A program made the translations under genes and the position numbers. The notes below the pieces were generated by a model. That model was not told the origin of the DNA. It worked only from the letters and a program-made list of their open reading frames with translations, and searched no databases. DNA of 64,000 nt, from assembly GCA_028291515.1 (NCBI GenBank), contig JAQGHU010000022.1, forward strand, positions 62,001 through 126,000, written 5' to 3'. Below are positions 1 through 64,000 of the stretch, piece by piece; the stretch's first letter is position 1, and every line of letters begins with the position of its first letter. This stretch comes from Schlesneria sp. (GTDB taxonomy: Bacteria > Planctomycetota > Planctomycetia > Planctomycetales > Planctomycetaceae).

Positions 1-190
1 GAGCCATGCGAACGATGTTGCAGAACAGGAAAAAGTGAAGCACCACGAACGCGAGACCAACGCCCCACCACCAGACGACGTTGCCCAGGATCACGGACGC
101 GATCGCAGTGACGATGATCACCGAGACTCCAAGATCGAGAGGCGTGCGCCAGGGGTGAATCTGGGAGCCATATTGGATCGCGATTGAGGT
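1..190 (-). CDS. Membrane protein fragment, cut by the window edge
   Basis: The minus strand here reads as a membrane protein running off the left edge. Two hydrophobic stretches are visible, VIIVTAIASVILGNVVWWW and GLAFVVLHFFLFCNIVRMA, the second ending in a positively charged turn typical of a two- or four-helix membrane protein. I recall similar short unnamed membrane proteins in planctomycetes, but I cannot assign a function. The start is unresolved: the frame is open back to a TAA near 275, yet the only ordinary start codon in it is a GTG at 121. Residues upstream of that GTG (QYGSQIHPWRTPLDL) look protein-like, so a rare start near 190 or a sequence error is possible. Confidence 0.4.
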
Positions 191-300
191 GGAAATACAG
201 ATTGTGCAATTCCACCTTTGATTGCGCCGCTTGTCAACGCATGAATGATCAGCTTGAACAAGCGTTCCCAGCCTTTATGAACTCGGATGGAATAGCAACA

Positions 301-333
301 AGGCCACGCGACAATGGATTTGTCACGCGGCCT
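301..333 (-). terminator. Hairpin after the CsbD gene
   Basis: An inverted repeat of about 14 bp with a short loop lies 50 bases past the CsbD stop. Its two mismatches become G-U pairs only in minus-strand RNA, which suggests it acts as RNA on that strand. The T-tract after it (TTGTTGCTATT) is weak, so this is a probable terminator of the stress operon. Confidence 0.45.
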
Positions 334-384
334 GCTCAGTTGTTATCGATCAATTGCTCAGTGAGAAGCAACTTCGGTGAGGAT

Positions 385-588
385 TTAGGATCTCAATGTT
401 TTCATGAAATCGTCGAGTTCTTTCTCGGCTTGATCCTTGGCCAGCCCGTAGCGAGTTTGCAGGATTCCTGCCAATTGATCTCGCTTGCCAGCGACGGTCG
501 TCAGATCGTCGTCAGTTAGCTTGCCCCATTTTTCTTTGACCTTACCGGTCACTTGTTTCCAGTTCCCTTGAATTTGATCCCAGTTCAT
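385..588 (-). CDS. CsbD family stress protein
   Basis: This 67-residue protein begins MNWDQIQGNWKQ and carries the signature of the CsbD family: a small, highly charged, mostly helical cytoplasmic protein induced by general stress in many bacteria, biochemical role unknown. The length matches the family. The start at 588 is chosen over an upstream in-frame start because AGGAGT sits 4-9 bases before it and the family begins with this Met-Asn-Trp motif. It is the last gene of a tightly spaced minus-strand run (14 bases after the preceding gene) and is followed by a hairpin at 301-333. CsbD proteins often co-occur with DUF883 and ferritin-like genes, as here. Assignment is confident; function is not known beyond stress association. 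Confidence 0.93.
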   Translation of the reverse strand: MNWDQIQGNWKQVTGKVKEKWGKLTDDDLTTVAGKRDQLAGILQTRYGLAKDQAEKELDDFMKTLRS

Positions 589-602
589 GACGGACTCCTT
601 GG

Positions 603-1301
603 TTAGGATAACTTGCTGGATCGATGTTGCTCTGTCAGTGGTGACGAAGCGAACGGTGGCGTTTCCTCGGGCCAAATTCTCGCTCGAGGGGACTCTTGTT
701 CGGGTGGCTCACGATGTTGTTGTGCCTGCTGTCCCACAATGTTGCCCATCACGAGGCCGACGATTTCCGGGATCGCTCGCATGGCAATTCCCTGCATCGA
801 GCCCATTAACGTGCTCATGGCCAGCGTTTTCAGGCTGTCCAATGGAGACGGGGCTGGCGGGGCTTGGGGAGCAGGTTGCGGAGTTTGTTGCGGTGGAGCC
901 GCATAAGATTGAGGCTGAGGGTTGTCGTACCTGAGATGATCACCATTCGCAAAATCTGCCGCTGGTGATTGTGGTTGATTGTTGCGAGACGGCGTCTTGA
1001 AATACTCGGCAGCGAGATAGCCGACGACGACCGCTCCACCAAGTACGAGAAACGGATGCTTTTCAATTTGAAGTCGCAGGTCGAAAGCGTTGTGCATGCC
1101 ATGCACGGCGTCTTCAACCGCCCCCGTGACCGAATCGACGGTGCCCTGCACCGCTTCGACGGTGGCTGTGACCGCGGTGCTGGCCGTTTCGACTGTTTGA
1201 GAGACCTGCTGTTCGAGCGTTCCAAGTTTGTCGGAAAGCTGCAGCTTCGTTTCCTCAAGCTGGAGCTTGGTTTCTTCAATTTGTTGTTCAAGTTCGTCCA
1301 T
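603..1301 (-). CDS. DUF883-like membrane-anchored coiled-coil protein
   Basis: The 232-residue product starts with a charged coiled coil of two near-identical heptad blocks (EETKLQLEETKLQL), continues with an Ala/Thr/Val-rich amphipathic helix (about 30-75), then has a single hydrophobic segment around 85-103 (HPFLVLGGAVVVGYLAAEYF). This resembles the DUF883/ElaB-YqjD layout of a cytosolic helix followed by one C-terminal membrane anchor. Here a long Pro/Gln-rich tail follows the anchor, containing another weakly hydrophobic stretch near 160-190. ElaB/YqjD proteins are stress-induced inner-membrane proteins reported to bind ribosomes in E. coli; that role is not shown here. It lies in the stress gene run, 28 bases after the holin-like gene. 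Confidence 0.75.
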   Translation of the reverse strand: MDELEQQIEETKLQLEETKLQLSDKLGTLEQQVSQTVETASTAVTATVEAVQGTVDSVTGAVEDAVHGMHNAFDLRLQIEKHPFLVLGGAVVVGYLAAEYFKTPSRNNQPQSPAADFANGDHLRYDNPQPQSYAAPPQQTPQPAPQAPPAPSPLDSLKTLAMSTLMGSMQGIAMRAIPEIVGLVMGNIVGQQAQQHREPPEQESPRARIWPEETPPFASSPLTEQHRSSKLS

Positions 1302-1329
1302 TTAAGCCCGCTCCCAGCATCATTGTTTT

Positions 1330-1701
1330 TCAGTTGGTCTTCGGTTTCGTCAAACTTGCCTTGGCGGCGTTTGCCATCAATCCCCCGATGGCAAGAACGG
1401 CGATACCGATGATTTCAAAACAGCCCCACAAAGGGACTGCGGAAGAGTCCACGGAAACTCTGGCTGTCAGCGTGTGAAGCAGGTAAACCAGTCCAATGGA
1501 GATCACGATGCCGCCGACCAGGCAGAGTGCGAGACCGACGGCCAGGGCAGCCGCTGCCGATGCACGGCGTCGGAGTTCCCCTTCAATCTCCAGACGGGTC
1601 ACTCGAAACTGTTGTTCGACGAGCGACTGGAGATCAGCGAGAATTCCCCCGACGAGTGCGGCGGTTGTTGGTGCGGATGGATCTTGGAGTTCAGTGGACA
1701 T
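1330..1701 (-). CDS. Phage-holin-3-like / DUF1469 membrane protein
   Basis: The 123-residue protein has an amphipathic N-terminal helix with the family-like pattern LVEQQFRVTRLEIEGELRRR (about 28-47), then two transmembrane helices, roughly 50-75 and 93-112. This is the organisation of the actinobacterial holin-X / DUF1469 group, which despite its name is mostly chromosomal and often sits beside DUF883 genes. I therefore read it as a membrane-associated stress protein, not a phage lysis protein. There are no phage genes around it. AAGGG precedes the ATG. Spacing is 9 bases after the upstream DUF883-like gene, consistent with one transcript. Confidence 0.8.
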   Translation of the reverse strand: MSTELQDPSAPTTAALVGGILADLQSLVEQQFRVTRLEIEGELRRRASAAAALAVGLALCLVGGIVISIGLVYLLHTLTARVSVDSSAVPLWGCFEIIGIAVLAIGGLMANAAKASLTKPKTN

Positions 1702-1710
1702 GAGTGACCC

Positions 1711-2136
1711 TTACAGTTTGCGTCCGATGAACCACCCCAAGCCGACAGCGATCAAGATCGCAGGCAACGGGTTCTGGCGAACCAGATTCGCGAAATCCTC
1801 GGCCACTCCACTGAGCTTGGCGGATTCCAGGTACTGACCACTCTCTTGCAAGGCTTGAGCAGCACTTTGCGAGGCATTGCCGAACGCTCCTTGCTGAGGA
1901 GCCTGTTTGGCGATTCGATCTGCGAAGGTCTGCATTCCGGCACCAGCACGAGCGGTTAGATCGTCGGCCTTTCGCCCAGCATCGCAAGCGGCCTGGCCGG
2001 CCGTGGTGCTGGCCGCGGAGACCGCATGAGTTGCCATTTCGCCGACACATGCGGCAGCCTCTTTGGCTCTGTCGGCCGCCTGATTCCATTCGTCATTGCC
2101 AGCGTCAATCGCCGACTTCGTGGTTGGGTTCGACAT
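1711..2136 (-). CDS. DUF883-like (ElaB/YqjD-type) protein
   Basis: This 141-residue protein is a long Ala-rich amphipathic helix (about 15-110) followed by one C-terminal hydrophobic anchor ending in the glycine-containing LIAVGLGWFIGRKL. That final pattern, NPLPAILIAVGLGWFIG, is close to the hallmark of DUF883 proteins. The family is stress-induced, tail-anchored in the inner membrane, and reported to associate with ribosomes in E. coli. An AAGGAG site precedes the ATG. It follows the ferritin-like gene by 54 bases and precedes the holin-like gene by 9, in the same stress run. It is a shorter relative of the protein at 603-1301. Confidence 0.82.
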   Translation of the reverse strand: MSNPTTKSAIDAGNDEWNQAADRAKEAAACVGEMATHAVSAASTTAGQAACDAGRKADDLTARAGAGMQTFADRIAKQAPQQGAFGNASQSAAQALQESGQYLESAKLSGVAEDFANLVRQNPLPAILIAVGLGWFIGRKL

Positions 2137-2190
2137 ATTTTGTGCTCCTTGCAGAAGATCTTAAATGTTGTATCGCGAGGATCTTGATCG

Positions 2191-2682
2191 TTATTCCAGC
2201 GGCGGGATCTTGGGAACGTCCTCTCCCAAGGCGGTCGCCAGATCGATCAGATGTTCTTGCTCTTGCACCAGGATCTGTCGAATTTGTTCTGCCATCGCGT
2301 ATTCACCCAACGCGTCGCATTGGCGAACTCGCTGGCGATAACGAGCGATTGTGTCACTCTCATTCTGCAGATCGAATCGCAGCATCTCTTTTGCATCAGC
2401 CGAGAGCTTGACTGGTTTGGGAACTGCCTGAGGCATCCCACCCATGTAGTCGATCAGCTTGGCAATGATCAGCGCGTGTGACAATTCCTCGGCGGCGTGG
2501 ATTTCGAGTTCGGCCGCGATTGACATGTACTCGGGACCCTTGAGGACCTGCGAATAAATCACATACGAGATAATGGCTTGGTATTCACCCGCAAGATCCT
2601 CGTTCAGGAAGCCAATTAAGTCTTCCCGAGCGATGTGATCCTGCTGATGAACAACGTGTGTTGTGGGAGTCATGTTGGTCAT
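2191..2682 (-). CDS. Ferritin-like (bacterioferritin/Dps superfamily) protein
   Basis: The 163-residue product is a four-helix-bundle ferritin-like protein. Metal-ligand type motifs are visible: EDLAGEYQAIISY in helix A, ELEIHAAEELSHA in helix B, a further acidic helix (NESDTIARYRQRV) and EQEHLIDLATAL near the end. The paired E-x2-H patterns are those of di-iron ferritin-like proteins, so iron storage or oxidative protection is likely. Length fits bacterioferritin-type proteins, but the exact subgroup is uncertain and I see no haem-ligand evidence. The ATG overlaps the stop of the upstream gene (ATGA at 2682-2679), showing translational coupling, and AAGGACA precedes it. Confidence 0.85.
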   Translation of the reverse strand: MTNMTPTTHVVHQQDHIAREDLIGFLNEDLAGEYQAIISYVIYSQVLKGPEYMSIAAELEIHAAEELSHALIIAKLIDYMGGMPQAVPKPVKLSADAKEMLRFDLQNESDTIARYRQRVRQCDALGEYAMAEQIRQILVQEQEHLIDLATALGEDVPKIPPLE

Positions 2683-2915
2683 TGTCCTTTCGACGAATGG
2701 GCCCGTTGCGTGTGAAACCGCGGTTGGCGTTGATTGTTGAGGTCATCAATGATCGCCCACAGGAGGGACGGTCGCCTTAACGAACTGACGACAAACGCAG
2801 CCATGCTTAGCATCAGAAAAGTCATGAAAGTTCCTTGCTCCCACGGCGATCGGTCCACCGTGAAGATTGCTGATACCAAGGCACAAATCAGAAACATCAG
2901 GCCAATGAGTGACAT
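2679..2915 (-). CDS. Small two-helix membrane protein
   Basis: The 78-residue product (MSLIGLMFLICALVSAIFT) has two hydrophobic helices, about 2-20 and 30-50, and a basic polar tail. I do not recognise the family. The start is uncertain: ATG 2915 has a GGAG about nine bases upstream, while ATG 2930 and GTG 2936 are in-frame alternatives. Its stop overlaps the ferritin-like start by four bases, and it lies shortly after the large TPR gene, so it belongs to the stress operon. A role in anchoring or helping neighbouring membrane proteins would be a guess. Confidence 0.65.
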   Translation of the reverse strand: MSLIGLMFLICALVSAIFTVDRSPWEQGTFMTFLMLSMAAFVVSSLRRPSLLWAIIDDLNNQRQPRFHTQRAHSSKGQ

Positions 2916-2947
2916 AATCCGTGACTCCATTCCCACACATCAGTTAC

Positions 2948-5083
2948 TTATTTTGCAAAGTTCAGACCTGGATCTTCTGGAGGAGCACCAATCAACTTGA
3001 AGTTGAATTTGTTGTCTCCAGCAGGAACGACCCCGGCGATTAGTGAACCGCCATCTTTACGTTCCAGAGCGACCACATTGCCATCCACGGTGTAAGTCCC
3101 GTCGAATTGCTGAGGAGTTCCGGTCTTCTGTCCAAACTTCCACTGAAAGGTCGAATCCTTATTCAGTGTCAGATCGAAATTCGATCCGTCATCTCTAGAT
3201 GCATGCCACGTGCCAATCAGCTTTTCCGCATCGATTGGGGGAACATTTTGTTCCGGAGGCGTGGCGTTATTCGACAAAGCCGGGTTGGGCGTCCCTGGAT
3301 TGGCAGGAGCCGCCGTTGGAGGCTGTGGAGTAGGCTGCTGGCCAGCATCCGCCCCATCACCAGCTGGTGGTTTTGTGGTCATCTTGAGCAGATCGGATGC
3401 AACGCGGTCGTTTGGCGTCAATCGAACCACATTCTGGAATTGTCGTTCGGCCGCATCAGGATATCCGTCGGCCATGTAGTGGTAGCCGAGCAGGAATCGG
3501 GAAGCGCTGTCCTGAGGGTTCGCATTTGTAAAGGCTTCCAACGCACGCAGTTGATTCGTGTAAGTTGGAACACTGCTGTACAGGCTGCTGAGGGTCGACC
3601 AGTTCCAACCGGGACCGACTGCCAGCACAGAATGGACCGTCGCGGCAGCCTGTTGATAGTCACCTTTCGCAAACAGAACCAAGGCTCGGAACTCGTGCAT
3701 CACGGCGTCATCAGGGCACTGGACGATTGCTTTGTTAACGATATCCAGAGCTTGATTGTAGTCGTCCTGTTTGAAGACAGTGATTGCGCTGTCGAGTGCC
3801 TGTTCACAAGCCGTTGCACCCGAGGTCGCACCGACCGAAGTGTCCGTGTAGGCGACCGGAATCGGCTGTGCGTAGCTGTAGTTACCACCATAGGAGCCGT
3901 AGCTGTTTTGATAGTACGGGTTGCTGTAGCCCAGATAGCCGCTGCCGTAGGCGAGTGAACCAAGGCCCCAAGCACCCAGTCCCCAACCCAGCGGGCGATA
4001 CCCGTATCCGTATCCGCCGTAACCGCCATATCCACCGTAACCAGATCCATACCCGAGCCCGTATCCGCCATAGCCTCCGTAGCCCCCATACCCGCCATAA
4101 CCACCACCTATTAGGCTTTGGCCCAAGCCGAATCCCAGTCCATTGACGAAGCCGTTCCCAAAGCCACCGCCGCCGTATCCACCATACCCACCGTATCCGC
4201 CATAACCTCCATACCCGCCGTAACCACCACCATAGCCGGGACCATTCCAGTAACCGCGGTATTGCGAATGCCGATTGTAGGCCGGAGAGTAATTGCTATT
4301 ACTGAGGTTGACCTGTCGATTATTCAGCGTGACGCTGTTTCCACGATTGACGTTGTTCTGAATATTGGTCTGATTGCGCGTCACATTGTTGTTGAGATTG
4401 TTGCGGACACCGATGTTATTTCGCGTGTTGTTCTGCAGACCGGCACCCAGGTTGTTTCGGCCGGGATTGTTCTGCAGATTGGCCCCGATGTTCGCGCGGG
4501 GACCAGCGTTGTTTGTGATATTGGCGCGAACTCCGGGGTTGTTCAGGCCGTTGGCCCCGATATTGGCTCGAGCACCAGGATTGTTCTGAAGCCCAGCTCC
4601 GATGTTCGTGCGTCCGGGATTGTTCAGTCCTGGCGCGTTGATGCCGGTATTGGAGCGAATATTGGCCCCCGCGCCCACGTTCGGGCGAACACCAGCGATA
4701 TTTGACTGCGGTTGCGAAGGACGGATCGACCGGACCTGATTGTTCAAGTTTGGTTGAGAAAACGCCGGACTGCGATTGATGCTCGGTGCGCGTGCCGCAC
4801 CGATGTTCGGTGTACCACCCCCAACTCGAGGTGCCGCGTTGATGTGTGGGGCAGAAACTGCACCGCCCCCGCCAACGCGAGGAGCACCGCCGCCACCGCC
4901 GACGTGAACGCCGCCACCCCCTCCTCCACCGCCACCAACATGAACTCCACCACCTCCACCACCGGGATGTCCGCCGCCCCCACCCCCACCACCGCCGCCT
5001 CCCCCACGGGCAAACAGTGGGCCCTGTCCCGATAAGATCACCGCACCACATAACAGCCAGGCTGTCCAGTTTTTGAGTTTCAT
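2948..5083 (-). CDS. Secreted Gly/Tyr- and Asn-rich protein with TPR and lipocalin-like C-terminus
   Basis: This 711-residue protein starts with a signal peptide (LLCGAVILSGQGPLFARG). Next come a poly-glycine block broken by His and Val (about 26-75), an Asn/Gly-rich region with repeated ANIGA/NNPG units (about 95-265), and a GYGG repeat region (about 280-385) like glycine-rich cell-wall proteins. A TPR region follows (about 428-565, including DYNQALDIVNKAI and GDYQQAAATV). After a Pro/Ala linker, a C-terminal domain with LIGTWHASRDDG and DGTYTVDGN (about 620-705) looks lipocalin-like. It is probably an envelope or matrix protein in which the TPR part binds partners. GGGGGAT precedes the ATG. 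It lies 41 bases after the NTF2-like gene. Similar TPR proteins occur in planctomycetes, but no function is established. Confidence 0.8.
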   Translation of the reverse strand: MKLKNWTAWLLCGAVILSGQGPLFARGGGGGGGGGGGGHPGGGGGGVHVGGGGGGGGGVHVGGGGGAPRVGGGGAVSAPHINAAPRVGGGTPNIGAARAPSINRSPAFSQPNLNNQVRSIRPSQPQSNIAGVRPNVGAGANIRSNTGINAPGLNNPGRTNIGAGLQNNPGARANIGANGLNNPGVRANITNNAGPRANIGANLQNNPGRNNLGAGLQNNTRNNIGVRNNLNNNVTRNQTNIQNNVNRGNSVTLNNRQVNLSNSNYSPAYNRHSQYRGYWNGPGYGGGYGGYGGYGGYGGYGGYGGGGFGNGFVNGLGFGLGQSLIGGGYGGYGGYGGYGGYGLGYGSGYGGYGGYGGYGYGYRPLGWGLGAWGLGSLAYGSGYLGYSNPYYQNSYGSYGGNYSYAQPIPVAYTDTSVGATSGATACEQALDSAITVFKQDDYNQALDIVNKAIVQCPDDAVMHEFRALVLFAKGDYQQAAATVHSVLAVGPGWNWSTLSSLYSSVPTYTNQLRALEAFTNANPQDSASRFLLGYHYMADGYPDAAERQFQNVVRLTPNDRVASDLLKMTTKPPAGDGADAGQQPTPQPPTAAPANPGTPNPALSNNATPPEQNVPPIDAEKLIGTWHASRDDGSNFDLTLNKDSTFQWKFGQKTGTPQQFDGTYTVDGNVVALERKDGGSLIAGVVPAGDNKFNFKLIGAPPEDPGLNFAK

Positions 5084-5124
5084 TGGTCTATCCCCCTAAG
5101 TATTTGAATGATTTAAAAAATGGT

Positions 5125-6234
5125 CTATTTGGATTTCGGTTCCGACTTCGGCTGCTCGGCCTTCGCTTTCACTTCGTCATCGACTTTGGCCTTCAGATCT
5201 GATTCATCGTGAACGGTCGGCGGTGCCGCGCGACGCACGATGGTAATCACATCGGTATCGGGATATCGCTCGCCACCCACCTCATGATCCACACATTGCC
5301 AGGTCATAGTGTGGTCGTTGATTTTCTTGTAGATGCTGGTATTGGAAGACATCTGGCCGTCGGCCGTCACACCGATAGATTTCAGAATCCAGCGGTCATC
5401 GTCGCGATACCAGAATCCTTCTCCGTAGCCGCCCTCAGAGTCGAAGATCCAGGTGCGAAGTTTGTTTGTCAGTGGATCCCAGCCGATACGCTGACTGCCG
5501 CTGATCGCTGGCTCGCCATCAACGATGAGTGCAAATTCGCGCATCAAGAAATTGCCGTTATCAATCGGTGCGCAGACGAAGAACACGGTGGAATCCCGGT
5601 CTTCATCGATCCACTCTCCTTGGAGCCAGGAGAGTTGGTTGAGTTGCATTCGATGCTGTCGGCGGTCCTTTGGCGATTTTTCACGGACACTGGCCACTTG
5701 CCATTTGCCGTCTGTCTTCACATGAATCGCGGTGTATTGCGTGTCGACGGGATCATGATCGCTGTCGTAAGCGACGGTTAAACTTCCATCTTCAACGGCT
5801 ACACCAGGGCTGATAAAGCGAATGGCACCGATATCGACTTCAATATCGCATTCGGGGTGTCGCTTGAAACACGCTTCCAGAACTTCTTCGATCGCCTTGC
5901 GGCCTTCGTAAACATTGCCGTGCTCGTCGACGTATTCCGCGTCGGACGTGTAGTGCGAAGCGGCGGCCTTCGCGTCGCCTTCTCGGAACGCCTTGACATA
6001 AGAGTCTGCGGTTGCCCGGATGGCATCTTCGTCCGCGGACTGCTGGCTGGTGGGTTTCTTCTCATCACGATCTGAAGTCGACCGTTCCGCCTTCTTAGGT
6101 TCCTCTTTAGGCTTGGCAGCTTGCGTGGGGATGACCTCTTTCTTCACTTGCGGGGATTCGCCGACGGCGACCCCCAGTCCTACCGCTGCAGTCAACAAAG
6201 CAGCACTCGACAGAACAAAAGCAGTTCGTTTCAT
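5125..6234 (-). CDS. Exported NTF2-like (SgcJ/EcaC, DUF4440-type) protein
   Basis: The 369-residue protein has a signal peptide (MKRTAFVLSSAALLTAAVG), a Lys/Glu-rich spacer to about 60, and an NTF2-like SgcJ/EcaC-type domain at about 65-185 (AIRATADSYVKAFREGDAKA, HYTSDAEYVDEHG, and a VAVEDGSLTV strand). A second domain at about 190-345 starts LSWLQGEWIDED and resembles DUF1579-type beta-barrel domains. NTF2-like domains bind small ligands; the substrate is unknown. ATG 6234 is chosen over an upstream in-frame start because it opens the signal peptide and GGAAGGGA lies 8 bases before it. It is the first gene of the run down to CsbD, and a sigma-54-like element (6337-6351) lies about 100 bases upstream. 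Confidence 0.8.
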   Translation of the reverse strand: MKRTAFVLSSAALLTAAVGLGVAVGESPQVKKEVIPTQAAKPKEEPKKAERSTSDRDEKKPTSQQSADEDAIRATADSYVKAFREGDAKAAASHYTSDAEYVDEHGNVYEGRKAIEEVLEACFKRHPECDIEVDIGAIRFISPGVAVEDGSLTVAYDSDHDPVDTQYTAIHVKTDGKWQVASVREKSPKDRRQHRMQLNQLSWLQGEWIDEDRDSTVFFVCAPIDNGNFLMREFALIVDGEPAISGSQRIGWDPLTNKLRTWIFDSEGGYGEGFWYRDDDRWILKSIGVTADGQMSSNTSIYKKINDHTMTWQCVDHEVGGERYPDTDVITIVRRAAPPTVHDESDLKAKVDDEVKAKAEQPKSEPKSK

Positions 6235-6336
6235 AATTGGTCCCTTCCACAGGTGCTGAAGCCAGCGGTCGCTCATGTCGCGGCTTCGCAGTTCGATGTC
6301 GCTAATAGATGAACGGTGCGACTGATTACTCAGGAA

Positions 6337-6351
6337 GCAATCAGTGTGCCG
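6337..6351 (-). promoter_or_regulatory. Sigma-54-like -24/-12 element for the NTF2-to-CsbD operon
   Basis: The minus strand reads CGGCAC-ACTGA-TTGC followed by T. It matches the sigma-54 consensus TGGCAC-N5-TTGC at all positions but the first. The predicted transcription start would leave a leader of roughly 90 bases before ATG 6234. Confidence 0.6.
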
Positions 6352-6559
6352 GATGGGCAGGTGTTGATGTCTGGTCCGGAATCGCTCAAGAGCGCGACGA
6401 AACCCGCTTTGCGAACTTCAAGTGAGCGCTGGAGGAACATGCTGCGCTGAGAGTGACCATAGTCGAGCCAGCCCAAAAAACTATTTGGTTTACGACTTGA
6501 AACGATTTGAAGAAAGCGCCACGGGCTGGGGTGGTGCCGTGGTTTGTGTCTTCCTATTA

Positions 6560-6642
6560 GGGAGGGCGAGGGCTCCTGCCGAGCCGCGCATGTCAATGGT
6601 CCCGCAATAACATGCGCGGCTCGGCAGGAGCCTCGCCCTCCC
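6560..6642. repeat. Long inverted repeat (about 32-bp arms)
   Basis: The arms lie at 6560-6592 and 6611-6642 and are perfectly complementary except for one extra G in the left arm. The 18-base loop includes TCAATGGTCCCGC. The arms contain GGGAGGGCGAGG and CTCCTGCCGAGCC. It is too long and lacks a T-tract for an ordinary terminator, so I read it as a dispersed palindromic (REP/MITE-like) repeat. Other copies were not seen in this window. Confidence 0.75.
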
Positions 6643-6709
6643 AGTGATAGGCCATCCAGCGGCTGAGCGAACCAGGCCAATGGCTTTCGATTGAACACAC
6701 CGATTGATG

Positions 6710-6724
6710 TGGCACTCGATTTGC
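6710..6724 (+). promoter_or_regulatory. Sigma-54-like -24/-12 element for DUF1328 and AI-2E genes
   Basis: The sequence TGGCAC-TCGAT-TTGC is an exact match to the sigma-54 consensus core and spacing. It lies 119 bases before the DUF1328 ATG and diverges from the minus-strand element at 6337-6351. Confidence 0.65.
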
Positions 6725-6842
6725 GTTCATCCCTTTAACTTCAAATCCCACATGGCTATTGCCAGCGTCGTCCGTCGACACGGCGTGATGGGATTCCGAG
6801 TCACGAGTTTAATTTCAAACAATCAAGTTTTGGAGACACATC

Positions 6843-7010
6843 ATGTTGAGTTGGGCACTGACCTTTTTGATTATCGCGCTGATTGCTGGAGCATTAGGAT
6901 TTGGTGGCGTTGCTGGAGAAGCCGCCTGGGTCGCTCACGTTCTGTTTGTGATCTTCATCGTGCTGTTCCTGGTCTCGTTGATCGCAGGCCGTCGCGTGCC
7001 CCCGGTCTAA
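6843..7010 (+). CDS. DUF1328 family small membrane protein
   Basis: This short 55-residue gene encodes [20 protein letters not shown] and a second helix ([19 protein letters not shown]) ending in a basic tail RRVPPV. The two helices, the GFGGVAG turn and the length match DUF1328 (YtjA-type) proteins, which are small inner-membrane proteins found near stress genes; the molecular role is unknown. TTGGAG about ten bases before the ATG gives a ribosome binding site. It is followed after 50 bases by the AI-2E family transporter gene and preceded by the best sigma-54-like element in the window (6710-6724), so the two genes probably share a stress-induced transcript. Confidence 0.9.
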
Positions 7011-7060
7011 CGACATATCAGGACGCATGACGCAACTGGCGATTTCAGGAGGTGGATCTC

Positions 7061-8962
7061 GTGAGCAAAGAGTCGGGCTCTGCAGCGTGGCAGCAAGCGG
7101 TGCTGACATTGTCACGGGTTGTGACGGGAGTCGTTATCGTCTTGGCATTGAGTTGGGGACGCGCCGTCCTGATGCCCATTGCCTTGGCGATACTTCTTAC
7201 GTTCCTTTTGAATCCTGTTGTACGACGGATTCAAGCCTTGGGGCTGGGTCGCGTCTTATCCGTGTTTCTGGCAGTCTCATTCGCAGGGATGATCCTGGCG
7301 GTAGTGGGAGTGACTGGTAGTCAGCAAGTCTCCAGCATGCTGGCGACGCTTCCCGAGAATACGACTAAAATCATCGCGAAAATGCGGTCGGTCAAGGCTC
7401 TCTCCGAGGGACCGACTGCTCAAAGCTTCGAGCAAATGATCGAAGCGATCAGCCGCGAATTGCAGGCTTCTCCCGGGCAGACGTCTGTCGCCAAGAAGTC
7501 CGACGAACCTGCTGATGCGTTGGAAACTGAAGCACAAAAAGAAGTGCGTCAGATCGTGGTCGCATCAGACCCGGTTGACTGGCACATGCTGACCGGACCG
7601 CTGGGTTCGGCACTTGAAGGCATGGCAATGCTGGCCTTTGCTGGCGTGTTACTTGTTTTCTTTCTGCTGGATCGAGAAGGCCTGCGAGATCGCATCGTGC
7701 TGCTGGCGGGGAAGACTCGCCTGACTGTGACGAGTAAGGCATTAGAGGACGCGACGAATCGCGTCAGCCGGTACATCGGCATGGTGGCGGTTGTGAATGG
7801 TGGATTCGGGCTGCTGATGGCCGCCGGTCTGTTTTTCCTGGGAGTTCCCTACGCGGTACTGTGGGGTTGCCTGGGCGCGCTGCTGCGATTTGTTCCGTAT
7901 CTGGGCCCGTGGATCGCCGCCGTCTTCCCGATCGTGATGAGTCTGGCGATGTCCGACGGATGGGGACAACCGATTAGTGTCTTTGCTTTCCTGATGGTCT
8001 TGGAACTCGTCACCAACAATGTGGTTGAACCCTTGACGTTTGGTCATACGACCGGTGTTTCACCAACCGCACTACTGATTTCGGCGGCGTTCTGGCTGTT
8101 TCTATGGGGTCTAGTTGGCCTGATCCTGTCCGCTCCCTTCGCAGTGACGCTGGTGGTCATCGGAAAGAACATTCCGCAGCTACGGTTCTTATATGTGCTG
8201 TTGGCCGATCAGCCTGCTTTAAGTGACGACGATGGCTTCTACCAAAGACTCCTCTTGGGCGATCGACACCAGGCGTCACTCCTGCTGACAAGTCGATTGC
8301 GCGAATCCGATCCGGAACACGTCTTCGATCAATTAGTCATGCCCGTACTGATGAACGCAAAACGCGATCAGAAGAATGGTCAATTGGACGATGACGAAGC
8401 CGAGGCGCTGCAAAGTCTGTTGGGTGAACTACTGGCCGCTGTCGATCTTTCCAGCACACGCGCTGTTGCCGAAGACGCACCGGAGCGCGAGGAACCGGTG
8501 ACTCGTCAGCGTCTTTGCCTGTTGGGCTATGCCGTTGATGGGGACATCGATCGAGTTGCGCTGAAGATGCTGCAAAAATTGCTTGATCCTGGTCGCTGGG
8601 ACATCGAGGTCATCGCCGATGGCACGTTAGCTTCCGAGGTGGTCGCTGGTGTTGCGGTCGATCCCCCGGCGGCGATCTGCATCACCTCCATACCACCGGG
8701 CGGAATTGTTCACGCTCGTTACCTGTGCAAAAAGTTGCGAGCGGTTGCTCCGGATGTCCCGCTGCTCGTGGGCCGATGGGGTCAGCGTCGGATTGGCCAG
8801 GCGGATCGCGTCCGACTGATTGAAGCCGGGGCGAACTATTTGGCCACGACACTCGTCGAAACGCGGAAGTGGTTGGATGCTCGTTATCCGGTTCTCTGTC
8901 AGGCGCCTGTCGGCTTGAACAGGGAAAGAGAACAGTCGCTTGAACCAACTATGACGCCATGA
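7061..8962 (+). CDS. AI-2E family transporter with extra C-terminal alpha/beta domain
   Basis: The 633-residue protein has the AI-2E/PerM (YdiK) permease fold: N-terminal helices at about 14-84, a long loop, then a helix group with the family-like GVPYAVLWGCLGALLRFVPY and PYLGPWIAAVFP, and a last helix pair near 330-370. Family members export small solutes or act as Na+/H+ antiporters; the substrate here is unknown. About 260 further residues follow the permease. The last 135 or so (from RQRLCLLGYAVDGD) look like a Rossmann-type or B12-binding-like domain. GTG 7061 is chosen because a perfect AGGAGG lies at 7047-7052, which overlaps and so excludes the upstream GTG 7052. It lies 50 bases after DUF1328. 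Confidence 0.88.
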   Translation: MSKESGSAAWQQAVLTLSRVVTGVVIVLALSWGRAVLMPIALAILLTFLLNPVVRRIQALGLGRVLSVFLAVSFAGMILAVVGVTGSQQVSSMLATLPENTTKIIAKMRSVKALSEGPTAQSFEQMIEAISRELQASPGQTSVAKKSDEPADALETEAQKEVRQIVVASDPVDWHMLTGPLGSALEGMAMLAFAGVLLVFFLLDREGLRDRIVLLAGKTRLTVTSKALEDATNRVSRYIGMVAVVNGGFGLLMAAGLFFLGVPYAVLWGCLGALLRFVPYLGPWIAAVFPIVMSLAMSDGWGQPISVFAFLMVLELVTNNVVEPLTFGHTTGVSPTALLISAAFWLFLWGLVGLILSAPFAVTLVVIGKNIPQLRFLYVLLADQPALSDDDGFYQRLLLGDRHQASLLLTSRLRESDPEHVFDQLVMPVLMNAKRDQKNGQLDDDEAEALQSLLGELLAAVDLSSTRAVAEDAPEREEPVTRQRLCLLGYAVDGDIDRVALKMLQKLLDPGRWDIEVIADGTLASEVVAGVAVDPPAAICITSIPPGGIVHARYLCKKLRAVAPDVPLLVGRWGQRRIGQADRVRLIEAGANYLATTLVETRKWLDARYPVLCQAPVGLNREREQSLEPTMTP

Positions 8963-9057
8963 CCCGCATTGCGTTGCTGGCAACTTGCTTCTGCTGTCGT
9001 ACTGCGCGTCGCAGGACAGGATCTTCAATTCCTGCATCGAAAGCGTCGCATTGATCG

Positions 9058-9085
9058 CTGGATTCCCGCCTGCGCGGGAATGACG
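9058..9085. repeat. dRS3-like ATTCCC-N8-GGGAAT repeat, copy 1
   Basis: This 28-base unit contains ATTCCCGCCTGCGCGGGAAT, which folds into an 8-bp hairpin with a CTGC loop. It is the exact reverse complement of the copy at 52426-52453. It lies in the gap between two convergent genes. The core fits the pattern of Neisseria dRS3 elements. Confidence 0.85.
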
Positions 9086-9168
9086 ATACTTGGCTCGGTG
9101 TGATTGCGGGAATGACACCACTTCACTATTCGCTCTGGCAATGCCCTCGCCGTGAAGATCCCGTGCTA

Positions 9169-10791
9169 TTACAGGGGTGTTGGGAACAACTGCAGCAGTG
9201 AGCTCAATCGCTGCAGCTCAATCGGTTTGACGCAATGGTGATTGAACCCGGCGTCGATGCTTCGATTGATATCCTCTTCTTGTCCGTATCCGGTCATCGC
9301 CACAAGTAGCGTGTTTCGATAGTCTGGCAACGCTCGCAGGCATCGCGCTAGTTGGTGACCATTCATCCCGGGCAAACCGATATCTAGAAAGACGGCTTGG
9401 AACTGCGTCGTCTTTGCGAGCTCGAGTGCTTCGAGGCTGCTATTCGCGATGGTGACTTCGTGTCCCAGCAGGTTGATCAGCATCCCAATCGTGGTGGCAG
9501 CGTCTTTGTTGTCGTCAACAACCATGATCTGCCGACTCGGTCCTTTGTCACTTGAGTTTGAGTTAGCCGCCGTCTCGTGGCTCGTTGTCTCCGGGGGGAA
9601 CGCGGGCAATCGGACAGTGAATTCGCTGCCGCAGCCCAGACCGTCGCTGGCGGCCTTCACCGTGCCACCGTGCAGTTCGACGAGGCGACGCACCAGCGTC
9701 AGACCAATGCCTAGCCCTCCTTCCGAACGAGCCAGCGAGCGGTCGCCCTGGATGAAGAGATCGAAGATCTGCGGTAAAAGCTCGGCAGAAATCCCCATGC
9801 CTGAATCGAGAACCCGGATCACGACCTCATCGCCATCGATTGCCGTTGAGAGGAAGATTGAGCCACCTTCATCGGTGTACTTGGCGGCATTCGTTAACAG
9901 GTTCGAAATGACTTGAGCCAGGCGAGTTCCGTCCGCTTCCAGGAACAAGGTCGTCGGTGGCATTTGCACGGTCAATTGATGCTTGCGGGCATTCAACAGC
10001 GGCGTGCTGATTTCGGCGGCTCGCGCGATGATCGTCGCTAAATCAACACGCTCCTTCTGAAGCTTGATCTTCCCGAGCGAGATGCGAGAGACATCGAGCA
10101 GGTCGTCGACGAGTCGAGACAAATGTCGCGTTTGCCGATCGATAATGTCACTGACATAGGCGACCTTGTCATCCCCTTTCATCAGGTGATTCAAGATCGC
10201 GATGGCATTAGAAATGGGGGCCAACGGATTTCGCAGTTCGTGAGCGAGCATCGCCAGGAACTCATCTTTGCGGCGATTGGAATCCTGCAGATCCTGGTGT
10301 TCTTTCTGCTTGGTGATATCGGTGACGATCAGGCAGATTGCGGGGTGATTCCCCAGCAGCATGGGTGTCAGCGCGATGTGGATGGTTTGCACGGCACCCT
10401 CTGCGGATTCGAGCAGGAATTCGCCCTGCCCATTTTGCGTCTGGCTTCGTCCCAGGAGCGATTCAAACAGGTGCTGCTGATTGAATGGCAGCAAACTTGT
10501 GACGCGTGTGCCGGCGATGTCCCATTGAGTGCGATCAAAGAAGGCCGCGAATGCGCGATTGCAATAGGAGACCGTGCCATCACTCGTGAGGGTTGCGGCC
10601 CCTTGCTGAGCGGCCTCGATTAGGTTGCGATACGCATGATCAGCGCTTGATAACGTGAATACTCTCTCGCCAGCCGGGCTCTCGACGACGACTGCGTCGA
10701 TTTCACCAGATCGAATGGCACGCAGCGTCTCTTCCGCTTCTTCGAGCCGTTGCAGTCGTTCAATCACATCATCGGCAAGTGCTATCGTCAT
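9169..10791 (-). CDS. PAS hybrid sensor histidine kinase with receiver domain
   Basis: The 540-residue protein has no transmembrane helix. Domains in order are a short N-terminal helix (ERLQRLEEAEETLRAIRSGE), a PAS domain at about 65-165 (AYRNLIEAAQQGAATLTSDG), HisKA with the phospho-acceptor His in LAHELRNPLAPI near 183, HATPase_c at about 285-400 (NLLTNAAKYTDEGG, DSGMGISAELLPQIF, GGLGIGLTLV), and a receiver domain at about 425-535 with the acceptor Asp in VFLDIGLPGMNG. ATG 10791 is preferred over a TTG upstream. It starts 65 bases after the KaiB-like gene, so the two are probably co-transcribed. The receiver could pass phosphate to an HPt protein such as that at 30464-30829, but no partner is adjacent. 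Confidence 0.92.
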   Translation of the reverse strand: MTIALADDVIERLQRLEEAEETLRAIRSGEIDAVVVESPAGERVFTLSSADHAYRNLIEAAQQGAATLTSDGTVSYCNRAFAAFFDRTQWDIAGTRVTSLLPFNQQHLFESLLGRSQTQNGQGEFLLESAEGAVQTIHIALTPMLLGNHPAICLIVTDITKQKEHQDLQDSNRRKDEFLAMLAHELRNPLAPISNAIAILNHLMKGDDKVAYVSDIIDRQTRHLSRLVDDLLDVSRISLGKIKLQKERVDLATIIARAAEISTPLLNARKHQLTVQMPPTTLFLEADGTRLAQVISNLLTNAAKYTDEGGSIFLSTAIDGDEVVIRVLDSGMGISAELLPQIFDLFIQGDRSLARSEGGLGIGLTLVRRLVELHGGTVKAASDGLGCGSEFTVRLPAFPPETTSHETAANSNSSDKGPSRQIMVVDDNKDAATTIGMLINLLGHEVTIANSSLEALELAKTTQFQAVFLDIGLPGMNGHQLARCLRALPDYRNTLLVAMTGYGQEEDINRSIDAGFNHHCVKPIELQRLSSLLQLFPTPL

Positions 10792-10856
10792 GATTTGGCC
10801 CCATGTGTGGTTAGTCAGATCGAATCGAGGAGTGGCGTCGCGCAAAAAGGCGGCAT

Positions 10857-11216
10857 CTAACTGCCGGAGTGACCTTCGCGCTGATCCTCTTTTCTGTCGG
10901 TGATCTGACTCATCGGTTGCAGTTGCAACCGTAACAAGACGTGCTCGGTGTTGGATAGGTCACCGACGATTTTTAGCGATGGCGAAGGGGATTTTCGAAC
11001 CAAGGTCGGTATCGCCACGATCCGATCTTCGCGCGCCATCAATGGGTTCGTGAGCAGATCGACAACTTCAATCTTGTACTTGCCCGTCAGATGATCTTCG
11101 CAGATCCGTTGTAGATTCTTGAAAGCCGCGACCGACTTCGCCGTTTGACCAGCCACGTACAGCCGCAATTCCCAGATGTCACTCTTCGGATCCGTGTCCT
11201 CCGAATTGGCAGTCAT
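10857..11216 (-). CDS. KaiB-domain protein (no KaiC nearby)
   Basis: The 119-residue protein contains a KaiB thioredoxin-like domain at about 17-100: [39 protein letters not shown] and [20 protein letters not shown]. The LYVAG start, the conserved VVDL strand and the PTL-x-K motif are family marks. In cyanobacteria KaiB binds KaiC in the circadian clock; in other bacteria KaiB-like proteins occur with or without KaiC and are linked to stress. No KaiA or KaiC gene lies in this window. The gene directly precedes a PAS hybrid kinase, reminiscent of KaiB-like domains in sensor kinases such as SasA. A charged C-terminal tail replaces the usual end. Confidence 0.88.
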
Positions 11217-11503
11217 GGTTTATCTCCTGTAAACGATGAAAGAATGCATCCGTCAAAGCTTGCAAGGGCAGGCAGCACTGACGGATGTCGGTGTTATCCA
11301 TGCCATCGAGTGAACGCGCGTTTTCCGCGTGCAACGCGAGGCGCAGGTACGTTGTCGTGCCGGCAGTCAGCCGTTTCCACGAAACGCTGGTGCCACAAAA
11401 AGATGGCGGGCGATCAGAAAAAAACTGAGACCTCGTCGCTCGTAAACTGGCACAGAAAAAGCCAGTTCAGACAACTTCGCGGATGTTTGAAAAACATCCA
11501 AGC

Positions 11504-11551
11504 CTAGGTGCGGAGCGCCTGGAATTCAGCGCTGAGCAATCGTGTTTCCAT
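11504..11551 (-). CDS. Possible 15-residue leader peptide before the KaiB-like gene
   Basis: A GGGAGGA site seven bases or fewer before an ATG opens the frame METRLLSAEFQALRT followed by TAG. It lies about 100 bases after the sigma-54-like element at 11653-11667. It is followed by two hairpins (arms 11481-11488/11492-11499 and 11445-11451/11461-11467) and then the KaiB-like gene. This order is leader-peptide-like, but the frame is very short and may be chance. Confidence 0.22.
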   Translation of the reverse strand: METRLLSAEFQALRT

Positions 11552-11652
11552 TGATCCTCCCTCATTCCGCTGCGGTGGCGAGCGGGACGATCTGGTTGTT
11601 GCAGTCGACCAACAGGTCGCAGTCTCTTAAAGATCGTCGTGAACACTGTCAC

Positions 11653-11667
11653 GCAACAGCCATGCCA
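11653..11667 (-). promoter_or_regulatory. Sigma-54-like element, possibly for the KaiB-kinase transcript
   Basis: The minus strand reads TGGCAT-GGCTG-TTGC, a strict match to the core. It is about 440 bases upstream of the KaiB-like ATG, further than the other examples, so the link needs a long leader or an intervening small gene. Confidence 0.45.
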
Positions 11668-12194
11668 TTTCAGGAATGTCGTCAGGTGTCGACGTAACGT
11701 ATTATCTGCAAGAGCGCTATGGCTGCGGCGGCCTCGTCGAGAAGGCGGGAAGCCTCCCCGGATCATCTCCGCCTCCATGCAATCGAGGGCGTGTTGCTGA
11801 TTGATTTATGGCAATTGCAGGCCTGAATCGGATCTTGCGCGTGGGCAAAGTTCACCGATCGTCTGATGAATGCTCATTCTGGAACAATAGCAATCAGTCA
11901 AACACCTTCATCGACGCTGCCGGCACAACTCACATCAATTGATTCCTCAGCGAACTTTCTTATCGCTGAGTGGGAGGCACCGGTTGTGAAGTCGTCTGTC
12001 TATTGTCGTAACGATACGTGCTGACTGGTGGAGTTGCGTTGTCGTATGTCGTGAAGACCCAATCTCTTGGCGTGATTGGCTACCCCAATACAAGCTCTGG
12101 CAAGGCGCGCGTTGCAGTTTCTCTTTCGGGGTGCGGAACGTGGGTAACTCGACAATTACGCAATGCCGTCGAGGTAACACGCTTTCTCATCTCA

Positions 12195-12209
12195 CGGCAT
12201 CTCACTTGC
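12195..12209 (+). promoter_or_regulatory. Sigma-54-like element for the PA2169-like gene at 12287
   Basis: The plus strand reads CGGCAT-CTCAC-TTGC. The spacing is exact, and the predicted start of transcription is about 65 bases before ATG 12287. Confidence 0.55.
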
Positions 12210-12286
12210 GTAGAAGTGCTTTCGTGAAATCGGCCGACTCTGTCCACAAAAAACTCATTGCGAATACGTGAGCAGGATGCAACCAG

Positions 12287-13117
12287 ATGATCGCGACATA
12301 CCACAGCCAAGCCTTCCACAATCAAATGCAATCAACGCCATGGAGCGTGGATCAACTCTATGATTTTGAACTTCCTGAATCTAGCGAAACCGCTTCAGAT
12401 GCGGGCTTGGTAGAGCCCCGGATGGATCCAGAAGACCGTGACCGCATCTTGAATCACTTGCGCCACTTGACGGTATCGAGCTTGAGTAGCTTCGAAGAAA
12501 TTGCATCCGCAACAACTGATTTGCACCTGAGTTCATTTGCCGATGTAGTCGTCCGACAGCGGACCGCTCAGCAACACGCGTTGTATGAAGTCCTGGGCTA
12601 TTCCTCTGCCAACGATGAAGATGAGTTCACGGAAAGCCTGTCGGCGCTGCGGTCGCTATGGCGTGGGGCGATTTGGAATTTGGAACAAGGTCATCGGGGG
12701 CTGTTCCTTGAGTATGCGGAACGAGCGGAGTCGTTGCTGGAAGAGGCCTATCTATCCGCGGCACAGGCCTTAGGTGATGATCCGCTGGCCAGCGAAATTC
12801 GCGACTATGCGATCATGGTGTGCGGTTCACGCGCGCTGATCGAAGAACTTGCCGACAGCGTGACGCGGCACGTTCCCAGTCAATTTCGAGATAGCCGATT
12901 GCAATTGCGAGTGTCATCGCAACATCCCAGCGGGTTGGAAAATGAGACCGCTCGCAGGAAATCCAATATTGTGTTCACGCGAAAGAGTGACGAGGGACTT
13001 GTCGCGACGGTTCGCCGTGACAGCAAGGCTGTCGCTCGGGTTCGCGAAGAGAAAAAGCAAAAGTGGGAACGGACACAGCCAACTCGGCCAAAATGTCCAC
13101 GAAGACAAGAGACATGA
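12287..13117 (+). CDS. PA2169/DUF2383-like four-helix-bundle protein with basic tail
   Basis: The 276-residue protein has a helical core at about 50-200 that follows the PA2169 (DUF2383) layout: LNHLRHLTVSSLSSFEEIA, SFADVVVRQRTAQQHALYEV, LRSLWRGAIWNLEQG and ERAESLLEEAYLSAAQ. PA2169 proteins are ferritin-like bundles of unknown function seen in stress clusters. The last 70 residues are Arg/Lys-rich and probably disordered, which is unusual for the family and could bind nucleic acid or membranes. It is a distant relative of the gene at 37048-37515. The start at 12287 is weakly supported; an internal Met before DPEDRDRIL is possible. It may be co-transcribed with the lipoprotein gene 124 bases downstream. 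Confidence 0.7.
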   Translation: MIATYHSQAFHNQMQSTPWSVDQLYDFELPESSETASDAGLVEPRMDPEDRDRILNHLRHLTVSSLSSFEEIASATTDLHLSSFADVVVRQRTAQQHALYEVLGYSSANDEDEFTESLSALRSLWRGAIWNLEQGHRGLFLEYAERAESLLEEAYLSAAQALGDDPLASEIRDYAIMVCGSRALIEELADSVTRHVPSQFRDSRLQLRVSSQHPSGLENETARRKSNIVFTRKSDEGLVATVRRDSKAVARVREEKKQKWERTQPTRPKCPRRQET

Positions 13118-13241
13118 CTCGGGCGGGCAGCAAGACCGGTGGGCGATAAGCGAGGTCCAACGTAGGGCCGGCTTTAGGAATCGAATCTGTTTCGATGACC
13201 CGCAATATGGGTCAATTGTACTATCAGGAAAGGTGAGTCCA

Positions 13242-13712
13242 ATGAAGACATTACTAAGTGGTTTGGCCGCGGCGGCACTGGCAATGACAATCGGATGCAC
13301 TCAGTCCACGCCCGGTGGACCAGGTGTCACGGCGGCTCCAAATAGCAGTGGCGGCACGACCACTGTCGCGAACAAGCCAATCATCGGAGAAGCCGATGAT
13401 ACATTCAAAATGAACACTCCAGTGCTGGCGACTCGCGTAACGCAAGGCGAATCGGCGACTGCGAAAATCAGTGTCAGTCGCGGTAAGAATTTTGACGAAG
13501 ACGTGGCTCTGAAGTTTATGGACGTTCCGAAGGGTGTCACCTTGACCCCCGTGACGCCTATGATTGCGAAGAGCGACAAGGAAGCCACGATTGACGTTCA
13601 GGCTGCTTCAGACGCTGCGATTGGTGAATTCACCGTCAAGGTGTCGGGCCATCCAGAAAAGGGTGCCGACGCTACCAGCGAATTGAAGCTGACCATTCTT
13701 GAGAAGAAGTAG
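13242..13712 (+). CDS. Predicted lipoprotein, paralogue of 35768-36241
   Basis: The 156-residue protein has a lipoprotein signal (LLSGLAAAALAMTIGC), a Pro/Gly/Thr linker, and a beta-rich domain (VTQGESATAKISVSRGKNF, DVALKFMDVPKGVTLTP, EFTVKVSGHPEKGADATSEL). The folded part resembles the bacterial Ig-like repeats that follow PPC-type domains in planctomycete proteins. It should be attached to a membrane. ATG 13242 is chosen over a longer in-frame extension because it opens the signal sequence and AGGAAAGG lies before it. A clear paralogue lies at 35768-36241; both lie in small stress clusters. A terminator follows at 13735-13765. Confidence 0.82.
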   Translation: MKTLLSGLAAAALAMTIGCTQSTPGGPGVTAAPNSSGGTTTVANKPIIGEADDTFKMNTPVLATRVTQGESATAKISVSRGKNFDEDVALKFMDVPKGVTLTPVTPMIAKSDKEATIDVQAASDAAIGEFTVKVSGHPEKGADATSELKLTILEKK

Positions 13713-13734
13713 TCCTCGACGGGCTTGGATGATC

Positions 13735-13765
13735 CGCGCAAGTTGCTGCTTGCGCGTGGGGTTTT
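13735..13765 (+). terminator. Rho-independent terminator after the lipoprotein gene
   Basis: The hairpin CGCGCAAG-TTGCTG-CTTGCGCG has a perfect 8-bp stem and is followed by TGGGGTTTTAAT. It lies 22 bases after the stop at 13712. Confidence 0.75.
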
Positions 13766-13795
13766 AATCTCCGTTCTTTTTGAAGGATTGTAGAC

Positions 13796-14074
13796 ATGAA
13801 ACGCACGTTCCTGACATTCTCGCTGCTGGTTGCTGCAACTGCTCTGTTGATGGGTAGCTCAGACGCGGAAGCTCGCGGTCGCTGCCGTTATCGCAGTGGG
13901 CAACGCTACCAAAGTGCTTACTATCAGCCTGCCAACACCTATGCAGTCAATGGCACGGCTACGCCTTATGCTACCGTGGATCCAAATGCTGCGCCAGCGA
14001 ATCCGGCACCGGTTCCTCCTGAGGAAACTGCTGCACCACAACAAGCTCCAGCAGCCCCTGCTCCTGGAACGTGA
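13796..14074 (+). CDS. Small secreted Ala/Pro-rich protein
   Basis: The 92-residue product begins with a signal peptide (FLTFSLLVAATALLMGSSDAEA), then a basic stretch RGRCRYRSGQRYQ, a Tyr/Asn/Thr segment, and a C-terminal Pro/Ala-rich tail. There is no recognisable domain. The composition fits a short envelope or matrix-exposed protein. GAAGGA precedes the ATG. It lies between a terminator at 13735-13765 and a long hairpin at 14108-14184, so it is probably transcribed on its own. Confidence 0.6.
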   Translation: MKRTFLTFSLLVAATALLMGSSDAEARGRCRYRSGQRYQSAYYQPANTYAVNGTATPYATVDPNAAPANPAPVPPEETAAPQQAPAAPAPGT

Positions 14075-14107
14075 TCGATATATGTGTGGGCTGAAAATGT
14101 CCCCTCT

Positions 14108-14184
14108 GGCTGCGCGAATGAGTGGTGTCAACGGAAGCGAAAGCGAGCCGTTGTCCCCACTGATCGCGCAGCCATCTGTTTTTT
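14108..14184 (+). terminator. Long multi-stem hairpin with T6 tract
   Basis: Three nested stems are visible: a 10-bp outer stem (14108-14117 with 14164-14173), a 4-bp GTGG/CCAC stem (14122-14125 with 14157-14160), and a 6-bp CAACGG/CCGTTG stem (14129-14134 with 14148-14153). At the tip a GCGAAAGC could form a GAAA tetraloop. A T6 run follows at 14179-14184. It is a strong terminator for 13796-14074, or a small structured RNA ending there. Confidence 0.65.
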
Positions 14185-14225
14185 ATTACTAATGCTTATT
14201 CGTAGTTTCGAAAGGAGAACGCAAA

Positions 14226-14501
14226 ATGGTCACACACGCACAGGCAAAGCAGCAGATTGAACGAGGATTTCTGATTCACCTCGGCGTTTATGTCCCCGTC
14301 GCTGCGGGACTGATTGCGCTCAATTTAACCCGTAATCCTGACAAACTCTGGTCATTGTGGGTCGCCGCAGGTTGGGGACTTGGGATCGCGCTGCATGGGA
14401 CTCTCGCCTACCTGGCAACGCCAGAACGAGCGATTCAGCGGACTATGCATCGGATGGAAGAGCGCCAGCAGCACCGACACAAGGTGCAACAGGCGGGGTA
14501 A
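14226..14501 (+). CDS. 2TM-domain membrane protein
   Basis: The 91-residue protein fits the 2TM domain family: a short amphipathic start (AKQQIERGFLIHLGVYV), two transmembrane helices at about 17-37 and 45-65 joined by a short polar loop (NLTRNPDKLWS), and a charged C-terminal helix rich in Gln, His and Arg. Such domains occur alone or attached to sensory modules; the role is unknown. AAAGGAG precedes the ATG at good spacing. It is followed after 41 bases by the DUF2892-like gene, so both are probably on one transcript. Confidence 0.82.
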   Translation: MVTHAQAKQQIERGFLIHLGVYVPVAAGLIALNLTRNPDKLWSLWVAAGWGLGIALHGTLAYLATPERAIQRTMHRMEERQQHRHKVQQAG

Positions 14502-14542
14502 CTATCGCAGTATCTCGGCCAATGAGGTCTAGGAGCATTCCG

Positions 14543-14998
14543 ATGAACATCCCATCCACCGTCGACCGTACGCCGCAGCACACCGCGGCACATGTCAATC
14601 GCGAGATTCGGTATCGAACCGAGCAGAGCATTGCGCGTTGCGCCGCCGCTGGTCACGACTCGATTAACAATCGGTTAGATGAACTTGACGAGGAATGGGA
14701 CGTGGAACGCACCTTGGAGGCGACGGCCGCTTCGTCCTTCCTGCTCGCGCTACTGCTCGGAGCATCGGCCGGCTGGTTCTGGCATTTCGTCGCCGCCGTG
14801 ATCGCGGTCTTTCTGCTGCTTCACGCGGTGCAGGGATGGTGTCCGCCCGTCGCTCTCTTCAGGCAATGTGGATTTCGCACGGCGTCGGAAATCGACTACG
14901 AACGATATGCACTCAAGTCGATACGCGGTGACTTCGATGCTCTCGTTGCTCAAGGGCCCGCCACGGCCGAGCAACTGGTGGAAACGATGCGTCGATAG
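14543..14998 (+). CDS. DUF2892-like (YgaP membrane-domain type) protein
   Basis: The 151-residue protein has a charged N-terminal helix (about 1-60), two close hydrophobic helices (SSFLLALLLGASAGWFWHFVAAVIAVFLLLHAV in two halves, about 62-95) and then GWCPPVALFRQCGFRT. This last motif, a Cys-Pro after the second helix with a Gly-Phe-Arg-Thr turn, is characteristic of DUF2892, the membrane part of YgaP. No rhodanese domain is attached. ATG 14543 is chosen because AGGAGC lies eight bases before it, while the longer open frame overlaps the upstream gene. An 11-bp inverted repeat (14984-14994 with 15017-15027) spans its stop. Confidence 0.75.
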   Translation: MNIPSTVDRTPQHTAAHVNREIRYRTEQSIARCAAAGHDSINNRLDELDEEWDVERTLEATAASSFLLALLLGASAGWFWHFVAAVIAVFLLLHAVQGWCPPVALFRQCGFRTASEIDYERYALKSIRGDFDALVAQGPATAEQLVETMRR

Positions 14999-15027
14999 CG
15001 TAGCGGCAAAGGCCACCGACGCATCGT
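14984..15027. terminator. Inverted repeat between convergent genes
   Basis: ACGATGCGTCG at 14984-14994 is perfectly complementary to 15017-15027. It lies between two convergent stops (14998 and 15034) and could end transcription from both sides. The T-tracts are weak. Confidence 0.4.
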
Positions 15028-15033
15028 GAATCA

Positions 15034-15420
15034 TTACTTCGTGAGCTGAGTGTCGGTCAGCAATCCGAAGTGATAGACACTGTGAGCACCGAATTGCGAG
15101 GCGATCGCAGCGACGGCCGCGGCTTCATTCTTGTCTTCCACTTCCACGCTGATGACCGAGTGTCCCTGATTGAGCTCAATCAGACACTGCATCATGAAGT
15201 GCTCTGAGCTCTCGCCCCAAGTCGAGCCTTCCATCATGCGGTTGACCAGGTGGATGCCGTCTTCACCTTGGAAGACAAGCTGCTTCGACGCATTGAAGCC
15301 GCCGGCGGCGAGGGCCGAAGTCAGGCGGTTACAGGCGAGATCAGAGTCTACGACCCCAATCGCATGGCCTTGCAACTTGGGCAATTCCTGACCGTGGTCA
15401 AATTCTGGTTGTTTGGGCAT
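15034..15420 (-). CDS. Small general-stress-type protein of unknown function
   Basis: The 128-residue protein is soluble, alpha/beta, with two halves: HAIGVVDSDLACNRLTSAL and HSVISVEVEDKNEAAAVA, ending QFGAHSVYHFGLLTD. The end resembles small proteins annotated as general stress proteins, in which a GAH-x-V-x-YG motif closes a ferredoxin-like fold; this link is weak. ATG 15420 is chosen because GGGAGGA lies 7 bases upstream. A sigma-54-like element (15480-15494) gives a leader of about 50 bases. No ligand or catalytic residues can be named. Confidence 0.65.
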   Translation of the reverse strand: MPKQPEFDHGQELPKLQGHAIGVVDSDLACNRLTSALAAGGFNASKQLVFQGEDGIHLVNRMMEGSTWGESSEHFMMQCLIELNQGHSVISVEVEDKNEAAAVAAIASQFGAHSVYHFGLLTDTQLTK

Positions 15421-15479
15421 GATGTTCCTCCCTTGAGGGCGAAGCGGCTGCGAAACGACGGACTTAAGGACAAGAAAGG

Positions 15480-15494
15480 GCAAATGCCATGCCC
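15480..15494 (-). promoter_or_regulatory. Sigma-54-like element for the gene at 15034-15420
   Basis: The minus strand reads GGGCAT-GGCAT-TTGC, with the GG and GC dinucleotides at the required spacing. The predicted start of transcription is about 48 bases before ATG 15420. Confidence 0.5.
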
Positions 15495-15511
15495 GTCCCG
15501 CGGACTAACCG

Positions 15512-15859
15512 TCACGCATATCGCGGCGAGGGGAGACCTTTGCGGAAGTACATCGATTCAATTTCATCTCGACAACGTCGACGTGCGAGTAACGCCAGCC
15601 GAAGAAGTCCGTTCCGCCCGGCGCTTGGAAGTTCGCGTAACAGATCGGCCCATTGAGAGACCAATGAAGAATAGGCGAGGAGGTCGACAAGATCGTTGGC
15701 AGACATTTGTGCCAATTCCTTGTCTGTGATTCGTGAAATGCCGACTCGAACGGGACTAATCTGCAACTGCGGCTCTGTCGTGTGATTCGATGTTGTGTCC
15801 CGAGGAACATTGCGAAGGATGCCGCGGCTGGTTGGAACTTCCTCTTTCGTTGCTGACAT
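15512..15859 (-). CDS. Helical hypothetical protein
   Basis: The 115-residue product has a polar N-terminal third and a helical C-terminal half (KELAQMSANDLVDLLAYSSL and SQWADLLRELPSAGR) ending in basic residues. I do not recognise a family. The start is uncertain: ATG 15859 has a GGAAGGCAGG site before it, and two further in-frame Met codons lie upstream. It follows the BON-domain gene by 58 bases and may be co-transcribed with it. A different frame of similar length overlaps it, so coding is likely but not certain. Confidence 0.5.
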   Translation of the reverse strand: MSATKEEVPTSRGILRNVPRDTTSNHTTEPQLQISPVRVGISRITDKELAQMSANDLVDLLAYSSLVSQWADLLRELPSAGRNGLLRLALLARRRCRDEIESMYFRKGLPSPRYA

Positions 15860-15917
15860 TAGCCTGCCTTCCAAGGACATGACGGGTAAACCATGGGACT
15901 GCGATTTCTGTGATTGG

Positions 15918-16154
15918 CTATACCACAATGAGTTCGTTATGGACGACCAGATTACTGGCGGCAGTTGCCAGGACGGATGCCACCTGCTTCATGTAATAGC
16001 TGGGAACTTCGCCTGCGATGTGAATACGATCTTGTGACTGTGTCACTTTCAACATCCGTAAACTCGCATATCCACTTGACCGTAAACAATTCTCAACCTG
16101 CAACGTCAGAGGAACTGCGCAATCGCAACCGTTTGCGGGCGAGTTACTAGTCAT
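15918..16154 (-). CDS. BON-domain-like small protein
   Basis: The 78-residue protein contains one BON-like domain: VENCLRSSGYASLRMLKVTQ, then DRIHIAGEVPSYYMKQVA and the closing strand NLVVHNELIVV. The pattern of an alpha helix, the I-x-G-x-V turn and the final hydrophobic V-x-N-x-L-x-V strand is typical of BON (OsmY-type) domains, which bind phospholipid and are osmotic-stress induced in several bacteria. No signal peptide is evident. ATG 16154 is preferred because AAGGA lies nine bases upstream; ATG 16163 abuts that site. A sigma-54-like element lies at 16215-16229. Confidence 0.72.
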   Translation of the reverse strand: MTSNSPANGCDCAVPLTLQVENCLRSSGYASLRMLKVTQSQDRIHIAGEVPSYYMKQVASVLATAASNLVVHNELIVV

Positions 16155-16214
16155 TAACAACATCCTTGAGGGGAACCGGGAGGTGCGCGACTTGAGCTGG
16201 CAACATTTCCAAGT

Positions 16215-16229
16215 GCAAATAAAATACCA
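16215..16229 (-). promoter_or_regulatory. Sigma-54-like element for the BON-domain gene
   Basis: The minus strand reads TGGTAT-TTTAT-TTGC followed by A. One core base differs (C to T in GGCA), but the GG and GC pairs and spacing are kept. It lies about 60 bases before ATG 16154. Confidence 0.45.
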
Positions 16230-16452
16230 TGAAGAATTTCTCGCAAAATGCCGAAGTGGAGTGCGGCTGCCTTGAGTGATGAAACCCGCAAGTATTGTCG
16301 TTTTCGGGAGATGTGGTTATTCATCGGGCGGGGTCAAGGTACCATTGTTCATCGCTTTTACAGTTCTCTGATGTAAATTGGGGAACCATCTTGGGCGAAG
16401 TCGTGACAGCGATTGGTCGCTCAGGTGTCATCGCGTTTAGATCGACCTTTGG

Positions 16453-16490
16453 CAAAAAAATGAAGCCGAAGAAGGATGACTTCTTCGGCT
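16453..16490 (-). terminator. Strong rho-independent terminator of the DUF4142 gene
   Basis: On the minus strand AGCCGAAGAAG pairs perfectly with CTTCTTCGGCT across a five-base loop, followed by TCATTTTTTTGCC. It lies 39 bases past the stop at 16529. Confidence 0.88.
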
Positions 16491-16528
16491 CTAATTCGTT
16501 ACGCACGGTCACTGAAATGGTACGAAAC

Positions 16529-17341
16529 CTACTTGTCGCTCTTGTCGCGTTTTTCATTCTTTCCTTGATCACCGTGGTCATCAAGATCTTTCATGATCTC
16601 TTCGGCCTTCTTCAAATGGGTTTCCGTCGTTTCCAGTCCGGCGGCCAGCAGTTGAGCGAATTCACCTGATGCATGCCGTTGGAACACGGTCAACTTAGTC
16701 TTCATCTCTTCATGTTTGGCGATTTGATGGCCAATGAAACAGATGTCGAACTTGTCGCCATCCATCTCCCCCATTTTCTTCTTGGCATCTGCCAGGCATT
16801 GTTGAGCGACTTCGCGATGAAGCTGAATGACATCAATTTGTGATGATCCTGCCGCTTGAGCGCCAACCTGCTGAATTGCTTGTCCAGGTTGAGCAGTCGC
16901 TTGGGCCTGTGGCTGAGCAGCACCCCCTGCAAGCTGAACCCGTGACTGATTCGACTGGCTGGAAGCGGCTTGCAGAGTTTCCTGAGCTTCAGGAGCGAAT
17001 CGTTGCAGCTTTTTGAGGAAGCCTTGATGATCGTCGACCAGCATCTTGGCGTATTCTTTAACGTCTTTGTCCTTCGCTTTGTCGGCAGCCATCTTCGCAA
17101 TCGCAACTTCTTCCTGATTCGCAATCGCAACACAGGCGGCTAGCGTGTGTTCGTTAATTGGAGCAGAGGCAACTTGTCCAGGGACTGCCCGTGCGCCAGT
17201 CGCATTTGGATTCACTTGCACCTGGACGCCAGGTCGAGCGGGTTGGCCTGGTTGAACAGGCTGAGCTTGTTGAGCAAACACTGGGGTTGCCATCAGGGAC
17301 GCACTCAAGACCATCGTTGTCGCAGATTTTGGGAACATCAT
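16529..17341 (-). CDS. Exported DUF4142 domain protein
   Basis: The 270-residue protein has a signal peptide (TTMVLSASLMATPVFAQQ), a Gln/Pro-rich linker, and a DUF4142 domain from about 65 to 250, split by a Gln/Ala insertion near 135-165. Motifs are AACVAIANQEEVAIAKMA, DKDVKEYAKMLVDDHQGFL and IGHQIAKHEEMKTKL. DUF4142 proteins are ferritin-like helical bundles exported to the periplasm; the His residues in DDHQGF and IAKHEEM are typical, but the function is unknown. A sigma-54-like element lies at 17460-17474 and a strong terminator follows. It stands alone as a transcription unit. Confidence 0.85.
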   Translation of the reverse strand: MMFPKSATTMVLSASLMATPVFAQQAQPVQPGQPARPGVQVQVNPNATGARAVPGQVASAPINEHTLAACVAIANQEEVAIAKMAADKAKDKDVKEYAKMLVDDHQGFLKKLQRFAPEAQETLQAASSQSNQSRVQLAGGAAQPQAQATAQPGQAIQQVGAQAAGSSQIDVIQLHREVAQQCLADAKKKMGEMDGDKFDICFIGHQIAKHEEMKTKLTVFQRHASGEFAQLLAAGLETTETHLKKAEEIMKDLDDHGDQGKNEKRDKSDK

Positions 17342-17459
17342 CAGAAGTACTCCATTTGGGATCAGTCACTACTAGGCAGGCGGATCGCAGCGTCAGAACA
17401 TCTGACGTTGATTGAGAGGCTCTCCGCAGTACCGATCGGCGACGTATAATCGATCGGAT

Positions 17460-17474
17460 GCAACAGTAATGCCG
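17460..17474 (-). promoter_or_regulatory. Sigma-54-like element for the DUF4142 gene
   Basis: The minus strand reads CGGCAT-TACTG-TTGC followed by A, a strict core match. It lies about 120 bases before ATG 17341. Confidence 0.55.
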
Positions 17475-17731
17475 GGTAGGGAGTTGCTGCTGGTCAATCC
17501 GTCGACACCATTGGTCGCGTGGTGTCTTAAAAGAGCTCACAGGACCACAGCTTGATAGAAGTTCCCCAGTTGCGTTACGAGATCCGGGCAGCCCTGCCGT
17601 GTCGTAAATGATGAGTTGATCGGCGAGCATCGCGGGACTCGATGCGATCCGTCAAAATCCCGAACTGCGTTACTTCGGAAAAGCGACCGAGCTGCGCAAA
17701 TGTCTTGTCGTACGATCGCAAATCGCGCAAC

Positions 17732-17784
17732 GAAAAAGGCGTGTGCGTTGACGACAACTTTCGTGATCGTCAACGACACACGCC
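17732..17784 (-). terminator. Terminator of the di-haem peroxidase-like gene
   Basis: On the minus strand a stem pairs GGCGTGTG-type arms (17739-17755 with 17767-17784, one bulge) and is followed by TTTTTCG. It lies 26 bases after the stop at 17810. Confidence 0.7.
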
Positions 17785-17809
17785 CCGCAACGTATACAGC
17801 GAAAGTGTG

Positions 17810-19237
17810 CTAAAGGACTCGCAGGAACGCGACGAGATCCTGCTTCTCCTCAGTCGACAGTTTCAGTTCGAGAATCAAATTAAAAAACTCCACCGTGTCG
17901 TCGAGAGTCAGTAATCGTCCGTCGTGGAAATAGGGTGGCGAGTCCTTCAGGCCACGAAGTGGAAACGTCTTGATCGGACCATCGCCGACAGCGCGGGCAT
18001 TGTTAATCGTCTTCGGTTCATGAAACCGCTCGATCTTCAAGTTGTGCATCAGGTTGTCGGTGTAATATGGGGCCGGATGACAGACCGCGCATTGAGCTTT
18101 GCCGAAGAATAACTTCTGACCCCGCAGTTCGGATTCTGTGGCCTGATCTTCTGCCAGCTTGCCATAGATGTCCAATTTCGGTGCTGGTGGGAAATCGAGG
18201 ATCTCCTGGAATTCCGCCATGAAATGCACCTGGCTGCCACGCTCCAGGAGATTCACTCCCTTCTTGGTTGCGATCACGGGATCACCGTCAAAGTAGGCAC
18301 CTCGTTGTTCGAACTCGGTGAAATCTTCCACCGTCTTCAAGGCGCGTTGCGAGCCGAATAGCCGCTGGACGTGGACGCCACGCAGTGTCGGGGTTTCGAT
18401 CCGATGTCGGAATTCTTGTGGTCGCACGTCGCCAGCAAGATGCGTGGCCCCGTTCGAGTGGCCATTCACATGGCAGTCGAAGCAAGTGACTCCGCGACTG
18501 GGTCGCAAGGATCGGCGATCATCGGTGTGATTGAACTGCTGTTGCGGGAAGGGAGTGACCAACAACCGCAGTCCCTCCAGTTGTTTTGGGTTCAGGATCC
18601 CGTTGAAGAGATCAAACGCGTTGTCGATTGTGACCAGTTTCCCCTTGGACACGTCGCCCAGATCTGGACGGGTGGTCAAGTAAATCGGTGGCGGGAATTC
18701 CGGCAGGAAATGATCCGGCAAATCAAAGTCGAGATCGAAGCGGGTCAGGTCGCGACCTTCTTGCTTCTTGATTTCTTCGATATGGAACTTGGGAAACACC
18801 ATCCCGCCTTCAGGATGGTTAGGGTGCGGAAGCGGCAGGAAGCCGTGTGGAAAACTGTTCTGCTTGCGAATGTCGGCTGGCGACATCTTGCTGAGCTTTT
18901 CCCAGGTCATCCCGTCTGGAAGACGGACGCGCACCCCTTCCTGCAGTACCTTTCCGCGTGACATTTTCACGCTTTTGGACGGGCGATCCGTCAGGTCGTA
19001 TCGCTCTTCAAGCAAATCGCTTTGTCGCTTTGCGATGGCCGGCTTTTCAGCCTCCATGCGTTTGATGACGCTGCTGAGCGATTCGTCGGAAGTGACTGGC
19101 AGATAGCTCGATGGAGGCGGCTTAGGCTTTTCGTTTCGATCGGCCTTATCCTGGGCCGAAATCAAACCGCTGAACAGGGCGAAAGCGAAGAGGGGAAAGA
19201 CTCGTCGACCACGGTGATCAACAGTAGGCATCTTCAT
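17810..19237 (-). CDS. Secreted di-haem cytochrome c peroxidase-like protein
   Basis: The 475-residue protein has a signal peptide (VFPLFAFALFSGLISAQ) and two haem c sites, CFDCH near residue 252 and CAVCH near 384. The C-terminal half has the MauG/cytochrome c peroxidase pattern: FFGKAQCAVCHPAPYYTDN, TPTLRGVHVQRLFGS, FPLRGLKDSPPYFHDGRLLTLDDTVEF split over several motifs. The long N-terminal part before the first haem is unlike classical CcpA and is seen in planctomycete relatives. It should reduce peroxide or oxidise a partner in the periplasm; the electron donor is unknown. ATG 19237 is preferred because AAGGAA lies 9-14 bases upstream. It stands alone. Confidence 0.85.
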   Translation of the reverse strand: MKMPTVDHRGRRVFPLFAFALFSGLISAQDKADRNEKPKPPPSSYLPVTSDESLSSVIKRMEAEKPAIAKRQSDLLEERYDLTDRPSKSVKMSRGKVLQEGVRVRLPDGMTWEKLSKMSPADIRKQNSFPHGFLPLPHPNHPEGGMVFPKFHIEEIKKQEGRDLTRFDLDFDLPDHFLPEFPPPIYLTTRPDLGDVSKGKLVTIDNAFDLFNGILNPKQLEGLRLLVTPFPQQQFNHTDDRRSLRPSRGVTCFDCHVNGHSNGATHLAGDVRPQEFRHRIETPTLRGVHVQRLFGSQRALKTVEDFTEFEQRGAYFDGDPVIATKKGVNLLERGSQVHFMAEFQEILDFPPAPKLDIYGKLAEDQATESELRGQKLFFGKAQCAVCHPAPYYTDNLMHNLKIERFHEPKTINNARAVGDGPIKTFPLRGLKDSPPYFHDGRLLTLDDTVEFFNLILELKLSTEEKQDLVAFLRVL

Positions 19238-19440
19238 GTGATGGGTTCCTTGAGAGGTCCGAGACACAACGCAAGGACAACTATAATGTGAATGCTGCCG
19301 ATTCTGCATCTCTCATGCCGACTGACTGTGTAAACCGCAATGGGGCGAAAGTCTCGTTGGCTGCTATCTGTAGGATTTGGAACGACTTCTGCCATGCGAT
19401 TCAATTCGTGTTGCCACCACTCCAATTTGGGAATGCCACC

Positions 19441-21243
19441 ATGTCCGCCCGGATTGAAGACTATGCGTTGATCGGAGATTGCCATTCTGGGGCACTGGTC
19501 TCGCGCGAGGGTTCGATCGATTGGCTGTGCCTGCCCCGATTTGATTCGGGTGCCTGCTTCGCGGCGTTGCTGGGAACTTGTGATCACGGTCGCTGGCAGA
19601 TCCGGCCCGTGGGTGAATATCAGGTGACACGCCATTATCGGGACAACACGCTAATTCTGGAAACGGAGTTTACGACGGCGGATGGTTCGGTGACGGTGAT
19701 TGATTTCATGCCGCCTCGGACGACACATCCTCATGTGGTCAGAATCGTGGTCGGAAAATCTGGCCGTGTGCCGATGAACTTCGAATTCATTATTCGGCCG
19801 GACTATGGATCGCTGATCCCGTGGGTGCAACGATTCGATGGTGGAATCCGCGCGATCGCAGGGCCGGACGGCTTTCACATGAGGAGCGATGTCGAATTGC
19901 ACGGCGAGAACTTCAAAACGGTTGCCGACTTCGATGTGGAAGCCGGCCAATCCTATTCGTTTGTGATGACCTGGTTTCCATCGCATATGACGCCACCGGA
20001 CGATATCGACGCGAACCTGGCACTCGACGAAACCGAAGAATGGTGGCGGTGCTGGGCGCAAAAAAGCGATTACAAAGGTCGCTGGCGCAATGCGGTCATG
20101 CGATCTCTGATCACTCTGAAAGGTTTGACCTACGGCCCCACCGGCGGAATCGTTGCCGCGCTCACGACATCACTTCCTGAGCTTTTCGGCGGAAGCAGGA
20201 ACTGGGATTATCGCTACTGCTGGCCGCGCGATGCCGCGTTCACATTGTTCGCATTGCTGCAGAGTGGCTACGTGCAGGAAGCCGCGGCCTGGAGGGATTG
20301 GCTGCTGCGGGCCGTCGCGGGCCGTCCAGCACAGATCCAGTCGATTTATGGAGTGGCGGGCGAGCATCGACTACAGGAGTTGGAACTTCCCTGGCTTCCC
20401 GGTTATGAAAACTCTTCGCCAGTGCGCATTGGCAATGGTGCGTTCGCCCAACTGCAAATCGACGTTTACGGCGAACTCATGGCCGCCCTTTATTTGGCTC
20501 GCAAGAAGGGACTACCACCCGATGAGGATTCTTGGCCAGTCCAACGGGTCTTGATGGAGCACCTGGAAACGATCTGGAGCGAGCCGGACGAAGGTATTTG
20601 GGAAATCCGTGGGCCGAGACAGCACTTCACGCACTCGAAGGTCTTGGCTTGGGTCGCGGCGGATCGAGCGGTCAAAACGATCGAATTGATGGGATGGGAC
20701 GAGCCGATTGATCGTTGGATCAAACTGCGAAATGCCATTCACGACGACGTTTGCCAACATGGTTTCGATCCCAAAATGAATTCGTTCGTGCAGGCGTATG
20801 GGGCTGCGCATCTGGATGCCAGTCTGCTGGTCCTACCGCTGGTGGGATTCCTGCCGCCGAGCGATCCCCGGATCATCGGCACGCTTGAGGCCGTGCAACG
20901 AGTGCTGATGGATGGTGGGCTTGTGCAGAGATATGACACCGATTCGCGGGTCGATGGTTTGCATCCCGGTGAGGGGAAGTTCTTACTCTGCAGCTTTTGG
21001 CTGGTGGACAATTTGACGCAGCAAGGACGCCATCGCGAAGCACTCGAACTGTTCGAACGGCTGCTGTCGATACGGAATGACGTCGGGCTGCTGTCGGAAG
21101 AGTATGACCCCGTGGCAAACCGGATGGTCGGAAACTTCCCGCAGGCGTTGTCGCATGTGGCGATGATCAACTCGGCGCAAAATCTTTCCGCAGCACTCGA
21201 AGACCGGGACGGAGTGCAAAAATCGTATGAGCAATGCCACTAG
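19441..21243 (+). CDS. Glycoside hydrolase family 15 (glucoamylase/trehalase-like)
   Basis: The 600-residue protein matches bacterial GH15 enzymes with an N-terminal trehalase-like beta domain: MSARIEDYALIGDCHSGALV, GSIDWLCLPRFDSGACF and RNWDYRYCWPRDAAFTLFAL. The (alpha/alpha)6 catalytic barrel follows to the end. The motif HPGEGKFLLCSFWLVDNL near 505-525 carries the second acidic catalytic region. Substrates are probably alpha-glucans, maltodextrin or trehalose. No signal peptide is evident, so it is likely cytosolic. ATG 19441 is chosen because homologues start here; the ribosome binding site is weak. The family length of about 600 fits. Neighbours do not define the pathway. Confidence 0.92.
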   Translation: MSARIEDYALIGDCHSGALVSREGSIDWLCLPRFDSGACFAALLGTCDHGRWQIRPVGEYQVTRHYRDNTLILETEFTTADGSVTVIDFMPPRTTHPHVVRIVVGKSGRVPMNFEFIIRPDYGSLIPWVQRFDGGIRAIAGPDGFHMRSDVELHGENFKTVADFDVEAGQSYSFVMTWFPSHMTPPDDIDANLALDETEEWWRCWAQKSDYKGRWRNAVMRSLITLKGLTYGPTGGIVAALTTSLPELFGGSRNWDYRYCWPRDAAFTLFALLQSGYVQEAAAWRDWLLRAVAGRPAQIQSIYGVAGEHRLQELELPWLPGYENSSPVRIGNGAFAQLQIDVYGELMAALYLARKKGLPPDEDSWPVQRVLMEHLETIWSEPDEGIWEIRGPRQHFTHSKVLAWVAADRAVKTIELMGWDEPIDRWIKLRNAIHDDVCQHGFDPKMNSFVQAYGAAHLDASLLVLPLVGFLPPSDPRIIGTLEAVQRVLMDGGLVQRYDTDSRVDGLHPGEGKFLLCSFWLVDNLTQQGRHREALELFERLLSIRNDVGLLSEEYDPVANRMVGNFPQALSHVAMINSAQNLSAALEDRDGVQKSYEQCH

Positions 21244-21862
21244 ACAGTGGCGGTTGGCGACCAATCGAGTCCTGTACTACGCAGCCACAATCGCGACCAT
21301 TCGTTGGAAGGTGATCGCTCATCGTGGGCGAAAAATGCTCGAAGGCATGCGATGCCCTTAGGTTGCGCAGATTTTAATAAGCCACTGTGCTTTCAGTGTT
21401 TCGGGCATTCTTCTCGACGATCAATTGATTTGGCATTCGATTCGCTGTTACCTCCTTGCAGAGCTAGGGCAATGTCGAGAGGCCGTGCTCATGAAGTGCA
21501 GAGCTTGTCTTGTGTGGCCCGCCAAGACAATTTTTGCAATGCGTGTTGCGGTGGATCGGGTTGCCCATGCTCTTCTTTCATTTAGAGCGACAAGTTTGAT
21601 AGCTCCAATCGTCGTCTTGGGATTCATTGGTTGCACGGAAAGTGACCATGCTGATCTGCCGTAGTGCAGCGCGGTCGAGTTGCGTCCCGGAATTGTGCGC
21701 GATTGTTGAGCCTTGCGCCTGTTCTTTGTTTTGCGCACAATATGTGCGGTTGGAATGTGCCCAAACGGCGGTTGTGTCGTTTGCCTGCGCTCCGTTAATT
21801 TCCAGCAATCACCTGCATCATCAGGATGCATTCGGCATCATTCGTCACCCTAAGGACTGGCT
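21244..21862. other. 619-base gap upstream of the HAMP-array kinase
   Basis: Both strands are open for stretches, but no frame has a family motif, a ribosome binding site or plausible composition (Cys and Arg excess). I see no repeat or clear promoter. Confidence 0.5.
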
Positions 21863-24800
21863 ATGCTGACAAGTGAAGGTCCCGTTGCTTCGCACCATGA
21901 ATTGTCCGATCTGCTGTCAGCCTTGGTGGCGCTCAAAAAAGGAAAACGCGACATTCGATTGCCAATCGCCTGGACCGGCTTATTGGGCCGAGTCGCCGAC
22001 GCATTCAATGATGTCGTTGAGCAGAATGAGCGGATGGCCGATGAGCTATCGCGCCTGAGCCAGAGCGTCGGAAAAGAAGGGAAACTGGGTCAGCGACTGG
22101 TTGCCGGAAACGTCAGTGGCTTTTGGGCCGAGTCCGTTGAGTCGGTTAACGACCTGATCAGCGATCTGGTGCATCCGACCAGTGAAACGGCTCGCGTCAT
22201 AGGTGCGGTGGCTCAGGGCGACCTTTCTCACAAGATGGCGCTGGAAGTCGACGACCGTCCCCTGCAGGGCGAGTTTCTGCGTACCGCTCAAACGATCAAT
22301 AAGATGGTCGATCAGCTGGGATCGTTCGCCGCCGAAGTGACTCGCGTAGCCCGCGAAGTGGGAACAGAAGGGAAGTTGGGTGGCCAGGCCGCCGTGAAAG
22401 GTGTCGCCGGGATCTGGCGAGAGCTCACCGATTCGGTGAACTCAATGGCCGGTAACTTGACTGGCCAAGTGCGAAACATCGCCGATGTGACTACCGCCGT
22501 GGCCAATGGCGACCTTTCCAAGAAGATCACAGTCGACGTGAAGGGGGATTTCCTGGAGCTGAAGGCGACCATCAACACCATGGTGGATCAACTTCGTTCG
22601 TTCGCATCCGAAGTGACGCGTGTGGCTCGTGAAGTGGGCTCCGAAGGGAAACTGGGTGGTCAGGCAAAGGTGGAAGGTGTTTCCGGGACATGGAAGGATT
22701 TGACCGACTCCGTGAATTCCATGGCCGGCAACCTGACCGGCCAGGTGCGCAACATTGCCGCGGTGACCACGGCTGTGGCAAATGGTGACCTCTCGCGCAA
22801 GATCACAGTGGACGTGAAGGGGGAAATCCTGGAACTGAAGAACACCATTAATACGATGGTGGATCAGTTGTCATCGTTCGCGGCTGAAGTGACTCGCGTG
22901 GCCCGTGAAGTGGGCACCGAAGGGAAGCTGGGTGGTCAAGCCGATGTGAAGGGTGTGGCCGGGACGTGGAAAGACTTGACGGACTCGGTGAACTTCATGG
23001 CGTCGAACCTGACCAGTCAGGTGCGTAACATCGCCGACGTGACGACCGCTGTGGCGAACGGTGACTTGTCGAAGAAGATCACGGTGGACGTGAAAGGCGA
23101 AATTCTCGAGTTGAAAGACACCATTAATACAATGGTGGATCAGCTTCGATCGTTTGCGGCCGAAGTGACGCGTGTGGCTCGTGAAGTGGGCTCGGAAGGA
23201 AAGCTGGGTGGTCAGGCTGATGTGAAGGGTGTCGGTGGCACGTGGAAAGACTTGACGGACTCGGTGAACTTCATGGCGTCGAACCTGACCAGTCAGGTGC
23301 GTAACATCGCCGACGTGACAACCGCAGTGGCGAACGGCGACTTGTCGAAGAAGATCACAGTGGATGTGCGCGGCGAAATTCTGGAACTGAAGAATACCAT
23401 TAATACGATGGTGGATCAGTTGTCATCGTTCGCGTCAGAAGTGACTCGCGTGGCTCGTGAAGTCGGTTCCGAAGGGAAGCTGGGTGGTCAGGCCGACGTG
23501 CGCGACGTGGCTGGTACTTGGAAGGATCTGACCGACAGCGTGAATATGATGGCCGGTAATTTGACCGGTCAGGTGCGCAACATTGCCGACGTGACCAAGG
23601 CTGTGGCTGCCGGTGACTTATCCAAAAAGATCACTGTCGACGTGCGCGGCGAAATCCTGGAACTGAAAAACACCATCAATACGATGGTGGACCAGTTGCG
23701 ATCGTTCGGTGCCGAAGTGACCCGCGTGGCTCGTGAAGTGGGAACCGAAGGGAAGCTGGGCGGTCAGGCCGACGTTCCTGGGGTCGCTGGGACGTGGAAG
23801 GACTTGACCGACAACGTGAACTCGATGGCGTCGAACCTGACGAGTCAGGTGCGCAACATCGCCGAAGTGACGACGGCCGTGGCGAACGGCGACTTGTCGA
23901 AGAAGATCACGGTGGACGTGCGCGGCGAAATTCTCGAGTTGAAAGACACTATTAACACGATGGTGGATCAACTCGGTTCGTTTGCGTCGGAAGTGACGCG
24001 CGTGGCTCGTGAAGTGGGGACCGACGGAAAGCTGGGTGGCCAGGCCAATGTGAAGGGTGTCGCCGGGACGTGGAAGGACTTGACGGACTCCGTGAACTTC
24101 ATGGCGTCGAACCTGACGAGTCAGGTGCGAAACATCGCGGACGTGACGAAGGCCGTGGCTGCGGGCGACTTGTCGAAGAAGATCACGGTGGACGTGAAGG
24201 GAGAAATCCTCGAACTGAAGAACACCATCAATACGATGGTGGATCAACTCCGATCGTTTGCGGCGGAAGTGACTCGCGTGGCCCGTGAGGTCGGTTCCGA
24301 AGGAAAGCTGGGCGGCCAGGCCGATGTGCGTGACGTGGCCGGTACGTGGAAAGACTTGACGGACTCTGTGAATACGATGGCCGGTAATCTGACCGGTCAA
24401 GTGCGTAACATTGCCGACGTGACGAAAGCTGTGGCGGCCGGCGACTTGTCGCGCAAGATCACGGTGGACGTGAAGGGCGAAATCCTGGAGTTGAAGAACA
24501 CGATCAATGTGATGGTGGACCAGTTGGGGTCATTCGCGGCGGAAGTGACTCGCGTGGCTCGCGAAGTCGGTACCGAAGGAAAGCTGGGTGGCCAGGCTGA
24601 TGTGCAAGGGGTCGCTGGCACGTGGAAAGACTTGACCGACTCCGTGAATTCAATGGCGTCGAACCTGACCAGTCAGGTACGAAACATCGCCGACGTGACG
24701 ACCGCTGTGGCCAACGGCGACTTGTCGAAGAAGATCACGGTGGACGTGAAGGGTGAAATCCTGGAGTTGAAAGACACCATCAATACGATGGTGGATCAGT

Positions 24801-27800
24801 TGCGATCGTTTGCTGCCGAAGTGACGCGTGTGGCCCGTGAAGTCGGTACCGAAGGAAAGCTGGGCGGTCAGGCTCAGGTTGAGGGTGTGTCGGGCACCTG
24901 GAAAGACTTGACCGACAGCGTGAACATGATGGCGGCTAACCTGACCGACCAGGTGCGCGGAATCGCGAAAGTCGTAACATCGGTGGCGAACGGCGAATTG
25001 AAGCGAAAGCTGACGCTGGAAGCCAAAGGCGAAATCGCCGAACTCGCCGATACGATCAATAACATGATCGATACGCTGGCGACATTTGCCGACCAGGTCA
25101 CCACGGTGGCTCGCGAAGTGGGTGTGGAAGGACAACTGGGTGGACAAGCGAAGGTTCCCGGAGCGGCTGGAACGTGGAAAGCGCTGACTGAAAACGTGAA
25201 CCAGTTGGCGGACAACCTGACCCGTCAGGTGCGAGCCATCGCGGAAGTGGCCACCGCTGTGACGAAGGGCGATTTGACACGGTCGATCGCGCTGGATGCC
25301 CAGGGCGAAATGGCTGCTTTGAAGGATACGATCAATGAAATGATTCGTAACCTGAAAGATACGACGCTGAAGAACAATGAGCAGGACTGGTTGAAGACCA
25401 ACCTCGCCAAGTTCAGCCGCATGTTGCAGGGGCAACGAGACTTGACGAACGTCGGCCGCATGGTGCTGTCGGAACTGTGCCCGGTGGTTTCAGCATTGCA
25501 GGCCGAGTTCTACGTGCTCGATCAAAGCGATGAGGGCGAATCGTGGCTGACTCTATTGGGAAGCTATGCATCGGATGGGCAGGAAACGCTCGGCAAGCGA
25601 GTCGCCCTGGGTCAGGGAATCCTCGGCCAATGTGTACTCGAACGGCGGAAGATCATTCTCGACAATCCGCCGAACACTTATCTTCGTGTGTCATCGGGGC
25701 TTGGTGAAGCGCCGCCTCGCAGCGTGATGGTGTTGCCGCTGATTTTCGAAGGACAGGTGAAGGGAGCATTGGAATTGGCCTCGTTCGAAGGCTTCAACCC
25801 GACGCACCACGCTCTGCTTGAGCAGCTTACAGAATCGATCGGGATCGTGCTGAATACGATTGAAGCGAATATGCGAACGGAAGGATTGCTGCAGCAGTCG
25901 CAGTCGCTGGCCCAACAGCTTCAAACTCGACAGGAGCAGTTGCAGCAGACCAACCAGGAATTGCAGGAAAAAGCCCGCTTGCTCGCCCAGCAGAACGAGG
26001 AAGTGGAACGCAAGAACAGCGAAGTGGAACAGGCTCGACAGGAACTGGAAGACAAAGCGAAGCAGCTCTCGCTGACATCGAAATACAAATCCGAGTTTCT
26101 GGCGAACATGTCTCACGAGTTACGAACGCCGCTCAACAGCTTGTTGATTCTTTCCGATCAGCTCAGCTCGAATCCGGAAGGAAACCTGACATCGAGGCAA
26201 ACAGAATTCGCGAAAACGATTCATTCGTCAGGCAATGAACTGCTGATGTTGATTAACGATATTCTCGATTTGTCGAAGATTGAATCAGGAACGGTCGTCG
26301 TCGACGCCAGCGAGTTGCGGTTCGATGATCTGCAAGGATATGTCGAGCGCACCTTCCGCCACGTCGCCGAAAACAAGAGTGTCGGTTACCACATTCTCTT
26401 TGGACAAGCATTGCCTGTGACGTTGTATACGGACGCGAAGCGGTTGCAGCAGATCATCAAGAATCTGTTATCGAACGCCTTCAAGTTCACCAATCAAGGA
26501 CACGTGACTCTGTCCGTCGATCTCGTCGAAACTGGCTGGAATGTCGACAATGACGGCTTGAATCGAGCGACCGAAGTGGTGGCCTTCTCCGTGTCAGATT
26601 CTGGCATTGGGATCCCCTTCGACAAGCAGCAGATCATCTTCGAGGCCTTCCAGCAGGCGGATGGTTCGACCAGCCGTAAGTATGGCGGGACCGGCCTGGG
26701 ACTGGCGATCAGTCGCGAGCTCTCGCGTCTGTTGGGGGGTGAAATTCGTCTGACCTCTATTCCTGGCCAAGGAAGCAACTTCATTCTTTACCTACCGACC
26801 AATTACTCGGCACCGCGACTGCAGCGTCGGCAAGGGACAGTGGACACAACTGTGGAACCACCTGTTCACCATCTGCCGGCCCTGCCTGATTTCCCATATC
26901 GGATTGGCCAGAAGCCAGTCGGCAATGACGGTGCCGTGACCGGCGATCGGCCGCAAAGCTGGCCGATCGAACGGCAGATCGAAGAGGTTCCGAACGAGGT
27001 TGGTGATGATCGAAATGAGCTTCGCCCTGGTGATCGAATCTTATTGATCGTGGAAAACGACCAGGCTTTCTCGCGATTTATTTTGGAAGCGGCACGCGAA
27101 ATCGGGTTCAAAGGATTGGTGACCTCGATGGGAGCCGACGCGTTGACGTTGACCCGCGAATATAAGCCGCACGCCATTACGCTCGACCTGAACCTTCCGG
27201 ATATTGATGGCTGGCGAGTGCTCGATCGCCTTAAAAACGACCTGACAACACGTCACATTCCAGTGTGTGTGGTGTCAACCGATGAGTCTCGCAGCCGGGC
27301 TTTAAACTCCGGTGCCTTCCTGTTTCTTGCGAAGCCGCTGCAAAACGCTCAGGTGCTGGAACGGCTGCTCACGACCGTTGGTGACTACGTTAACCGGAAA
27401 GTACGAACGCTGCTGTTGCTCGAGCCTGATGCGGCAAAGCAAGCGAAGTTGATCGAAGCGGTCAGTTCGGACAATGTTCACGTTCAGGTTGCGGACGATG
27501 CCACCGCCATCGATGATGTCCTGCAAAGCCAGGACATCGATTGTCTGGTTACCTCGAATAGCAACGCGGAACTCTGGGAACATTTCCGTCTGGAAGACGA
27601 ACCACAAGACGGCCTGAGCCGCCGTCTGCCTGTCATTATTTATACAGAGCAACCTCAGCAGCTTGATGGCATCAGTTCGCGGGCCACAAGTTGCACGATT
27701 CGGCAGGCACACTCTCGAGATCGGCTGCGCGATCTGACCGCATTTTATCTACATGATAATGTGTCCAAGCTGCCGAAGGATCAGCAGCAAATGCTCCACG

Positions 27801-28198
27801 AGCTCTATTGTTCTGATCGAGGGCTGCGAGGTAAGAAAGTTCTCATTGTTGACGACGATATGCGAAACATTTTTGCATTGTCGACAGTGCTGGAAGAACA
27901 CGATATGGTCGTCAAGTCGGCTGATAACGGCCGTGACGCGATTTCGATGTTGCAGACAAATGACGAGATGGACATTGTTCTGATGGACATCATGATGCCC
28001 GAAATGGATGGTATGGAGACCATGCGAGAAATTCGAAAGGTTCCTCGACTCAAGAATCTTCCGATCATTGCTGTGACGGCAAAAGCCATGAAGGGCGATC
28101 GCGAGAAGTGCATCGAAGCGGGGGCTTGGGACTATCTTTCTAAACCGGTGGACGTTGCTCAAATGTTATCTGCGCTGCGTGCGTGGTTACATCGATAG
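21863..28198 (+). CDS. Giant soluble hybrid histidine kinase with about 13 HAMP units
   Basis: The 2111-residue protein has no transmembrane segment. Residues 1-1165 are a tandem array of about 13 HAMP-type units of 92 residues, each repeating an AREVG-x-EGKLGGQA motif, an LTDSVN helix, [20 protein letters not shown] and a TINTMVDQL helix. Next come a GAF domain (about 1193-1333), a Gln-rich coiled coil (about 1340-1400), HisKA with the acceptor His in [12 protein letters not shown] near 1416, HATPase_c ([23 protein letters not shown]), and three receiver modules. The first has [10 protein letters not shown] near 1774, the second is degenerate without a clear acceptor, and the third has [10 protein letters not shown] near 2041. 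The layout resembles group III kinases such as fungal Nik1, where the HAMP array senses osmotic stress. It opens the phosphorelay island. Confidence 0.95.
22310..25345 (+). repeat. Tandem coding repeat, 276-bp units (HAMP array)
   Basis: About eleven units of exactly 276 bp follow each other; for example the GAAGTGAC start of the unit recurs at 22334, 22610 and 22886. Many stretches are nearly identical in DNA as well as protein (GACTTGTCGAAGAAGATCAC recurs), which points to recent duplication or gene conversion. Confidence 0.92.
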
Positions 28199-28312
28199 TG
28201 GCATGCTGATCAGTAAGGTAAGATGTTGTGACGGTCCCGCTTGGGAAGCGGTTTAGGCCATTTATCGCTCTGGTGTACGTGATGGTTGGCAATTTGTTCG
28301 CTTGAGGATGTC

Positions 28313-30430
28313 ATGTCTGAATTTCGTTCAGCACCGGAAACGGATCCAAAGCCCGAAACGGCAAATATTCTGGTGGTGGACGATTTGTCCGAGAAGTTAC
28401 TGGCCTATGAAACCGTCTTGTCGAAGCTGGGCGAGAACCTGATCCTGGTGAATTCAGGGGCTAACGCCTTGAAGCAGGTTCTGCAAAAGCAGTTCGCCGT
28501 GATTCTGCTTGATGTCAATATGCCGGGTATGGATGGGTTTGAGACTGCCAAACTGATTCGTGGCCATCGCCGATCGGCGATGACTCCCATTATTTTCCTG
28601 ACGGCATTCACCGATGAAGTGCGGACTGCCGAGGGCTATGCCAGCGGTGCGGTTGACTATCTGCCGACGCCGGTCGTTCCCGAGATCCTTCGTGCCAAGG
28701 TGCGTGTCTTCGTCGAACTGTTCAAGATGCGGCAACAGGTGGCTCAGCGCGCGGAAGAACGAGCGCTTCATGTTGCCTCTGAAGCGGCGAACCGACGACT
28801 CACATTCCTATCGGATGCAGGGGCGATCCTTGGTCGTTCTTTAAGTTTCCACGCAACTGCTCGAGATCTTGTTCAGTTACCGGTTCCTTTCCTGGCCAAA
28901 TCCAGCTTGTTGGCGGTCGCACCGTCAGCGGCAGCAGCCGAGCGGAACTTCGCAGTCAGTTCGGATGTAAATGGACAGTCCCAGTTCAGTGAACTCTCTA
29001 ATCTCGATGTCCTTCCCGTTGCGGTTCAGCAGGTGGTTCGCAAGGCATTTGAATCGGGTACTCGCGCTGAGGAACGTATTCCTGGCGATGGCGACGAAGG
29101 AGTTGAATACTATGTCTCTATTCCACTATTGGCACGCAATCGCACCTTCGCAGTCCTGACTCTGGGACGTGATACCCCGTTTGATGCAGATGCCTCGATG
29201 GTGGCTGCGCTGGCCTCTCGCGGCGCGATCGCCCTAGATAACGCTTTGCTGCATGAGGAACTCTTGCGGGCGGACCGCCAGAAGATCGATTTTCTGTCGA
29301 TGCTGGCTCATGAATTGCGCAACCCGTTGGCTCCCATCTGCAATGCGGCCCAACTGCTGAAGTTGAATACGAGCGACGACGACGCCGACATGAAATGGAC
29401 TACCGAGGTCATCGATCGGCAAGTCAATCAGATGGTTCGACTGATTGACGATCTGTTGGATGTGTCCCGGATCACCAGTGGCAAGATTCGATTGAAGCGC
29501 CAGGTGATGGACATTACGCGCGTCGTGAACCACGCGATCGAAGCGAGTCAACCGCTGATCGACAGTCGCAATCATGAGTTGGCGATTCTGATTCCTCCGA
29601 ATCCGATCTGGATCGAAGGCGACCAGACCAGGGTGACACAAGTTGTCACGAACCTATTGAACAATGCGGCCAAGTACACGGACAACGGCGGTCGGATTCA
29701 ACTGGCGGTGCGCAACGAAGGCGCAAACGTTCAGATTGCTGTTCGCGATAATGGAATCGGGATCCCCCGCGACATGCTGCGGTCGGTGTTTGAACTCTTC
29801 ACGCAGGTCGAACGAACGTTGGACCGATCGTCGGGAGGTTTGGGAATCGGACTCACACTCGTCCAGAGATTGGTCGAGATGCACGGCGGTAGTGTGGTGG
29901 CTGAAAGCGACGGTTCAGGGCGCGGTGCCTGTTTCACCGTCATGCTTCCAACTTGTGCCAACCCCGAGGTCGTCATCGAGCCCTCAGCCGGCTTTGTACG
30001 GGAGTCGGAGGATCACCAGCGGCCCAAGATCCTAATCGTCGATGACAATTCCGATGCGGCCGATACGCTCGCAACCTTGGTGCGATTAAACGGCCATCCC
30101 GTTCAAGTGGCATACGACGGGTTGTCCGCAGTGATCGTTGCGAAGGCATTTAAGCCCGCAATCGTTATGCTTGATATCGGACTGCCTGGTCTGGACGGCT
30201 ATGCCGTGGCAGAGCGACTGCGCGGGGACGATGCCACCCGCAACGCTCTGCTCATCGCGATCAGTGGGTATGGGCAACCGATGGACGAATCGCGGTCGCG
30301 ACAGGCGGGATTCGATATGCATTTCGTGAAACCCGTCGAATTCAGTGCGCTCCAGTCCGTGCTGCAGTCGGATCGCTGGAGCGTAGCGGCACTTCAACAG
30401 GTATCTGATCGAAGCGACATCGGTTCTTAG
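28313..30430 (+). CDS. Hybrid kinase REC-GAF-HisKA-HATPase-REC
   Basis: The 705-residue soluble protein starts with a receiver domain (about 16-140, acceptor Asp in LLDVNMPGMDG near 66). A short helix and a GAF-like domain follow (about 165-315), then HisKA with LAHELRNPLAPIC near 331, HATPase_c (NLLNNAAKYTDNGG, DNGIGIPRDML, GGLGIGLTLVQRL), and a second receiver (about 570-690, LDIGLPGLDG near 620). The N-terminal receiver suggests its kinase activity is set by another kinase, so it acts as an intermediate node. ATG 28313 is preferred over a TTG 27 bases upstream. It lies 114 bases after the giant kinase on the same strand. Confidence 0.93.
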   Translation: MSEFRSAPETDPKPETANILVVDDLSEKLLAYETVLSKLGENLILVNSGANALKQVLQKQFAVILLDVNMPGMDGFETAKLIRGHRRSAMTPIIFLTAFTDEVRTAEGYASGAVDYLPTPVVPEILRAKVRVFVELFKMRQQVAQRAEERALHVASEAANRRLTFLSDAGAILGRSLSFHATARDLVQLPVPFLAKSSLLAVAPSAAAAERNFAVSSDVNGQSQFSELSNLDVLPVAVQQVVRKAFESGTRAEERIPGDGDEGVEYYVSIPLLARNRTFAVLTLGRDTPFDADASMVAALASRGAIALDNALLHEELLRADRQKIDFLSMLAHELRNPLAPICNAAQLLKLNTSDDDADMKWTTEVIDRQVNQMVRLIDDLLDVSRITSGKIRLKRQVMDITRVVNHAIEASQPLIDSRNHELAILIPPNPIWIEGDQTRVTQVVTNLLNNAAKYTDNGGRIQLAVRNEGANVQIAVRDNGIGIPRDMLRSVFELFTQVERTLDRSSGGLGIGLTLVQRLVEMHGGSVVAESDGSGRGACFTVMLPTCANPEVVIEPSAGFVRESEDHQRPKILIVDDNSDAADTLATLVRLNGHPVQVAYDGLSAVIVAKAFKPAIVMLDIGLPGLDGYAVAERLRGDDATRNALLIAISGYGQPMDESRSRQAGFDMHFVKPVEFSALQSVLQSDRWSVAALQQVSDRSDIGS

Positions 30431-30463
30431 TTGCTGACCTTATTGACTGCACAGACGGCGACC

Positions 30464-30829
30464 TCAGGAGGTCGGAGTAGCCGACTTTGTCGAGGCTTCC
30501 AGCACAGCAACAAGCCGCTCGAACTCGCGTTGCAGCGGCGGCAGCAAGCTACTTATCGTACTGCGATCGCCTGCTTTCGCGTGTGCTTCGATGTCGGCTG
30601 CGATTTGGACGAATGGAATCGCCTCGAAAGTGGCTGCCAATCCCTTCAGTCCATGAGCCGTTTGGACCACCTCTTCAATTGAGCCACTTTCGTTGGCGGC
30701 GCGAAGTTGCCCCATCAGTCCTGGGGCATCCTCCAGGAAATACGCGGTCAAAGCAGTCAATAAGCTTTGATCATTACCTAATCGCTGCAATGCGACGGCA
30801 GGATTTGTAACGGGAACTGCTGGGTTCAT
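30464..30829 (-). CDS. HPt phosphotransfer protein
   Basis: The 121-residue protein is an HPt domain: a four-helix bundle with the phospho-acceptor His59 in VVQTAHGLKGLAATF, the classical H-G-L-K-G motif. Flanking helices are LLTALTAYFLEDAPGLM and IPFVQIAADIEAHAKAGD. It would relay phosphate from the receiver domain of a hybrid kinase to a response regulator. It lies 48 bases after the sigma-54 activator gene on the same strand, the natural acceptor, and convergent to the hybrid kinase at 28313-30430. This is the only HPt protein in the window. Confidence 0.93.
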   Translation of the reverse strand: MNPAVPVTNPAVALQRLGNDQSLLTALTAYFLEDAPGLMGQLRAANESGSIEEVVQTAHGLKGLAATFEAIPFVQIAADIEAHAKAGDRSTISSLLPPLQREFERLVAVLEASTKSATPTS

Positions 30830-30877
30830 GCGTCCTCACTTTTTGACGCAAACACGTCGATTTTTGGGAACGGCGGA

Positions 30878-32386
30878 TCAGTTTTCGGCCCCATTATCCA
30901 TCCGCACTTTGTGTTCCATCGAGATGTTAAACGTGGCGATGCGGTCACGAATTTTCGCGCGAGTGACACCGAGAATTTCAGCGGTACGGCTTTGGTTGCC
31001 GTTCGTCTCCTGCAGCACACGCGTGATCAAATATCTCTCAACTCGATCGACGACCGCGGCGTACAGATCCGTCGTCTTCGAACGCAATTCGCTATCGATA
31101 AATGCACTCAAGTCATCCAGTGAACTGTTTTGAGTAGTTGGCAGCGAATGCGTGTCGATTGTGTCCGAAGGCTCTTCTTTCATCACTGGTGCTGGTGCAG
31201 CGGTAACAGGATGAGCGTCCGTGATTTGACGCGGCAGAAACTCGGGAATAATGATCGGACCGATCGCGTTCAACACTGCTTGCTGAACGACGCTGTACAT
31301 TTCGCGAATATTCCCGGGCCAGGAATAGTTGGTCAGCAGTTCGAGGCTTTGCGGCGACAACCCTTCAATGTGAAGCTTGCTGAGTGCTTGTTGTGATCGC
31401 ATCAGGAAGTGCTTAAGCAGCGGTTGAATGTCCTCGCGTCGATCGCGCAGTGGAGGAATAAAAATGGTGACCCCGTTCAGGCGATAGAGCAAGTCTGCGC
31501 GAAATGTCTTCGACTCCACCATCTCTTCGAGAGGGCGATTGGTGGCCGCGATGACGCGGACATCGGTGCCAATCGTTTCGTTTCCGCCGACGCGTTCAAA
31601 GCGTTGGTCTTGCAACAACCGCAGCACTTTGCCTTGGACGACGGGGGCCATGTCGCCCACTTCGTCGAGGAAGATGGTTCCCCCGTGGCATTGCTCGAAC
31701 TTGCCGATCCGGCGACGATCCGCACCGGTGAAGGCCCCTTTTTCGTGTCCGAACAGTTCACTTTCGAGAAGCGTGTCGGGTAGAGCCGCGCAGTTGATCG
31801 CCATAAACGGTCGATCGCGACGATGGCTATGCTGATAGATCGCCTGCGCCGCCAGTTCTTTTCCGGTACCGCTTTCGCCACGAATCAGGACCGGAACGTC
31901 TTGAGCGGCCACGCGACCGATCGACTTCAGAACGTCCAGAATCTGCGGGCTGCGGCCGACGAACACTTTGCCGGCCTGGTCAGAGACTGGATCCGCTGCC
32001 AACGCCACTGGCGTGCTCATCAGCCGGCGTGCATCGACAGCAGCTTGTACGAGTCGATTCAGCGACGGCAGGTCCAGCGGCTTGGAAACATAGTCGTATG
32101 CTCCCAACTGCATCGCTTCAATCGCGGTGCTGGTGCCACTGTCCGCTGTGATGAAAATCACGGGCAAGCGTCGATCGATCGCTTGGATGTCGCGTAAAAC
32201 ATCCAAGCCCGATCGCCCTGGCATCATGATATCCAGCAGCACGACATCAGGCTGCGTCCGCGTGACGAGTTGCAACCCTTCGTCGGCAGTTGCTGCGGTC
32301 TCGACGCGAAGATGAATTTTCTCGAGCGATTGGCTTACCATATGCCGAATGCTGCGGTCATCATCGACGACTACGACCAATGCCAT
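30878..32386 (-). CDS. Sigma-54-dependent NtrC-type response regulator
   Basis: The 502-residue protein has an N-terminal receiver (about 1-115) with acidic pocket DDD8-10, acceptor Asp52 in LLDIMMPGRSG and Lys102 in VSKPLD. A sigma-54 AAA+ domain follows (about 140-375) with Walker A GESGTGKE at 170-177 and the sigma-54 contact loop GAFTGA at 217-222. The Fis-type DNA-binding region at the end contains ETNGNQSRTAEILGVTRAKI. It is therefore a complete activator of sigma-54 promoters. ATG 32386 is chosen since the receiver starts there; the open frame upstream is not family-like. It heads a two-gene transcript with the HPt gene, and diverges from the CHASE3 kinase at 32732. Confidence 0.95.
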   Translation of the reverse strand: MALVVVVDDDRSIRHMVSQSLEKIHLRVETAATADEGLQLVTRTQPDVVLLDIMMPGRSGLDVLRDIQAIDRRLPVIFITADSGTSTAIEAMQLGAYDYVSKPLDLPSLNRLVQAAVDARRLMSTPVALAADPVSDQAGKVFVGRSPQILDVLKSIGRVAAQDVPVLIRGESGTGKELAAQAIYQHSHRRDRPFMAINCAALPDTLLESELFGHEKGAFTGADRRRIGKFEQCHGGTIFLDEVGDMAPVVQGKVLRLLQDQRFERVGGNETIGTDVRVIAATNRPLEEMVESKTFRADLLYRLNGVTIFIPPLRDRREDIQPLLKHFLMRSQQALSKLHIEGLSPQSLELLTNYSWPGNIREMYSVVQQAVLNAIGPIIIPEFLPRQITDAHPVTAAPAPVMKEEPSDTIDTHSLPTTQNSSLDDLSAFIDSELRSKTTDLYAAVVDRVERYLITRVLQETNGNQSRTAEILGVTRAKIRDRIATFNISMEHKVRMDNGAEN

Positions 32387-32731
32387 CTGAATACTTTCGT
32401 GACGCGATAAAAATGGGCCAGGGGTGCCGTGACACGACTGGTTGATTTGCGAGCAGATCTGCGAACCGAACTTCAGGCTCAATGATAGCGAGATCTTTCG
32501 GCGAATTCTTGTCCATTCGTACGTAGTTTTGCTTGGAAACATGATGTTATTCGGATCGCAATCCGCCTCAGAAGCGATGTGGTTAAACATTTGCCATTAC
32601 TGGTTTGCTACTCTGGAGTTCAGGAACTAGAAAGCCCGGAAACAAGTCACAGTTTGCGAATGTGTAATCTGCGATCCGCGGAAGCTCGTTGCGCGATTGT
32701 CGAAAACAATTGCGATCGGAAAGGGAGGACG
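32387..32731. other. 345-base divergent promoter region
   Basis: This gap separates the sigma-54 activator gene from the CHASE3-PAS kinase. A weak sigma-54-like element (TGGTTA-AACAT-TTGC at 32580-32594, plus) has three core mismatches. I see no gene. Confidence 0.45.
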
Positions 32732-35653
32732 ATGTACGTGCTGGCTCGGAGTTTTAATCCGCGGTCCACTGCCATCTTCGGTTTGATTTTGTCCGTCTTG
32801 ATTGTGAACTGTGTCGTGGTCTATCGAAGCACGACTTCACAGCATCAGATTCAAGTCAGCATCGCCCGGTCGCAGGAAGCATTGCTTCAAGTGGAGACCG
32901 TGTTTTCAGAATTGAAGGACGCAGAATCGAATGCGCGGGCCTTTGTCATCACGGGGGACCAGGCATTTCTAACCGCTTATCAACGCGCGTCGGCAAACGT
33001 CCCAGCGCTGACGGAGAAACTCAACGACTCGACGGATCGCTCCACTCATTCGCAACGCTTCAAGGAGTTTAGTCGTCGCGCTCTGACACGAGTGGCCTTG
33101 CTGCAATCAATCGTTGAGGCTCGTCAAGATGAGGGCATGGAAGCGGGACGCAGGTTAATCGCATCCGGGAGCGGTCGCGAAGAAATGGAACGAGTTCGTG
33201 CGGTTCTGAACGAAATTCGTGTGGAAGAAAACAAGCGGTTTGTGGAACGCACTGAAGCGGCGGAGAAAAAACGAGTGGCGGCTCTCACTGCCAACGTGAC
33301 TGCCGTCAGCATGGCGGTCATGGTGACGGCCGCCGCTTGGTTTTTCATCGAGCGCGAACTCGAGAAACGTCGGTATGCCGAAGTAGCAGCGAAAGAAGAA
33401 CGTCAGAACTTGCTGATGACACTAACAAGCATCGGCGATGCGGTGATTGTCACGGACGCTGCTGCGCGCGTGACATTAGTCAATTCCGTTGCCAAACAGT
33501 TGCTCGGACAGTCAGGCGAACTTATTGGCCGATCGCTTGCAGACGTATTCCCCGTGGTCCACAGGGCGACCAAAGTTGCCGCCACGGCCTCTTTGGCGAA
33601 GGCGCTACAGACCGGTGAAGTCGTCGCTTCTGTCGATGACTTGATTCTGCTGCGGCCAGACGCGACAGAGATCCCCATTGAACATAGCGCCGCACCCATT
33701 CGAGATGAATCTGGAGCGACCACTGGAATTGTTCTGGTCTTTCGCGATTGTACTCAGCGGCGTGAACTTCAACGGGCAGCGAAGGAGCGCGAGCATCGCT
33801 TCCGTCGCATGTTCGAAACGCCCTTGATCGGAATCGCCGTCGGCAACGGAGCGGGGTTTCTCGAAGAAGCCAATGATGCCTATCTCGATCTGATCGGCTA
33901 TCAACGCGGCGAGTTGGGCGAATCTTCCCTATCGTGGGGAGGTGTGCCTGCCGGGCAAAGCCCTCTTAACGAGAGTGCTCAAGTCGAACTGTCCGAGACA
34001 GGTATCTGCAAGCCATTTGAGAGAACCTATCGGAACTCGACCGGGCAAGAGGTACCCGTCTTGGTTTCCGCCGCTCGACTATCAGATCAGCAAGATCGGA
34101 TCGTCGTCTATGTGATGGATCTGACTCAAAGCCGACGGACCGAAGCGGCTTATCGAGAAAGCGAATCGCGTTTTCGTGTCCTTTCCGAATGCATGCCACA
34201 AAAAGTGTGGACGGCTCGTCCAGATGGTCAGCTCGACTATTTGAATCAGACTCTGATCGCCTACGCCGGGCGTCCCAAGGAAGAACTGACAGGATGGGGG
34301 TGGCTCGACGTGATCCATCCAGACGATGTCGAACCGCATCTGAAGGGGTGGCGTCAGTCCGTCGCCTCGGGGGAGATGTTCGAGATCGAGGTTCGATTGC
34401 GAAAAGAGTCTGGCGAATATCGCTGGCATCTCACGAGAGCCCTGCCCATCTATGCCTCCGATACGCAGGTTGTGACCTGGTTGGGAACGAATACCGATAT
34501 TCACGATCAAAAGCTGGCTGAAGAATCGTTGCGGGAAGAACATCGTCGCAAAGATCAGTTCCTGGCAGTGCTGGCCCACGAACTTCGCAATCCGCTGGCA
34601 CCGCTCAGTAACGCCGTACAAGTTTTCAGTAGCATGCGTCTCGATCCATCGAAAGCGTCGGATCTCCTGGCGATCATGCAGCGGCAGATCCGACAAATGA
34701 CCCGCTTGATCGACGACCTGCTGGACCTGGCACGAATCACTCAAGGGCGAATCCTGCTGCGGCGTGATTGGACGTCGGCCAAATCGATTGTCTCGGTGGC
34801 GATTGAGGCTGTGCAACCCATGGTCAACGAGCGTCAGCACCAACTCACTGTGAAGCAACCCGATGAGGACATCTGGCTGAATGCCGACGCCGCGCGGCTC
34901 GCGCAATCGCTGACGAACTTGTTGCATAACGCCGCCAAGTACACCAGTCCGCAGGGAAGGATCGACTTAATCGTTGAGAAGGAGAATAGCTGCGTCTTAT
35001 TCCGAGTTCGCGACAATGGTGCCGGCATTCCTGCGAACATGGTGAACAGAGTCTTTGACCTGTTCATGCAAGTCGAGCAGACGTTGGACCGGTCGCACGG
35101 AGGCTTGGGGATCGGCCTGACTCTTGTTCGCACGTTAATCGAACTTCACGGCGGCAGCGTCTTTGCACAAAGCAGTGGCACTGGTCAGGGATCGGAATTC
35201 ACGATCAAGCTCCCGCTTTCCGCTGAACCGTCGACACCAGCGACGAAAACTCCGGCCAAGCCCGTCGAATCCGCACCACTTCCAGAACTGAATGTCCTAG
35301 TCGTGGATGACATCCAGGCATCTGCTAAGACTCTCGTGCTCATGCTGAAGGCCGTCGGACAGAAAGCGGACGCCATTTTTGATGGGCGAAGTGCGATCAC
35401 GAAAATCAGCGACGGCAACTTTGACATCGTCTTTCTTGATATTGCGATGCCGGGAATGGACGGGTTAGAGGTCGCGCGCGAGTTGCGTCAGAATCCGCGG
35501 CTGCAATCATTAACGCTGGTTGCGTTGACGGGATTTGGCCAGGAAGAAGATCGTCAACGCAGTATTCAGGCCGGGTTCACAGAGCACCTTGTGAAGCCGA
35601 CCAGCCTGGAATTGTTGACGGCAGTGATCTCGCGAGTGGCGGCAAGAAAATGA
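32732..35653 (+). CDS. Membrane CHASE3-PAS hybrid histidine kinase
   Basis: The 973-residue protein has two transmembrane helices (FGLILSVLIVNCVVVY near 13-30; AVSMAVMVTAAAWFFI near 195-212) enclosing a CHASE3-like sensor domain (SELKDAESNARAFVITGD). Three PAS domains follow: one starting MTLTSIGDAVIVTDAAARV, a divergent second, and a third with WLDVIHPDDVEPHL and a PAC motif. Then come HisKA with VLAHELRNPLAPL near 617, HATPase_c (NLLHNAAKYTSPQG, GGLGIGLTLVRTL) and a receiver near 850-970 (LDIAMPGMDG near 902). It senses an unknown signal outside or in the membrane. ATG 32732 is chosen because GGGAGG lies 4-9 bases before it; the longer frame starts upstream of any family feature. Confidence 0.93.
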   Translation: MYVLARSFNPRSTAIFGLILSVLIVNCVVVYRSTTSQHQIQVSIARSQEALLQVETVFSELKDAESNARAFVITGDQAFLTAYQRASANVPALTEKLNDSTDRSTHSQRFKEFSRRALTRVALLQSIVEARQDEGMEAGRRLIASGSGREEMERVRAVLNEIRVEENKRFVERTEAAEKKRVAALTANVTAVSMAVMVTAAAWFFIERELEKRRYAEVAAKEERQNLLMTLTSIGDAVIVTDAAARVTLVNSVAKQLLGQSGELIGRSLADVFPVVHRATKVAATASLAKALQTGEVVASVDDLILLRPDATEIPIEHSAAPIRDESGATTGIVLVFRDCTQRRELQRAAKEREHRFRRMFETPLIGIAVGNGAGFLEEANDAYLDLIGYQRGELGESSLSWGGVPAGQSPLNESAQVELSETGICKPFERTYRNSTGQEVPVLVSAARLSDQQDRIVVYVMDLTQSRRTEAAYRESESRFRVLSECMPQKVWTARPDGQLDYLNQTLIAYAGRPKEELTGWGWLDVIHPDDVEPHLKGWRQSVASGEMFEIEVRLRKESGEYRWHLTRALPIYASDTQVVTWLGTNTDIHDQKLAEESLREEHRRKDQFLAVLAHELRNPLAPLSNAVQVFSSMRLDPSKASDLLAIMQRQIRQMTRLIDDLLDLARITQGRILLRRDWTSAKSIVSVAIEAVQPMVNERQHQLTVKQPDEDIWLNADAARLAQSLTNLLHNAAKYTSPQGRIDLIVEKENSCVLFRVRDNGAGIPANMVNRVFDLFMQVEQTLDRSHGGLGIGLTLVRTLIELHGGSVFAQSSGTGQGSEFTIKLPLSAEPSTPATKTPAKPVESAPLPELNVLVVDDIQASAKTLVLMLKAVGQKADAIFDGRSAITKISDGNFDIVFLDIAMPGMDGLEVARELRQNPRLQSLTLVALTGFGQEEDRQRSIQAGFTEHLVKPTSLELLTAVISRVAARK

Positions 35654-35767
35654 CGGCAAGACCATCAATGCACTCATCTCTGGGATAGGGTGTGCTTCAC
35701 CATATCTCATAAAGGCCCAATCTCGTGCCGAGTGTGGCTACATCGGATCAAGCTCTCACAGCGTCCA

Positions 35768-36241
35768 CTAGCGCTTGTCGACGGTGATTTGAAAATCGCT
35801 TTTCGCGTCGGGACCAGATGTCGGCTCACCGATGACAGTGACTGTGTACGTTCCCGGAAGTGCCTCCGGGGTTGCTCGAAATTCAACAGTGGTATCACCG
35901 TCGCTGTGGCTGATCAGCGGATTCGTCGTTTCCACGGTTACGCCGGCGGGTAGGGCGGCGAATTTCAATCGTACGTCATCCTGGAAATTCTTCCCTCTGG
36001 CGATCGTCATCTGTGCCGAAGCAGTCGCCCCCTGTTCAACGTGGGTTGAAAGCGCTGGCCCACTCAGCCGGAATGATTTCTCAACCTCACCTAACATCGG
36101 CTTGGAAGTCGAGATCGTGGTGTTCGCGACGCCCGAGGAATTTGGAGTTGCTGCGATCCCCAAGCCACCAGGCGAACTGGCATTGCACCCAACGATCGCG
36201 ATCCAACTCACCAACAGCCCACCGACAAATTGTCGCGTCAT
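35768..36241 (-). CDS. Predicted lipoprotein, paralogue of 13242-13712
   Basis: The 157-residue protein has a lipoprotein signal (FVGGLLVSWIAIVGCN) and the same beta domain as the gene at 13242-13712: VEQGATASAQMTIARGKNF, DVRLKFAALPAGVTVET and GTYTVTVIGEPTSGPDAKSD. Shared landmarks are the SSPGG-TAAPNSSG linker and ARGKNF/SRGKNF. It lies 31 bases after the small membrane protein gene at 36273-36518, probably on one transcript from the sigma-54-like element at 36562-36576. ATG 36241 is preferred because GAGGAG lies nine bases before it and the signal peptide begins there. Function unknown. Confidence 0.82.
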   Translation of the reverse strand: MTRQFVGGLLVSWIAIVGCNASSPGGLGIAATPNSSGVANTTISTSKPMLGEVEKSFRLSGPALSTHVEQGATASAQMTIARGKNFQDDVRLKFAALPAGVTVETTNPLISHSDGDTTVEFRATPEALPGTYTVTVIGEPTSGPDAKSDFQITVDKR

Positions 36242-36272
36242 TTGTGTTGCTCCTCTCGCGGATGCGAGCCAC

Positions 36273-36518
36273 TTAGTCGCGGCGTCCGACCCCAATGACG
36301 GGAGTGCGCGCGGGTGGATCGCTGGCGGGAAATGATTCCTCGCTGGCTTCATCAATGAGCTCTTCGGCTGCTAGTTCGTGGCGATGGTTACAACCAGTAT
36401 AGGGCCGTGGTGAATCCACCATGCAGAACTCCGCACCGCGCGAAATCTGTCTGGCAAAGACGATTATCGCGCCCGAAGCGACCGAGATCCCGGCGAGCCA
36501 AAGCATGGTTGTCAGCAT
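36273..36518 (-). CDS. Small membrane protein with ASEESFPASDPP motif
   Basis: The 81-residue protein has one N-terminal hydrophobic helix (TMLWLAGISVASGAIIVFA), a polar middle, and the motif LIDEASEESFPASDPPARTP near the end. That motif is widespread at the termini of small bacterial stress-type proteins, and I recognise it from unnamed families; its role is unknown. GGAG lies eight bases before the ATG. It heads a two-gene unit with the lipoprotein gene. Compared with the motif's usual context, the membrane anchor is an addition. Confidence 0.65.
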   Translation of the reverse strand: MLTTMLWLAGISVASGAIIVFARQISRGAEFCMVDSPRPYTGCNHRHELAAEELIDEASEESFPASDPPARTPVIGVGRRD

Positions 36519-36561
36519 TGTGTTCTCCGATTAGATGTTCGGCCCGCAGTGTATGAGTTAA

Positions 36562-36576
36562 GCATCTCTTGTGCCG
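36562..36576 (-). promoter_or_regulatory. Sigma-54-like element for the 36518-35768 unit
   Basis: The minus strand reads CGGCAC-AAGAG-ATGC. The -24 half is strong and the -12 half keeps GC, with one T to A change. The leader would be about 30 bases. Confidence 0.45.
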
Positions 36577-36697
36577 GGGACCGATTGAGATACTGTTTGG
36601 CCTAATGGGGCCCATCTGCTCCTCTTGAGGGCCGCGTATCGGTCAGTTGCATCGCACCTTGGTCAAATGATTTCCTATGCCCGCGCAGTCGCCGAGT

Positions 36698-36712
36698 TGG
36701 CACACGAGATGC
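36698..36712 (+). promoter_or_regulatory. Sigma-54-like element for the small basic protein gene
   Basis: The plus strand reads TGGCAC-ACGAG-ATGC: a perfect -24 half, and a -12 half with GC in place. It is 73 bases before GTG 36786 and about 120 bases from the divergent element at 36562-36576. Confidence 0.5.
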
Positions 36713-36785
36713 GAACTGTCATTTGCGTACTAGGTGACGTATTCCGACTCTCTAAAATGCAACACTTCTGCAGAATGGAGGAATC

Positions 36786-36935
36786 GTGATTCGCAAACTG
36801 CCAAATGGCCAATACCGGTTGTATTCGCGCAAGGTGGACGAGAAGACTGGACGCCGCCGGAACCTGGGGACGTTCGGCACTCGAGCAGCGGCGGAAAAGC
36901 ACGAGCGGGAGGTCCAATACTTCAAGAGGCACTAG
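36786..36935 (+). CDS. Small basic protein ending YFKRH
   Basis: This 49-residue frame starts at GTG 36786 with GGAGG four bases upstream: the first half is VIRKLPNGQYRLYSRKVDEK and the last residues are HEREVQYFKRH. The composition is highly basic with a repeating beta-turn pattern. Similar short proteins of unknown function exist in Proteobacteria and Planctomycetes and begin with the same R-K-L-P-x-G-x-YRLYS pattern. It may bind nucleic acid (the G-T-F-x-T-R-A-A-A-E-K-H pattern recalls the arm-binding domain of integrases), but this is an inference. Its own sigma-54-like element lies at 36698-36712, and a terminator follows at 36994-37025. Confidence 0.75.
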   Translation: MIRKLPNGQYRLYSRKVDEKTGRRRNLGTFGTRAAAEKHEREVQYFKRH

Positions 36936-36993
36936 CTTCGCTTGTTGGACGGATGATGTCGCTGGTAGCGACAATCGCCAAACTCCAAATCAA

Positions 36994-37025
36994 AAGGCCG
37001 GCGTCAACTTGTTGACGCCGGCCTT
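36994..37025. terminator. Bidirectional terminator
   Basis: AAGGCCGGCGTCAAC pairs perfectly with GTTGACGCCGGCCTT across two bases. On the minus strand it is followed by TTGATTTGG after TT, and on plus by CCTATTG. It ends the small basic gene from one side and the PA2169-like gene (stop at 37048) from the other. Confidence 0.8.
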
Positions 37026-37047
37026 CCTATTGAAGACTAATCCTGTT

Positions 37048-37515
37048 TTATCCTGCACAGGAATCACGCAAATCACGAATGCGATCATGCGAAAACTTAA
37101 CTGCGGCATATTGACGCAGCAACACGTCGCTGACAGTGGTGCTGGCGAAACTTTCTAGAGCCTTTTCATAAGCGGCTTTGATCGAATCTTCGCCTCTTTC
37201 CGCTTCGCAAAGAACCGCGAATCGATCATCCGTGGAAAGCGACTCGCGGATTGTCATCCAAGCCCGATGGACGGCAGCGGCAATCGATCCATCACGTCGT
37301 GGATACTCGCCACTCCACGCGACGAATCTTGCCAATTCGTCGGCTTGAGCATCGCGATCGATCGCGATCTGCTCAAAAGCGCTCTGCAGCGTGAGGTCGT
37401 CGGTCACTTCCGAGGCATGACGAAAGCCGTCGCGGCTATCAATGTTGATCTGAATCAGTTCCTGCAACTGACTGATCATCTTCGGAGTTAATACTTGTTG
37501 TGTCTCGATAGACAT
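37048..37515 (-). CDS. PA2169 family four-helix-bundle (DUF2383) protein
   Basis: The 155-residue protein matches PA2169 (DUF2383): LQELIQINIDSRDGFRHAS, FEQIAIDRDAQADELARFV, SIAAAVHRAWMTIRESL and CEAERGEDSIKAAYEKAL, ending SHDRIRDLRDSCAG. The fold is ferritin-like and soluble; family members are induced with stress genes in several bacteria but have no assigned reaction. Acidic and His residues that could bind metal are partly present. GGAG precedes the ATG. The sigma-54-like element at 37590-37604 is one of the best in the window, and the terminator at 36994-37025 closes the unit. Confidence 0.88.
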   Translation of the reverse strand: MSIETQQVLTPKMISQLQELIQINIDSRDGFRHASEVTDDLTLQSAFEQIAIDRDAQADELARFVAWSGEYPRRDGSIAAAVHRAWMTIRESLSTDDRFAVLCEAERGEDSIKAAYEKALESFASTTVSDVLLRQYAAVKFSHDRIRDLRDSCAG

Positions 37516-37851
37516 TTTGAGTACTCCTGTTGAGTATGACTGGTAGGGGCACGTTCTCGCGTGTCCCCATATTCGTTATTCTTTGGTATGCAAGTGCAAT
37601 GCCACCGCCTCTGTTTGGTGAGTTCTCGTTTGGGCGCGAGATGCAATTGCCCAGATTGAGCATTCGCAATCCACTGCCTGAAATATCGATGCTGGGTTGT
37701 GACCACTTAATTCGATAGACCGACCGCGAGTCGCGGCACAATAGAGGCCACTTTGGTCCCTGATGTTCCACGCACCATCGCAATCGGGATATCGAGCGCG
37801 CGCCACATTTGGCTACGACTGCGAGGGTCGCGTGTCGCCAGCGGTGCGTTG
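37516..37851. other. 336-base gap upstream of the PA2169 gene
   Basis: The gap holds the sigma-54-like element at 37590-37604. The rest to the stop of the PPC gene (37852) shows no gene or repeat. Confidence 0.5.
37590..37604 (-). promoter_or_regulatory. Sigma-54-like element for the PA2169 gene
   Basis: The minus strand reads TGGCAT-TGCAC-TTGC followed by AT, matching the core and spacing. The leader would be about 63 bases. Confidence 0.62.
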
Positions 37852-40209
37852 CTATTGCTTGGCTTGAATCGTGACCAGGACAGTTGTTTCCGAGACGACG
37901 GGCCAACGGCCATCACGAAGGGCTGTCGCTCGGAGGACCAGTTCCTGTTCGCCGGCTGCGTCAGGAAGTTCAGCGACTCGGACTGTGATGGTCGCCTGTT
38001 TTTGGCCAAGGGCCAATGCGACCGATTCCGCCGAGAAGAGACCCTTGCTGGAAACAACGCTAATCTGAATTGGATCTCGTAGTTCCGGGGCAATCGAGAG
38101 TGATAGCGGCACGGACAATTCGCTGCCGGGGGACGCCTTCATCTCTCCGGCACCATGCGTCAATTTCATCAAGGCCCCTTCGGGCAGGATCCCGAACCGC
38201 AGTTCCTGACGCTGCAACAGGGTCCGCGTCGTTCCCTTAGGGTCTGCGATCTGAACGGAACCATTCAGAATCATGCGGCTGGTCTTGGTCGTTTCCATCC
38301 ATTCTGGCACGAAGATCGGATATTCGACTCGCTTGGCATCGGCCGGGATGATGAATTCATCGCTAGCCAACCCTTGCCGGTGTCGCTGCTGCTTGGCTGT
38401 CATTTCCAAGTTGATCGGACCCGCGTAACCTTCGAGTCTTTCGATCAACATCGGGAACAAATACGTGCTGCCTCGATGGACCTTGCGGACATCATCCAGA
38501 CCTTCAGGGGTCAGCTTGAATCGCGGCTTCATCGTGATCGCTACCACCATTGGCGTGGCTACTCGAGTGACAGTACGTTCGCCGATTTGAAGCGTTGTCG
38601 ATACGGAACAGAGCGCGGCTGATACGGCAGCATCAGCGGGACAGTTCAGGTCGATCGCCAATTCGGCCTTGTCTTCCGCGATCACCAGATTGTCGGGCAG
38701 AGTTATTCCAGGCGGCAAACCTTTGATCGTGATGGGAATTGGACCTTTGAATCCTCCTTTCCGAGTTGCTTTGACGTTCAGTTTTGCCTGACTTCCCAAC
38801 ACCACGTTCAACTGAGGCGGCAGCGTCAATTCAACATCTTCCTTGGGAATGGCCACGCTCAAGCGGTAGTTCGCGGCACGACCGACCACTTTGCCGGAAC
38901 GATCTGTTACCACGATCTTGTAGGTGCCGTCCGCCGCGAATGTCATAGCCAACTCTGGATCGACTGACCCCGCCGCATCGTCATTCGTGGCAACCTGTTT
39001 GCCGTCGGGGCCGAAGACCGTCAAATCCAGATCGAGTGGTGAACCGATTGCTCGCGCGGCCGCGGCAATCAGATAGGGCTGTCCCTTGATCATCGTGACG
39101 CTGTACTGATCTGATCCGAATCGCGTTTCGATAGCGCCCGTCACTGCAACAGGCACATTGAAGGTCACCTCACCAGCGGCCAGCTCGACGTCCTCAGTCA
39201 CGTCAGAGACCAGCAGCTTTACCGGCTTTGTCGCACCCCACGGCGTTTGAATGGGATAGTCGATGAAAGTAGTCTCGGGATCGGCCGGAAAGGCGACTTG
39301 GCGCGTCACACTTTCCAGTTGGTGACCGCCCGTGGCGAGCCCGATCCCAACAAACTCGATGACTTTAGCCTGTCCCCTTTGCCCGGCCGCCGGATACGCT
39401 GCCGTCGCATGTGGGGCGGCTGTCAGCATCAGGCGGTACACGTAAGATCGGTCACCGCCAAAGTCCAAATCATGCAGGCTTAGCTCATAGGGGACGCCCT
39501 CATCCGCATGCATGGTGACAGTGAAGTCGCGGCCTTCCGTATCCGCAACGTCCAGCACCGCTCGCCCGGACGGATCTTTCACTTTGAGCATCGCATGCAA
39601 TGGTGAGCCGATTCGACGAGCGAGAATTTCAATCGTGACCGGGCCTGCTGTGGGAACGCTGAACCGGTAGCGATCGATTTCTTCAATACGTCGTATCTGG
39701 CCGGAAACGGTGATGGGGAGCGCGGGCAGTTCTTGCAGAGTCTTGCTCTGTGGGACTTCGGCAACTTCCGACATGCTGCCGATGTGCAGATGTCCCACCG
39801 GTGACGCGCCGTTCGCGTTGGCGACTTGCCAGCGGATCAGGCCCGGCGCGACGTCAGCAGGAATAGTTAGTTTCGCCGCAAATTCGCGTGGTAGCGGCCA
39901 CGCATATCCGCGAGCCTTGTAACCAAACCAATAAGGTGGCTCGGTAATCAGGACGTCTGATGGTTTGCCGACAATCTCCAAGTTGATGCGTGGATCATGC
40001 ACAAAAAGCTGCATGTCTGGCGTCCAGTCGTATCCACCAATCACGACATCGACAGTCGTTCCCGCTCTGGCTCCCGCCGGAAGGACATAGCCGATTTCAG
40101 GGACCAATTGAGCGTTCGATACCGATGAAGTGACCACAGCGAGAATGAATGTGGTGAGGATTCGCCATGCGGACAATGGCGTCACTCTGTTTCCCGAAAA
40201 CCTTATCAT
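37852..40209 (-). CDS. Secreted PPC-domain protein of the planctomycete DUF1501 cluster
   Basis: The 785-residue protein has a signal peptide (WRILTTFILAVVTSSVSNAQ) followed by a beta-rich planctomycete-type N-terminal region (GARAGTTVDVVIGGYDW), and at least two PPC-type domains (EIDRYRFSVPTAGPVTIEI near 170-260; GSDQYSVTMIKGQPYLIAA near 350-455). Ig-like beta domains follow, for example GGFKGPIPITIKGLPPGI. The protein is probably periplasmic or surface-exposed, binding carbohydrate or protein. It is the last gene of the cluster with DUF1501 and DUF1549/DUF1553, an arrangement typical of planctomycetes. ATG 40209 is chosen at the signal peptide; a TTG overlapping the DUF1501 stop (40266) is an alternative. 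Confidence 0.85.
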   Translation of the reverse strand: MIRFSGNRVTPLSAWRILTTFILAVVTSSVSNAQLVPEIGYVLPAGARAGTTVDVVIGGYDWTPDMQLFVHDPRINLEIVGKPSDVLITEPPYWFGYKARGYAWPLPREFAAKLTIPADVAPGLIRWQVANANGASPVGHLHIGSMSEVAEVPQSKTLQELPALPITVSGQIRRIEEIDRYRFSVPTAGPVTIEILARRIGSPLHAMLKVKDPSGRAVLDVADTEGRDFTVTMHADEGVPYELSLHDLDFGGDRSYVYRLMLTAAPHATAAYPAAGQRGQAKVIEFVGIGLATGGHQLESVTRQVAFPADPETTFIDYPIQTPWGATKPVKLLVSDVTEDVELAAGEVTFNVPVAVTGAIETRFGSDQYSVTMIKGQPYLIAAAARAIGSPLDLDLTVFGPDGKQVATNDDAAGSVDPELAMTFAADGTYKIVVTDRSGKVVGRAANYRLSVAIPKEDVELTLPPQLNVVLGSQAKLNVKATRKGGFKGPIPITIKGLPPGITLPDNLVIAEDKAELAIDLNCPADAAVSAALCSVSTTLQIGERTVTRVATPMVVAITMKPRFKLTPEGLDDVRKVHRGSTYLFPMLIERLEGYAGPINLEMTAKQQRHRQGLASDEFIIPADAKRVEYPIFVPEWMETTKTSRMILNGSVQIADPKGTTRTLLQRQELRFGILPEGALMKLTHGAGEMKASPGSELSVPLSLSIAPELRDPIQISVVSSKGLFSAESVALALGQKQATITVRVAELPDAAGEQELVLRATALRDGRWPVVSETTVLVTIQAKQ

Positions 40210-40262
40210 TCCGTGTTCTCTGCCATGCACGCGTTGGCCCCTGTAAGTTGATCCGGCGGCGT

Positions 40263-41612
40263 TCAAATGAGCAAGCCAGGAATCAGCTTCCCACCGTTCA
40301 CCAAAGGGACTGGTCGGCCAAGCGGATCTGCATACTCTTTGTCCGCGTCAATTCCTAGCAGTGTGTGGATCGTCCGCAGCAGATCATCGACACTGACCGG
40401 ATCGCTGGTGGGATAGGCGGCTTGAGCGTCGGTCGATCCGATGATCTGCCCCGGCTTCACACCACCCCCGGCGAACAAGATGCATTGAGCCATCGACCAG
40501 TGATCGCGACCTGCCTGAGCGTTCACGCGCGGAGTCCGCCCCATTTCGCCCATCATCACAACCAGCGTCGAATCAAGTAGTCCTCGCTGTTCCAGGTCCA
40601 TGATCAAGGCCGCGAATGCCTTGTCAGCGGGTGGAATCAGATCGCCCTGCAAGCTGGGGAAGCAATTGAAATGAACGTCCCAACCCGGGGCATCGATTCC
40701 CACGAAACGGCAACCGGATTCAATCAGCCTTCGACCGAGTAGTGCGCTCTGACCGATTTGAGACATCCCGTATGACTCGCGCACATTGACTGGTTCAGCC
40801 TGGATATTGAACGCTTTGCGCGCTTCGGGTGATGTCATCAAGTCGCGAGCTTTCTGATAATACGTGCCCATGGCGGCGGCTCGACCAGTCCCCGGCTGAC
40901 GCTTTTCCAGGCCAGCCAACAACCGCTGTCGCAGGTCGGCTCGCTGGATCGAAAGACCTCCGATCTGACCCAAATCGCGAACTTCAAAATCGGGCTGGCT
41001 GGGATCGGCTTCGATCACAAACGGGGCGTATTCAGCCCCGAAGTAACCGGGCCCTCCCGCAGACATCGGATGCGGCATATTGATGTAGGGCGGGACCGTT
41101 CCATTCGAGCCCAATTCACGACTGATGATCGAACCGAGGGAGGGATACAGCTCATTGGTGGGGATCGGGTATTCGCCATCGGCGAATGTCGGCCGGCGTC
41201 CCGTTATCACGTAGTGGTAACCCGTCGCGTGGCCGTTGTCGGTGTGAGTGTGACTGCGGACGACTGTGAACTTGTCTGTGATCTTGGCGCATTCTCGGCA
41301 ATGCTCGGTGAAGATCACTCCTGGTGTGTTCGTGGGGATCGTTTGGAACGGACCGCGAATTTCGACTGGTGCTTCGGGCTTTGGATCCCACATGTCCTGT
41401 TGAGGTGGTCCCCCTTCCAGAAAGATGAAAATGCACGACTTAGCGCGGGCATTTCGTTTCTGGCCATCCGCCTTCGCGGCGTCTTCCGCTCGCAGAAGGC
41501 CCGGTAGAGTCAGCCCGCCGAATAAACCAGTGGCGCCCAACCGCAGCGTCTGGCGGCGACTGATGCCGTTACACAGCCGCTGCCGAGGTCCTGGAAAGGG
41601 AAGCTGAAACAT
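40263..41612 (-). CDS. Tat-exported DUF1501 protein
   Basis: The 449-residue protein has a twin-arginine signal (SRRQTLRLGATGLFGGLTL), then FIFLEGGPPQQDMWDPKP, which is the DUF1501 signature, and motifs DAPGWDVHFNCFPSL, LVVMMGEMGRTPRVN and GRDHWSMAQCILFAGGG. DUF1501 belongs to the alkaline-phosphatase/sulfatase superfamily; the Asp, His and Gly-rich motifs can bind metal. Substrates are unknown, but DUF1501 proteins are always paired with DUF1549/DUF1553 proteins in planctomycetes, as here, 44 bases downstream of that gene. Likely periplasmic. Confidence 0.93.
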   Translation of the reverse strand: MFQLPFPGPRQRLCNGISRRQTLRLGATGLFGGLTLPGLLRAEDAAKADGQKRNARAKSCIFIFLEGGPPQQDMWDPKPEAPVEIRGPFQTIPTNTPGVIFTEHCRECAKITDKFTVVRSHTHTDNGHATGYHYVITGRRPTFADGEYPIPTNELYPSLGSIISRELGSNGTVPPYINMPHPMSAGGPGYFGAEYAPFVIEADPSQPDFEVRDLGQIGGLSIQRADLRQRLLAGLEKRQPGTGRAAAMGTYYQKARDLMTSPEARKAFNIQAEPVNVRESYGMSQIGQSALLGRRLIESGCRFVGIDAPGWDVHFNCFPSLQGDLIPPADKAFAALIMDLEQRGLLDSTLVVMMGEMGRTPRVNAQAGRDHWSMAQCILFAGGGVKPGQIIGSTDAQAAYPTSDPVSVDDLLRTIHTLLGIDADKEYADPLGRPVPLVNGGKLIPGLLI

Positions 41613-41656
41613 GGTCTGTACTCCTTCGCAAAGTCGCGCGTCGCCGGTCTCAATAC

Positions 41657-44071
41657 TTAGTGGTTGTACAAGAACTCTTTTGTGTTCAGCACAGACCAGA
41701 GAATGTCTTCCACTGCAACTCGCCGATTTCCGCTGGCCGCACCGAATGCGGATTTCATCAACTGTCGTTCCTCATCTGTCGGAAACCGGCTGAGTGTCGC
41801 CAGGTAGATCTCATCGGTGATTTGATCGTCCGAGAGCGTCGAATCTGCCAGTTTGCGAGCGGTTCCGTGGCGGTGTGCGATTTTCTCATTCACCTCGGGC
41901 GAGTTCAGCAGGTGTAGCGCTTGTGAAATGCTGGGCTCGTTGCTGCGTTCACATTCACAGACTGTCGCACGAACCGGCCGACCGAAGATCCGAAAGAAAT
42001 AGGACGGCATCCGATTGTCCCAGACCTGAATTGATCGAATTCCCTCTGGCCAGCCGTTGAACTTCTCGGGAACCCCCGTGGTCTGGCTGATCGAATCGAG
42101 TAGTACTTCCGCGGGAACCGCCTTCGGGCGTGCGTGTGAAAAATGCTGACGATCATCGCGGTTCAGATCCGTGGCGATTCCCAACTGATAAGCGCGTGAC
42201 AACAGCAGAGTCTTGCTGAACGCCTTCAAGTCGTACTTCAATTCTTTTAGATGAGCTTCCAAGGCATCGAGCAACGGTTCGTTGGTCGCCGGATTGGTCG
42301 CGCGCATGTCGTCGATCGGTTCGACCAGTCCACTTCCGAAATAATGCGACCACAATCGATTCGCAATCGCGCGTGCGAAAAACGGGTTGTCGGGGGCGGT
42401 CATCCAAGCCGCCAGCACCAGTCGACGATCAACGATATTCGAGAAGTCAGCTGTACTGGCACCCAACGCTCGGGCCGGGACCAATTCTCCGGTTCGCGGA
42501 TGTTTTTGATCTGCTCCACCGCGAGCAACAATCGCTTCCGTGCCCTCCGGCAGCTTCTTGACCGTGATGCCGGAGAAGAAGCCGGCCAAGCCGGCATAGT
42601 CGTCCTGGCTCCAGCGTTCGCTGGGGTGGTGATGACACTGTGCGCATTCGATTCTGACGCCGAGAAACAGTTGGCTCACAGCACGGCTGGTGACTTCGGG
42701 CGTGTCTAGCGATTTGAAGAATGCGGCAGGGCTTTCACTCTGAATCGGTCCCTGCGCCGCCAGGATCTCGCGAGCCATTTCGTCGTATGGGCGATTCTCC
42801 GTGAACTGCTTTCGCAACCACCGCGTCAATCCGACTGTTCCCTGCGGTGTTATCTTGAGCTTGTCGGCCTTGAGGAGATCCGACCATTTCATCGCCCAGT
42901 AATCGATATATTCAGGACGCTCGAACAGAGCGTTCACCATTTTCACTCGTTTGTCGGCAGCTTGATCGGCGAGGAACTGCCGAGCTTCAGCCGCGGTGGG
43001 TAACGTTCCGATCACATCGAGATAGGCGCGTCGCAAAAACGTCGCGTCATCAATGGAATCACTGGGCGGAATCCCCAGGCGAGTCAACTTGTTCCAGACA
43101 TGCGTGTCGATAAAGTTCGCCTCGGTGGGCCTGACGAACGTGCTGCCGGGACGAGGCAGAGCGACTCGACAGACCGCGACGTGCCCGAGATAACGGATGA
43201 GCACTGCTGCCTCGCCTGGTATTTCACTGGCTTGCAGCAACCCCCGTTGATCCGCGTCGGCGATGTGCGGCGCGTTCGAGATGTAGTCCGATTCCACCGT
43301 GGCACAGCGTCGTTCGCCGCGATCATCGATTGCCCACACTCGCAGTTGCTGAGTCCCGCCAGGGGTCATCACGAACTCAGCTGGCTCCACTTGGATCGAA
43401 ACAATTCGTCGTTCGTCGGCAACATGGGCCGGAGCGCTCGATGCGATCCAGCGCAGCAATCTCTTGTACTGCGGGCTGCCAGGCTCAATCTTGCGACCGC
43501 CACCATGAGGAGCTTCGGCCGTTGCCTTTCGCAGGAGCAGGCTTGTTTCTGGCGCGGTCAACGACAGGCGTCGCCCCTTTCCCTCCTTCGTCAGCGCATC
43601 GTGATCGTAAGTCGTATCGAAGCCCAGCAAACTCAGTTTGAATCCATTCTGCCCCTCGGCTTTGCCGTGACATCCTCCCGAATTGCATCGCGCTTTGGTG
43701 AGGATCGGCTGAATCTCGTGCTCGAACGAGACAGGTCGCGGTTGGCTAAACCCGGTAACGGTGATGGGAACATGGATTTCAGTCGCACCGTTGCGAACCA
43801 GCAGTTGCGTCGAACCTTCGGCAAGCGGATAGATCAAGCCGCCAGTATCGACACGGGCGATTGATGGATCATTTATCTCGAACTGAACAGACCTGGTCGC
43901 GTCACGTGTCACGCCATCGTGAACTTCCGCAACCAGCAGTTGCTGCGAATCTTCCGGACGCTCCAGTCGAACGGCGACAGGTGTGACTCGAAATTCGGCG
44001 GCTCCGACGGTTGGGCAAGCGGCGAAACACCCAATGAGAACGATCAGTGAGAGTTTCCATGCAAGATTCAA
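41657..44071 (-). CDS. DUF1549/DUF1553 protein with cytochrome-like domain
   Basis: The 804-residue protein has a signal peptide (LIVLIGCFAACPTVGAAE), Ig-like regions flanking a planctomycete cytochrome-like segment with CNSGGCHG near 133, a DUF1549 domain (THVWNKLTRLGIPPSDSI, AMKWSDLLKADK) with CAQCHHHP near 480, and a C-terminal DUF1553 domain (WMTAPDNPFFARAIANRLW, MRATNPATNEPLLDAL, RSIQVWDNRMPSYFFRIFG). CNSGGCH and CAQCH could bind c-type haem, but the first has an unusual spacing. The family is planctomycete-rich and of unknown role. It lies 44 bases before DUF1501 and 128 after the HEAT gene. Confidence 0.92.
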   Translation of the reverse strand: MNLAWKLSLIVLIGCFAACPTVGAAEFRVTPVAVRLERPEDSQQLLVAEVHDGVTRDATRSVQFEINDPSIARVDTGGLIYPLAEGSTQLLVRNGATEIHVPITVTGFSQPRPVSFEHEIQPILTKARCNSGGCHGKAEGQNGFKLSLLGFDTTYDHDALTKEGKGRRLSLTAPETSLLLRKATAEAPHGGGRKIEPGSPQYKRLLRWIASSAPAHVADERRIVSIQVEPAEFVMTPGGTQQLRVWAIDDRGERRCATVESDYISNAPHIADADQRGLLQASEIPGEAAVLIRYLGHVAVCRVALPRPGSTFVRPTEANFIDTHVWNKLTRLGIPPSDSIDDATFLRRAYLDVIGTLPTAAEARQFLADQAADKRVKMVNALFERPEYIDYWAMKWSDLLKADKLKITPQGTVGLTRWLRKQFTENRPYDEMAREILAAQGPIQSESPAAFFKSLDTPEVTSRAVSQLFLGVRIECAQCHHHPSERWSQDDYAGLAGFFSGITVKKLPEGTEAIVARGGADQKHPRTGELVPARALGASTADFSNIVDRRLVLAAWMTAPDNPFFARAIANRLWSHYFGSGLVEPIDDMRATNPATNEPLLDALEAHLKELKYDLKAFSKTLLLSRAYQLGIATDLNRDDRQHFSHARPKAVPAEVLLDSISQTTGVPEKFNGWPEGIRSIQVWDNRMPSYFFRIFGRPVRATVCECERSNEPSISQALHLLNSPEVNEKIAHRHGTARKLADSTLSDDQITDEIYLATLSRFPTDEERQLMKSAFGAASGNRRVAVEDILWSVLNTKEFLYNH

Positions 44072-44199
44072 TTGGGGACTCCAAGTCGAAGAACCTCACT
44101 GGCCTGCTGTGCCCTGGAATATCAATGGTAGTTTATGGATGTGATCGGCGGTCTGGCAAGACGAATGGCATACGGAATCCCGCAGGTATAGATGACTGC

Positions 44200-44946
44200 T
44201 TACCGTCGCAATTGCTCGCAAGCACCTCGTGCCGCGGCTGCGACCCCCTCATCTTCGTCGGTTGCGGCAATCTCCAACGCTTTGAACGCTTCCTCCGATT
44301 TAACACCACACGCCCCGAGCGCGATCGCCGCATTTTCGCGAACGATCGGTTCGTCGTCGTCGAGCGCGGTGATCAGCTCTTCTACTAACGGTGTCGCCTT
44401 CGTACCCCACTGGCAGACAACGGCAGACGAGTTTTCGCGGACTTCCGCTTGAGGATGTGCCAGCAATCTCTGAAATCGGGAAAGCATCAGCTCAGGCGAC
44501 AAGTCAAGACGTTCGCCCGCTGCGGTGACCACAACAGCTAACATGAGCGGCTGAGTTCCCTCGTCATCCAGCAATGCCAGCAGCACATCCCGAGCGGCGG
44601 CACACTCCGGTGCCACCTGCGTCAGTGTTCGCGCCGCTTCAAACCGGACATCAGGGTCTTCATCGTTCAGACACTGTTGCAGGTTTGTTGCAGTGCTCGC
44701 CCAGTTCTCGCTGGAAGACTGATCCGCGGTGCGCGACTTCAGTTCGCGCAACTGTTTGGCGGCGAGTGCTCGCACACCCGAATCGGCATCGCCGAGTGAG
44801 CGAGCACACCATTCCAATGCCTGCTGCGGCGAACCTGTTGAGTTCACGCCGAGTAATGCGCGATAGCGATCATCCGCCGACGCGGATTGTTGCAGGACAT
44901 TGATCCATTCATGGGCAGAGCGGCTCGAGAAAGGTGATTGAGGCAT
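44200..44946 (-). CDS. HEAT-repeat protein
   Basis: The 248-residue protein is built of HEAT-like helix pairs of about 30-35 residues: DADSGVRALAAKQLREL, DEDPDVRFEAARTLTQV, HPQAEVRENSSAVVCQW, DDEPIVRENAAIALGAC and DEDEGVAAAARGACEQL. The D-x-V-R-x-x-A-A pattern is plain. There is no signal peptide, so it is a cytosolic scaffold or binding protein of unknown partner. It is upstream of the DUF1549/DUF1553 gene on the same strand, 128 bases apart, and may share its transcript. Confidence 0.82.
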   Translation of the reverse strand: MPQSPFSSRSAHEWINVLQQSASADDRYRALLGVNSTGSPQQALEWCARSLGDADSGVRALAAKQLRELKSRTADQSSSENWASTATNLQQCLNDEDPDVRFEAARTLTQVAPECAAARDVLLALLDDEGTQPLMLAVVVTAAGERLDLSPELMLSRFQRLLAHPQAEVRENSSAVVCQWGTKATPLVEELITALDDDEPIVRENAAIALGACGVKSEEAFKALEIAATDEDEGVAAAARGACEQLRR

Positions 44947-44981
44947 CGAAGGTGTTGTTCCAAGTTGTTGTGAGGTGGTCG

Positions 44982-45326
44982 CTAGTGTTGTGACGCGACC
45001 TTAAATTCGGCGTCCCGCTCGACTCGACAGACTCGTAGGAAATAGTGTTGGTACCATTTCTCGCGACCACTGGCCTGCGCTTCTAAATGTTCGGCGTGCT
45101 GTTGCCAGCTTCGAATCGCATCCAGGTCGCTCCAATACGAGACGGTAATCGCTGCACCCGTCGAATCGCCGACATGCTCCATTCCCAGGTATCCCGGTTG
45201 CAAGGCGGCGAGTTCGGACATGCGTTGAGCCGCCTGGCCGTAATCCGCATCATCGGTGGATGTCTTTTGCGACGTGAAGATCACCGCGTAGTACGGCGGT
45301 TGCGGGGTGGCGGCAATTGTATCCAT
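44982..45326 (-). CDS. Antibiotic-biosynthesis-monooxygenase-fold protein
   Basis: The 114-residue protein fits the ABM fold (ferredoxin-like): YYAVIFTSQKTSTDD at the start, LAALQPGYLGMEHVGDST in the middle and TVSYWSDLDAIRSWQQHAEH, ending WYQHYFLRVCRVERD. The pattern of GYLGMEHV followed by S-Y-W and W-x-x-H is shared by small YqjZ-like members, which can be haem-degrading or quinol monooxygenases but often have no known substrate. It lies between the HEAT gene (35 bases) and the SDR gene (40 bases), all on the minus strand. Confidence 0.8.
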   Translation of the reverse strand: MDTIAATPQPPYYAVIFTSQKTSTDDADYGQAAQRMSELAALQPGYLGMEHVGDSTGAAITVSYWSDLDAIRSWQQHAEHLEAQASGREKWYQHYFLRVCRVERDAEFKVASQH

Positions 45327-45366
45327 GAACAGGCGAACTTTCGCGAAGAATCAAAGCCGATGATTT

Positions 45367-46176
45367 CTACCAATGCATCACAAAGCCGCCGTCCACATTG
45401 ATCGTTTGTCCGGTGACCTGTGCAGCGCGTGCTGACGACAAGAACACAACCATGTCGGCGATGTCTTCCGCCGACTGCCAGCGTCCCAGTGGCACAATGT
45501 TACGAACTTTGTCACCCGCCCAATCGTCGTAAGAGCGGCGCTTGTCGAGCGGCTGTTGATCGTTCCACGCTTGCCAGACCTGGCGATTCAGCGGCGTCTG
45601 CACCATGCCGGGATTCACCGTGTTCACACGCACCAGATGGGGAGCCAGATCCTTCGCCAGGCACTGTGCAAAATTGATGTTCGCGGCTTTACTGGCACTG
45701 TAGGGGGGATCGGTTTGCGATCCGATTTGCCCGGCGACCGAGGCGACAAAGACCATTGTTCCGTTTCGGCGAGAGATCATGCCCGGCGCGATCAACTGAG
45801 CAACGTGAACCATTCCCATGACGTTCACATTCAACACGCGGTGCCATGATTTCGGATCGACATTCGTGAAAGGGAACCCGAACTGACCGGAAGTCACTGC
45901 GGCCGCATGCACCAGATGCACAATCGGCCCCAGCTTGCTTTCCGATTGCTCAAGAGCCGCGCTCACGGAGTCGAGCGAACTGACATCAACGGAGAGGCCA
46001 GCGGTGGTCACGTCATATTTCTTGGCGAGCGAGTCGGCGACAGCTCCCACATCGCGGGCCACGTCCCAGATGGCAACAGGACATCCCTCGCGAGCCAGGG
46101 TTTCGGCACAAGCGAGGCCAATCCCGCTCGCGCCCCCCGTCACGATGGCGGCTTCGCCCTTCAACTGTAGGTCCAT
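45367..46176 (-). CDS. SDR family NAD(P)-dependent oxidoreductase
   Basis: The 269-residue protein is a classical short-chain dehydrogenase. Landmarks are TGGASGIG at 13-20 (cofactor site), a Ser in VFVASVAGQIGS, YSASKAANINFA near residue 160 (catalytic Tyr and Lys), NPGMVQTPL and the closing TGQTINVDGGFVMHW. It should reduce or oxidise a hydroxyl or carbonyl group of an unknown substrate in the cytosol. The acidic residue after beta-2 (WDVARDVG) favours NAD over NADP. It lies divergent to the TIM-barrel isomerase gene at 46331, so the pair may serve a sugar or polyol pathway. Confidence 0.9.
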   Translation of the reverse strand: MDLQLKGEAAIVTGGASGIGLACAETLAREGCPVAIWDVARDVGAVADSLAKKYDVTTAGLSVDVSSLDSVSAALEQSESKLGPIVHLVHAAAVTSGQFGFPFTNVDPKSWHRVLNVNVMGMVHVAQLIAPGMISRRNGTMVFVASVAGQIGSQTDPPYSASKAANINFAQCLAKDLAPHLVRVNTVNPGMVQTPLNRQVWQAWNDQQPLDKRRSYDDWAGDKVRNIVPLGRWQSAEDIADMVVFLSSARAAQVTGQTINVDGGFVMHW

Positions 46177-46330
46177 GTCGTCGTCTCAATGATGTTCAAA
46201 GGCTTAGCGAATGTGCCGTCCATTTCTCAGCAACACAAGATACCATCACGGCTGATCGCGAGCACGTGATCTGATAGAGTTTCAGCTCGCCGTCACCATC
46301 TTCATCGATGTCATGCTTTCGGATTCTGCC

Positions 46331-47152
46331 ATGAAACTTGGATTGATCAACTCCGCCTGGGCTCAAGCCGGTCGCGAAACGGCCTGGGGGATTCAAAAGA
46401 CGAAGGAGCTGGGTTTCGATTCGATCGACATCTTCGCCGATCCGCTCGACATTGATGTGACCGAGCGGTTGTTGATCCGACGCGAGTGTGAACGAGTCGG
46501 GTTGCCGATTGTTTCGATCTGCTGTGTCGCCACGGGGTTGATCGATTTCAATCCCAGTGTCCAGCGATTCCATATGGATCGAGTTGCCAAGTACCTGGAG
46601 TTGGCCCGCGAGTTCTCTGCCAGGAACGTGTTACTGGTGTTGGGCGAATATATTTGGAACCGCGAAGTGATTCGTCCTGAAGATCAATGGGCCTTCGCGG
46701 TTGATAACTGTCGCCGTCTGGGTGACTACGCTGGCGAACTTGACTTGCAGATCGCGTTGGAGTTGGAGCCCTTCCCTCTGTCGCTGTTGAATAACGTTGA
46801 GACGATGGTGCAGTTCATCGACGACGTGCATCACGACGCGGTTCAGGCGAACATCGATATTTCTCATCTTTGTCTGGCGAATGTCGAGCCTCAGGAACTT
46901 CGCCGATTGAAGGGAAAGGCGATTCACGTCCATATCTCCGACTGCGATGGCAAGGTCCATGGGGATCTTCCTCCAGGCCGCGGCGTCGTCGACTTTGCAC
47001 CCTATCTCCGCGAGATCGCCGATCTCAAAATCGACGGCGCGATCTCCATCGAACTGGAATACAGTCCACAGCCGGACCAGATCGAGGCCTGGGTCGAAGA
47101 AGCCTATCGAGCCACCAACAAACTGATGCAGGGGGCCGGCCTGCGCGACTGA
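46331..47152 (+). CDS. Sugar phosphate isomerase/epimerase family (TIM barrel)
   Basis: The 273-residue protein has the xylose-isomerase-like TIM barrel of IolE/DTE-type enzymes: KLGLINSAWAQAG, GFDSIDIFADPLDIDV, LDLQIALELEPFP (metal-ligand Glu), ANIDISHLCLAN (Asp and His) and GAISIELEYSPQP (Glu near the end). The order E, D-x-S-H, H and E fits a metal-dependent sugar epimerase. ATG 46331 is chosen since the barrel begins at its first residues; a TTG or Met upstream adds nothing. It ends seven bases before the convergent MMPL gene. The substrate is unknown; a divergent SDR gene points to sugar or inositol conversion. Confidence 0.88.
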   Translation: MKLGLINSAWAQAGRETAWGIQKTKELGFDSIDIFADPLDIDVTERLLIRRECERVGLPIVSICCVATGLIDFNPSVQRFHMDRVAKYLELAREFSARNVLLVLGEYIWNREVIRPEDQWAFAVDNCRRLGDYAGELDLQIALELEPFPLSLLNNVETMVQFIDDVHHDAVQANIDISHLCLANVEPQELRRLKGKAIHVHISDCDGKVHGDLPPGRGVVDFAPYLREIADLKIDGAISIELEYSPQPDQIEAWVEEAYRATNKLMQGAGLRD

Positions 47153-47159
47153 CATCTAC

Positions 47160-49535
47160 TTAGTCGTCAGATTGCAATGCGGCCGCGGCCTGTTGGGGCG
47201 TCTGGCGCCAGAACAAGACGAGACAAGCGGGCAATAACAACAACACGCCCAGCAGGTTGCCGATGATGGTGACGCTGGTCAGCTCCGCGAAACGCCGAGT
47301 CGGAACGAAGTCAGAACGGAACAGCACCGCCATGCCAAATAACAACAGCATGCTGGTCAGCACGATGGCTCGGCCCGTTCCCAGGAAAGCCTGACGAACG
47401 GCCAGGACTTTGTCCCCTGTTCGTTCCATCTCCTGCCGGAAGCGATAGAGAAAATAAATCGTGTTGTCGTCAGCCAGGCCCAGGCAGATGGTAAACGCAA
47501 TGACGTTCGCCACGTTCATGTCGTACTTCATCAATCCCATATAGCCAAGGGTAATTGCCAGCGGAGTCAGATTCGGCAAGGCCGCGATCAAGCCGACGCG
47601 GAACGATCGGAACTCAAATGCGATCAACGCAAAAATGACCAGCGACGCCGATAGCAACGCGTTGAAGAGATCGCGGACAAGAATCGTCAATGCCTGAGCA
47701 TTCACATAACCTTCACCGGTCAACTCGGCACGAACGGGACCCTTGTCGGGAAAGACCGCAGCCAGACGTTGCTGCAGTTCTTCAATTAGCTTCAGTGTCT
47801 CGCGTGACCCGATTTCCTGCAGCCGCAGTCGGATTCGTGCTCGTTTTCCATCTTCGGAAACGAACGAATAGTAGTGAAAGACTTCCGGAAAACGCTGCAC
47901 GAAGTCGGCTGTTCGCTTGAGTCGCGCTTCACCGATCTCGCTCAATGGCACCAATTCCAGGTCGGTCTCGTCCTTCTTTCGACCCGGCCATTTGTGGAGC
48001 AACTCGCGGAAGACATCGGCGTAAGACTGACCTGACAAGATCCCTGGCAGCGATTTCACGCTCTTTTCCGCTTCAGCCACCTGTTGAAAGACCGCGGGCT
48101 CCATAAATGCCCCAGCATGATCTGCGGTGAGGCTGATTTCGAGTGGCATGATTCCTGACAAGTGTTTTTCGATGACGCGCATGGCTTTCATCGACGGATG
48201 CTCTTCGTGGAATGTCTCACGGATCGCATAGGTGTTGATGACGACGTGGCTGCCCGACCAGGCAGCGGCCAGGACCAGCAGCGCGGCACACCCCATTGTG
48301 GCCCAGGCATGTCGAGCGACGGCGTACCCGAGGAAAGTGACAATTCGGGTCAGCACTCCCGGCGTTGTTTCATTCGTGCCGACATAAGTTGGCGCGGGGA
48401 AGAATCTGAACAGAGCCCCCAGCGTCAATAATGTGCTGACATATTGGAATCCGATACCGATGGCGGCCTGGCCGCCGAACATGCTCAGTACTTCCGAGCG
48501 AGCGAGGTAGAGGCTCGCGAATCCGACCGCTGTGGTAATGGCCGCCAACAAGCACGGCGGAGCCATCCGAGCGATCGCTTCCCTCGCGGCGGTGCGGCGA
48601 TCCAGTCCGGCGGCGGATTGCTCGGCGTAGCACGTCACAATTTGCACGCAGCTCGAGACACCGATGATCATCAACAGGATCGGCAGGATATTACTGACCA
48701 GATTCAGCGTGTCGCCGGTGATGGCGAACGTGGCCATCGTCCAAGTGAGGCCGATTCCGACCGCGCAGAGCGGAAGCAAAGCTCCCGACAAACGCCGGAA
48801 CATTAGGCCCAGCACAATCAGATAGACAATGCCTCCCAGCGGCATCAGCGTCGCCATGTCTCCCATCAAATCCTGAACGACTTCAATACGAAGTTCAGGA
48901 AGGCCGCTTAACAGCATCTCAAAACCGATAGGAACCGGATGCTGCGCGATGACCGCTTTAACTTCATTGACTAACTTTGTGAGCGAATCAATGTCTTTCG
49001 CTGCCGGATCGAGGAAGACGGCAATGACAGAAACACTATCGTCGGCGCTCAGCAGTCCGCCTCGCACCATCTGGGAATCAGCAAGCAACTTTCGCACTCG
49101 ATCGGACGCGGCTTGGTTGACGACCACTTCGTCGATCATGGGTTGCAGCGACAGCCCGCCAAACGAAAAATGAGGAACCTGCAAAGTTCCCACCGCGTCT
49201 GTTCGAATCACTCCTGAAACGGTTTTCAACTGCTCGCAAATGTCAATCTGCCATTGCAGCGCAGGTACGCTCAACGCATCTTGCTCGCCGTTCGCTTTCA
49301 GGACGACCAGCAGAATCCCTTCGTCATAGCCGAAGGTCTGTTTGAATTCTTCGGCGTAGGCCAGAAGCTCGTCGTTGCCGCGATAGATCGATTGAGGCGT
49401 GAAATCGAACTTCACACCACGTGCGATCGCCAGCGAGATGAATGCCGAGATCAGCAGACCGCCAAAGACCAGAATCGGGTGCGAAAGCAGAAAATCTGCG
49501 AATCGCAGTAATGTTTGATGAACTCGCCTATTCAT
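47160..49535 (-). CDS. MMPL/RND superfamily transporter (HpnN-like)
   Basis: The 791-residue protein has the two-halved RND layout of MMPL proteins: TM1 (LVFGGLLISAFISLAIARG), a large periplasmic loop, a helix group TM2-6 (LGGIVYLIVLGLMFRRLSG, LPILLMIIGVSSCVQIVTC), a second loop, and a helix group near the end (LIALPNLTPLAITLGYMG, ICLGLADDNTIYFLYRFRQE). The GLADDNTIYFLYRF motif carries the acidic residues of the proton path. Such proteins move lipids, hopanoids or small molecules. The start is uncertain: ATG 49535 has GGTGAG before it, and ATG 49550 or TTG 49556 are alternatives. No membrane-fusion partner is adjacent. Confidence 0.88.
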   Translation of the reverse strand: MNRRVHQTLLRFADFLLSHPILVFGGLLISAFISLAIARGVKFDFTPQSIYRGNDELLAYAEEFKQTFGYDEGILLVVLKANGEQDALSVPALQWQIDICEQLKTVSGVIRTDAVGTLQVPHFSFGGLSLQPMIDEVVVNQAASDRVRKLLADSQMVRGGLLSADDSVSVIAVFLDPAAKDIDSLTKLVNEVKAVIAQHPVPIGFEMLLSGLPELRIEVVQDLMGDMATLMPLGGIVYLIVLGLMFRRLSGALLPLCAVGIGLTWTMATFAITGDTLNLVSNILPILLMIIGVSSCVQIVTCYAEQSAAGLDRRTAAREAIARMAPPCLLAAITTAVGFASLYLARSEVLSMFGGQAAIGIGFQYVSTLLTLGALFRFFPAPTYVGTNETTPGVLTRIVTFLGYAVARHAWATMGCAALLVLAAAWSGSHVVINTYAIRETFHEEHPSMKAMRVIEKHLSGIMPLEISLTADHAGAFMEPAVFQQVAEAEKSVKSLPGILSGQSYADVFRELLHKWPGRKKDETDLELVPLSEIGEARLKRTADFVQRFPEVFHYYSFVSEDGKRARIRLRLQEIGSRETLKLIEELQQRLAAVFPDKGPVRAELTGEGYVNAQALTILVRDLFNALLSASLVIFALIAFEFRSFRVGLIAALPNLTPLAITLGYMGLMKYDMNVANVIAFTICLGLADDNTIYFLYRFRQEMERTGDKVLAVRQAFLGTGRAIVLTSMLLLFGMAVLFRSDFVPTRRFAELTSVTIIGNLLGVLLLLPACLVLFWRQTPQQAAAALQSDD

Positions 49536-49749
49536 CGTCTCACCGGCCATATCCAATCATAACGTGCTGCCAACAGCGGCGTCCGCATTGTTGGTAGGGC
49601 GGCCACGCTTCAAAATACGTCAGCAAAAAACAAATCACACGAGACAGTCGCTATTATTAGTGGAGAATGCGATTCAGATCGAGAGAGGTTTTCGGCCGAA
49701 CTTTGACACCAAATAACTCAGTGCGCAGCAACTCGTGGCGAGACAACTC

Positions 49750-50922
49750 ATGAACGACGCAGTCATATTGGCCGCTTGTAGGACACCGATCGGAAAATTT
49801 CAAGGGGCTCTCTCTTCGTTGACCGGGCCAGAACTGGGAGCAATCGCCGTTCGGGCGGCATTGGCTCAAAGCGGACTGACACCCAATCAGGTCAACGAAG
49901 TGATCATGGGAAACGTGCTGGGAGCGGGTCTGGGCCAGGCCCCGGCACGTCAAGCAGCCCTCAAAGCAGGCTTGCCAGATTCGGTGGCCGCACTCACTAT
50001 CAACAAAGTCTGCGGATCGGGTTTGAAAGCGATCATGCTGGCGGCCCAAGCGATTCGCGCGGGCGATGCCGAAGCTGTGATCGCGGGAGGTTTGGAATCG
50101 ATGAGTCGTGCGCCGTTTCTGGTCGACCGCAATGGACCAGCGCTTGGTGATCGAGTGTTGGTCGATAGCCTGATGCATGAGGGTTTAACCTGTGCCATCA
50201 GCAATCAATTCATGGGGCTGATTGCTGAGGGTCTGGCGGCGTCGGCAGAGATTTCGCGATCAGACCAAGACCAATTTGCCTTGGAAAGCCATCGCCGAGC
50301 TACCGCCGCCACAGAGGCCGGTGCATTTGCAGACGAAATCGTCCCCGTGACGATTGCCCAGCGCGGCGGCGATCGAGTGATTTCCATCGACGAAGGCCCG
50401 CGCGCGGATGCGTCCAGCGAGCGACTCGCAAAACTTAGTCCGTCTTTCCAAAGCAGTGGATCGGTCACCGCGGGAAACGCTTCAATGATTAGCGACGGTG
50501 CAGCGGCTGTGGTCGTGGTGTCGAGCGAATTTCAGCGAGCCAATGGATTGAAGGCGGTGGCGAACGTGAAGGCATCAGCAACTGCTGGATTAGCCCCGAC
50601 GGACCTGTTTGTTGCTCCCGTCCTCGCGATTCGGAAGGTGCTCGAAAAAGCGGTGCTGTCGATCGCGGACATTGGACTATTTGAAATCAACGAGGCCTTC
50701 GCTGTCCAGGCCCTGGCTTGCATCCGTCAATTGGGGCTTGATCCGGCTCGCGTGAATGTGAATGGTGGGGCGATCGCGATTGGACATCCTCTCGGCTGCA
50801 GCGGTGCTCGCGTGGCCGTTACGCTACTTCACGCGATGCGACGACGAAAAGTGAGATACGGAGTCGCTGCGCTTTGTCTTGGGGGCGGGAATGCTGTCGC
50901 GACAGTGTTCGAGGCACTCTAA
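49750..50922 (+). CDS. Acetyl-CoA acetyltransferase (thiolase)
   Basis: The 390-residue protein is a type II thiolase. The catalytic Cys sits in INKVCGSGLKAIM near residue 90, the His in NVNGGAIAIGHPLGCSGAR near 347, and the second Cys in AALCLGGGNAVATV near 377. It forms or cleaves acetoacetyl-CoA, feeding ketone, polyhydroxyalkanoate or isoprenoid metabolism. ATG 49750 is preferred because homologues start MNDAVILAACRTPIG; a GTG 15 bases upstream is the alternative. It is followed by the amino-acid-kinase-fold gene (57 bases) and the DUF2071 gene, all on plus. An isolated thiolase beside a possible cofactor kinase is an unusual pairing. Confidence 0.93.
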   Translation: MNDAVILAACRTPIGKFQGALSSLTGPELGAIAVRAALAQSGLTPNQVNEVIMGNVLGAGLGQAPARQAALKAGLPDSVAALTINKVCGSGLKAIMLAAQAIRAGDAEAVIAGGLESMSRAPFLVDRNGPALGDRVLVDSLMHEGLTCAISNQFMGLIAEGLAASAEISRSDQDQFALESHRRATAATEAGAFADEIVPVTIAQRGGDRVISIDEGPRADASSERLAKLSPSFQSSGSVTAGNASMISDGAAAVVVVSSEFQRANGLKAVANVKASATAGLAPTDLFVAPVLAIRKVLEKAVLSIADIGLFEINEAFAVQALACIRQLGLDPARVNVNGGAIAIGHPLGCSGARVAVTLLHAMRRRKVRYGVAALCLGGGNAVATVFEAL

Positions 50923-50979
50923 CTGTGAATGCGGTTGTCCCGTCAGCCAGTTTTAACCATTGATTTGAAGTGCTTTCGC

Positions 50980-51603
50980 ATGTCGCTGATTGTCCTGAAG
51001 CTAGGCGGAAGTCTGCTGAACTGCCTCGATTTGGTAGACCGACTCCGTAGTCTGATTGCCAAATTCGAATCGTCGCGAGTCCTGGTCATCGTGGGCGGCG
51101 GTGAGTCGGCTGATGTTGTGCGGAACTGGAATACACGGTTTAACCTGTCTGACGAGGCAGCTCACTGGCTCGCACTGCGATCGCTGTCTGTCACTCGTGC
51201 TCTGGTGAGAACATTGCTGCCTGAATGGGGCGATGTCACCACGCGAGACGAAGCGATCCGGTTCTGGAAAGCTCAAACCGCGCCTCTGCTCCTCAATCTC
51301 GAATCATCCCTGTCGCTTGCGGAATCCCAGGGCGAGACATCGCTACCACACACCTGGGACACGACAAGCGATTCGATTGCCGCCTGGGTGGCTCAAGAAT
51401 GGGATGCCCACGAACTGATCTTGCTGAAATCGACGGAATTGCCACGAAATTCAACGTTGCATCAAGCTTGCGAAACTGGCTTAGTCGACGCCAATTTTCC
51501 GCAATTCGCGAACCTGATACCGCAAGTTCTCTGGTGCAACTTGCTGGAGGATGATCCTCAGGTCAAGCGATGGCTGGACTACGGAGTACTCCAGTCCAGT
51601 TAA
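50980..51603 (+). CDS. Amino-acid-kinase-fold protein, possibly MfnE-like
   Basis: The 207-residue protein belongs to the amino-acid-kinase superfamily: MSLIVLKLGGSLLNCLDLV (glycine-rich phosphate loop), VLVIVGGGESADVVR, and LPHTWDTTSDSIAAWVAQE followed by LILLKSTEL. The W-D-T-T-S-D-S-I-A-A-W pattern and the small size recall MfnE, the kinase that phosphorylates a furan alcohol in methanofuran synthesis. Several planctomycetes carry H4MPT/methanofuran-linked C1 genes, so this is plausible, but no other C1 gene lies in this window. ATG 50980 is chosen at the family start; the longer frame begins 17 codons earlier. It lies 57 bases after the thiolase gene. Confidence 0.72.
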   Translation: MSLIVLKLGGSLLNCLDLVDRLRSLIAKFESSRVLVIVGGGESADVVRNWNTRFNLSDEAAHWLALRSLSVTRALVRTLLPEWGDVTTRDEAIRFWKAQTAPLLLNLESSLSLAESQGETSLPHTWDTTSDSIAAWVAQEWDAHELILLKSTELPRNSTLHQACETGLVDANFPQFANLIPQVLWCNLLEDDPQVKRWLDYGVLQSS

Positions 51604-51646
51604 TCGGGGGCTCCGGCGAACGGTTACTGTCGTGGAGGAACATTCC

Positions 51647-52378
51647 ATGAAAATTCCCGTCATCCGCGGCGTCATCGATCGTCGAATTCTGGTGAACTAT
51701 CGTGTCGATCCGACAGTGCTGGCCCCCCTGTTGCCATCGCCTTTTCGCCCACAGACGTTTCGCGGATTTGGCTCTGTCGGGATTTGTTTGATTCGCTTGA
51801 AGCAGGTTCGGCCCAAATTGCTGCCGGCGTGGTGCGGCATCTCGTCGGAAAACGCGGCACACCGCGTTGCCGTCGAATGGGATGATCAAGGGACGACCAA
51901 AACCGGCGTGTACGTCCGCCGTCGTGATACCGATTCCTGGATGAATACGCTGGCCGGTGGACGAATCTTTCCTGGCGTGCATCATCACGCCAAGTTCGAT
52001 GTCCACGAAACGGTCAATGATCTGTCTGTGGCCCTTAAGAGCGATGACGACGACACGGCAATGTCAGTGCGCTGCCACCGTACAGCCGCACTTCCAGAAA
52101 CGTCGCTCTTCAATTCGATTGACGAAGCCTCTGAATTCTTTCAGATGGGGGCACTGGGCTACTCCGAGAGCAACGCCAAAGGCCGCTATCAGGGGCTGGA
52201 ACTGCATTGCTTGAACTGGTCCGTTCAACCGCTGGCTGTCGATGAAGTTCGCTCGAGCTTCTTTGACAACGAAGCCTTCTTTCCCAAAGGGTCGATCGAA
52301 TTCGATTGTGCGCTGCTCATGCAGGGGATCAAACACGAATGGCATAGCCGGCCCGATCTTTGTGGCGACTGTGCGTGA
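51647..52378 (+). CDS. DUF2071 protein (acetoacetate-decarboxylase-like fold)
   Basis: The 243-residue protein is DUF2071 (YqjF-type): ILVNYRVDPTVLAPLLPSPF, FRGFGSVGICLIRLKQVRP, GVYVRRRDTDSWMNTLAGG and LHCLNWSVQPLAVDEV. The family fold resembles acetoacetate decarboxylase; no catalytic Lys is obvious here. The function is unknown. ATG 51647 is chosen because GGAGG lies nine bases before it. It is 43 bases after the MfnE-like gene and probably on the thiolase transcript. Its 3' gap carries a palindromic repeat pair. Confidence 0.83.
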   Translation: MKIPVIRGVIDRRILVNYRVDPTVLAPLLPSPFRPQTFRGFGSVGICLIRLKQVRPKLLPAWCGISSENAAHRVAVEWDDQGTTKTGVYVRRRDTDSWMNTLAGGRIFPGVHHHAKFDVHETVNDLSVALKSDDDDTAMSVRCHRTAALPETSLFNSIDEASEFFQMGALGYSESNAKGRYQGLELHCLNWSVQPLAVDEVRSSFFDNEAFFPKGSIEFDCALLMQGIKHEWHSRPDLCGDCA

Positions 52379-52712
52379 TCGTGCATTCAGATTGTTCATG
52401 GATCGGATATTTGCCGCCACCGCCTCGTCATTCCCGCGCAGGCGGGAATCCAGCGAGACGGAACGGCTTCGGTGCAGCAACGACGAACCTCGTCCGATCC
52501 CGAGCATTGTTGATGCTTCAGTATGCAACTACTGGATTCTTGCCTGCGCGGGAATGACGGGAGGAAAAGGCGAAGCAAGGATCCGACGGAGCCGTGAACA
52601 ATCTAAGCTGATTCTTTCTGCGGATAGGCAATGGCTGCTCTGTCTGCTTTCGCGCGCCTCGGTTATCCTGTGGGACAGCTCTGTTTGTTCGATTGGATTC
52701 GAGGTTTGTGGA
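52379..52712. other. 334-base gap with inverted dRS3-like pair
   Basis: The gap holds the repeat pair at 52426-52559. Frames running through it translate the repeat (PRRQES-like and IPACAGMT-like patterns) and are not genes. Confidence 0.6.
52426..52559. repeat. Inverted pair of dRS3-like repeats, copies 2 and 3
   Basis: The arms lie at 52426-52453 and 52532-52559, 26 of 28 bases complementary, separated by 78 bases. Each contains the GCGCAGG or CCTGCGC hairpin core of the single copy at 9058-9085, which matches the first arm exactly. It is a REPIN-like doublet. Confidence 0.85.
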
Positions 52713-54119
52713 ATGGCCCGCGATTTTGCCAATGAGAGTTTGTCACACGATCCGATTCACGGATACATTCCGTTTATCGCCCGGTCGGGCCTGCCCGCTG
52801 GCGAAGTGGCCGAGCAGGAAATCATCGATCATCCGTGGGTTCAGCGGATGCGGCAGATTCATCAACTGCAAACCGCCTGGTGGGTCTTTCCTTCAGCCGA
52901 ACATACGCGATTCCAGCACATCCTCGGGGCGATGCATCTGTCGTCGGTCGCGATCTCGCATTGGTATGAGTCGCTGGTCGAATCATGTCGCAATGTTCCG
53001 TCGCGAGCCTACGTCGAGAGCCTGCTGCGGATGGCCGCGTTGTTGCACGATGTCGGCCACGGTCCGTTCGGCCATTTCTTTGACGAACATTTCCTGCATC
53101 AGTTCGACATCACGCACGAGGATATCGGTGGCGTGGTCATTGAGCACGAGCTTGGCGACTTGCTGCGTCGAATTCGCCGTAACCCAAACGGTCAGCTGCA
53201 GCCTCTCGAAGAACTCGACCCGCAACAGATCTCGTGGCTGATTCGTCGGCCCAAACGAGATGCCGCAGCTGAAGAAGGACATCCCGATTGGCTGCGCAAA
53301 CTGCGATCGCTCTTCAGCGGCATCTACACTGTCGACAATATGGATTTCGTGCTGCGTGACGCGTACATGTCGGGCTACAACACGAAGGCCTTCGATCTGA
53401 ATCGCATTCTGCACTACTCGTTCTTCACGCCGGCAGGATTAACAATCCACTCGCGCGGCCTGCCGACGCTGATCAACTTCATCGAAACGCGAGCCAACCT
53501 GTTTCGGACGATCTATTTTCATCGAACCGTCCGAGCGGTCGATCTGGCGCTGGAAGAACTGTTCCCCGAAACGATGCCTTATCTGTTTCAGGGCAATCCG
53601 CTCGATCAACTCGACAACTATCGCAAGCTGACCGAATCATCGTTCCTTGTCGACGTGATGCGTTGGGGCGACAGCAAGCAGGAAGAACTGCAGGAACTTG
53701 GCCAGCGTTGGCGGCAGATTCTGGCTCGTCAGGTCCAGTGGAAGATGGCCTGTGAACGGACGCTGAATTTCCACTCCGGAACGGCCGAACGAACGACGAT
53801 CTTCTCCGAACCTGATCTTGTAGTGCGACGGCTGCGAGAACGCTTGCCCGCAGATCTGAAGCAGATTCCTCTCAAGATTGACGTGGCACGTCATTACCAT
53901 CGGCCGAGCGGGCGGTTGCCGGCTGGGGGGCAGAATTTCTTGCTCGACCCTGCCGTCGGATCGACCCAGGAGCTGTCTGATGATGATCTGTTTCGAGCGC
54001 TTCCAATCAGCTTCTGCATCTTCCGCGTCTATTCAAAGGACCACCGGCACGACGGCGTGCTGAATACCGCCCTCAATTCAGTCCTTGGCGATGCGAGTGA
54101 TGCGAAGACGAACATGTAA
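52713..54119 (+). CDS. HD-domain phosphohydrolase (dGTPase-like)
   Basis: The 468-residue protein carries an HD domain near the N-terminus: DHPWVQRMRQIHQL, SAEHTRFQHILGAMHLSSV (first His), LRMAALLHDVGHGPFGHFF (H-D pair) and a later Asp in TVDNMDFVLRDAYMSG. The layout matches the dNTPase-like HD group (YdhJ and SAMHD1-related), which hydrolyses nucleotides or nucleic-acid ends. ATG 52713 starts this domain; the longer open frame upstream runs through repeat DNA and is not coding. GAGG lies upstream. It is followed after 35 bases by the DUF2079 gene. Confidence 0.88.
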   Translation: MARDFANESLSHDPIHGYIPFIARSGLPAGEVAEQEIIDHPWVQRMRQIHQLQTAWWVFPSAEHTRFQHILGAMHLSSVAISHWYESLVESCRNVPSRAYVESLLRMAALLHDVGHGPFGHFFDEHFLHQFDITHEDIGGVVIEHELGDLLRRIRRNPNGQLQPLEELDPQQISWLIRRPKRDAAAEEGHPDWLRKLRSLFSGIYTVDNMDFVLRDAYMSGYNTKAFDLNRILHYSFFTPAGLTIHSRGLPTLINFIETRANLFRTIYFHRTVRAVDLALEELFPETMPYLFQGNPLDQLDNYRKLTESSFLVDVMRWGDSKQEELQELGQRWRQILARQVQWKMACERTLNFHSGTAERTTIFSEPDLVVRRLRERLPADLKQIPLKIDVARHYHRPSGRLPAGGQNFLLDPAVGSTQELSDDDLFRALPISFCIFRVYSKDHRHDGVLNTALNSVLGDASDAKTNM

Positions 54120-54154
54120 TCCTGTCACTCGGCGTGCGACATCATTACGATGCG

Positions 54155-56251
54155 ATGATGAGTCTTAAATCGTCATCCTCCACTGTTTCCGCTGCCTCAG
54201 TCGGCCAATGGGTTCGCGCCGTTGCTGCGATCTGCGTGGCCGTACTGCTTGCGTCGAGTTGTCTGCAGACATGGCTTTCGTCTCGAGTGCTCACATCGAA
54301 CTTCATCAGCCCAGCCAGTTGGATATCGCTGGTCGGTGTTCAAGTTGGCTCAGGCGGTGCGCCTGATGAGGCTGCAGTCGAATTCACATCGATTGCAGCG
54401 CGAATGGCTGCGTTCATTCTGTCGACTTGGATTGTCGGTTCAGTCTGGCTAGCGCGTCGAACCGGGCGAAGCATCTCGCGAGCGCTGGTTTGCTGGGGTT
54501 TATGGGGTTCGCTGTGGTGGTGCCTGCTTGATCTCTGGGAATGGGCCTGGATCGGTGGCGGTCTGATCGGTTGGCAAAGCCTGGTCACATTTCTGACTGT
54601 TACGCCACAATTCTGGTTGGCGTTTTGCGTGAGCGGCTGGCTCACGACATTGCTGTGTCTAGGTATCAGGCCTTCGCAATCCGCAGCCAATGTGACATTG
54701 GAATCGAGTACACGAACATCAACTCAGTGGCTTTGGCTGGCCTGTGGACTGTACATCGCGATTTTCACGACGATGAACTGGCGACTTTATTTCAATCTGT
54801 TGATCCCGCATGGCGATTCCGCCATGTACGAGGAGCATCTGTGGAATGTGCTGCATGGAAAGGGGTTCCGCAGCTACCTCGATCAGGGATTGTTTTGGGG
54901 CGAGCATATCCAGTTCGTGCATCTGTTCCTGATTCCACTCTACGTACTCTGGCCTTCGCATTTGTTGCTGGAACTGGCGGAGTCAACCGCGCTAGCGCTG
55001 GGAGTGTTTCCCGTTTATTGGATGACGCGACGGCAATCGGGATCGGACAAGCTCGCGCTCGCCGCGTCGATTGCCTATTTGCTTTATGCTCCGATGCAGT
55101 TCCTGGACATCGAAATCGATCTGAAGACGTTCCGCCCGGAAGCCTTCGGCATTCCTTTGTTGCTGCTGACACTGGACCAATTGGAACGCCGCAACCTCCG
55201 CGGGCTGTTGCTTGGCATGTGCACGACGTTTACGGTGAAGGAAGACTACGCGCTGATCTTTGGTCCACTCGGTCTGTGGATCTTCGCTCACGATCTCTGG
55301 CAGCGTCGAAGCCAGGCAGTTGTTCCAGCCTCCAAAGTGCGATGGTGGCTGGTCGGAATCACGATGAGCGTCGGCAGCGTCGCCTATCTGTGGGTGGCAA
55401 CTCGAGTCGTCATGCCCTGGTTCCGGTCAGGAGCCGAAGTTCACTACGCTCGCTATTTCGAAAAGTTTGGCAAGACGCCCGAACAAATCGTGCAGACGAT
55501 GGTCACTCAACCGGGCTTGTTGTTCGGCGAACTGATTTCGACTTCAACGGTGTTGTACGCGTTGGCAATGCTCGCGCCGGTCGCATTTCTCGCATTGTTT
55601 TCCCCCGGTCGGTTGGCAGTCGGCGGACCTTTATTCGGCATCCTCTGCTTGAATGAGTTGGCGAAAGATCCTCGCCATCAGTTCCATGCCCCATTGGTTG
55701 CCATCGTCTTCTGGGCCGTCGCCGCGGGCATTCCGAACGCAATCGAGTACTTGAAGATCATAGTGGCCCGCCTGTCGCAAGCGACCTTATCGCCGGCGTT
55801 CTTGTCCACGTTGATCAGATCATTGCTAGTGACCACCGCGCTGACGACGAACTTCTTCTTTTCGCTCAGTCCCCTCGGAATCTCATTCTGGGATCCTGGG
55901 TCAAGCTGGTTCTGGCAAACACTGTACGCTCCCAGCCGCCGTGCGGCCGTATTTGCCGTCGTTCCCCCGCAGATTCCGACCAACAGCCGCGTTGCTTCGA
56001 CGGACTTCGTGCATCCACGGTTCACTCACTACGATCGTTCTTACGACTACAGTGGCTATCGCCGCAAAGTGAGCAACTACGAGGAACACGTTCCCGACGA
56101 CACCGATTTCATCGTGATCGACACACAGCATCGTTACAGCGAAATCAAGCACCCATCCGAAGTTCCCGAATACCGTGATCATCCAGAGCAGTGGGAACTG
56201 TTGCCCGACCAGACTGAGGGTTTCTACATTATCCTGCGGAGGAAACGATGA
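54155..56251 (+). CDS. DUF2079 polytopic membrane protein
   Basis: The 698-residue protein has about 12-13 transmembrane helices and the DUF2079 central motif: HGDSAMYEEHLWNVLHGKGF, ESTALALGVFPVYWMTRR, YAPMQFLDIEIDLKTFRPEAF and FTVKEDYALIFGPLG split over the loops. DUF2079 resembles GT-C glycosyltransferases with a catalytic acid in the first loop (D-x-x-x-Y-E-E here), so sugar transfer from a polyprenyl donor is likely. ATG 54155 or 54158 is chosen; a GTG at 54134 is possible. It lies 35 bases after the HD gene, so both may be on one transcript. The C-terminus is a soluble segment. Confidence 0.83.
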   Translation: MMSLKSSSSTVSAASVGQWVRAVAAICVAVLLASSCLQTWLSSRVLTSNFISPASWISLVGVQVGSGGAPDEAAVEFTSIAARMAAFILSTWIVGSVWLARRTGRSISRALVCWGLWGSLWWCLLDLWEWAWIGGGLIGWQSLVTFLTVTPQFWLAFCVSGWLTTLLCLGIRPSQSAANVTLESSTRTSTQWLWLACGLYIAIFTTMNWRLYFNLLIPHGDSAMYEEHLWNVLHGKGFRSYLDQGLFWGEHIQFVHLFLIPLYVLWPSHLLLELAESTALALGVFPVYWMTRRQSGSDKLALAASIAYLLYAPMQFLDIEIDLKTFRPEAFGIPLLLLTLDQLERRNLRGLLLGMCTTFTVKEDYALIFGPLGLWIFAHDLWQRRSQAVVPASKVRWWLVGITMSVGSVAYLWVATRVVMPWFRSGAEVHYARYFEKFGKTPEQIVQTMVTQPGLLFGELISTSTVLYALAMLAPVAFLALFSPGRLAVGGPLFGILCLNELAKDPRHQFHAPLVAIVFWAVAAGIPNAIEYLKIIVARLSQATLSPAFLSTLIRSLLVTTALTTNFFFSLSPLGISFWDPGSSWFWQTLYAPSRRAAVFAVVPPQIPTNSRVASTDFVHPRFTHYDRSYDYSGYRRKVSNYEEHVPDDTDFIVIDTQHRYSEIKHPSEVPEYRDHPEQWELLPDQTEGFYIILRRKR

Positions 56252-56408
56252 AATTCAAGCCAGTCGTTGTCACGTATTGGCATTGTCGCCGCCGCCTGCA
56301 GATTGATCTCTAAACGCATTTTCCAACTGGTGTCGTCGCCGATCAGACTGACGCTATAATCCCGCGGTTCTCGATTCCATCATTTTCAGTTGCGGCCACA
56401 CCATCCCC

Positions 56409-59400
56409 ATGTCACTTCCTCGGTTTAGCGTCCGCAATCCGGTCCTTGTCAACCTGTTGATGCTGGTGATCATCGCCGCAGGACTTGTCGCCGCTTTGAC
56501 GCTCACTCGTGAGATGTTTCCGGAATCGCGTCCCGAAAAACTGATGATCACGACGATCTATCCGGGGGTCTCGCCACAGGAAATCGAAAAAGTTCTGACG
56601 ATTAAGATCGAAGAAGCGGTTCGTGACGTCGAAGGGGTCGACAAAGTCGATTCGACCGTGATGGAGAGCATGAGTGCCACGCGCCTCAGTCTGCTTCCGG
56701 GTGTTCGAGACGTCGACCGAGTCCTGCAGGAAGTCAAAGCCGAGATCGACGCAATTGACGATCTGCCGGTTGACGCGGAGAAGACGACCGTCAAAAAACT
56801 GGAGCCCAAGCTCCCGGTCATCGGAATTGCAGTCTACGGACCGGGGTCCGAGGCTGAGCGAAAGCGGGCGGCTCGATCACTACGCGATGAATTGCTGCTG
56901 CTGCCGGGCGTCAGCGATGTCGTGATGTCCGGCGGTAAAGAAGACGAGATCAGTGTCGAGATCCGCCCCGCGAAACTGATGGAGTATGACATCACGTTCG
57001 ATGAAGTCGCGGCCTCGATACAGCAGGCCAATCTGGATGTGACTGGAGGACAGATCGACTCGAGTCGAAGTTCTCTATCAATCCGTACATTGGGAGAAGA
57101 GCAACGTGGCGTCGACCTGAACAAGATCATCGTGAGAAGTTTGTCAGATGGTCGAACCGTCTATCTTTCCGATGTCGCCAGAGTTCAGGATGGTTTCGTC
57201 GACGTTGACCAGGAGGGCTACTTCAATGGGTATCCCGCGATCAACTGCGTTGTTTACCAGAACAAAGGCCAGGACGCGATCCGCATTTCACAACTGGTGA
57301 AGGCGTTCATCCTCGCCAAAAAGGGAGCCCCCTTCGACCCCTACGGGTTAGAGAGCGCCAATCAACACAACTGGTACTGGCGACCGTTTGCTATCGTTTG
57401 GGCTCACGCCTCTCGCCTTGCCAACCTGGCGATTGGCCATCCCGATCCAGAATACTACTATCAGCAAAGTCTCACGAAGCCGTTCGACCATAAGTTCAAC
57501 GTGACGATCCACACCGACCTGGCGCGATTCGTCGAAGGACGAATTGACCTGATGGTCGACAACGGTTTGCAGGGACTGTTCCTGATCCTGCTGACGCTCG
57601 TCGTCTTTTTGGATAAGCGAGTCGCCTTCTGGGCCGCAACTGGCTTGCCGGTGACGTTCCTGGGAACGTTTCTGATGATGTCACTGATGGGGGTTTCGCT
57701 GAACCTGGTCAGTCTGATGGGGCTAATTATCGTTCTCAGTATCGATGTCGATGAAGCCATCGTCATGGGTGAGAACGTTTGTCGGCATATGGAAGAAGGG
57801 AAACCTGCCGACGTGGCGGCGATCGAAGGGTCCGAGGAAGTTATGTGGCCGATCGTCATCATGACTGGTACGACGATCGGCGCGTTCGTCCCGCTGCTAT
57901 TTATCAAGGGGCAGTTAGGTGACTTCCTGAAAGAACTGCCAATGGTCTGTATCGCGGCGATGAGCATGTCGATGCTCGAAGCACTGGTGATTCTTCCATC
58001 GCACCTCGGTCACTTGAAGACGCTTCCTCGCCGCGTACTCGGAACCGAATCACCGGCGTTTGGCGAAAACCCCAGGCCACAATCGGGTCTGAAGCAGACC
58101 TGGTGCCGGATCGTCAATACGAAGGACGCGGTTCTCACCTATATGGTCGATATTTGGTACGAGCGACTGATTCGACTGATGCTGGAATGGCGTTATGTTA
58201 CGCTCGCCGCTGCTGTTGCCACGCTGTCGATTGCGATCGGCCTCGTTCAAGGCGGCATCGTTCCTTTCACGCCGGTTCCTAAGATGGACAGCGAGACCCT
58301 GGTCGGATCGCTGGAAATGTCGATCGGCACTCCCGCGGAACTGACCAAGGACCGCCTGATCAAACTCAGCGACCATCTGGTTAGCATGCCGGAAGTGGTC
58401 AATGTGCAGATGTATGTCGGGCTGCAGGTTGATATCGCGGGCGAAGGCGCGGTCGGACAAAACCTTGGGTCACACCTGGGGCAACTCATTATCGAACTCA
58501 AAGAGGCCAGTCAGCGCACTCGAACAAGCGAAGCGATTCTGATCGAGTTGCGTCAAGTCGCGGAACAACTGAGCGGCGTGAATTCGGTGACCTGGGCCTC
58601 CTTGAACGGTGGCCCCGCAGGTCGCGCATTAGAATTGAAGGTTTCCGCCGACAAATTTGACGAGAGCCTGGCCGCGGCGAAGACGATTCGCGAAAAGCTG
58701 GCCAGTTATGACGGCGTGTTCGACGTTGATGACAACGTCAACGCTCGTCAACGCGAGGTGCAGTTGCGTTTGCATGAAACAGCAAGGCCGACCGGCATCA
58801 CCGTGGCGACGTTGGGGAACGAAGTCCGCAATGCTTTCTTCGGGCGCGAAGCTCGGCGGATTTCGCGCAATCGCGAAGATGTAAAAATCATGGTCCGTTA
58901 TCCCAAGGACTACCGCCAGGACGACTCGATCCTCGAAACGATGTGGATTCCGTCGCCGCCGGGGGCGAACGGTCGGCATCGCTGGGTGCCGCTCAGAGAA
59001 GTCGCGAGCCTGACCGAAGATCGCGCGCATGACTCCATTCAGCGCAGCGAACACCGTCGCGCGATCTCGATCTATGCCGATGTGGATGATCAACACAATG
59101 ACAATGAAATTGCTGGTGCAGTCCAGAAATGGATCGATACCGAACTTCGTTCGCTCCATCCTGACGCTCGCGTGGAAATGCAGGGCAAGACGCTGGAAAA
59201 CAAGAAGTTCATGGACAGCATGCTGGTCGCATTCCCGGTTTCACTGGCGATCATCTACGTGCTGTTGACGGCCTTATTCCGATCCTATATCCAGCCCATC
59301 GTCGTGCTGATCGCGGTTCCGTTTGGTGTCCAAGGGGCCATCGTCGGGCACTGGATCATGGGCTATGACCTGACGATCATGAGCGCGATCGGCTTGGTCG

Positions 59401-59738
59401 CGCTGAATGGGATCGTTGTGAATGATTCTCTGGTGTTAGTCGATTTCATCAACAACCGCGTTCGCAGCGGGATGAGCCATTTTGAATCGAGCGTCGCGGG
59501 AAGCAAGCTGCGGATGCGAGCGATCGTACTCAATACGGTGACGGCGGTCGTGGGAATGACGCCATTGATGTTCGAAACCAGTTTTCAGGCCAAATTCCTG
59601 ATCCCCCTGGCAATCACGCTAACCTGGGGCCTGATCTTCGCGACCGTGCTGACGCTGGTCGTCGTCCCCGCCATCAATATGGTCTTCTTCGACATCGCGC
59701 GATTGATTGGCACCGACGAAGAACAACCGCACGAATAG
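56409..59738 (+). CDS. RND multidrug efflux permease (HAE1/AcrB-type)
   Basis: The 1109-residue protein is an HAE1-type RND permease: RNPVLVNLLMLVIIAAGL (TM1), YPGVSPQEIEKVLTIKIEEAV, VSLMGLIIVLSIDVDEAIVMGE (TM4, with the acidic proton-path residues), ALIVVLLSI-like helices and a second half ending LALNGIVVNDSLVLVDFIN and PLAITLTWGLIFATVLTLVV. It is about 60 residues longer than AcrB, with an insertion near 310-380. No adaptor (membrane-fusion protein) or TolC gene adjoins it, unlike most pumps. A TATAAT lies at 56355-56360, about 50 bases upstream. It exports drugs, metals or lipids; the substrate is unknown. Confidence 0.9.
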   Translation: MSLPRFSVRNPVLVNLLMLVIIAAGLVAALTLTREMFPESRPEKLMITTIYPGVSPQEIEKVLTIKIEEAVRDVEGVDKVDSTVMESMSATRLSLLPGVRDVDRVLQEVKAEIDAIDDLPVDAEKTTVKKLEPKLPVIGIAVYGPGSEAERKRAARSLRDELLLLPGVSDVVMSGGKEDEISVEIRPAKLMEYDITFDEVAASIQQANLDVTGGQIDSSRSSLSIRTLGEEQRGVDLNKIIVRSLSDGRTVYLSDVARVQDGFVDVDQEGYFNGYPAINCVVYQNKGQDAIRISQLVKAFILAKKGAPFDPYGLESANQHNWYWRPFAIVWAHASRLANLAIGHPDPEYYYQQSLTKPFDHKFNVTIHTDLARFVEGRIDLMVDNGLQGLFLILLTLVVFLDKRVAFWAATGLPVTFLGTFLMMSLMGVSLNLVSLMGLIIVLSIDVDEAIVMGENVCRHMEEGKPADVAAIEGSEEVMWPIVIMTGTTIGAFVPLLFIKGQLGDFLKELPMVCIAAMSMSMLEALVILPSHLGHLKTLPRRVLGTESPAFGENPRPQSGLKQTWCRIVNTKDAVLTYMVDIWYERLIRLMLEWRYVTLAAAVATLSIAIGLVQGGIVPFTPVPKMDSETLVGSLEMSIGTPAELTKDRLIKLSDHLVSMPEVVNVQMYVGLQVDIAGEGAVGQNLGSHLGQLIIELKEASQRTRTSEAILIELRQVAEQLSGVNSVTWASLNGGPAGRALELKVSADKFDESLAAAKTIREKLASYDGVFDVDDNVNARQREVQLRLHETARPTGITVATLGNEVRNAFFGREARRISRNREDVKIMVRYPKDYRQDDSILETMWIPSPPGANGRHRWVPLREVASLTEDRAHDSIQRSEHRRAISIYADVDDQHNDNEIAGAVQKWIDTELRSLHPDARVEMQGKTLENKKFMDSMLVAFPVSLAIIYVLLTALFRSYIQPIVVLIAVPFGVQGAIVGHWIMGYDLTIMSAIGLVALNGIVVNDSLVLVDFINNRVRSGMSHFESSVAGSKLRMRAIVLNTVTAVVGMTPLMFETSFQAKFLIPLAITLTWGLIFATVLTLVVVPAINMVFFDIARLIGTDEEQPHE

Positions 59739-59832
59739 TCCTCCGGATTTTCTCTGCTAATCTGCGTCCCTCTGCGGAAAGAATCTTCCGCAGATTAAAC
59801 AGATTTCGCAGATCAATTCAGAAGACCGCCGA

Positions 59833-60846
59833 TCAAACGTACTTCGGAATTTTCGGCTCGGGAACTTCGTCCAGGAGTCTCGCAATGACCGTTTCCGAAG
59901 TCATTCCCTCCGCCTGAGCTTGGAAGTTTGTGGACAGGCGGTGTCGCAGCACGGGGATTGCGATTTTGCGGATGTCTTGCATCGACACACTGGGGCGACC
60001 GTCCATTGCGGCCATCGCCTTGCCGCCGGCAATCAAGAACTGACCGGCACGCGGCCCCGCACCCCAGTCCACCATGTCACGCACGAATTTCGGCGATGAT
60101 GGATCGCCGGGTCGAGTGGCCCGAACTAGCCTGGCGACGTAATTGATCGTCAGTGGACCGGCTTCGATTGAACTGATCTGCTTTTGCAAATACAGGATCG
60201 CCTTCGCGGAGAGAACCTTGCGGACTTCTTGTCTCTCGCCCGATGATGCGGACAAGATCTTTTCTTCTTCCGCCAGGTTCGGATAGTCGACTTTGACGTT
60301 AAACATGAACCGGTCGAGTTGTGCTTCGGGAAGTGGATATGTTCCTTCCTGTTCGATCGGGTTCTGCGTGGCGATGACGAAGAACGGCTCGGGCAGCTTG
60401 TAGGTCGTCTGTCCGACCGTGACTTCGTGTTCCTGCATCGACTGCAGCAAAGCGGCCTGCGTCTTCGGCGGCGTACGGTTGATTTCGTCAGCGAGCAGAA
60501 TGTTGGTGAAGACTGGGCCTTCGACGAACCGGAACTCGCGCCGACCGGTATCGTTTTCGTCCAGCACGTTCGTGCCGGTGATATCGGACGGCATCAGGTC
60601 GGGGGTGAATTGAATGCGCTTAAACTGCACGTCCAGGATCTGAGCGATGGTCGAGACAGTCAACGTCTTCGCCAACCCGGGTACACCGACCAGCAGGCAA
60701 TGTCCGCCAGTAAAGATCGCCGCCAGGATCTGTTCGATCACCGATTCCTGGCCGACGATGACCTTGTGCAGTTCCTCCATCATCAGTTCGCGATGTTTGC
60801 GAAACTTCTCCAGGAATTCGTCAAAGTCTGGTTTCTTGTCGGCCAA
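59833..60846 (-). CDS. MoxR family AAA+ ATPase
   Basis: The 337-residue protein is a MoxR ATPase: Walker A GVPGLAKT at 54-61, Walker B with ILLADEINRTP near 116-126 (DE 120-121), sensor 1 VIATQNPIEQEGTYPLPEAQLDRF (written in two parts) and a lid domain with RATRPGDPSS and GAGPRAGQFL. MoxR proteins act as chaperones that assemble enzymes or mature complexes, often next to DUF58 and VWA-domain genes. None of those lie here. GGAGT precedes the ATG. It is convergent to the RND permease gene. Confidence 0.92.
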   Translation of the reverse strand: MADKKPDFDEFLEKFRKHRELMMEELHKVIVGQESVIEQILAAIFTGGHCLLVGVPGLAKTLTVSTIAQILDVQFKRIQFTPDLMPSDITGTNVLDENDTGRREFRFVEGPVFTNILLADEINRTPPKTQAALLQSMQEHEVTVGQTTYKLPEPFFVIATQNPIEQEGTYPLPEAQLDRFMFNVKVDYPNLAEEEKILSASSGERQEVRKVLSAKAILYLQKQISSIEAGPLTINYVARLVRATRPGDPSSPKFVRDMVDWGAGPRAGQFLIAGGKAMAAMDGRPSVSMQDIRKIAIPVLRHRLSTNFQAQAEGMTSETVIARLLDEVPEPKIPKYV

Positions 60847-60950
60847 GATGACTCCACGTAATCGCTTCGAGACTGATGACGGATAGTGACACGGACTTCC
60901 AATCTATGCCAACGGGCGGTGGATGGGAAGTTTGCCGCCCTAGACTCATT

Positions 60951-62180
60951 TTACGATCCGAATCGCGGCGATCGCTTTTCATTGAATGCGGCGATCCCTT
61001 CGCGCGCATCTGGCTCTTGCAGACAGCGTATGTACCCTGCCGTGTCGGCAAGATAAGCGATCTTAGATTGCGCCCCTTCGTCCTGATGCACCAGCCGCTT
61101 TGTTTCGCGAAGAGCGCCCGCCGGACGCGCCAGCAGTTGCGTGGCCAATTCGCGAGCGGCGGCCTGCACACGTCCCAGCGGTACCACCTCGTGAGTCAGG
61201 CCGTAGTTGGCTGCGACTTGAGATGTGATCTGCTGGCCCAGCACACACATTTCCAGAGCCCGGGCTTTCCCGATCAATGCCGTCAACTGGGCCACTCCGT
61301 AACCCGGTGGCCATCCCAGCAGGATCTCTGGCATCCCAAACTTGGCCGAATGAGCGGCGATTCGGAAGTCGCAGGCACAGGCCATGACGCACCCTGCTCC
61401 CAAGGCCGCCCCGTTGACCGCGGCGATGAAAACTTGCGGCAACTGTTCCCAAGTCAGATACATGCGGGCTTGCCGATGGCTCAGTTGCGTCGCGACATCG
61501 ATCGACAACGTGCCGACTTCGCCAACATCGTCTCCCGCACAGAATGCGTCCCCTGCCCCCGTGACGATGACAACTCGCACTTCGGGATGTCCTGCCAGCC
61601 AGCAGTTCAACTGCTCCCAATCCGCGGTCATCTGCTGGTTCACCGCATTGAGCTTCTGGGGGCGGTTCAATGTGACGCTGGCAATCGCGCCATCAATGGT
61701 CATTGAGAGCGTAGGTAGCGGCTTCAAGTCACCGGAGTTTGCAGTGAGCGGCATTGGCAGGACGACTCCCTCGGAAAGTTTGGACGTTTTCTCGGCCAGA
61801 CGCTGGGCAAAACGATCTGTTTGAATGACGGCGCGGGTGTGTGTTCCCTTGCCGATCAGGTCGACCGCATCGAAAGCTAGAATCTCAAAGTCGATCAGCT
61901 TGCGGTTCACTGAAGTGACTCGGGCGACCGCTCGAACTGCCGCACCGATGGGCGTGGCGGCCAAATGCTCGATTTGAACGACGGCACCGACCGATTCTTC
62001 GCCGTCTTCCAAAAACGGCCGAATTGCCTCCCGGGCGGCCAATTCCATCAGATTAATCATGGCCGGCGTGGCAAAGACCACCGCACCGCCGAGGCGATCC
62101 GCCCCCAGATGGATGACTTGATCAGCACCGACAATGGCCTGAAGTTCACCGAGCGTTCCAACAGTAAGGCCTGATTTCAT
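60951..62180 (-). CDS. Fusion of FlK-like hotdog thioesterase and enoyl-CoA hydratase
   Basis: The 409-residue protein has two domains. Residues about 1-130 form a hotdog domain like fluoroacetyl-CoA thioesterase FlK, with T38 (FATPAMIN), E46 (LMELAA) and H72 (QIEHLAATP). FlK uses Thr42, Glu50 and His76, and the spacings of 8 and 26 are the same. Residues about 150-409 form a crotonase domain (VTLNRPQKLNAVNQQM, GAGDAFCAGDDVGE oxyanion region, VNGAALGAGC, GMPEILLGWPPGYGVAQL). It probably hydrates an enoyl-CoA and then hydrolyses a CoA ester, or the hotdog half guards the product. ATG 62180 is chosen; the longer frame is not family-like. Confidence 0.88.
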   Translation of the reverse strand: MKSGLTVGTLGELQAIVGADQVIHLGADRLGGAVVFATPAMINLMELAAREAIRPFLEDGEESVGAVVQIEHLAATPIGAAVRAVARVTSVNRKLIDFEILAFDAVDLIGKGTHTRAVIQTDRFAQRLAEKTSKLSEGVVLPMPLTANSGDLKPLPTLSMTIDGAIASVTLNRPQKLNAVNQQMTADWEQLNCWLAGHPEVRVVIVTGAGDAFCAGDDVGEVGTLSIDVATQLSHRQARMYLTWEQLPQVFIAAVNGAALGAGCVMACACDFRIAAHSAKFGMPEILLGWPPGYGVAQLTALIGKARALEMCVLGQQITSQVAANYGLTHEVVPLGRVQAAARELATQLLARPAGALRETKRLVHQDEGAQSKIAYLADTAGYIRCLQEPDAREGIAAFNEKRSPRFGS

Positions 62181-62342
62181 GGGGTTTGTTGGGATTCCAC
62201 GGTAACGAGTTGAAAGCGGATTCCGCTGGACAAGTGGCTTGCAATCTCGCACGTGAGCGAGGTTACAGGAAGGGGCCGGGGCTTCGGAATGATCGTCACG
62301 AATTACCGTTCTAGTCGCCAGTTTTCCATCAAACTGCATGAA

Positions 62343-62376
62343 TTGACGTTTTCTTTTCCGATGCCTCGGCTATAAT
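62343..62376 (+). promoter_or_regulatory. Possible sigma-70-type promoter of the RRM gene
   Basis: The -10 is TATAAT (62371-62376) preceded by CGGC. TTGACG at 62343-62348 is 22 bases away, so either the spacer is long or another -35 is used. It would give a leader of about 300 bases. Confidence 0.4.
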
Positions 62377-62650
62377 CCGTCCCACTTTGATGGTCAATGG
62401 TGACTGTCAAAGAGGAAGATGACTGCCGTTTTTGTCCACCTCATGCTTTTGTCCTCTTGCTCGCTGCTCACTTCGCAGAGTCCAAGATCGCCAGGCCCGG
62501 TGACGTTCGACGGCCGCGTCCCCATCGGATTCCCCTCGACGAGCTACTCGGGAATCGCTCGCCGCGGTGACATCGATCGGACGTTTGGCCTCGGTTTGGC
62601 TTAGATCTTCCCTGCCTCGATTTTACGTGGTAGCCAGTGACCTGTTTTGG

Positions 62651-62672
62651 GTGAGTGTCACGTTACACTCAC
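62651..62672 (+). promoter_or_regulatory. Hairpin next to the RRM ribosome binding site
   Basis: GTGAGTGT (62651-62658) is perfectly complementary to ACACTCAC (62665-62672) across a CACGTT loop. It ends one base before AAGG of the ribosome binding site, so it could control translation or RNA decay. Confidence 0.5.
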
Positions 62673-62683
62673 GAAGGATGACG

Positions 62684-63058
62684 ATGAGCAAGAATTTGTA
62701 TGTTGGGAATTTGTCGTTCAATACGACCGCCGATGATCTGCGAGATTTGTTCTCGCAATACGGCTCAGTGAATTCGACCCAGGTGATCTCGGATCGTGAA
62801 ACGGGTCGTTCACGCGGATTCGGATTTGTGGAAATGGCCGACGGCGCCGAAGCTGCAATCCAAGCCGTGAATGGTGCCGATTTTCAGGGCCGCGCGATTA
62901 CCGTCAACGAAGCTCGTCCTCGTGAAGAGCGAAGCGGTGGTGGTGGCGGCGGACGCGGTGGTTACGGTGGAGGTGGCGGTGGAGGAGGTGGTGGTGGCTA
63001 CGGAGGCGGCGGTGGTCGCGGTGGTTATGGAGGCGGCGGTGGCGGTGGCCGTTATTAA
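62684..63058 (+). CDS. Cold-inducible-type RRM RNA-binding protein with Gly-rich tail
   Basis: The 124-residue protein has one RRM: RNP2 LYVGNL at 5-10 and RNP1 RGFGFVEM at 44-51, with DLFSQYGSVNST between. The C-terminus is a Gly-rich tail (RGGYGGGGG-like repeats). It binds single-stranded RNA; such proteins are common in cyanobacteria and planctomycetes and are often cold induced. ATG 62684 is chosen because GAAGG lies six bases before it, whereas ATG 62678 abuts the site. A terminator follows at 63113-63143. The DEAD-box helicase gene downstream also fits an RNA-processing theme. Confidence 0.92.
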   Translation: MSKNLYVGNLSFNTTADDLRDLFSQYGSVNSTQVISDRETGRSRGFGFVEMADGAEAAIQAVNGADFQGRAITVNEARPREERSGGGGGGRGGYGGGGGGGGGGGYGGGGGRGGYGGGGGGGRY

Positions 63059-63476
63059 TTGAAATGAGTTGAGCGACTCTCGACTCTCAAGGCGATTACG
63101 ATAATAAAATCGCGGCGGGAAGAATTCACTTCCCGCCGTGTTTATCGCCTGAAGATGTGCCCGGGCACCCTCCGTGTGACCGGAATTCGAGACGACACTC
63201 TATTGATGCGTCTTGTGATTGAATTGTTCCAGTGAGCCCTGTGCTTGGTGCTCCAGATGGATGGACTTGTTCCGTCCGACAATTCATCGGCTTCTATTTG
63301 CCGTTTTTGATGTCGCAATTGGCGAACTTGGCGGGCTATTCCTTCGGGATAGCACTGGCGTCGTCCCAATCGCGTTGGCTTCACGAACGGCTGTCCCCGT
63401 AAGTGGGTGTGGCAATTTTGTCACGCCGTTCGTTCTTCGTGCCAGCCGATTGCTGGTTAGACATTAGGATAGTTCT
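63059..63476. other. 418-base gap before the DEAD-box helicase
   Basis: It holds the terminator at 63113-63143. I see no other gene or clear promoter. Confidence 0.5.
63113..63143 (+). terminator. Terminator of the RRM gene
   Basis: CGGCGGGAAG pairs perfectly with CTTCCCGCCG (63113-63122 and 63129-63138) across AATTCA and is followed by TGTTTATCG. Confidence 0.8.
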
Positions 63477-64000
63477 TTGACTTCTTTTGCTGATTTTGAT
63501 TTTGTCGAACCGATTCGACTGACCCTGCAGAATGAAAACTATACGACCCCGACGCCCATTCAGGCGCAGGCCATTCCTCACTTGCTCCAAGGCCGCGATC
63601 TGCTCGGCTGTGCTCAGACGGGAACAGGTAAGACCGCTGCATTCGCGTTGCCAATCCTCAATCGATTGGCCATGTCGCGTCGTCCCCCTGTGGCACGCAA
63701 GCCACGAGTGTTGATTCTGGCTCCGACGCGAGAGCTCGCACAACAAATTGATGAAAGCTTTGCGACCTATGGTCGTGGGCTGAAGTTCCGACAAGTCGTG
63801 GTTGTTGGCGGCGTCAGCCAATTGCCGCAGACACGCATCTTGAACCGCGGAGTCGATATTCTCGTCGCCACTCCGGGACGTTTGCTCGACCTGATGGGAC
63901 AGGGTGCGATTCGGCTGGATGGATTGGACACGTTCGTTCTGGACGAAGCCGATCGCATGCTGGATATGGGCTTCCTGCCAGCGATTGAAAAGATCGTCGC
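63477..64000 (+). CDS. DEAD-box RNA helicase (RhlE-like), cut by the window end
   Basis: The frame starts at TTG 63477, the only start after an in-frame TAG at 63465, with AGGAT just upstream. It runs to the end of the window without a stop. Helicase motifs in order are the Q motif ([11 protein letters not shown]), motif [11 protein letters not shown], Ia [10 protein letters not shown] (VVVGGVSQ), Ib TPGRLLDLM and [15 protein letters not shown]. It should unwind RNA duplexes with ATP, in ribosome assembly, mRNA decay or cold adaptation. The preceding RRM gene supports an RNA role. The C-terminal RecA-like domain is not in the window. Confidence 0.93.

Follow-up and report, generated by a model that had tools for sequence, protein, structure and literature searches.

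A probable stress regulon under sigma-54, with its proposed control module, in a 64-kb region of Schlesneria sp.

The organization of the general stress response in Planctomycetes is the background to this analysis of a 64-kb stretch of Schlesneria sp. DNA (C109:62001-126000 of the 8.59-Mb draft genome), which is referred to below as the window. A sequence-only reading had listed ten sigma-54-like elements in the window, most of them said to lie 30-120 bases before small stress genes, and had proposed that an NtrC-type activator encoded in the same region might control them. Promoters for sigma-54 are defined by GG-N10-GC within the consensus TGGCACG-N4-TTGCW, and a sigma-54 regulon depends on ATP hydrolysis by an activator, without which it is silent. 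In NtrC-type proteins, phosphorylation of the receiver leads to a hexamer whose ATP hydrolysis opens the sigma-54 closed complex. The sigma factor itself is present, since the genome gives one match to the sigma-54 DNA-binding domain (PF04552, E 1.8e-62). The results described below indicate that the window quite probably carries a sigma-54-dependent stress regulon plus its control module.

The ten elements, which conform to the sigma-54 promoter definition given above, and three of the proposed target genes are located as follows.

6337..6350, minus strand: strict sigma-54 site; the DUF4440/SnoaL-like gene 5125-6234 starts 102 nt downstream
6711..6724, plus strand: strict sigma-54 site, 118 nt before the DUF1328 gene 6843-7010
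11653..11666, minus strand: strict sigma-54 site of uncertain target; the KaiB-like gene 10857-11216 starts 436 nt downstream
12196..12209, plus strand: strict sigma-54 site; ORF 12287-13117, which matches no Pfam family, has its ATG 77 nt downstream
15480..15493, minus strand: strict sigma-54 site; gene 15034-15420, which matches no Pfam family, starts 59 nt downstream
16215..16228, minus strand: weaker sigma-54-like site (GGTA at -24), 51 nt before the weak BON-domain ORF 15918-16163
17460..17473, minus strand: strict sigma-54 site, 118 nt before the DUF4142 gene 16529-17341
36562..36575, minus strand: weaker sigma-54-like site with ATGC at -12; ORF 36273-36518 starts 43 nt downstream
36699..36712, plus strand: weaker sigma-54-like site with ATGC at -12, divergent from 36562; the 49-aa ORF 36786-36935 starts 73 nt downstream
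37590..37603, minus strand: strict sigma-54 site, 74 nt before the DUF2383 gene 37048-37515
6843..7010, plus strand: DUF1328 gene, proposed target
16529..17341, minus strand: DUF4142 gene, proposed target
37048..37515, minus strand: DUF2383 (PA2169-type) gene, proposed target

Seven of the ten match GGCAY-N5-TTGC exactly, as had been claimed, and the sites at 16215, 36562 and 36699 are each one base off this strict pattern. Nine lie 43-118 nt before a plausible start on the same strand, with the start of the gene downstream of 12196 taken as the ATG at 12287 (the gene caller's start is 12422). The tenth, 11653, is a strict site at 436 nt from the KaiB-like gene. The DUF4142 and DUF2383 genes are preceded by strict sites (17460 and 37590), in agreement with the original proposal. 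The coupling of a BON gene is less secure: a site is present at 16215, but it is of the weaker GGTA type, and the BON assignment has an E value of 0.0088, below the cut-off. Taken individually, the sites at 16215, 36562, 36699 and 11653 may be chance matches. Membership of two further genes that had been named is not supported: no sigma-54 site was found within 300 nt upstream of either the CsbD gene 385-588 (best score -0.6) or the DUF883-like gene 1711-2136 (best 2.7), the latter a Pfam match only at E 0.11. A good site at 3200-3215 on the minus strand lies within gene 2948-5083; both genes belong to a run on that strand, from 2936 to 385, which this site might serve.

The strict pattern occurs eight times in the window, compared with a mean of 1.51 and a maximum of 4 in 100 dinucleotide shuffles. 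By simple gene calls, seven of these matches are in gaps and one is in coding DNA; the latter, at 26922 on the minus strand, was absent from the original list. At nine other spacings (N1-N4 and N6-N10), the window has 0-1 gap matches each. The same gene calls were applied to 2.06 Mb of the genome, in a sample in which several 20-kb stretches overlap by 0.1-4 kb. Outside the window (2.0 Mb), the N5 pattern gives 20 gap and 16 coding matches, and the nine other spacings give 7-14 gap and 29-47 coding matches each. Among the ten spacings, gap enrichment is thus confined to the true sigma-54 spacing, and the window is a hot spot for strict N5 sites within its own genome. Across the entire 8.59-Mb draft, there are 193 matches to the strict pattern and 133 to the reversed pattern. 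Because other spacings give 7-14 gap matches, at least half of the 20 gap sites outside the window are expected by chance, and the 16 of 36 strict matches there that fall in coding DNA likewise favor a chance origin for part of them. Gap sites outside the window precede a GroEL-like gene, a PRC-barrel-like gene and others, all named from reading their sequences.

Weight matrices give a similar picture. One matrix, trained on 46 promoters of relatives only, yields 14 gap and 16 coding matches in the window at a score of at least 10. The gap matches include every one of the ten listed sites. Reversing this matrix yields 0 gap and 10 coding matches. A generic sigma-54 matrix that was not trained on these data was applied to the 300 nt upstream of genes with a threshold of 11. 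Outside the two loci of the Schlesneria genome itself, it finds a site before 17 of 21 DUF2383 homologs and 22 of 29 DUF1328 homologs in other genomes, compared with 0-1 matches in either set for four spacer-shifted controls. Among other genes of the Schlesneria genome, outside the window, 35 of 1006 score as high, and the spacer shifts give 17-29 of 1006, an excess small enough to be counted on the side of chance. Neighbor genes in the DUF2383 and DUF1328 loci reach the threshold in 13 of 105 cases (spacer shifts 1-3), a raised rate that fits further targets within these islands.

Of the 81 family genomes, 23 have a DUF2383 match (over the cut-off in 21) and 38 have a DUF1328 match (over the cut-off in 37). 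When GGYAY-N5-TTGC was sought within 450 nt upstream, it was present at 13 of 22 DUF2383 loci, with 0 at 11 other spacings, and at 11 of 30 DUF1328 loci, with 0-2 at other spacings. These counts include the loci of the genome itself (L146 and L174), leave out 4 of 26 DUF2383 matches, all below the family cut-off, and cover the 30 of 54 DUF1328 matches that have loci. In 392 kb around DUF2383/DUF1328-type genes, gaps contain 29 strict N5 sites, one of which enters the count twice because L199 and L200 overlap, and coding DNA contains 8; 11 other spacings give 0-5 gap matches. The pattern extends to other families of the class (f3, f4, f5, f9 and f11), where 13 of 20 DUF2383 upstream regions score at least 11 and spacer shifts score 0 of 20; the 20 places represent 19 genomes chosen by hand, some of one genus. 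Within f3, sites of this quality occur in four of seven places. The promoters therefore exceed chance, and the same promoter type is conserved before DUF2383 and DUF1328 orthologs in other genera. A similar density of hits in coding DNA or before unrelated genes, which had been named as the result that would overturn the idea, was not observed with the matrices or the alternative spacings.

CsbD was also considered as a core member of the regulon and was rejected, since a strict site lies within 450 nt at only 6 of 30 CsbD loci (one of them at 431 nt) and none precedes the CsbD gene of the window. All six belong to genomes that hold an ortholog of the activator described below (6 of 23 loci with the ortholog, 0 of 7 without).

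If these promoters are used, then an activator is required. The parts of the putative control module are listed below.

28313..30430, plus strand: hybrid histidine kinase with receiver, GAF, HisKA, HATPase and receiver domains
30464..30829, minus strand: HPt phosphotransfer protein that adjoins the activator gene and carries AHGLKG, which we take to be the phospho-acceptor motif
30878..32386, minus strand: NtrC-type enhancer-binding protein, the proposed cognate activator, with Response_reg, Sigma54_activat and HTH_8 matches and GAFTGA in the translation
32732..35653, plus strand: hybrid histidine kinase with CHASE3, PAS, HisKA, HATPase and receiver domains; divergent from the activator

Domain matches thus confirm a complete NtrC-type protein (receiver, AAA+ domain with GAFTGA and Fis-type HTH) as well as the HPt gene beside it and the flanking hybrid kinases. 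For the activator, the HPt protein and the two kinases, no sigma-54 site scoring at least 10 was found within 300 nt upstream (best scores 0.3-9.2), which suggests that the switch is probably not amplified via sigma-54.

The closest homologs of the activator group together in a clade supported at 99/96, which comprises 25 rows (24 distinct) and has a typical HTH of GNQSxAAEILGITRGKxRDR. The window and L208 are duplicate entries of one row in this tree. G066 and G021 branch immediately outside the clade, and G048, G050, G001 and G013 are absent from the tree. Orthologs are present in 37 of the 81 genomes of the family at E <= 1e-150, a count that takes in one truncated copy (G064, at a contig end, E 4.6e-142, 65% identity) and uses the second-best copy of G036. 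One stop codon lies inside the best match in 5 of the 37 (G005, G024, G025, G061 and G067). Counts of all matches at E <= 0.001, with no correction for kinship, show how the ortholog and these families co-occur: DUF1328 is present in 34 of the 37 activator genomes and in 4 of the 44 others (Fisher p 5.8e-15), DUF2383 in 22 of 37 and 1 of 44, CsbD in 31 of 37 and 11 of 44, and DUF4142 in 18 of 37 and 3 of 44.

Gene order follows the same trend. The activator gene is within 12 kb of a DUF1328 or DUF2383 gene in 21 of the 37 family genomes, the Schlesneria genome included. Linkage at this distance is absent in the other 16, 11 of which are unlinked because the activator's contig has no typed DUF1328/DUF2383 match; the few second DUF1328 matches omitted from this typing lie on other contigs, except for the second copy in G069. 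In other families, 22 genomes were chosen because they hold DUF2383. In 13 of them (f4, f5 and f11), no more than 12 kb separates the best activator homolog from a DUF2383 match, which in one case, G177, is below the family cut-off; the other listed homologs are near DUF2383 in only 1 of 46 cases. No such linkage was seen for the best homolog in the six genomes of f3. In G126, the DUF2383 copy beside the activator has no site (score 3.2) and a distant copy has one (15.0); in G084 and G108, the copies are placed in the same way. Linkage to, and co-occurrence with, DUF1328 and DUF2383 genes are consequently properties of this activator, with f3, G126 and the unlinked genomes as exceptions.

Other parts of the module recur to various extents. 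An HPt protein similar to that of the window is encoded in 8 of 14 longer activator-holding loci (L188-L190, L192, L195, L199-L201, L205 and L318-L322, with L199 and L200 sharing one activator). Of 29 short loci, in which the flanks extend 1.5 kb, 11 hold DUF1328 and 3 hold HPt. Kinase matches in activator loci mostly have less than 31% identity and may represent any hybrid kinase. When window proteins were compared by tblastn with 80 activator-homolog loci, DUF1328 was found in two. One of these, L238, is from G072 of the same family; the other, L282, is a Pirellulales MAG in which DUF1328 adjoins the activator homolog and HPt is ∼3 kb away. A role for the activator, originally guessed from its presence in the window, has thus gained from conserved gene order, co-occurrence and a supported ortholog clade, and the protein is probably cognate for these promoters.

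The most likely explanation for these observations is a phosphorelay that ends at sigma-54 promoters. An HPt gene beside the activator and two flanking hybrid kinases make such a relay likely. Upon a putative signal, the hybrid histidine kinases would phosphorylate the receiver of the activator, probably via the adjoining HPt protein, an order of steps that we infer from the gene arrangement. The activator would then bind upstream of the -24/-12 promoters, where its ATP hydrolysis would open the sigma-54 polymerase. As a result, scattered small stress-type genes, including those for DUF2383, DUF1328, DUF4142, DUF4440 and others, would be switched on.

The presumed stress role of the targets comes from family names and published links. 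A genuine regulon with the same wiring could instead serve attachment, envelope or starvation physiology, which we consider possible but somewhat doubtful. Most of the targets belong to families of unknown function, and one comparative study places sigma-54 control mainly at the bacterial exterior (PMC3162934), although the string 'planctomycet' does not occur in the main text of that paper. Evidence for a stress function is provided by GroEL-like genes of the Schlesneria genome and of G070, which carry the site (both named by sequence reading), and by the enrichment of chaperones, proteases and Usp reported for Planctomycetia in PMC12316311.

Another possibility is that the promoters are genuine but are activated by one or more other enhancer-binding proteins, with the window activator serving, for example, its own kinase/HPt module. 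Rival activators do exist, since the genome gives 24 matches to the enhancer-binding domain and 18 of these are near full domain length. Linkage is also missing in the 16 family genomes noted above and in 9 of the 22 elsewhere, and the linked DUF2383 copy of G126 lacks a site. In addition, no robust shared activator site was found upstream of the promoters. Dyad counting revealed nothing above shuffles. EM recovered an upstream palindrome, g.TGatCGatCA.c (TGATCGATCA-like), that is better than shuffles and that beats control upstream regions, also after removal of overlapping promoters (n=54). For a width of 14, its four-fold AUC is 0.63, and two of four folds produced another motif; for a width of 24, the AUC is 0.73, and another motif emerged in one of four folds. 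The four-fold p-values are too small because the control pool was used in each fold. Training on DUF1328 promoters and testing on DUF2383 promoters gave an AUC of 0.56-0.71, but the reverse transfer, from DUF2383 to DUF1328, gave 0.52-0.57. The shared site that the first reading had suggested looking for is represented by a candidate palindrome that is a weak lead. Control by a different activator nevertheless seems unlikely to us, given that in other families it is the best homolog, and hardly ever another listed one, that is linked, and that activator and targets co-occur across genomes. Moreover, with no sigma-54 site before the activator, HPt and kinase genes, the module itself offers the activator no evident sigma-54 target. 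That the elements are all chance matches of a short degenerate motif, mistaken for promoters before small genes, is refuted for the set as a whole by the spacing and matrix controls and by the recurrence of sites upstream of these families in other genomes, and is highly improbable.

For the proposed regulon under its linked activator, a broader statement can be made with only slightly better than even confidence. Planctomycetia may conduct their general stress response through sigma-54, by means of a conserved stress island that encodes a dedicated phosphorelay of hybrid kinase, HPt and a single conserved activator of the NtrC type. Its targets would be DUF2383, DUF1328 and DUF4142 genes and others, such as PRC-barrel, some CsbD and GroEL genes, and the system may stand in for the SigB or RpoS of other bacteria. 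Matches to RpoS (TIGR02394) and to SigB/F/G (TIGR02980) in the genome are only under the cut-offs. The SigB and RpoS regulons likewise consist of many small scattered genes under one switch, but control here would run through sigma-54 and an ATP-dependent activator. Since the regulon would be silent without that activator, its logic would be unlike partner-switching by SigB or the level of RpoS. NtrC and ZraR have the same receiver, AAA+ domain with GAFTGA and Fis-type HTH as the window protein, which differs in the HTH of its own clade, in its HPt and hybrid kinase neighbors, and in its scattered small proposed targets.

Presumably, DUF1328, CsbD, DUF4142 and OsmY/BON correspond to COG5487, COG3237, COG3652 and COG2823, respectively. 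These four COGs are absent from the main text of a recent survey that reports sigma-54 enrichment in Planctomycetia/Planctomycetota for GroEL, DnaK, IbpA, proteases, Usp, MscS, CsrA and NtrC/ZraR-type regulators (Carrera-Reyna et al. 2025; PMC12316311). That survey resembles the present work in its sigma-54 matrices, chaperones and NtrC/ZraR-type regulators. It operates at the COG level, and the available portion ties no activator to the stress set and describes no conserved island. The claim of a new stress logic is thus anticipated in part, because sigma-54 promoters for chaperones, proteases and Usp in Planctomycetia were predicted there. Earlier work on the sigma-54 enhancer-binding proteins of a member of the same phylum, Pirellula strain 1, is that of Studholme and Dixon (2004); as cited in PMC2754498 and PMC12316311, sigma-54 promoters were proposed before the thioredoxin gene RB10378 and before csrA. 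The R. baltica microarray study of 2009 mentions a thioredoxin gene with a proposed sigma-54 promoter in the common stress response, and reports that rpoN was not regulated on heat shock and was down-regulated in salt (PMC2754498). Such transcript levels are no test of sigma-54 activity. Among the literature matches listed, which include few subscription papers, none, as judged by titles and the beginnings of abstracts, links sigma-54 or the activator described here with DUF2383, DUF1328 or DUF4142 in Planctomycetes.

Ordinary sigma-54 and NtrC parts thus look to serve an apparent stress regulon, whose dedicated activator is encoded in an island that is conserved. The result narrows the system to one activator, one HPt protein and a short list of targets, and DUF families of unknown function gain their first regulatory context. 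The fact that the same switches recur in many relatives, with the activator beside such genes, suggests a sigma-54-based stress response.

The sigma-54 weight matrix, trained on promoters of relatives, recovered four weaker matches in gaps of the window, with scores of 10.0–11.9:

19306–19319, (-) strand, before a cytochrome-like gene (17810–19237)
19379–19392, (+) strand, before a GH15/trehalase-like gene (19441–21243)
21432–21445, (+) strand, 417 nt before the start of a giant gene (21863–28198)
11536–11549, (-) strand, between the strict site at 11653 and the KaiB-like gene

The interval from the 11653 site to the KaiB-like gene also holds a short reading frame:

11504–11551, (-) strand, 15-codon ORF, METRLLSAEFQALRT

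On reading of the sequence, this ORF is preceded by a good ribosome-binding site and is possibly a leader peptide.

A further predicted site lies within a gene:

3200–3215, (-) strand, near-consensus sigma-54 site, TGGCACGTGGCATGCA, in the 3′ part of a TPR gene (2948–5083)

About 260 nt past this site, a run of genes on the same strand begins (2936 to 385), comprising a membrane ORF and ferritin-like, DUF883-like, coiled-coil and CsbD genes, whose expression could be driven from it. Elsewhere in the window, two divergent sigma-54-like sites (36562–36712) are ∼120 nt apart, and both carry the same variant, ATGC, at the −12 element. The two short ORFs downstream of this pair have no Pfam family.

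Strict sites also precede genes that we named GroEL-like by reading of their sequences:

Own genome, locus L065, 5310–5323, (-) strand, 158 nt upstream
Genome G070, locus L207, 3043, (+) strand, 180 nt upstream

Linkage of the activator to its proposed target DUF2383 varies among lineages. In genus g62 (G084, G126, and G108), there are two DUF2383 copies, one ∼1.1 kb from the activator and the other far away; in G126, a sigma-54 site is found only before the distant copy, with none at the activator-linked copy. Family f3 carries the usual activator without linkage to DUF2383. In one f3 genome, G114, a different enhancer-binding protein gene is located 6 kb from DUF2383 (C1:2988674 and 2994863), a possible activator swap. 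In a Pirellulales MAG (L282, 9598–14562), an activator homolog (∼50% identity) adjoins DUF1328, another proposed target, and an HPt gene is ∼3 kb away. This arrangement suggests that the module may extend outside the family.
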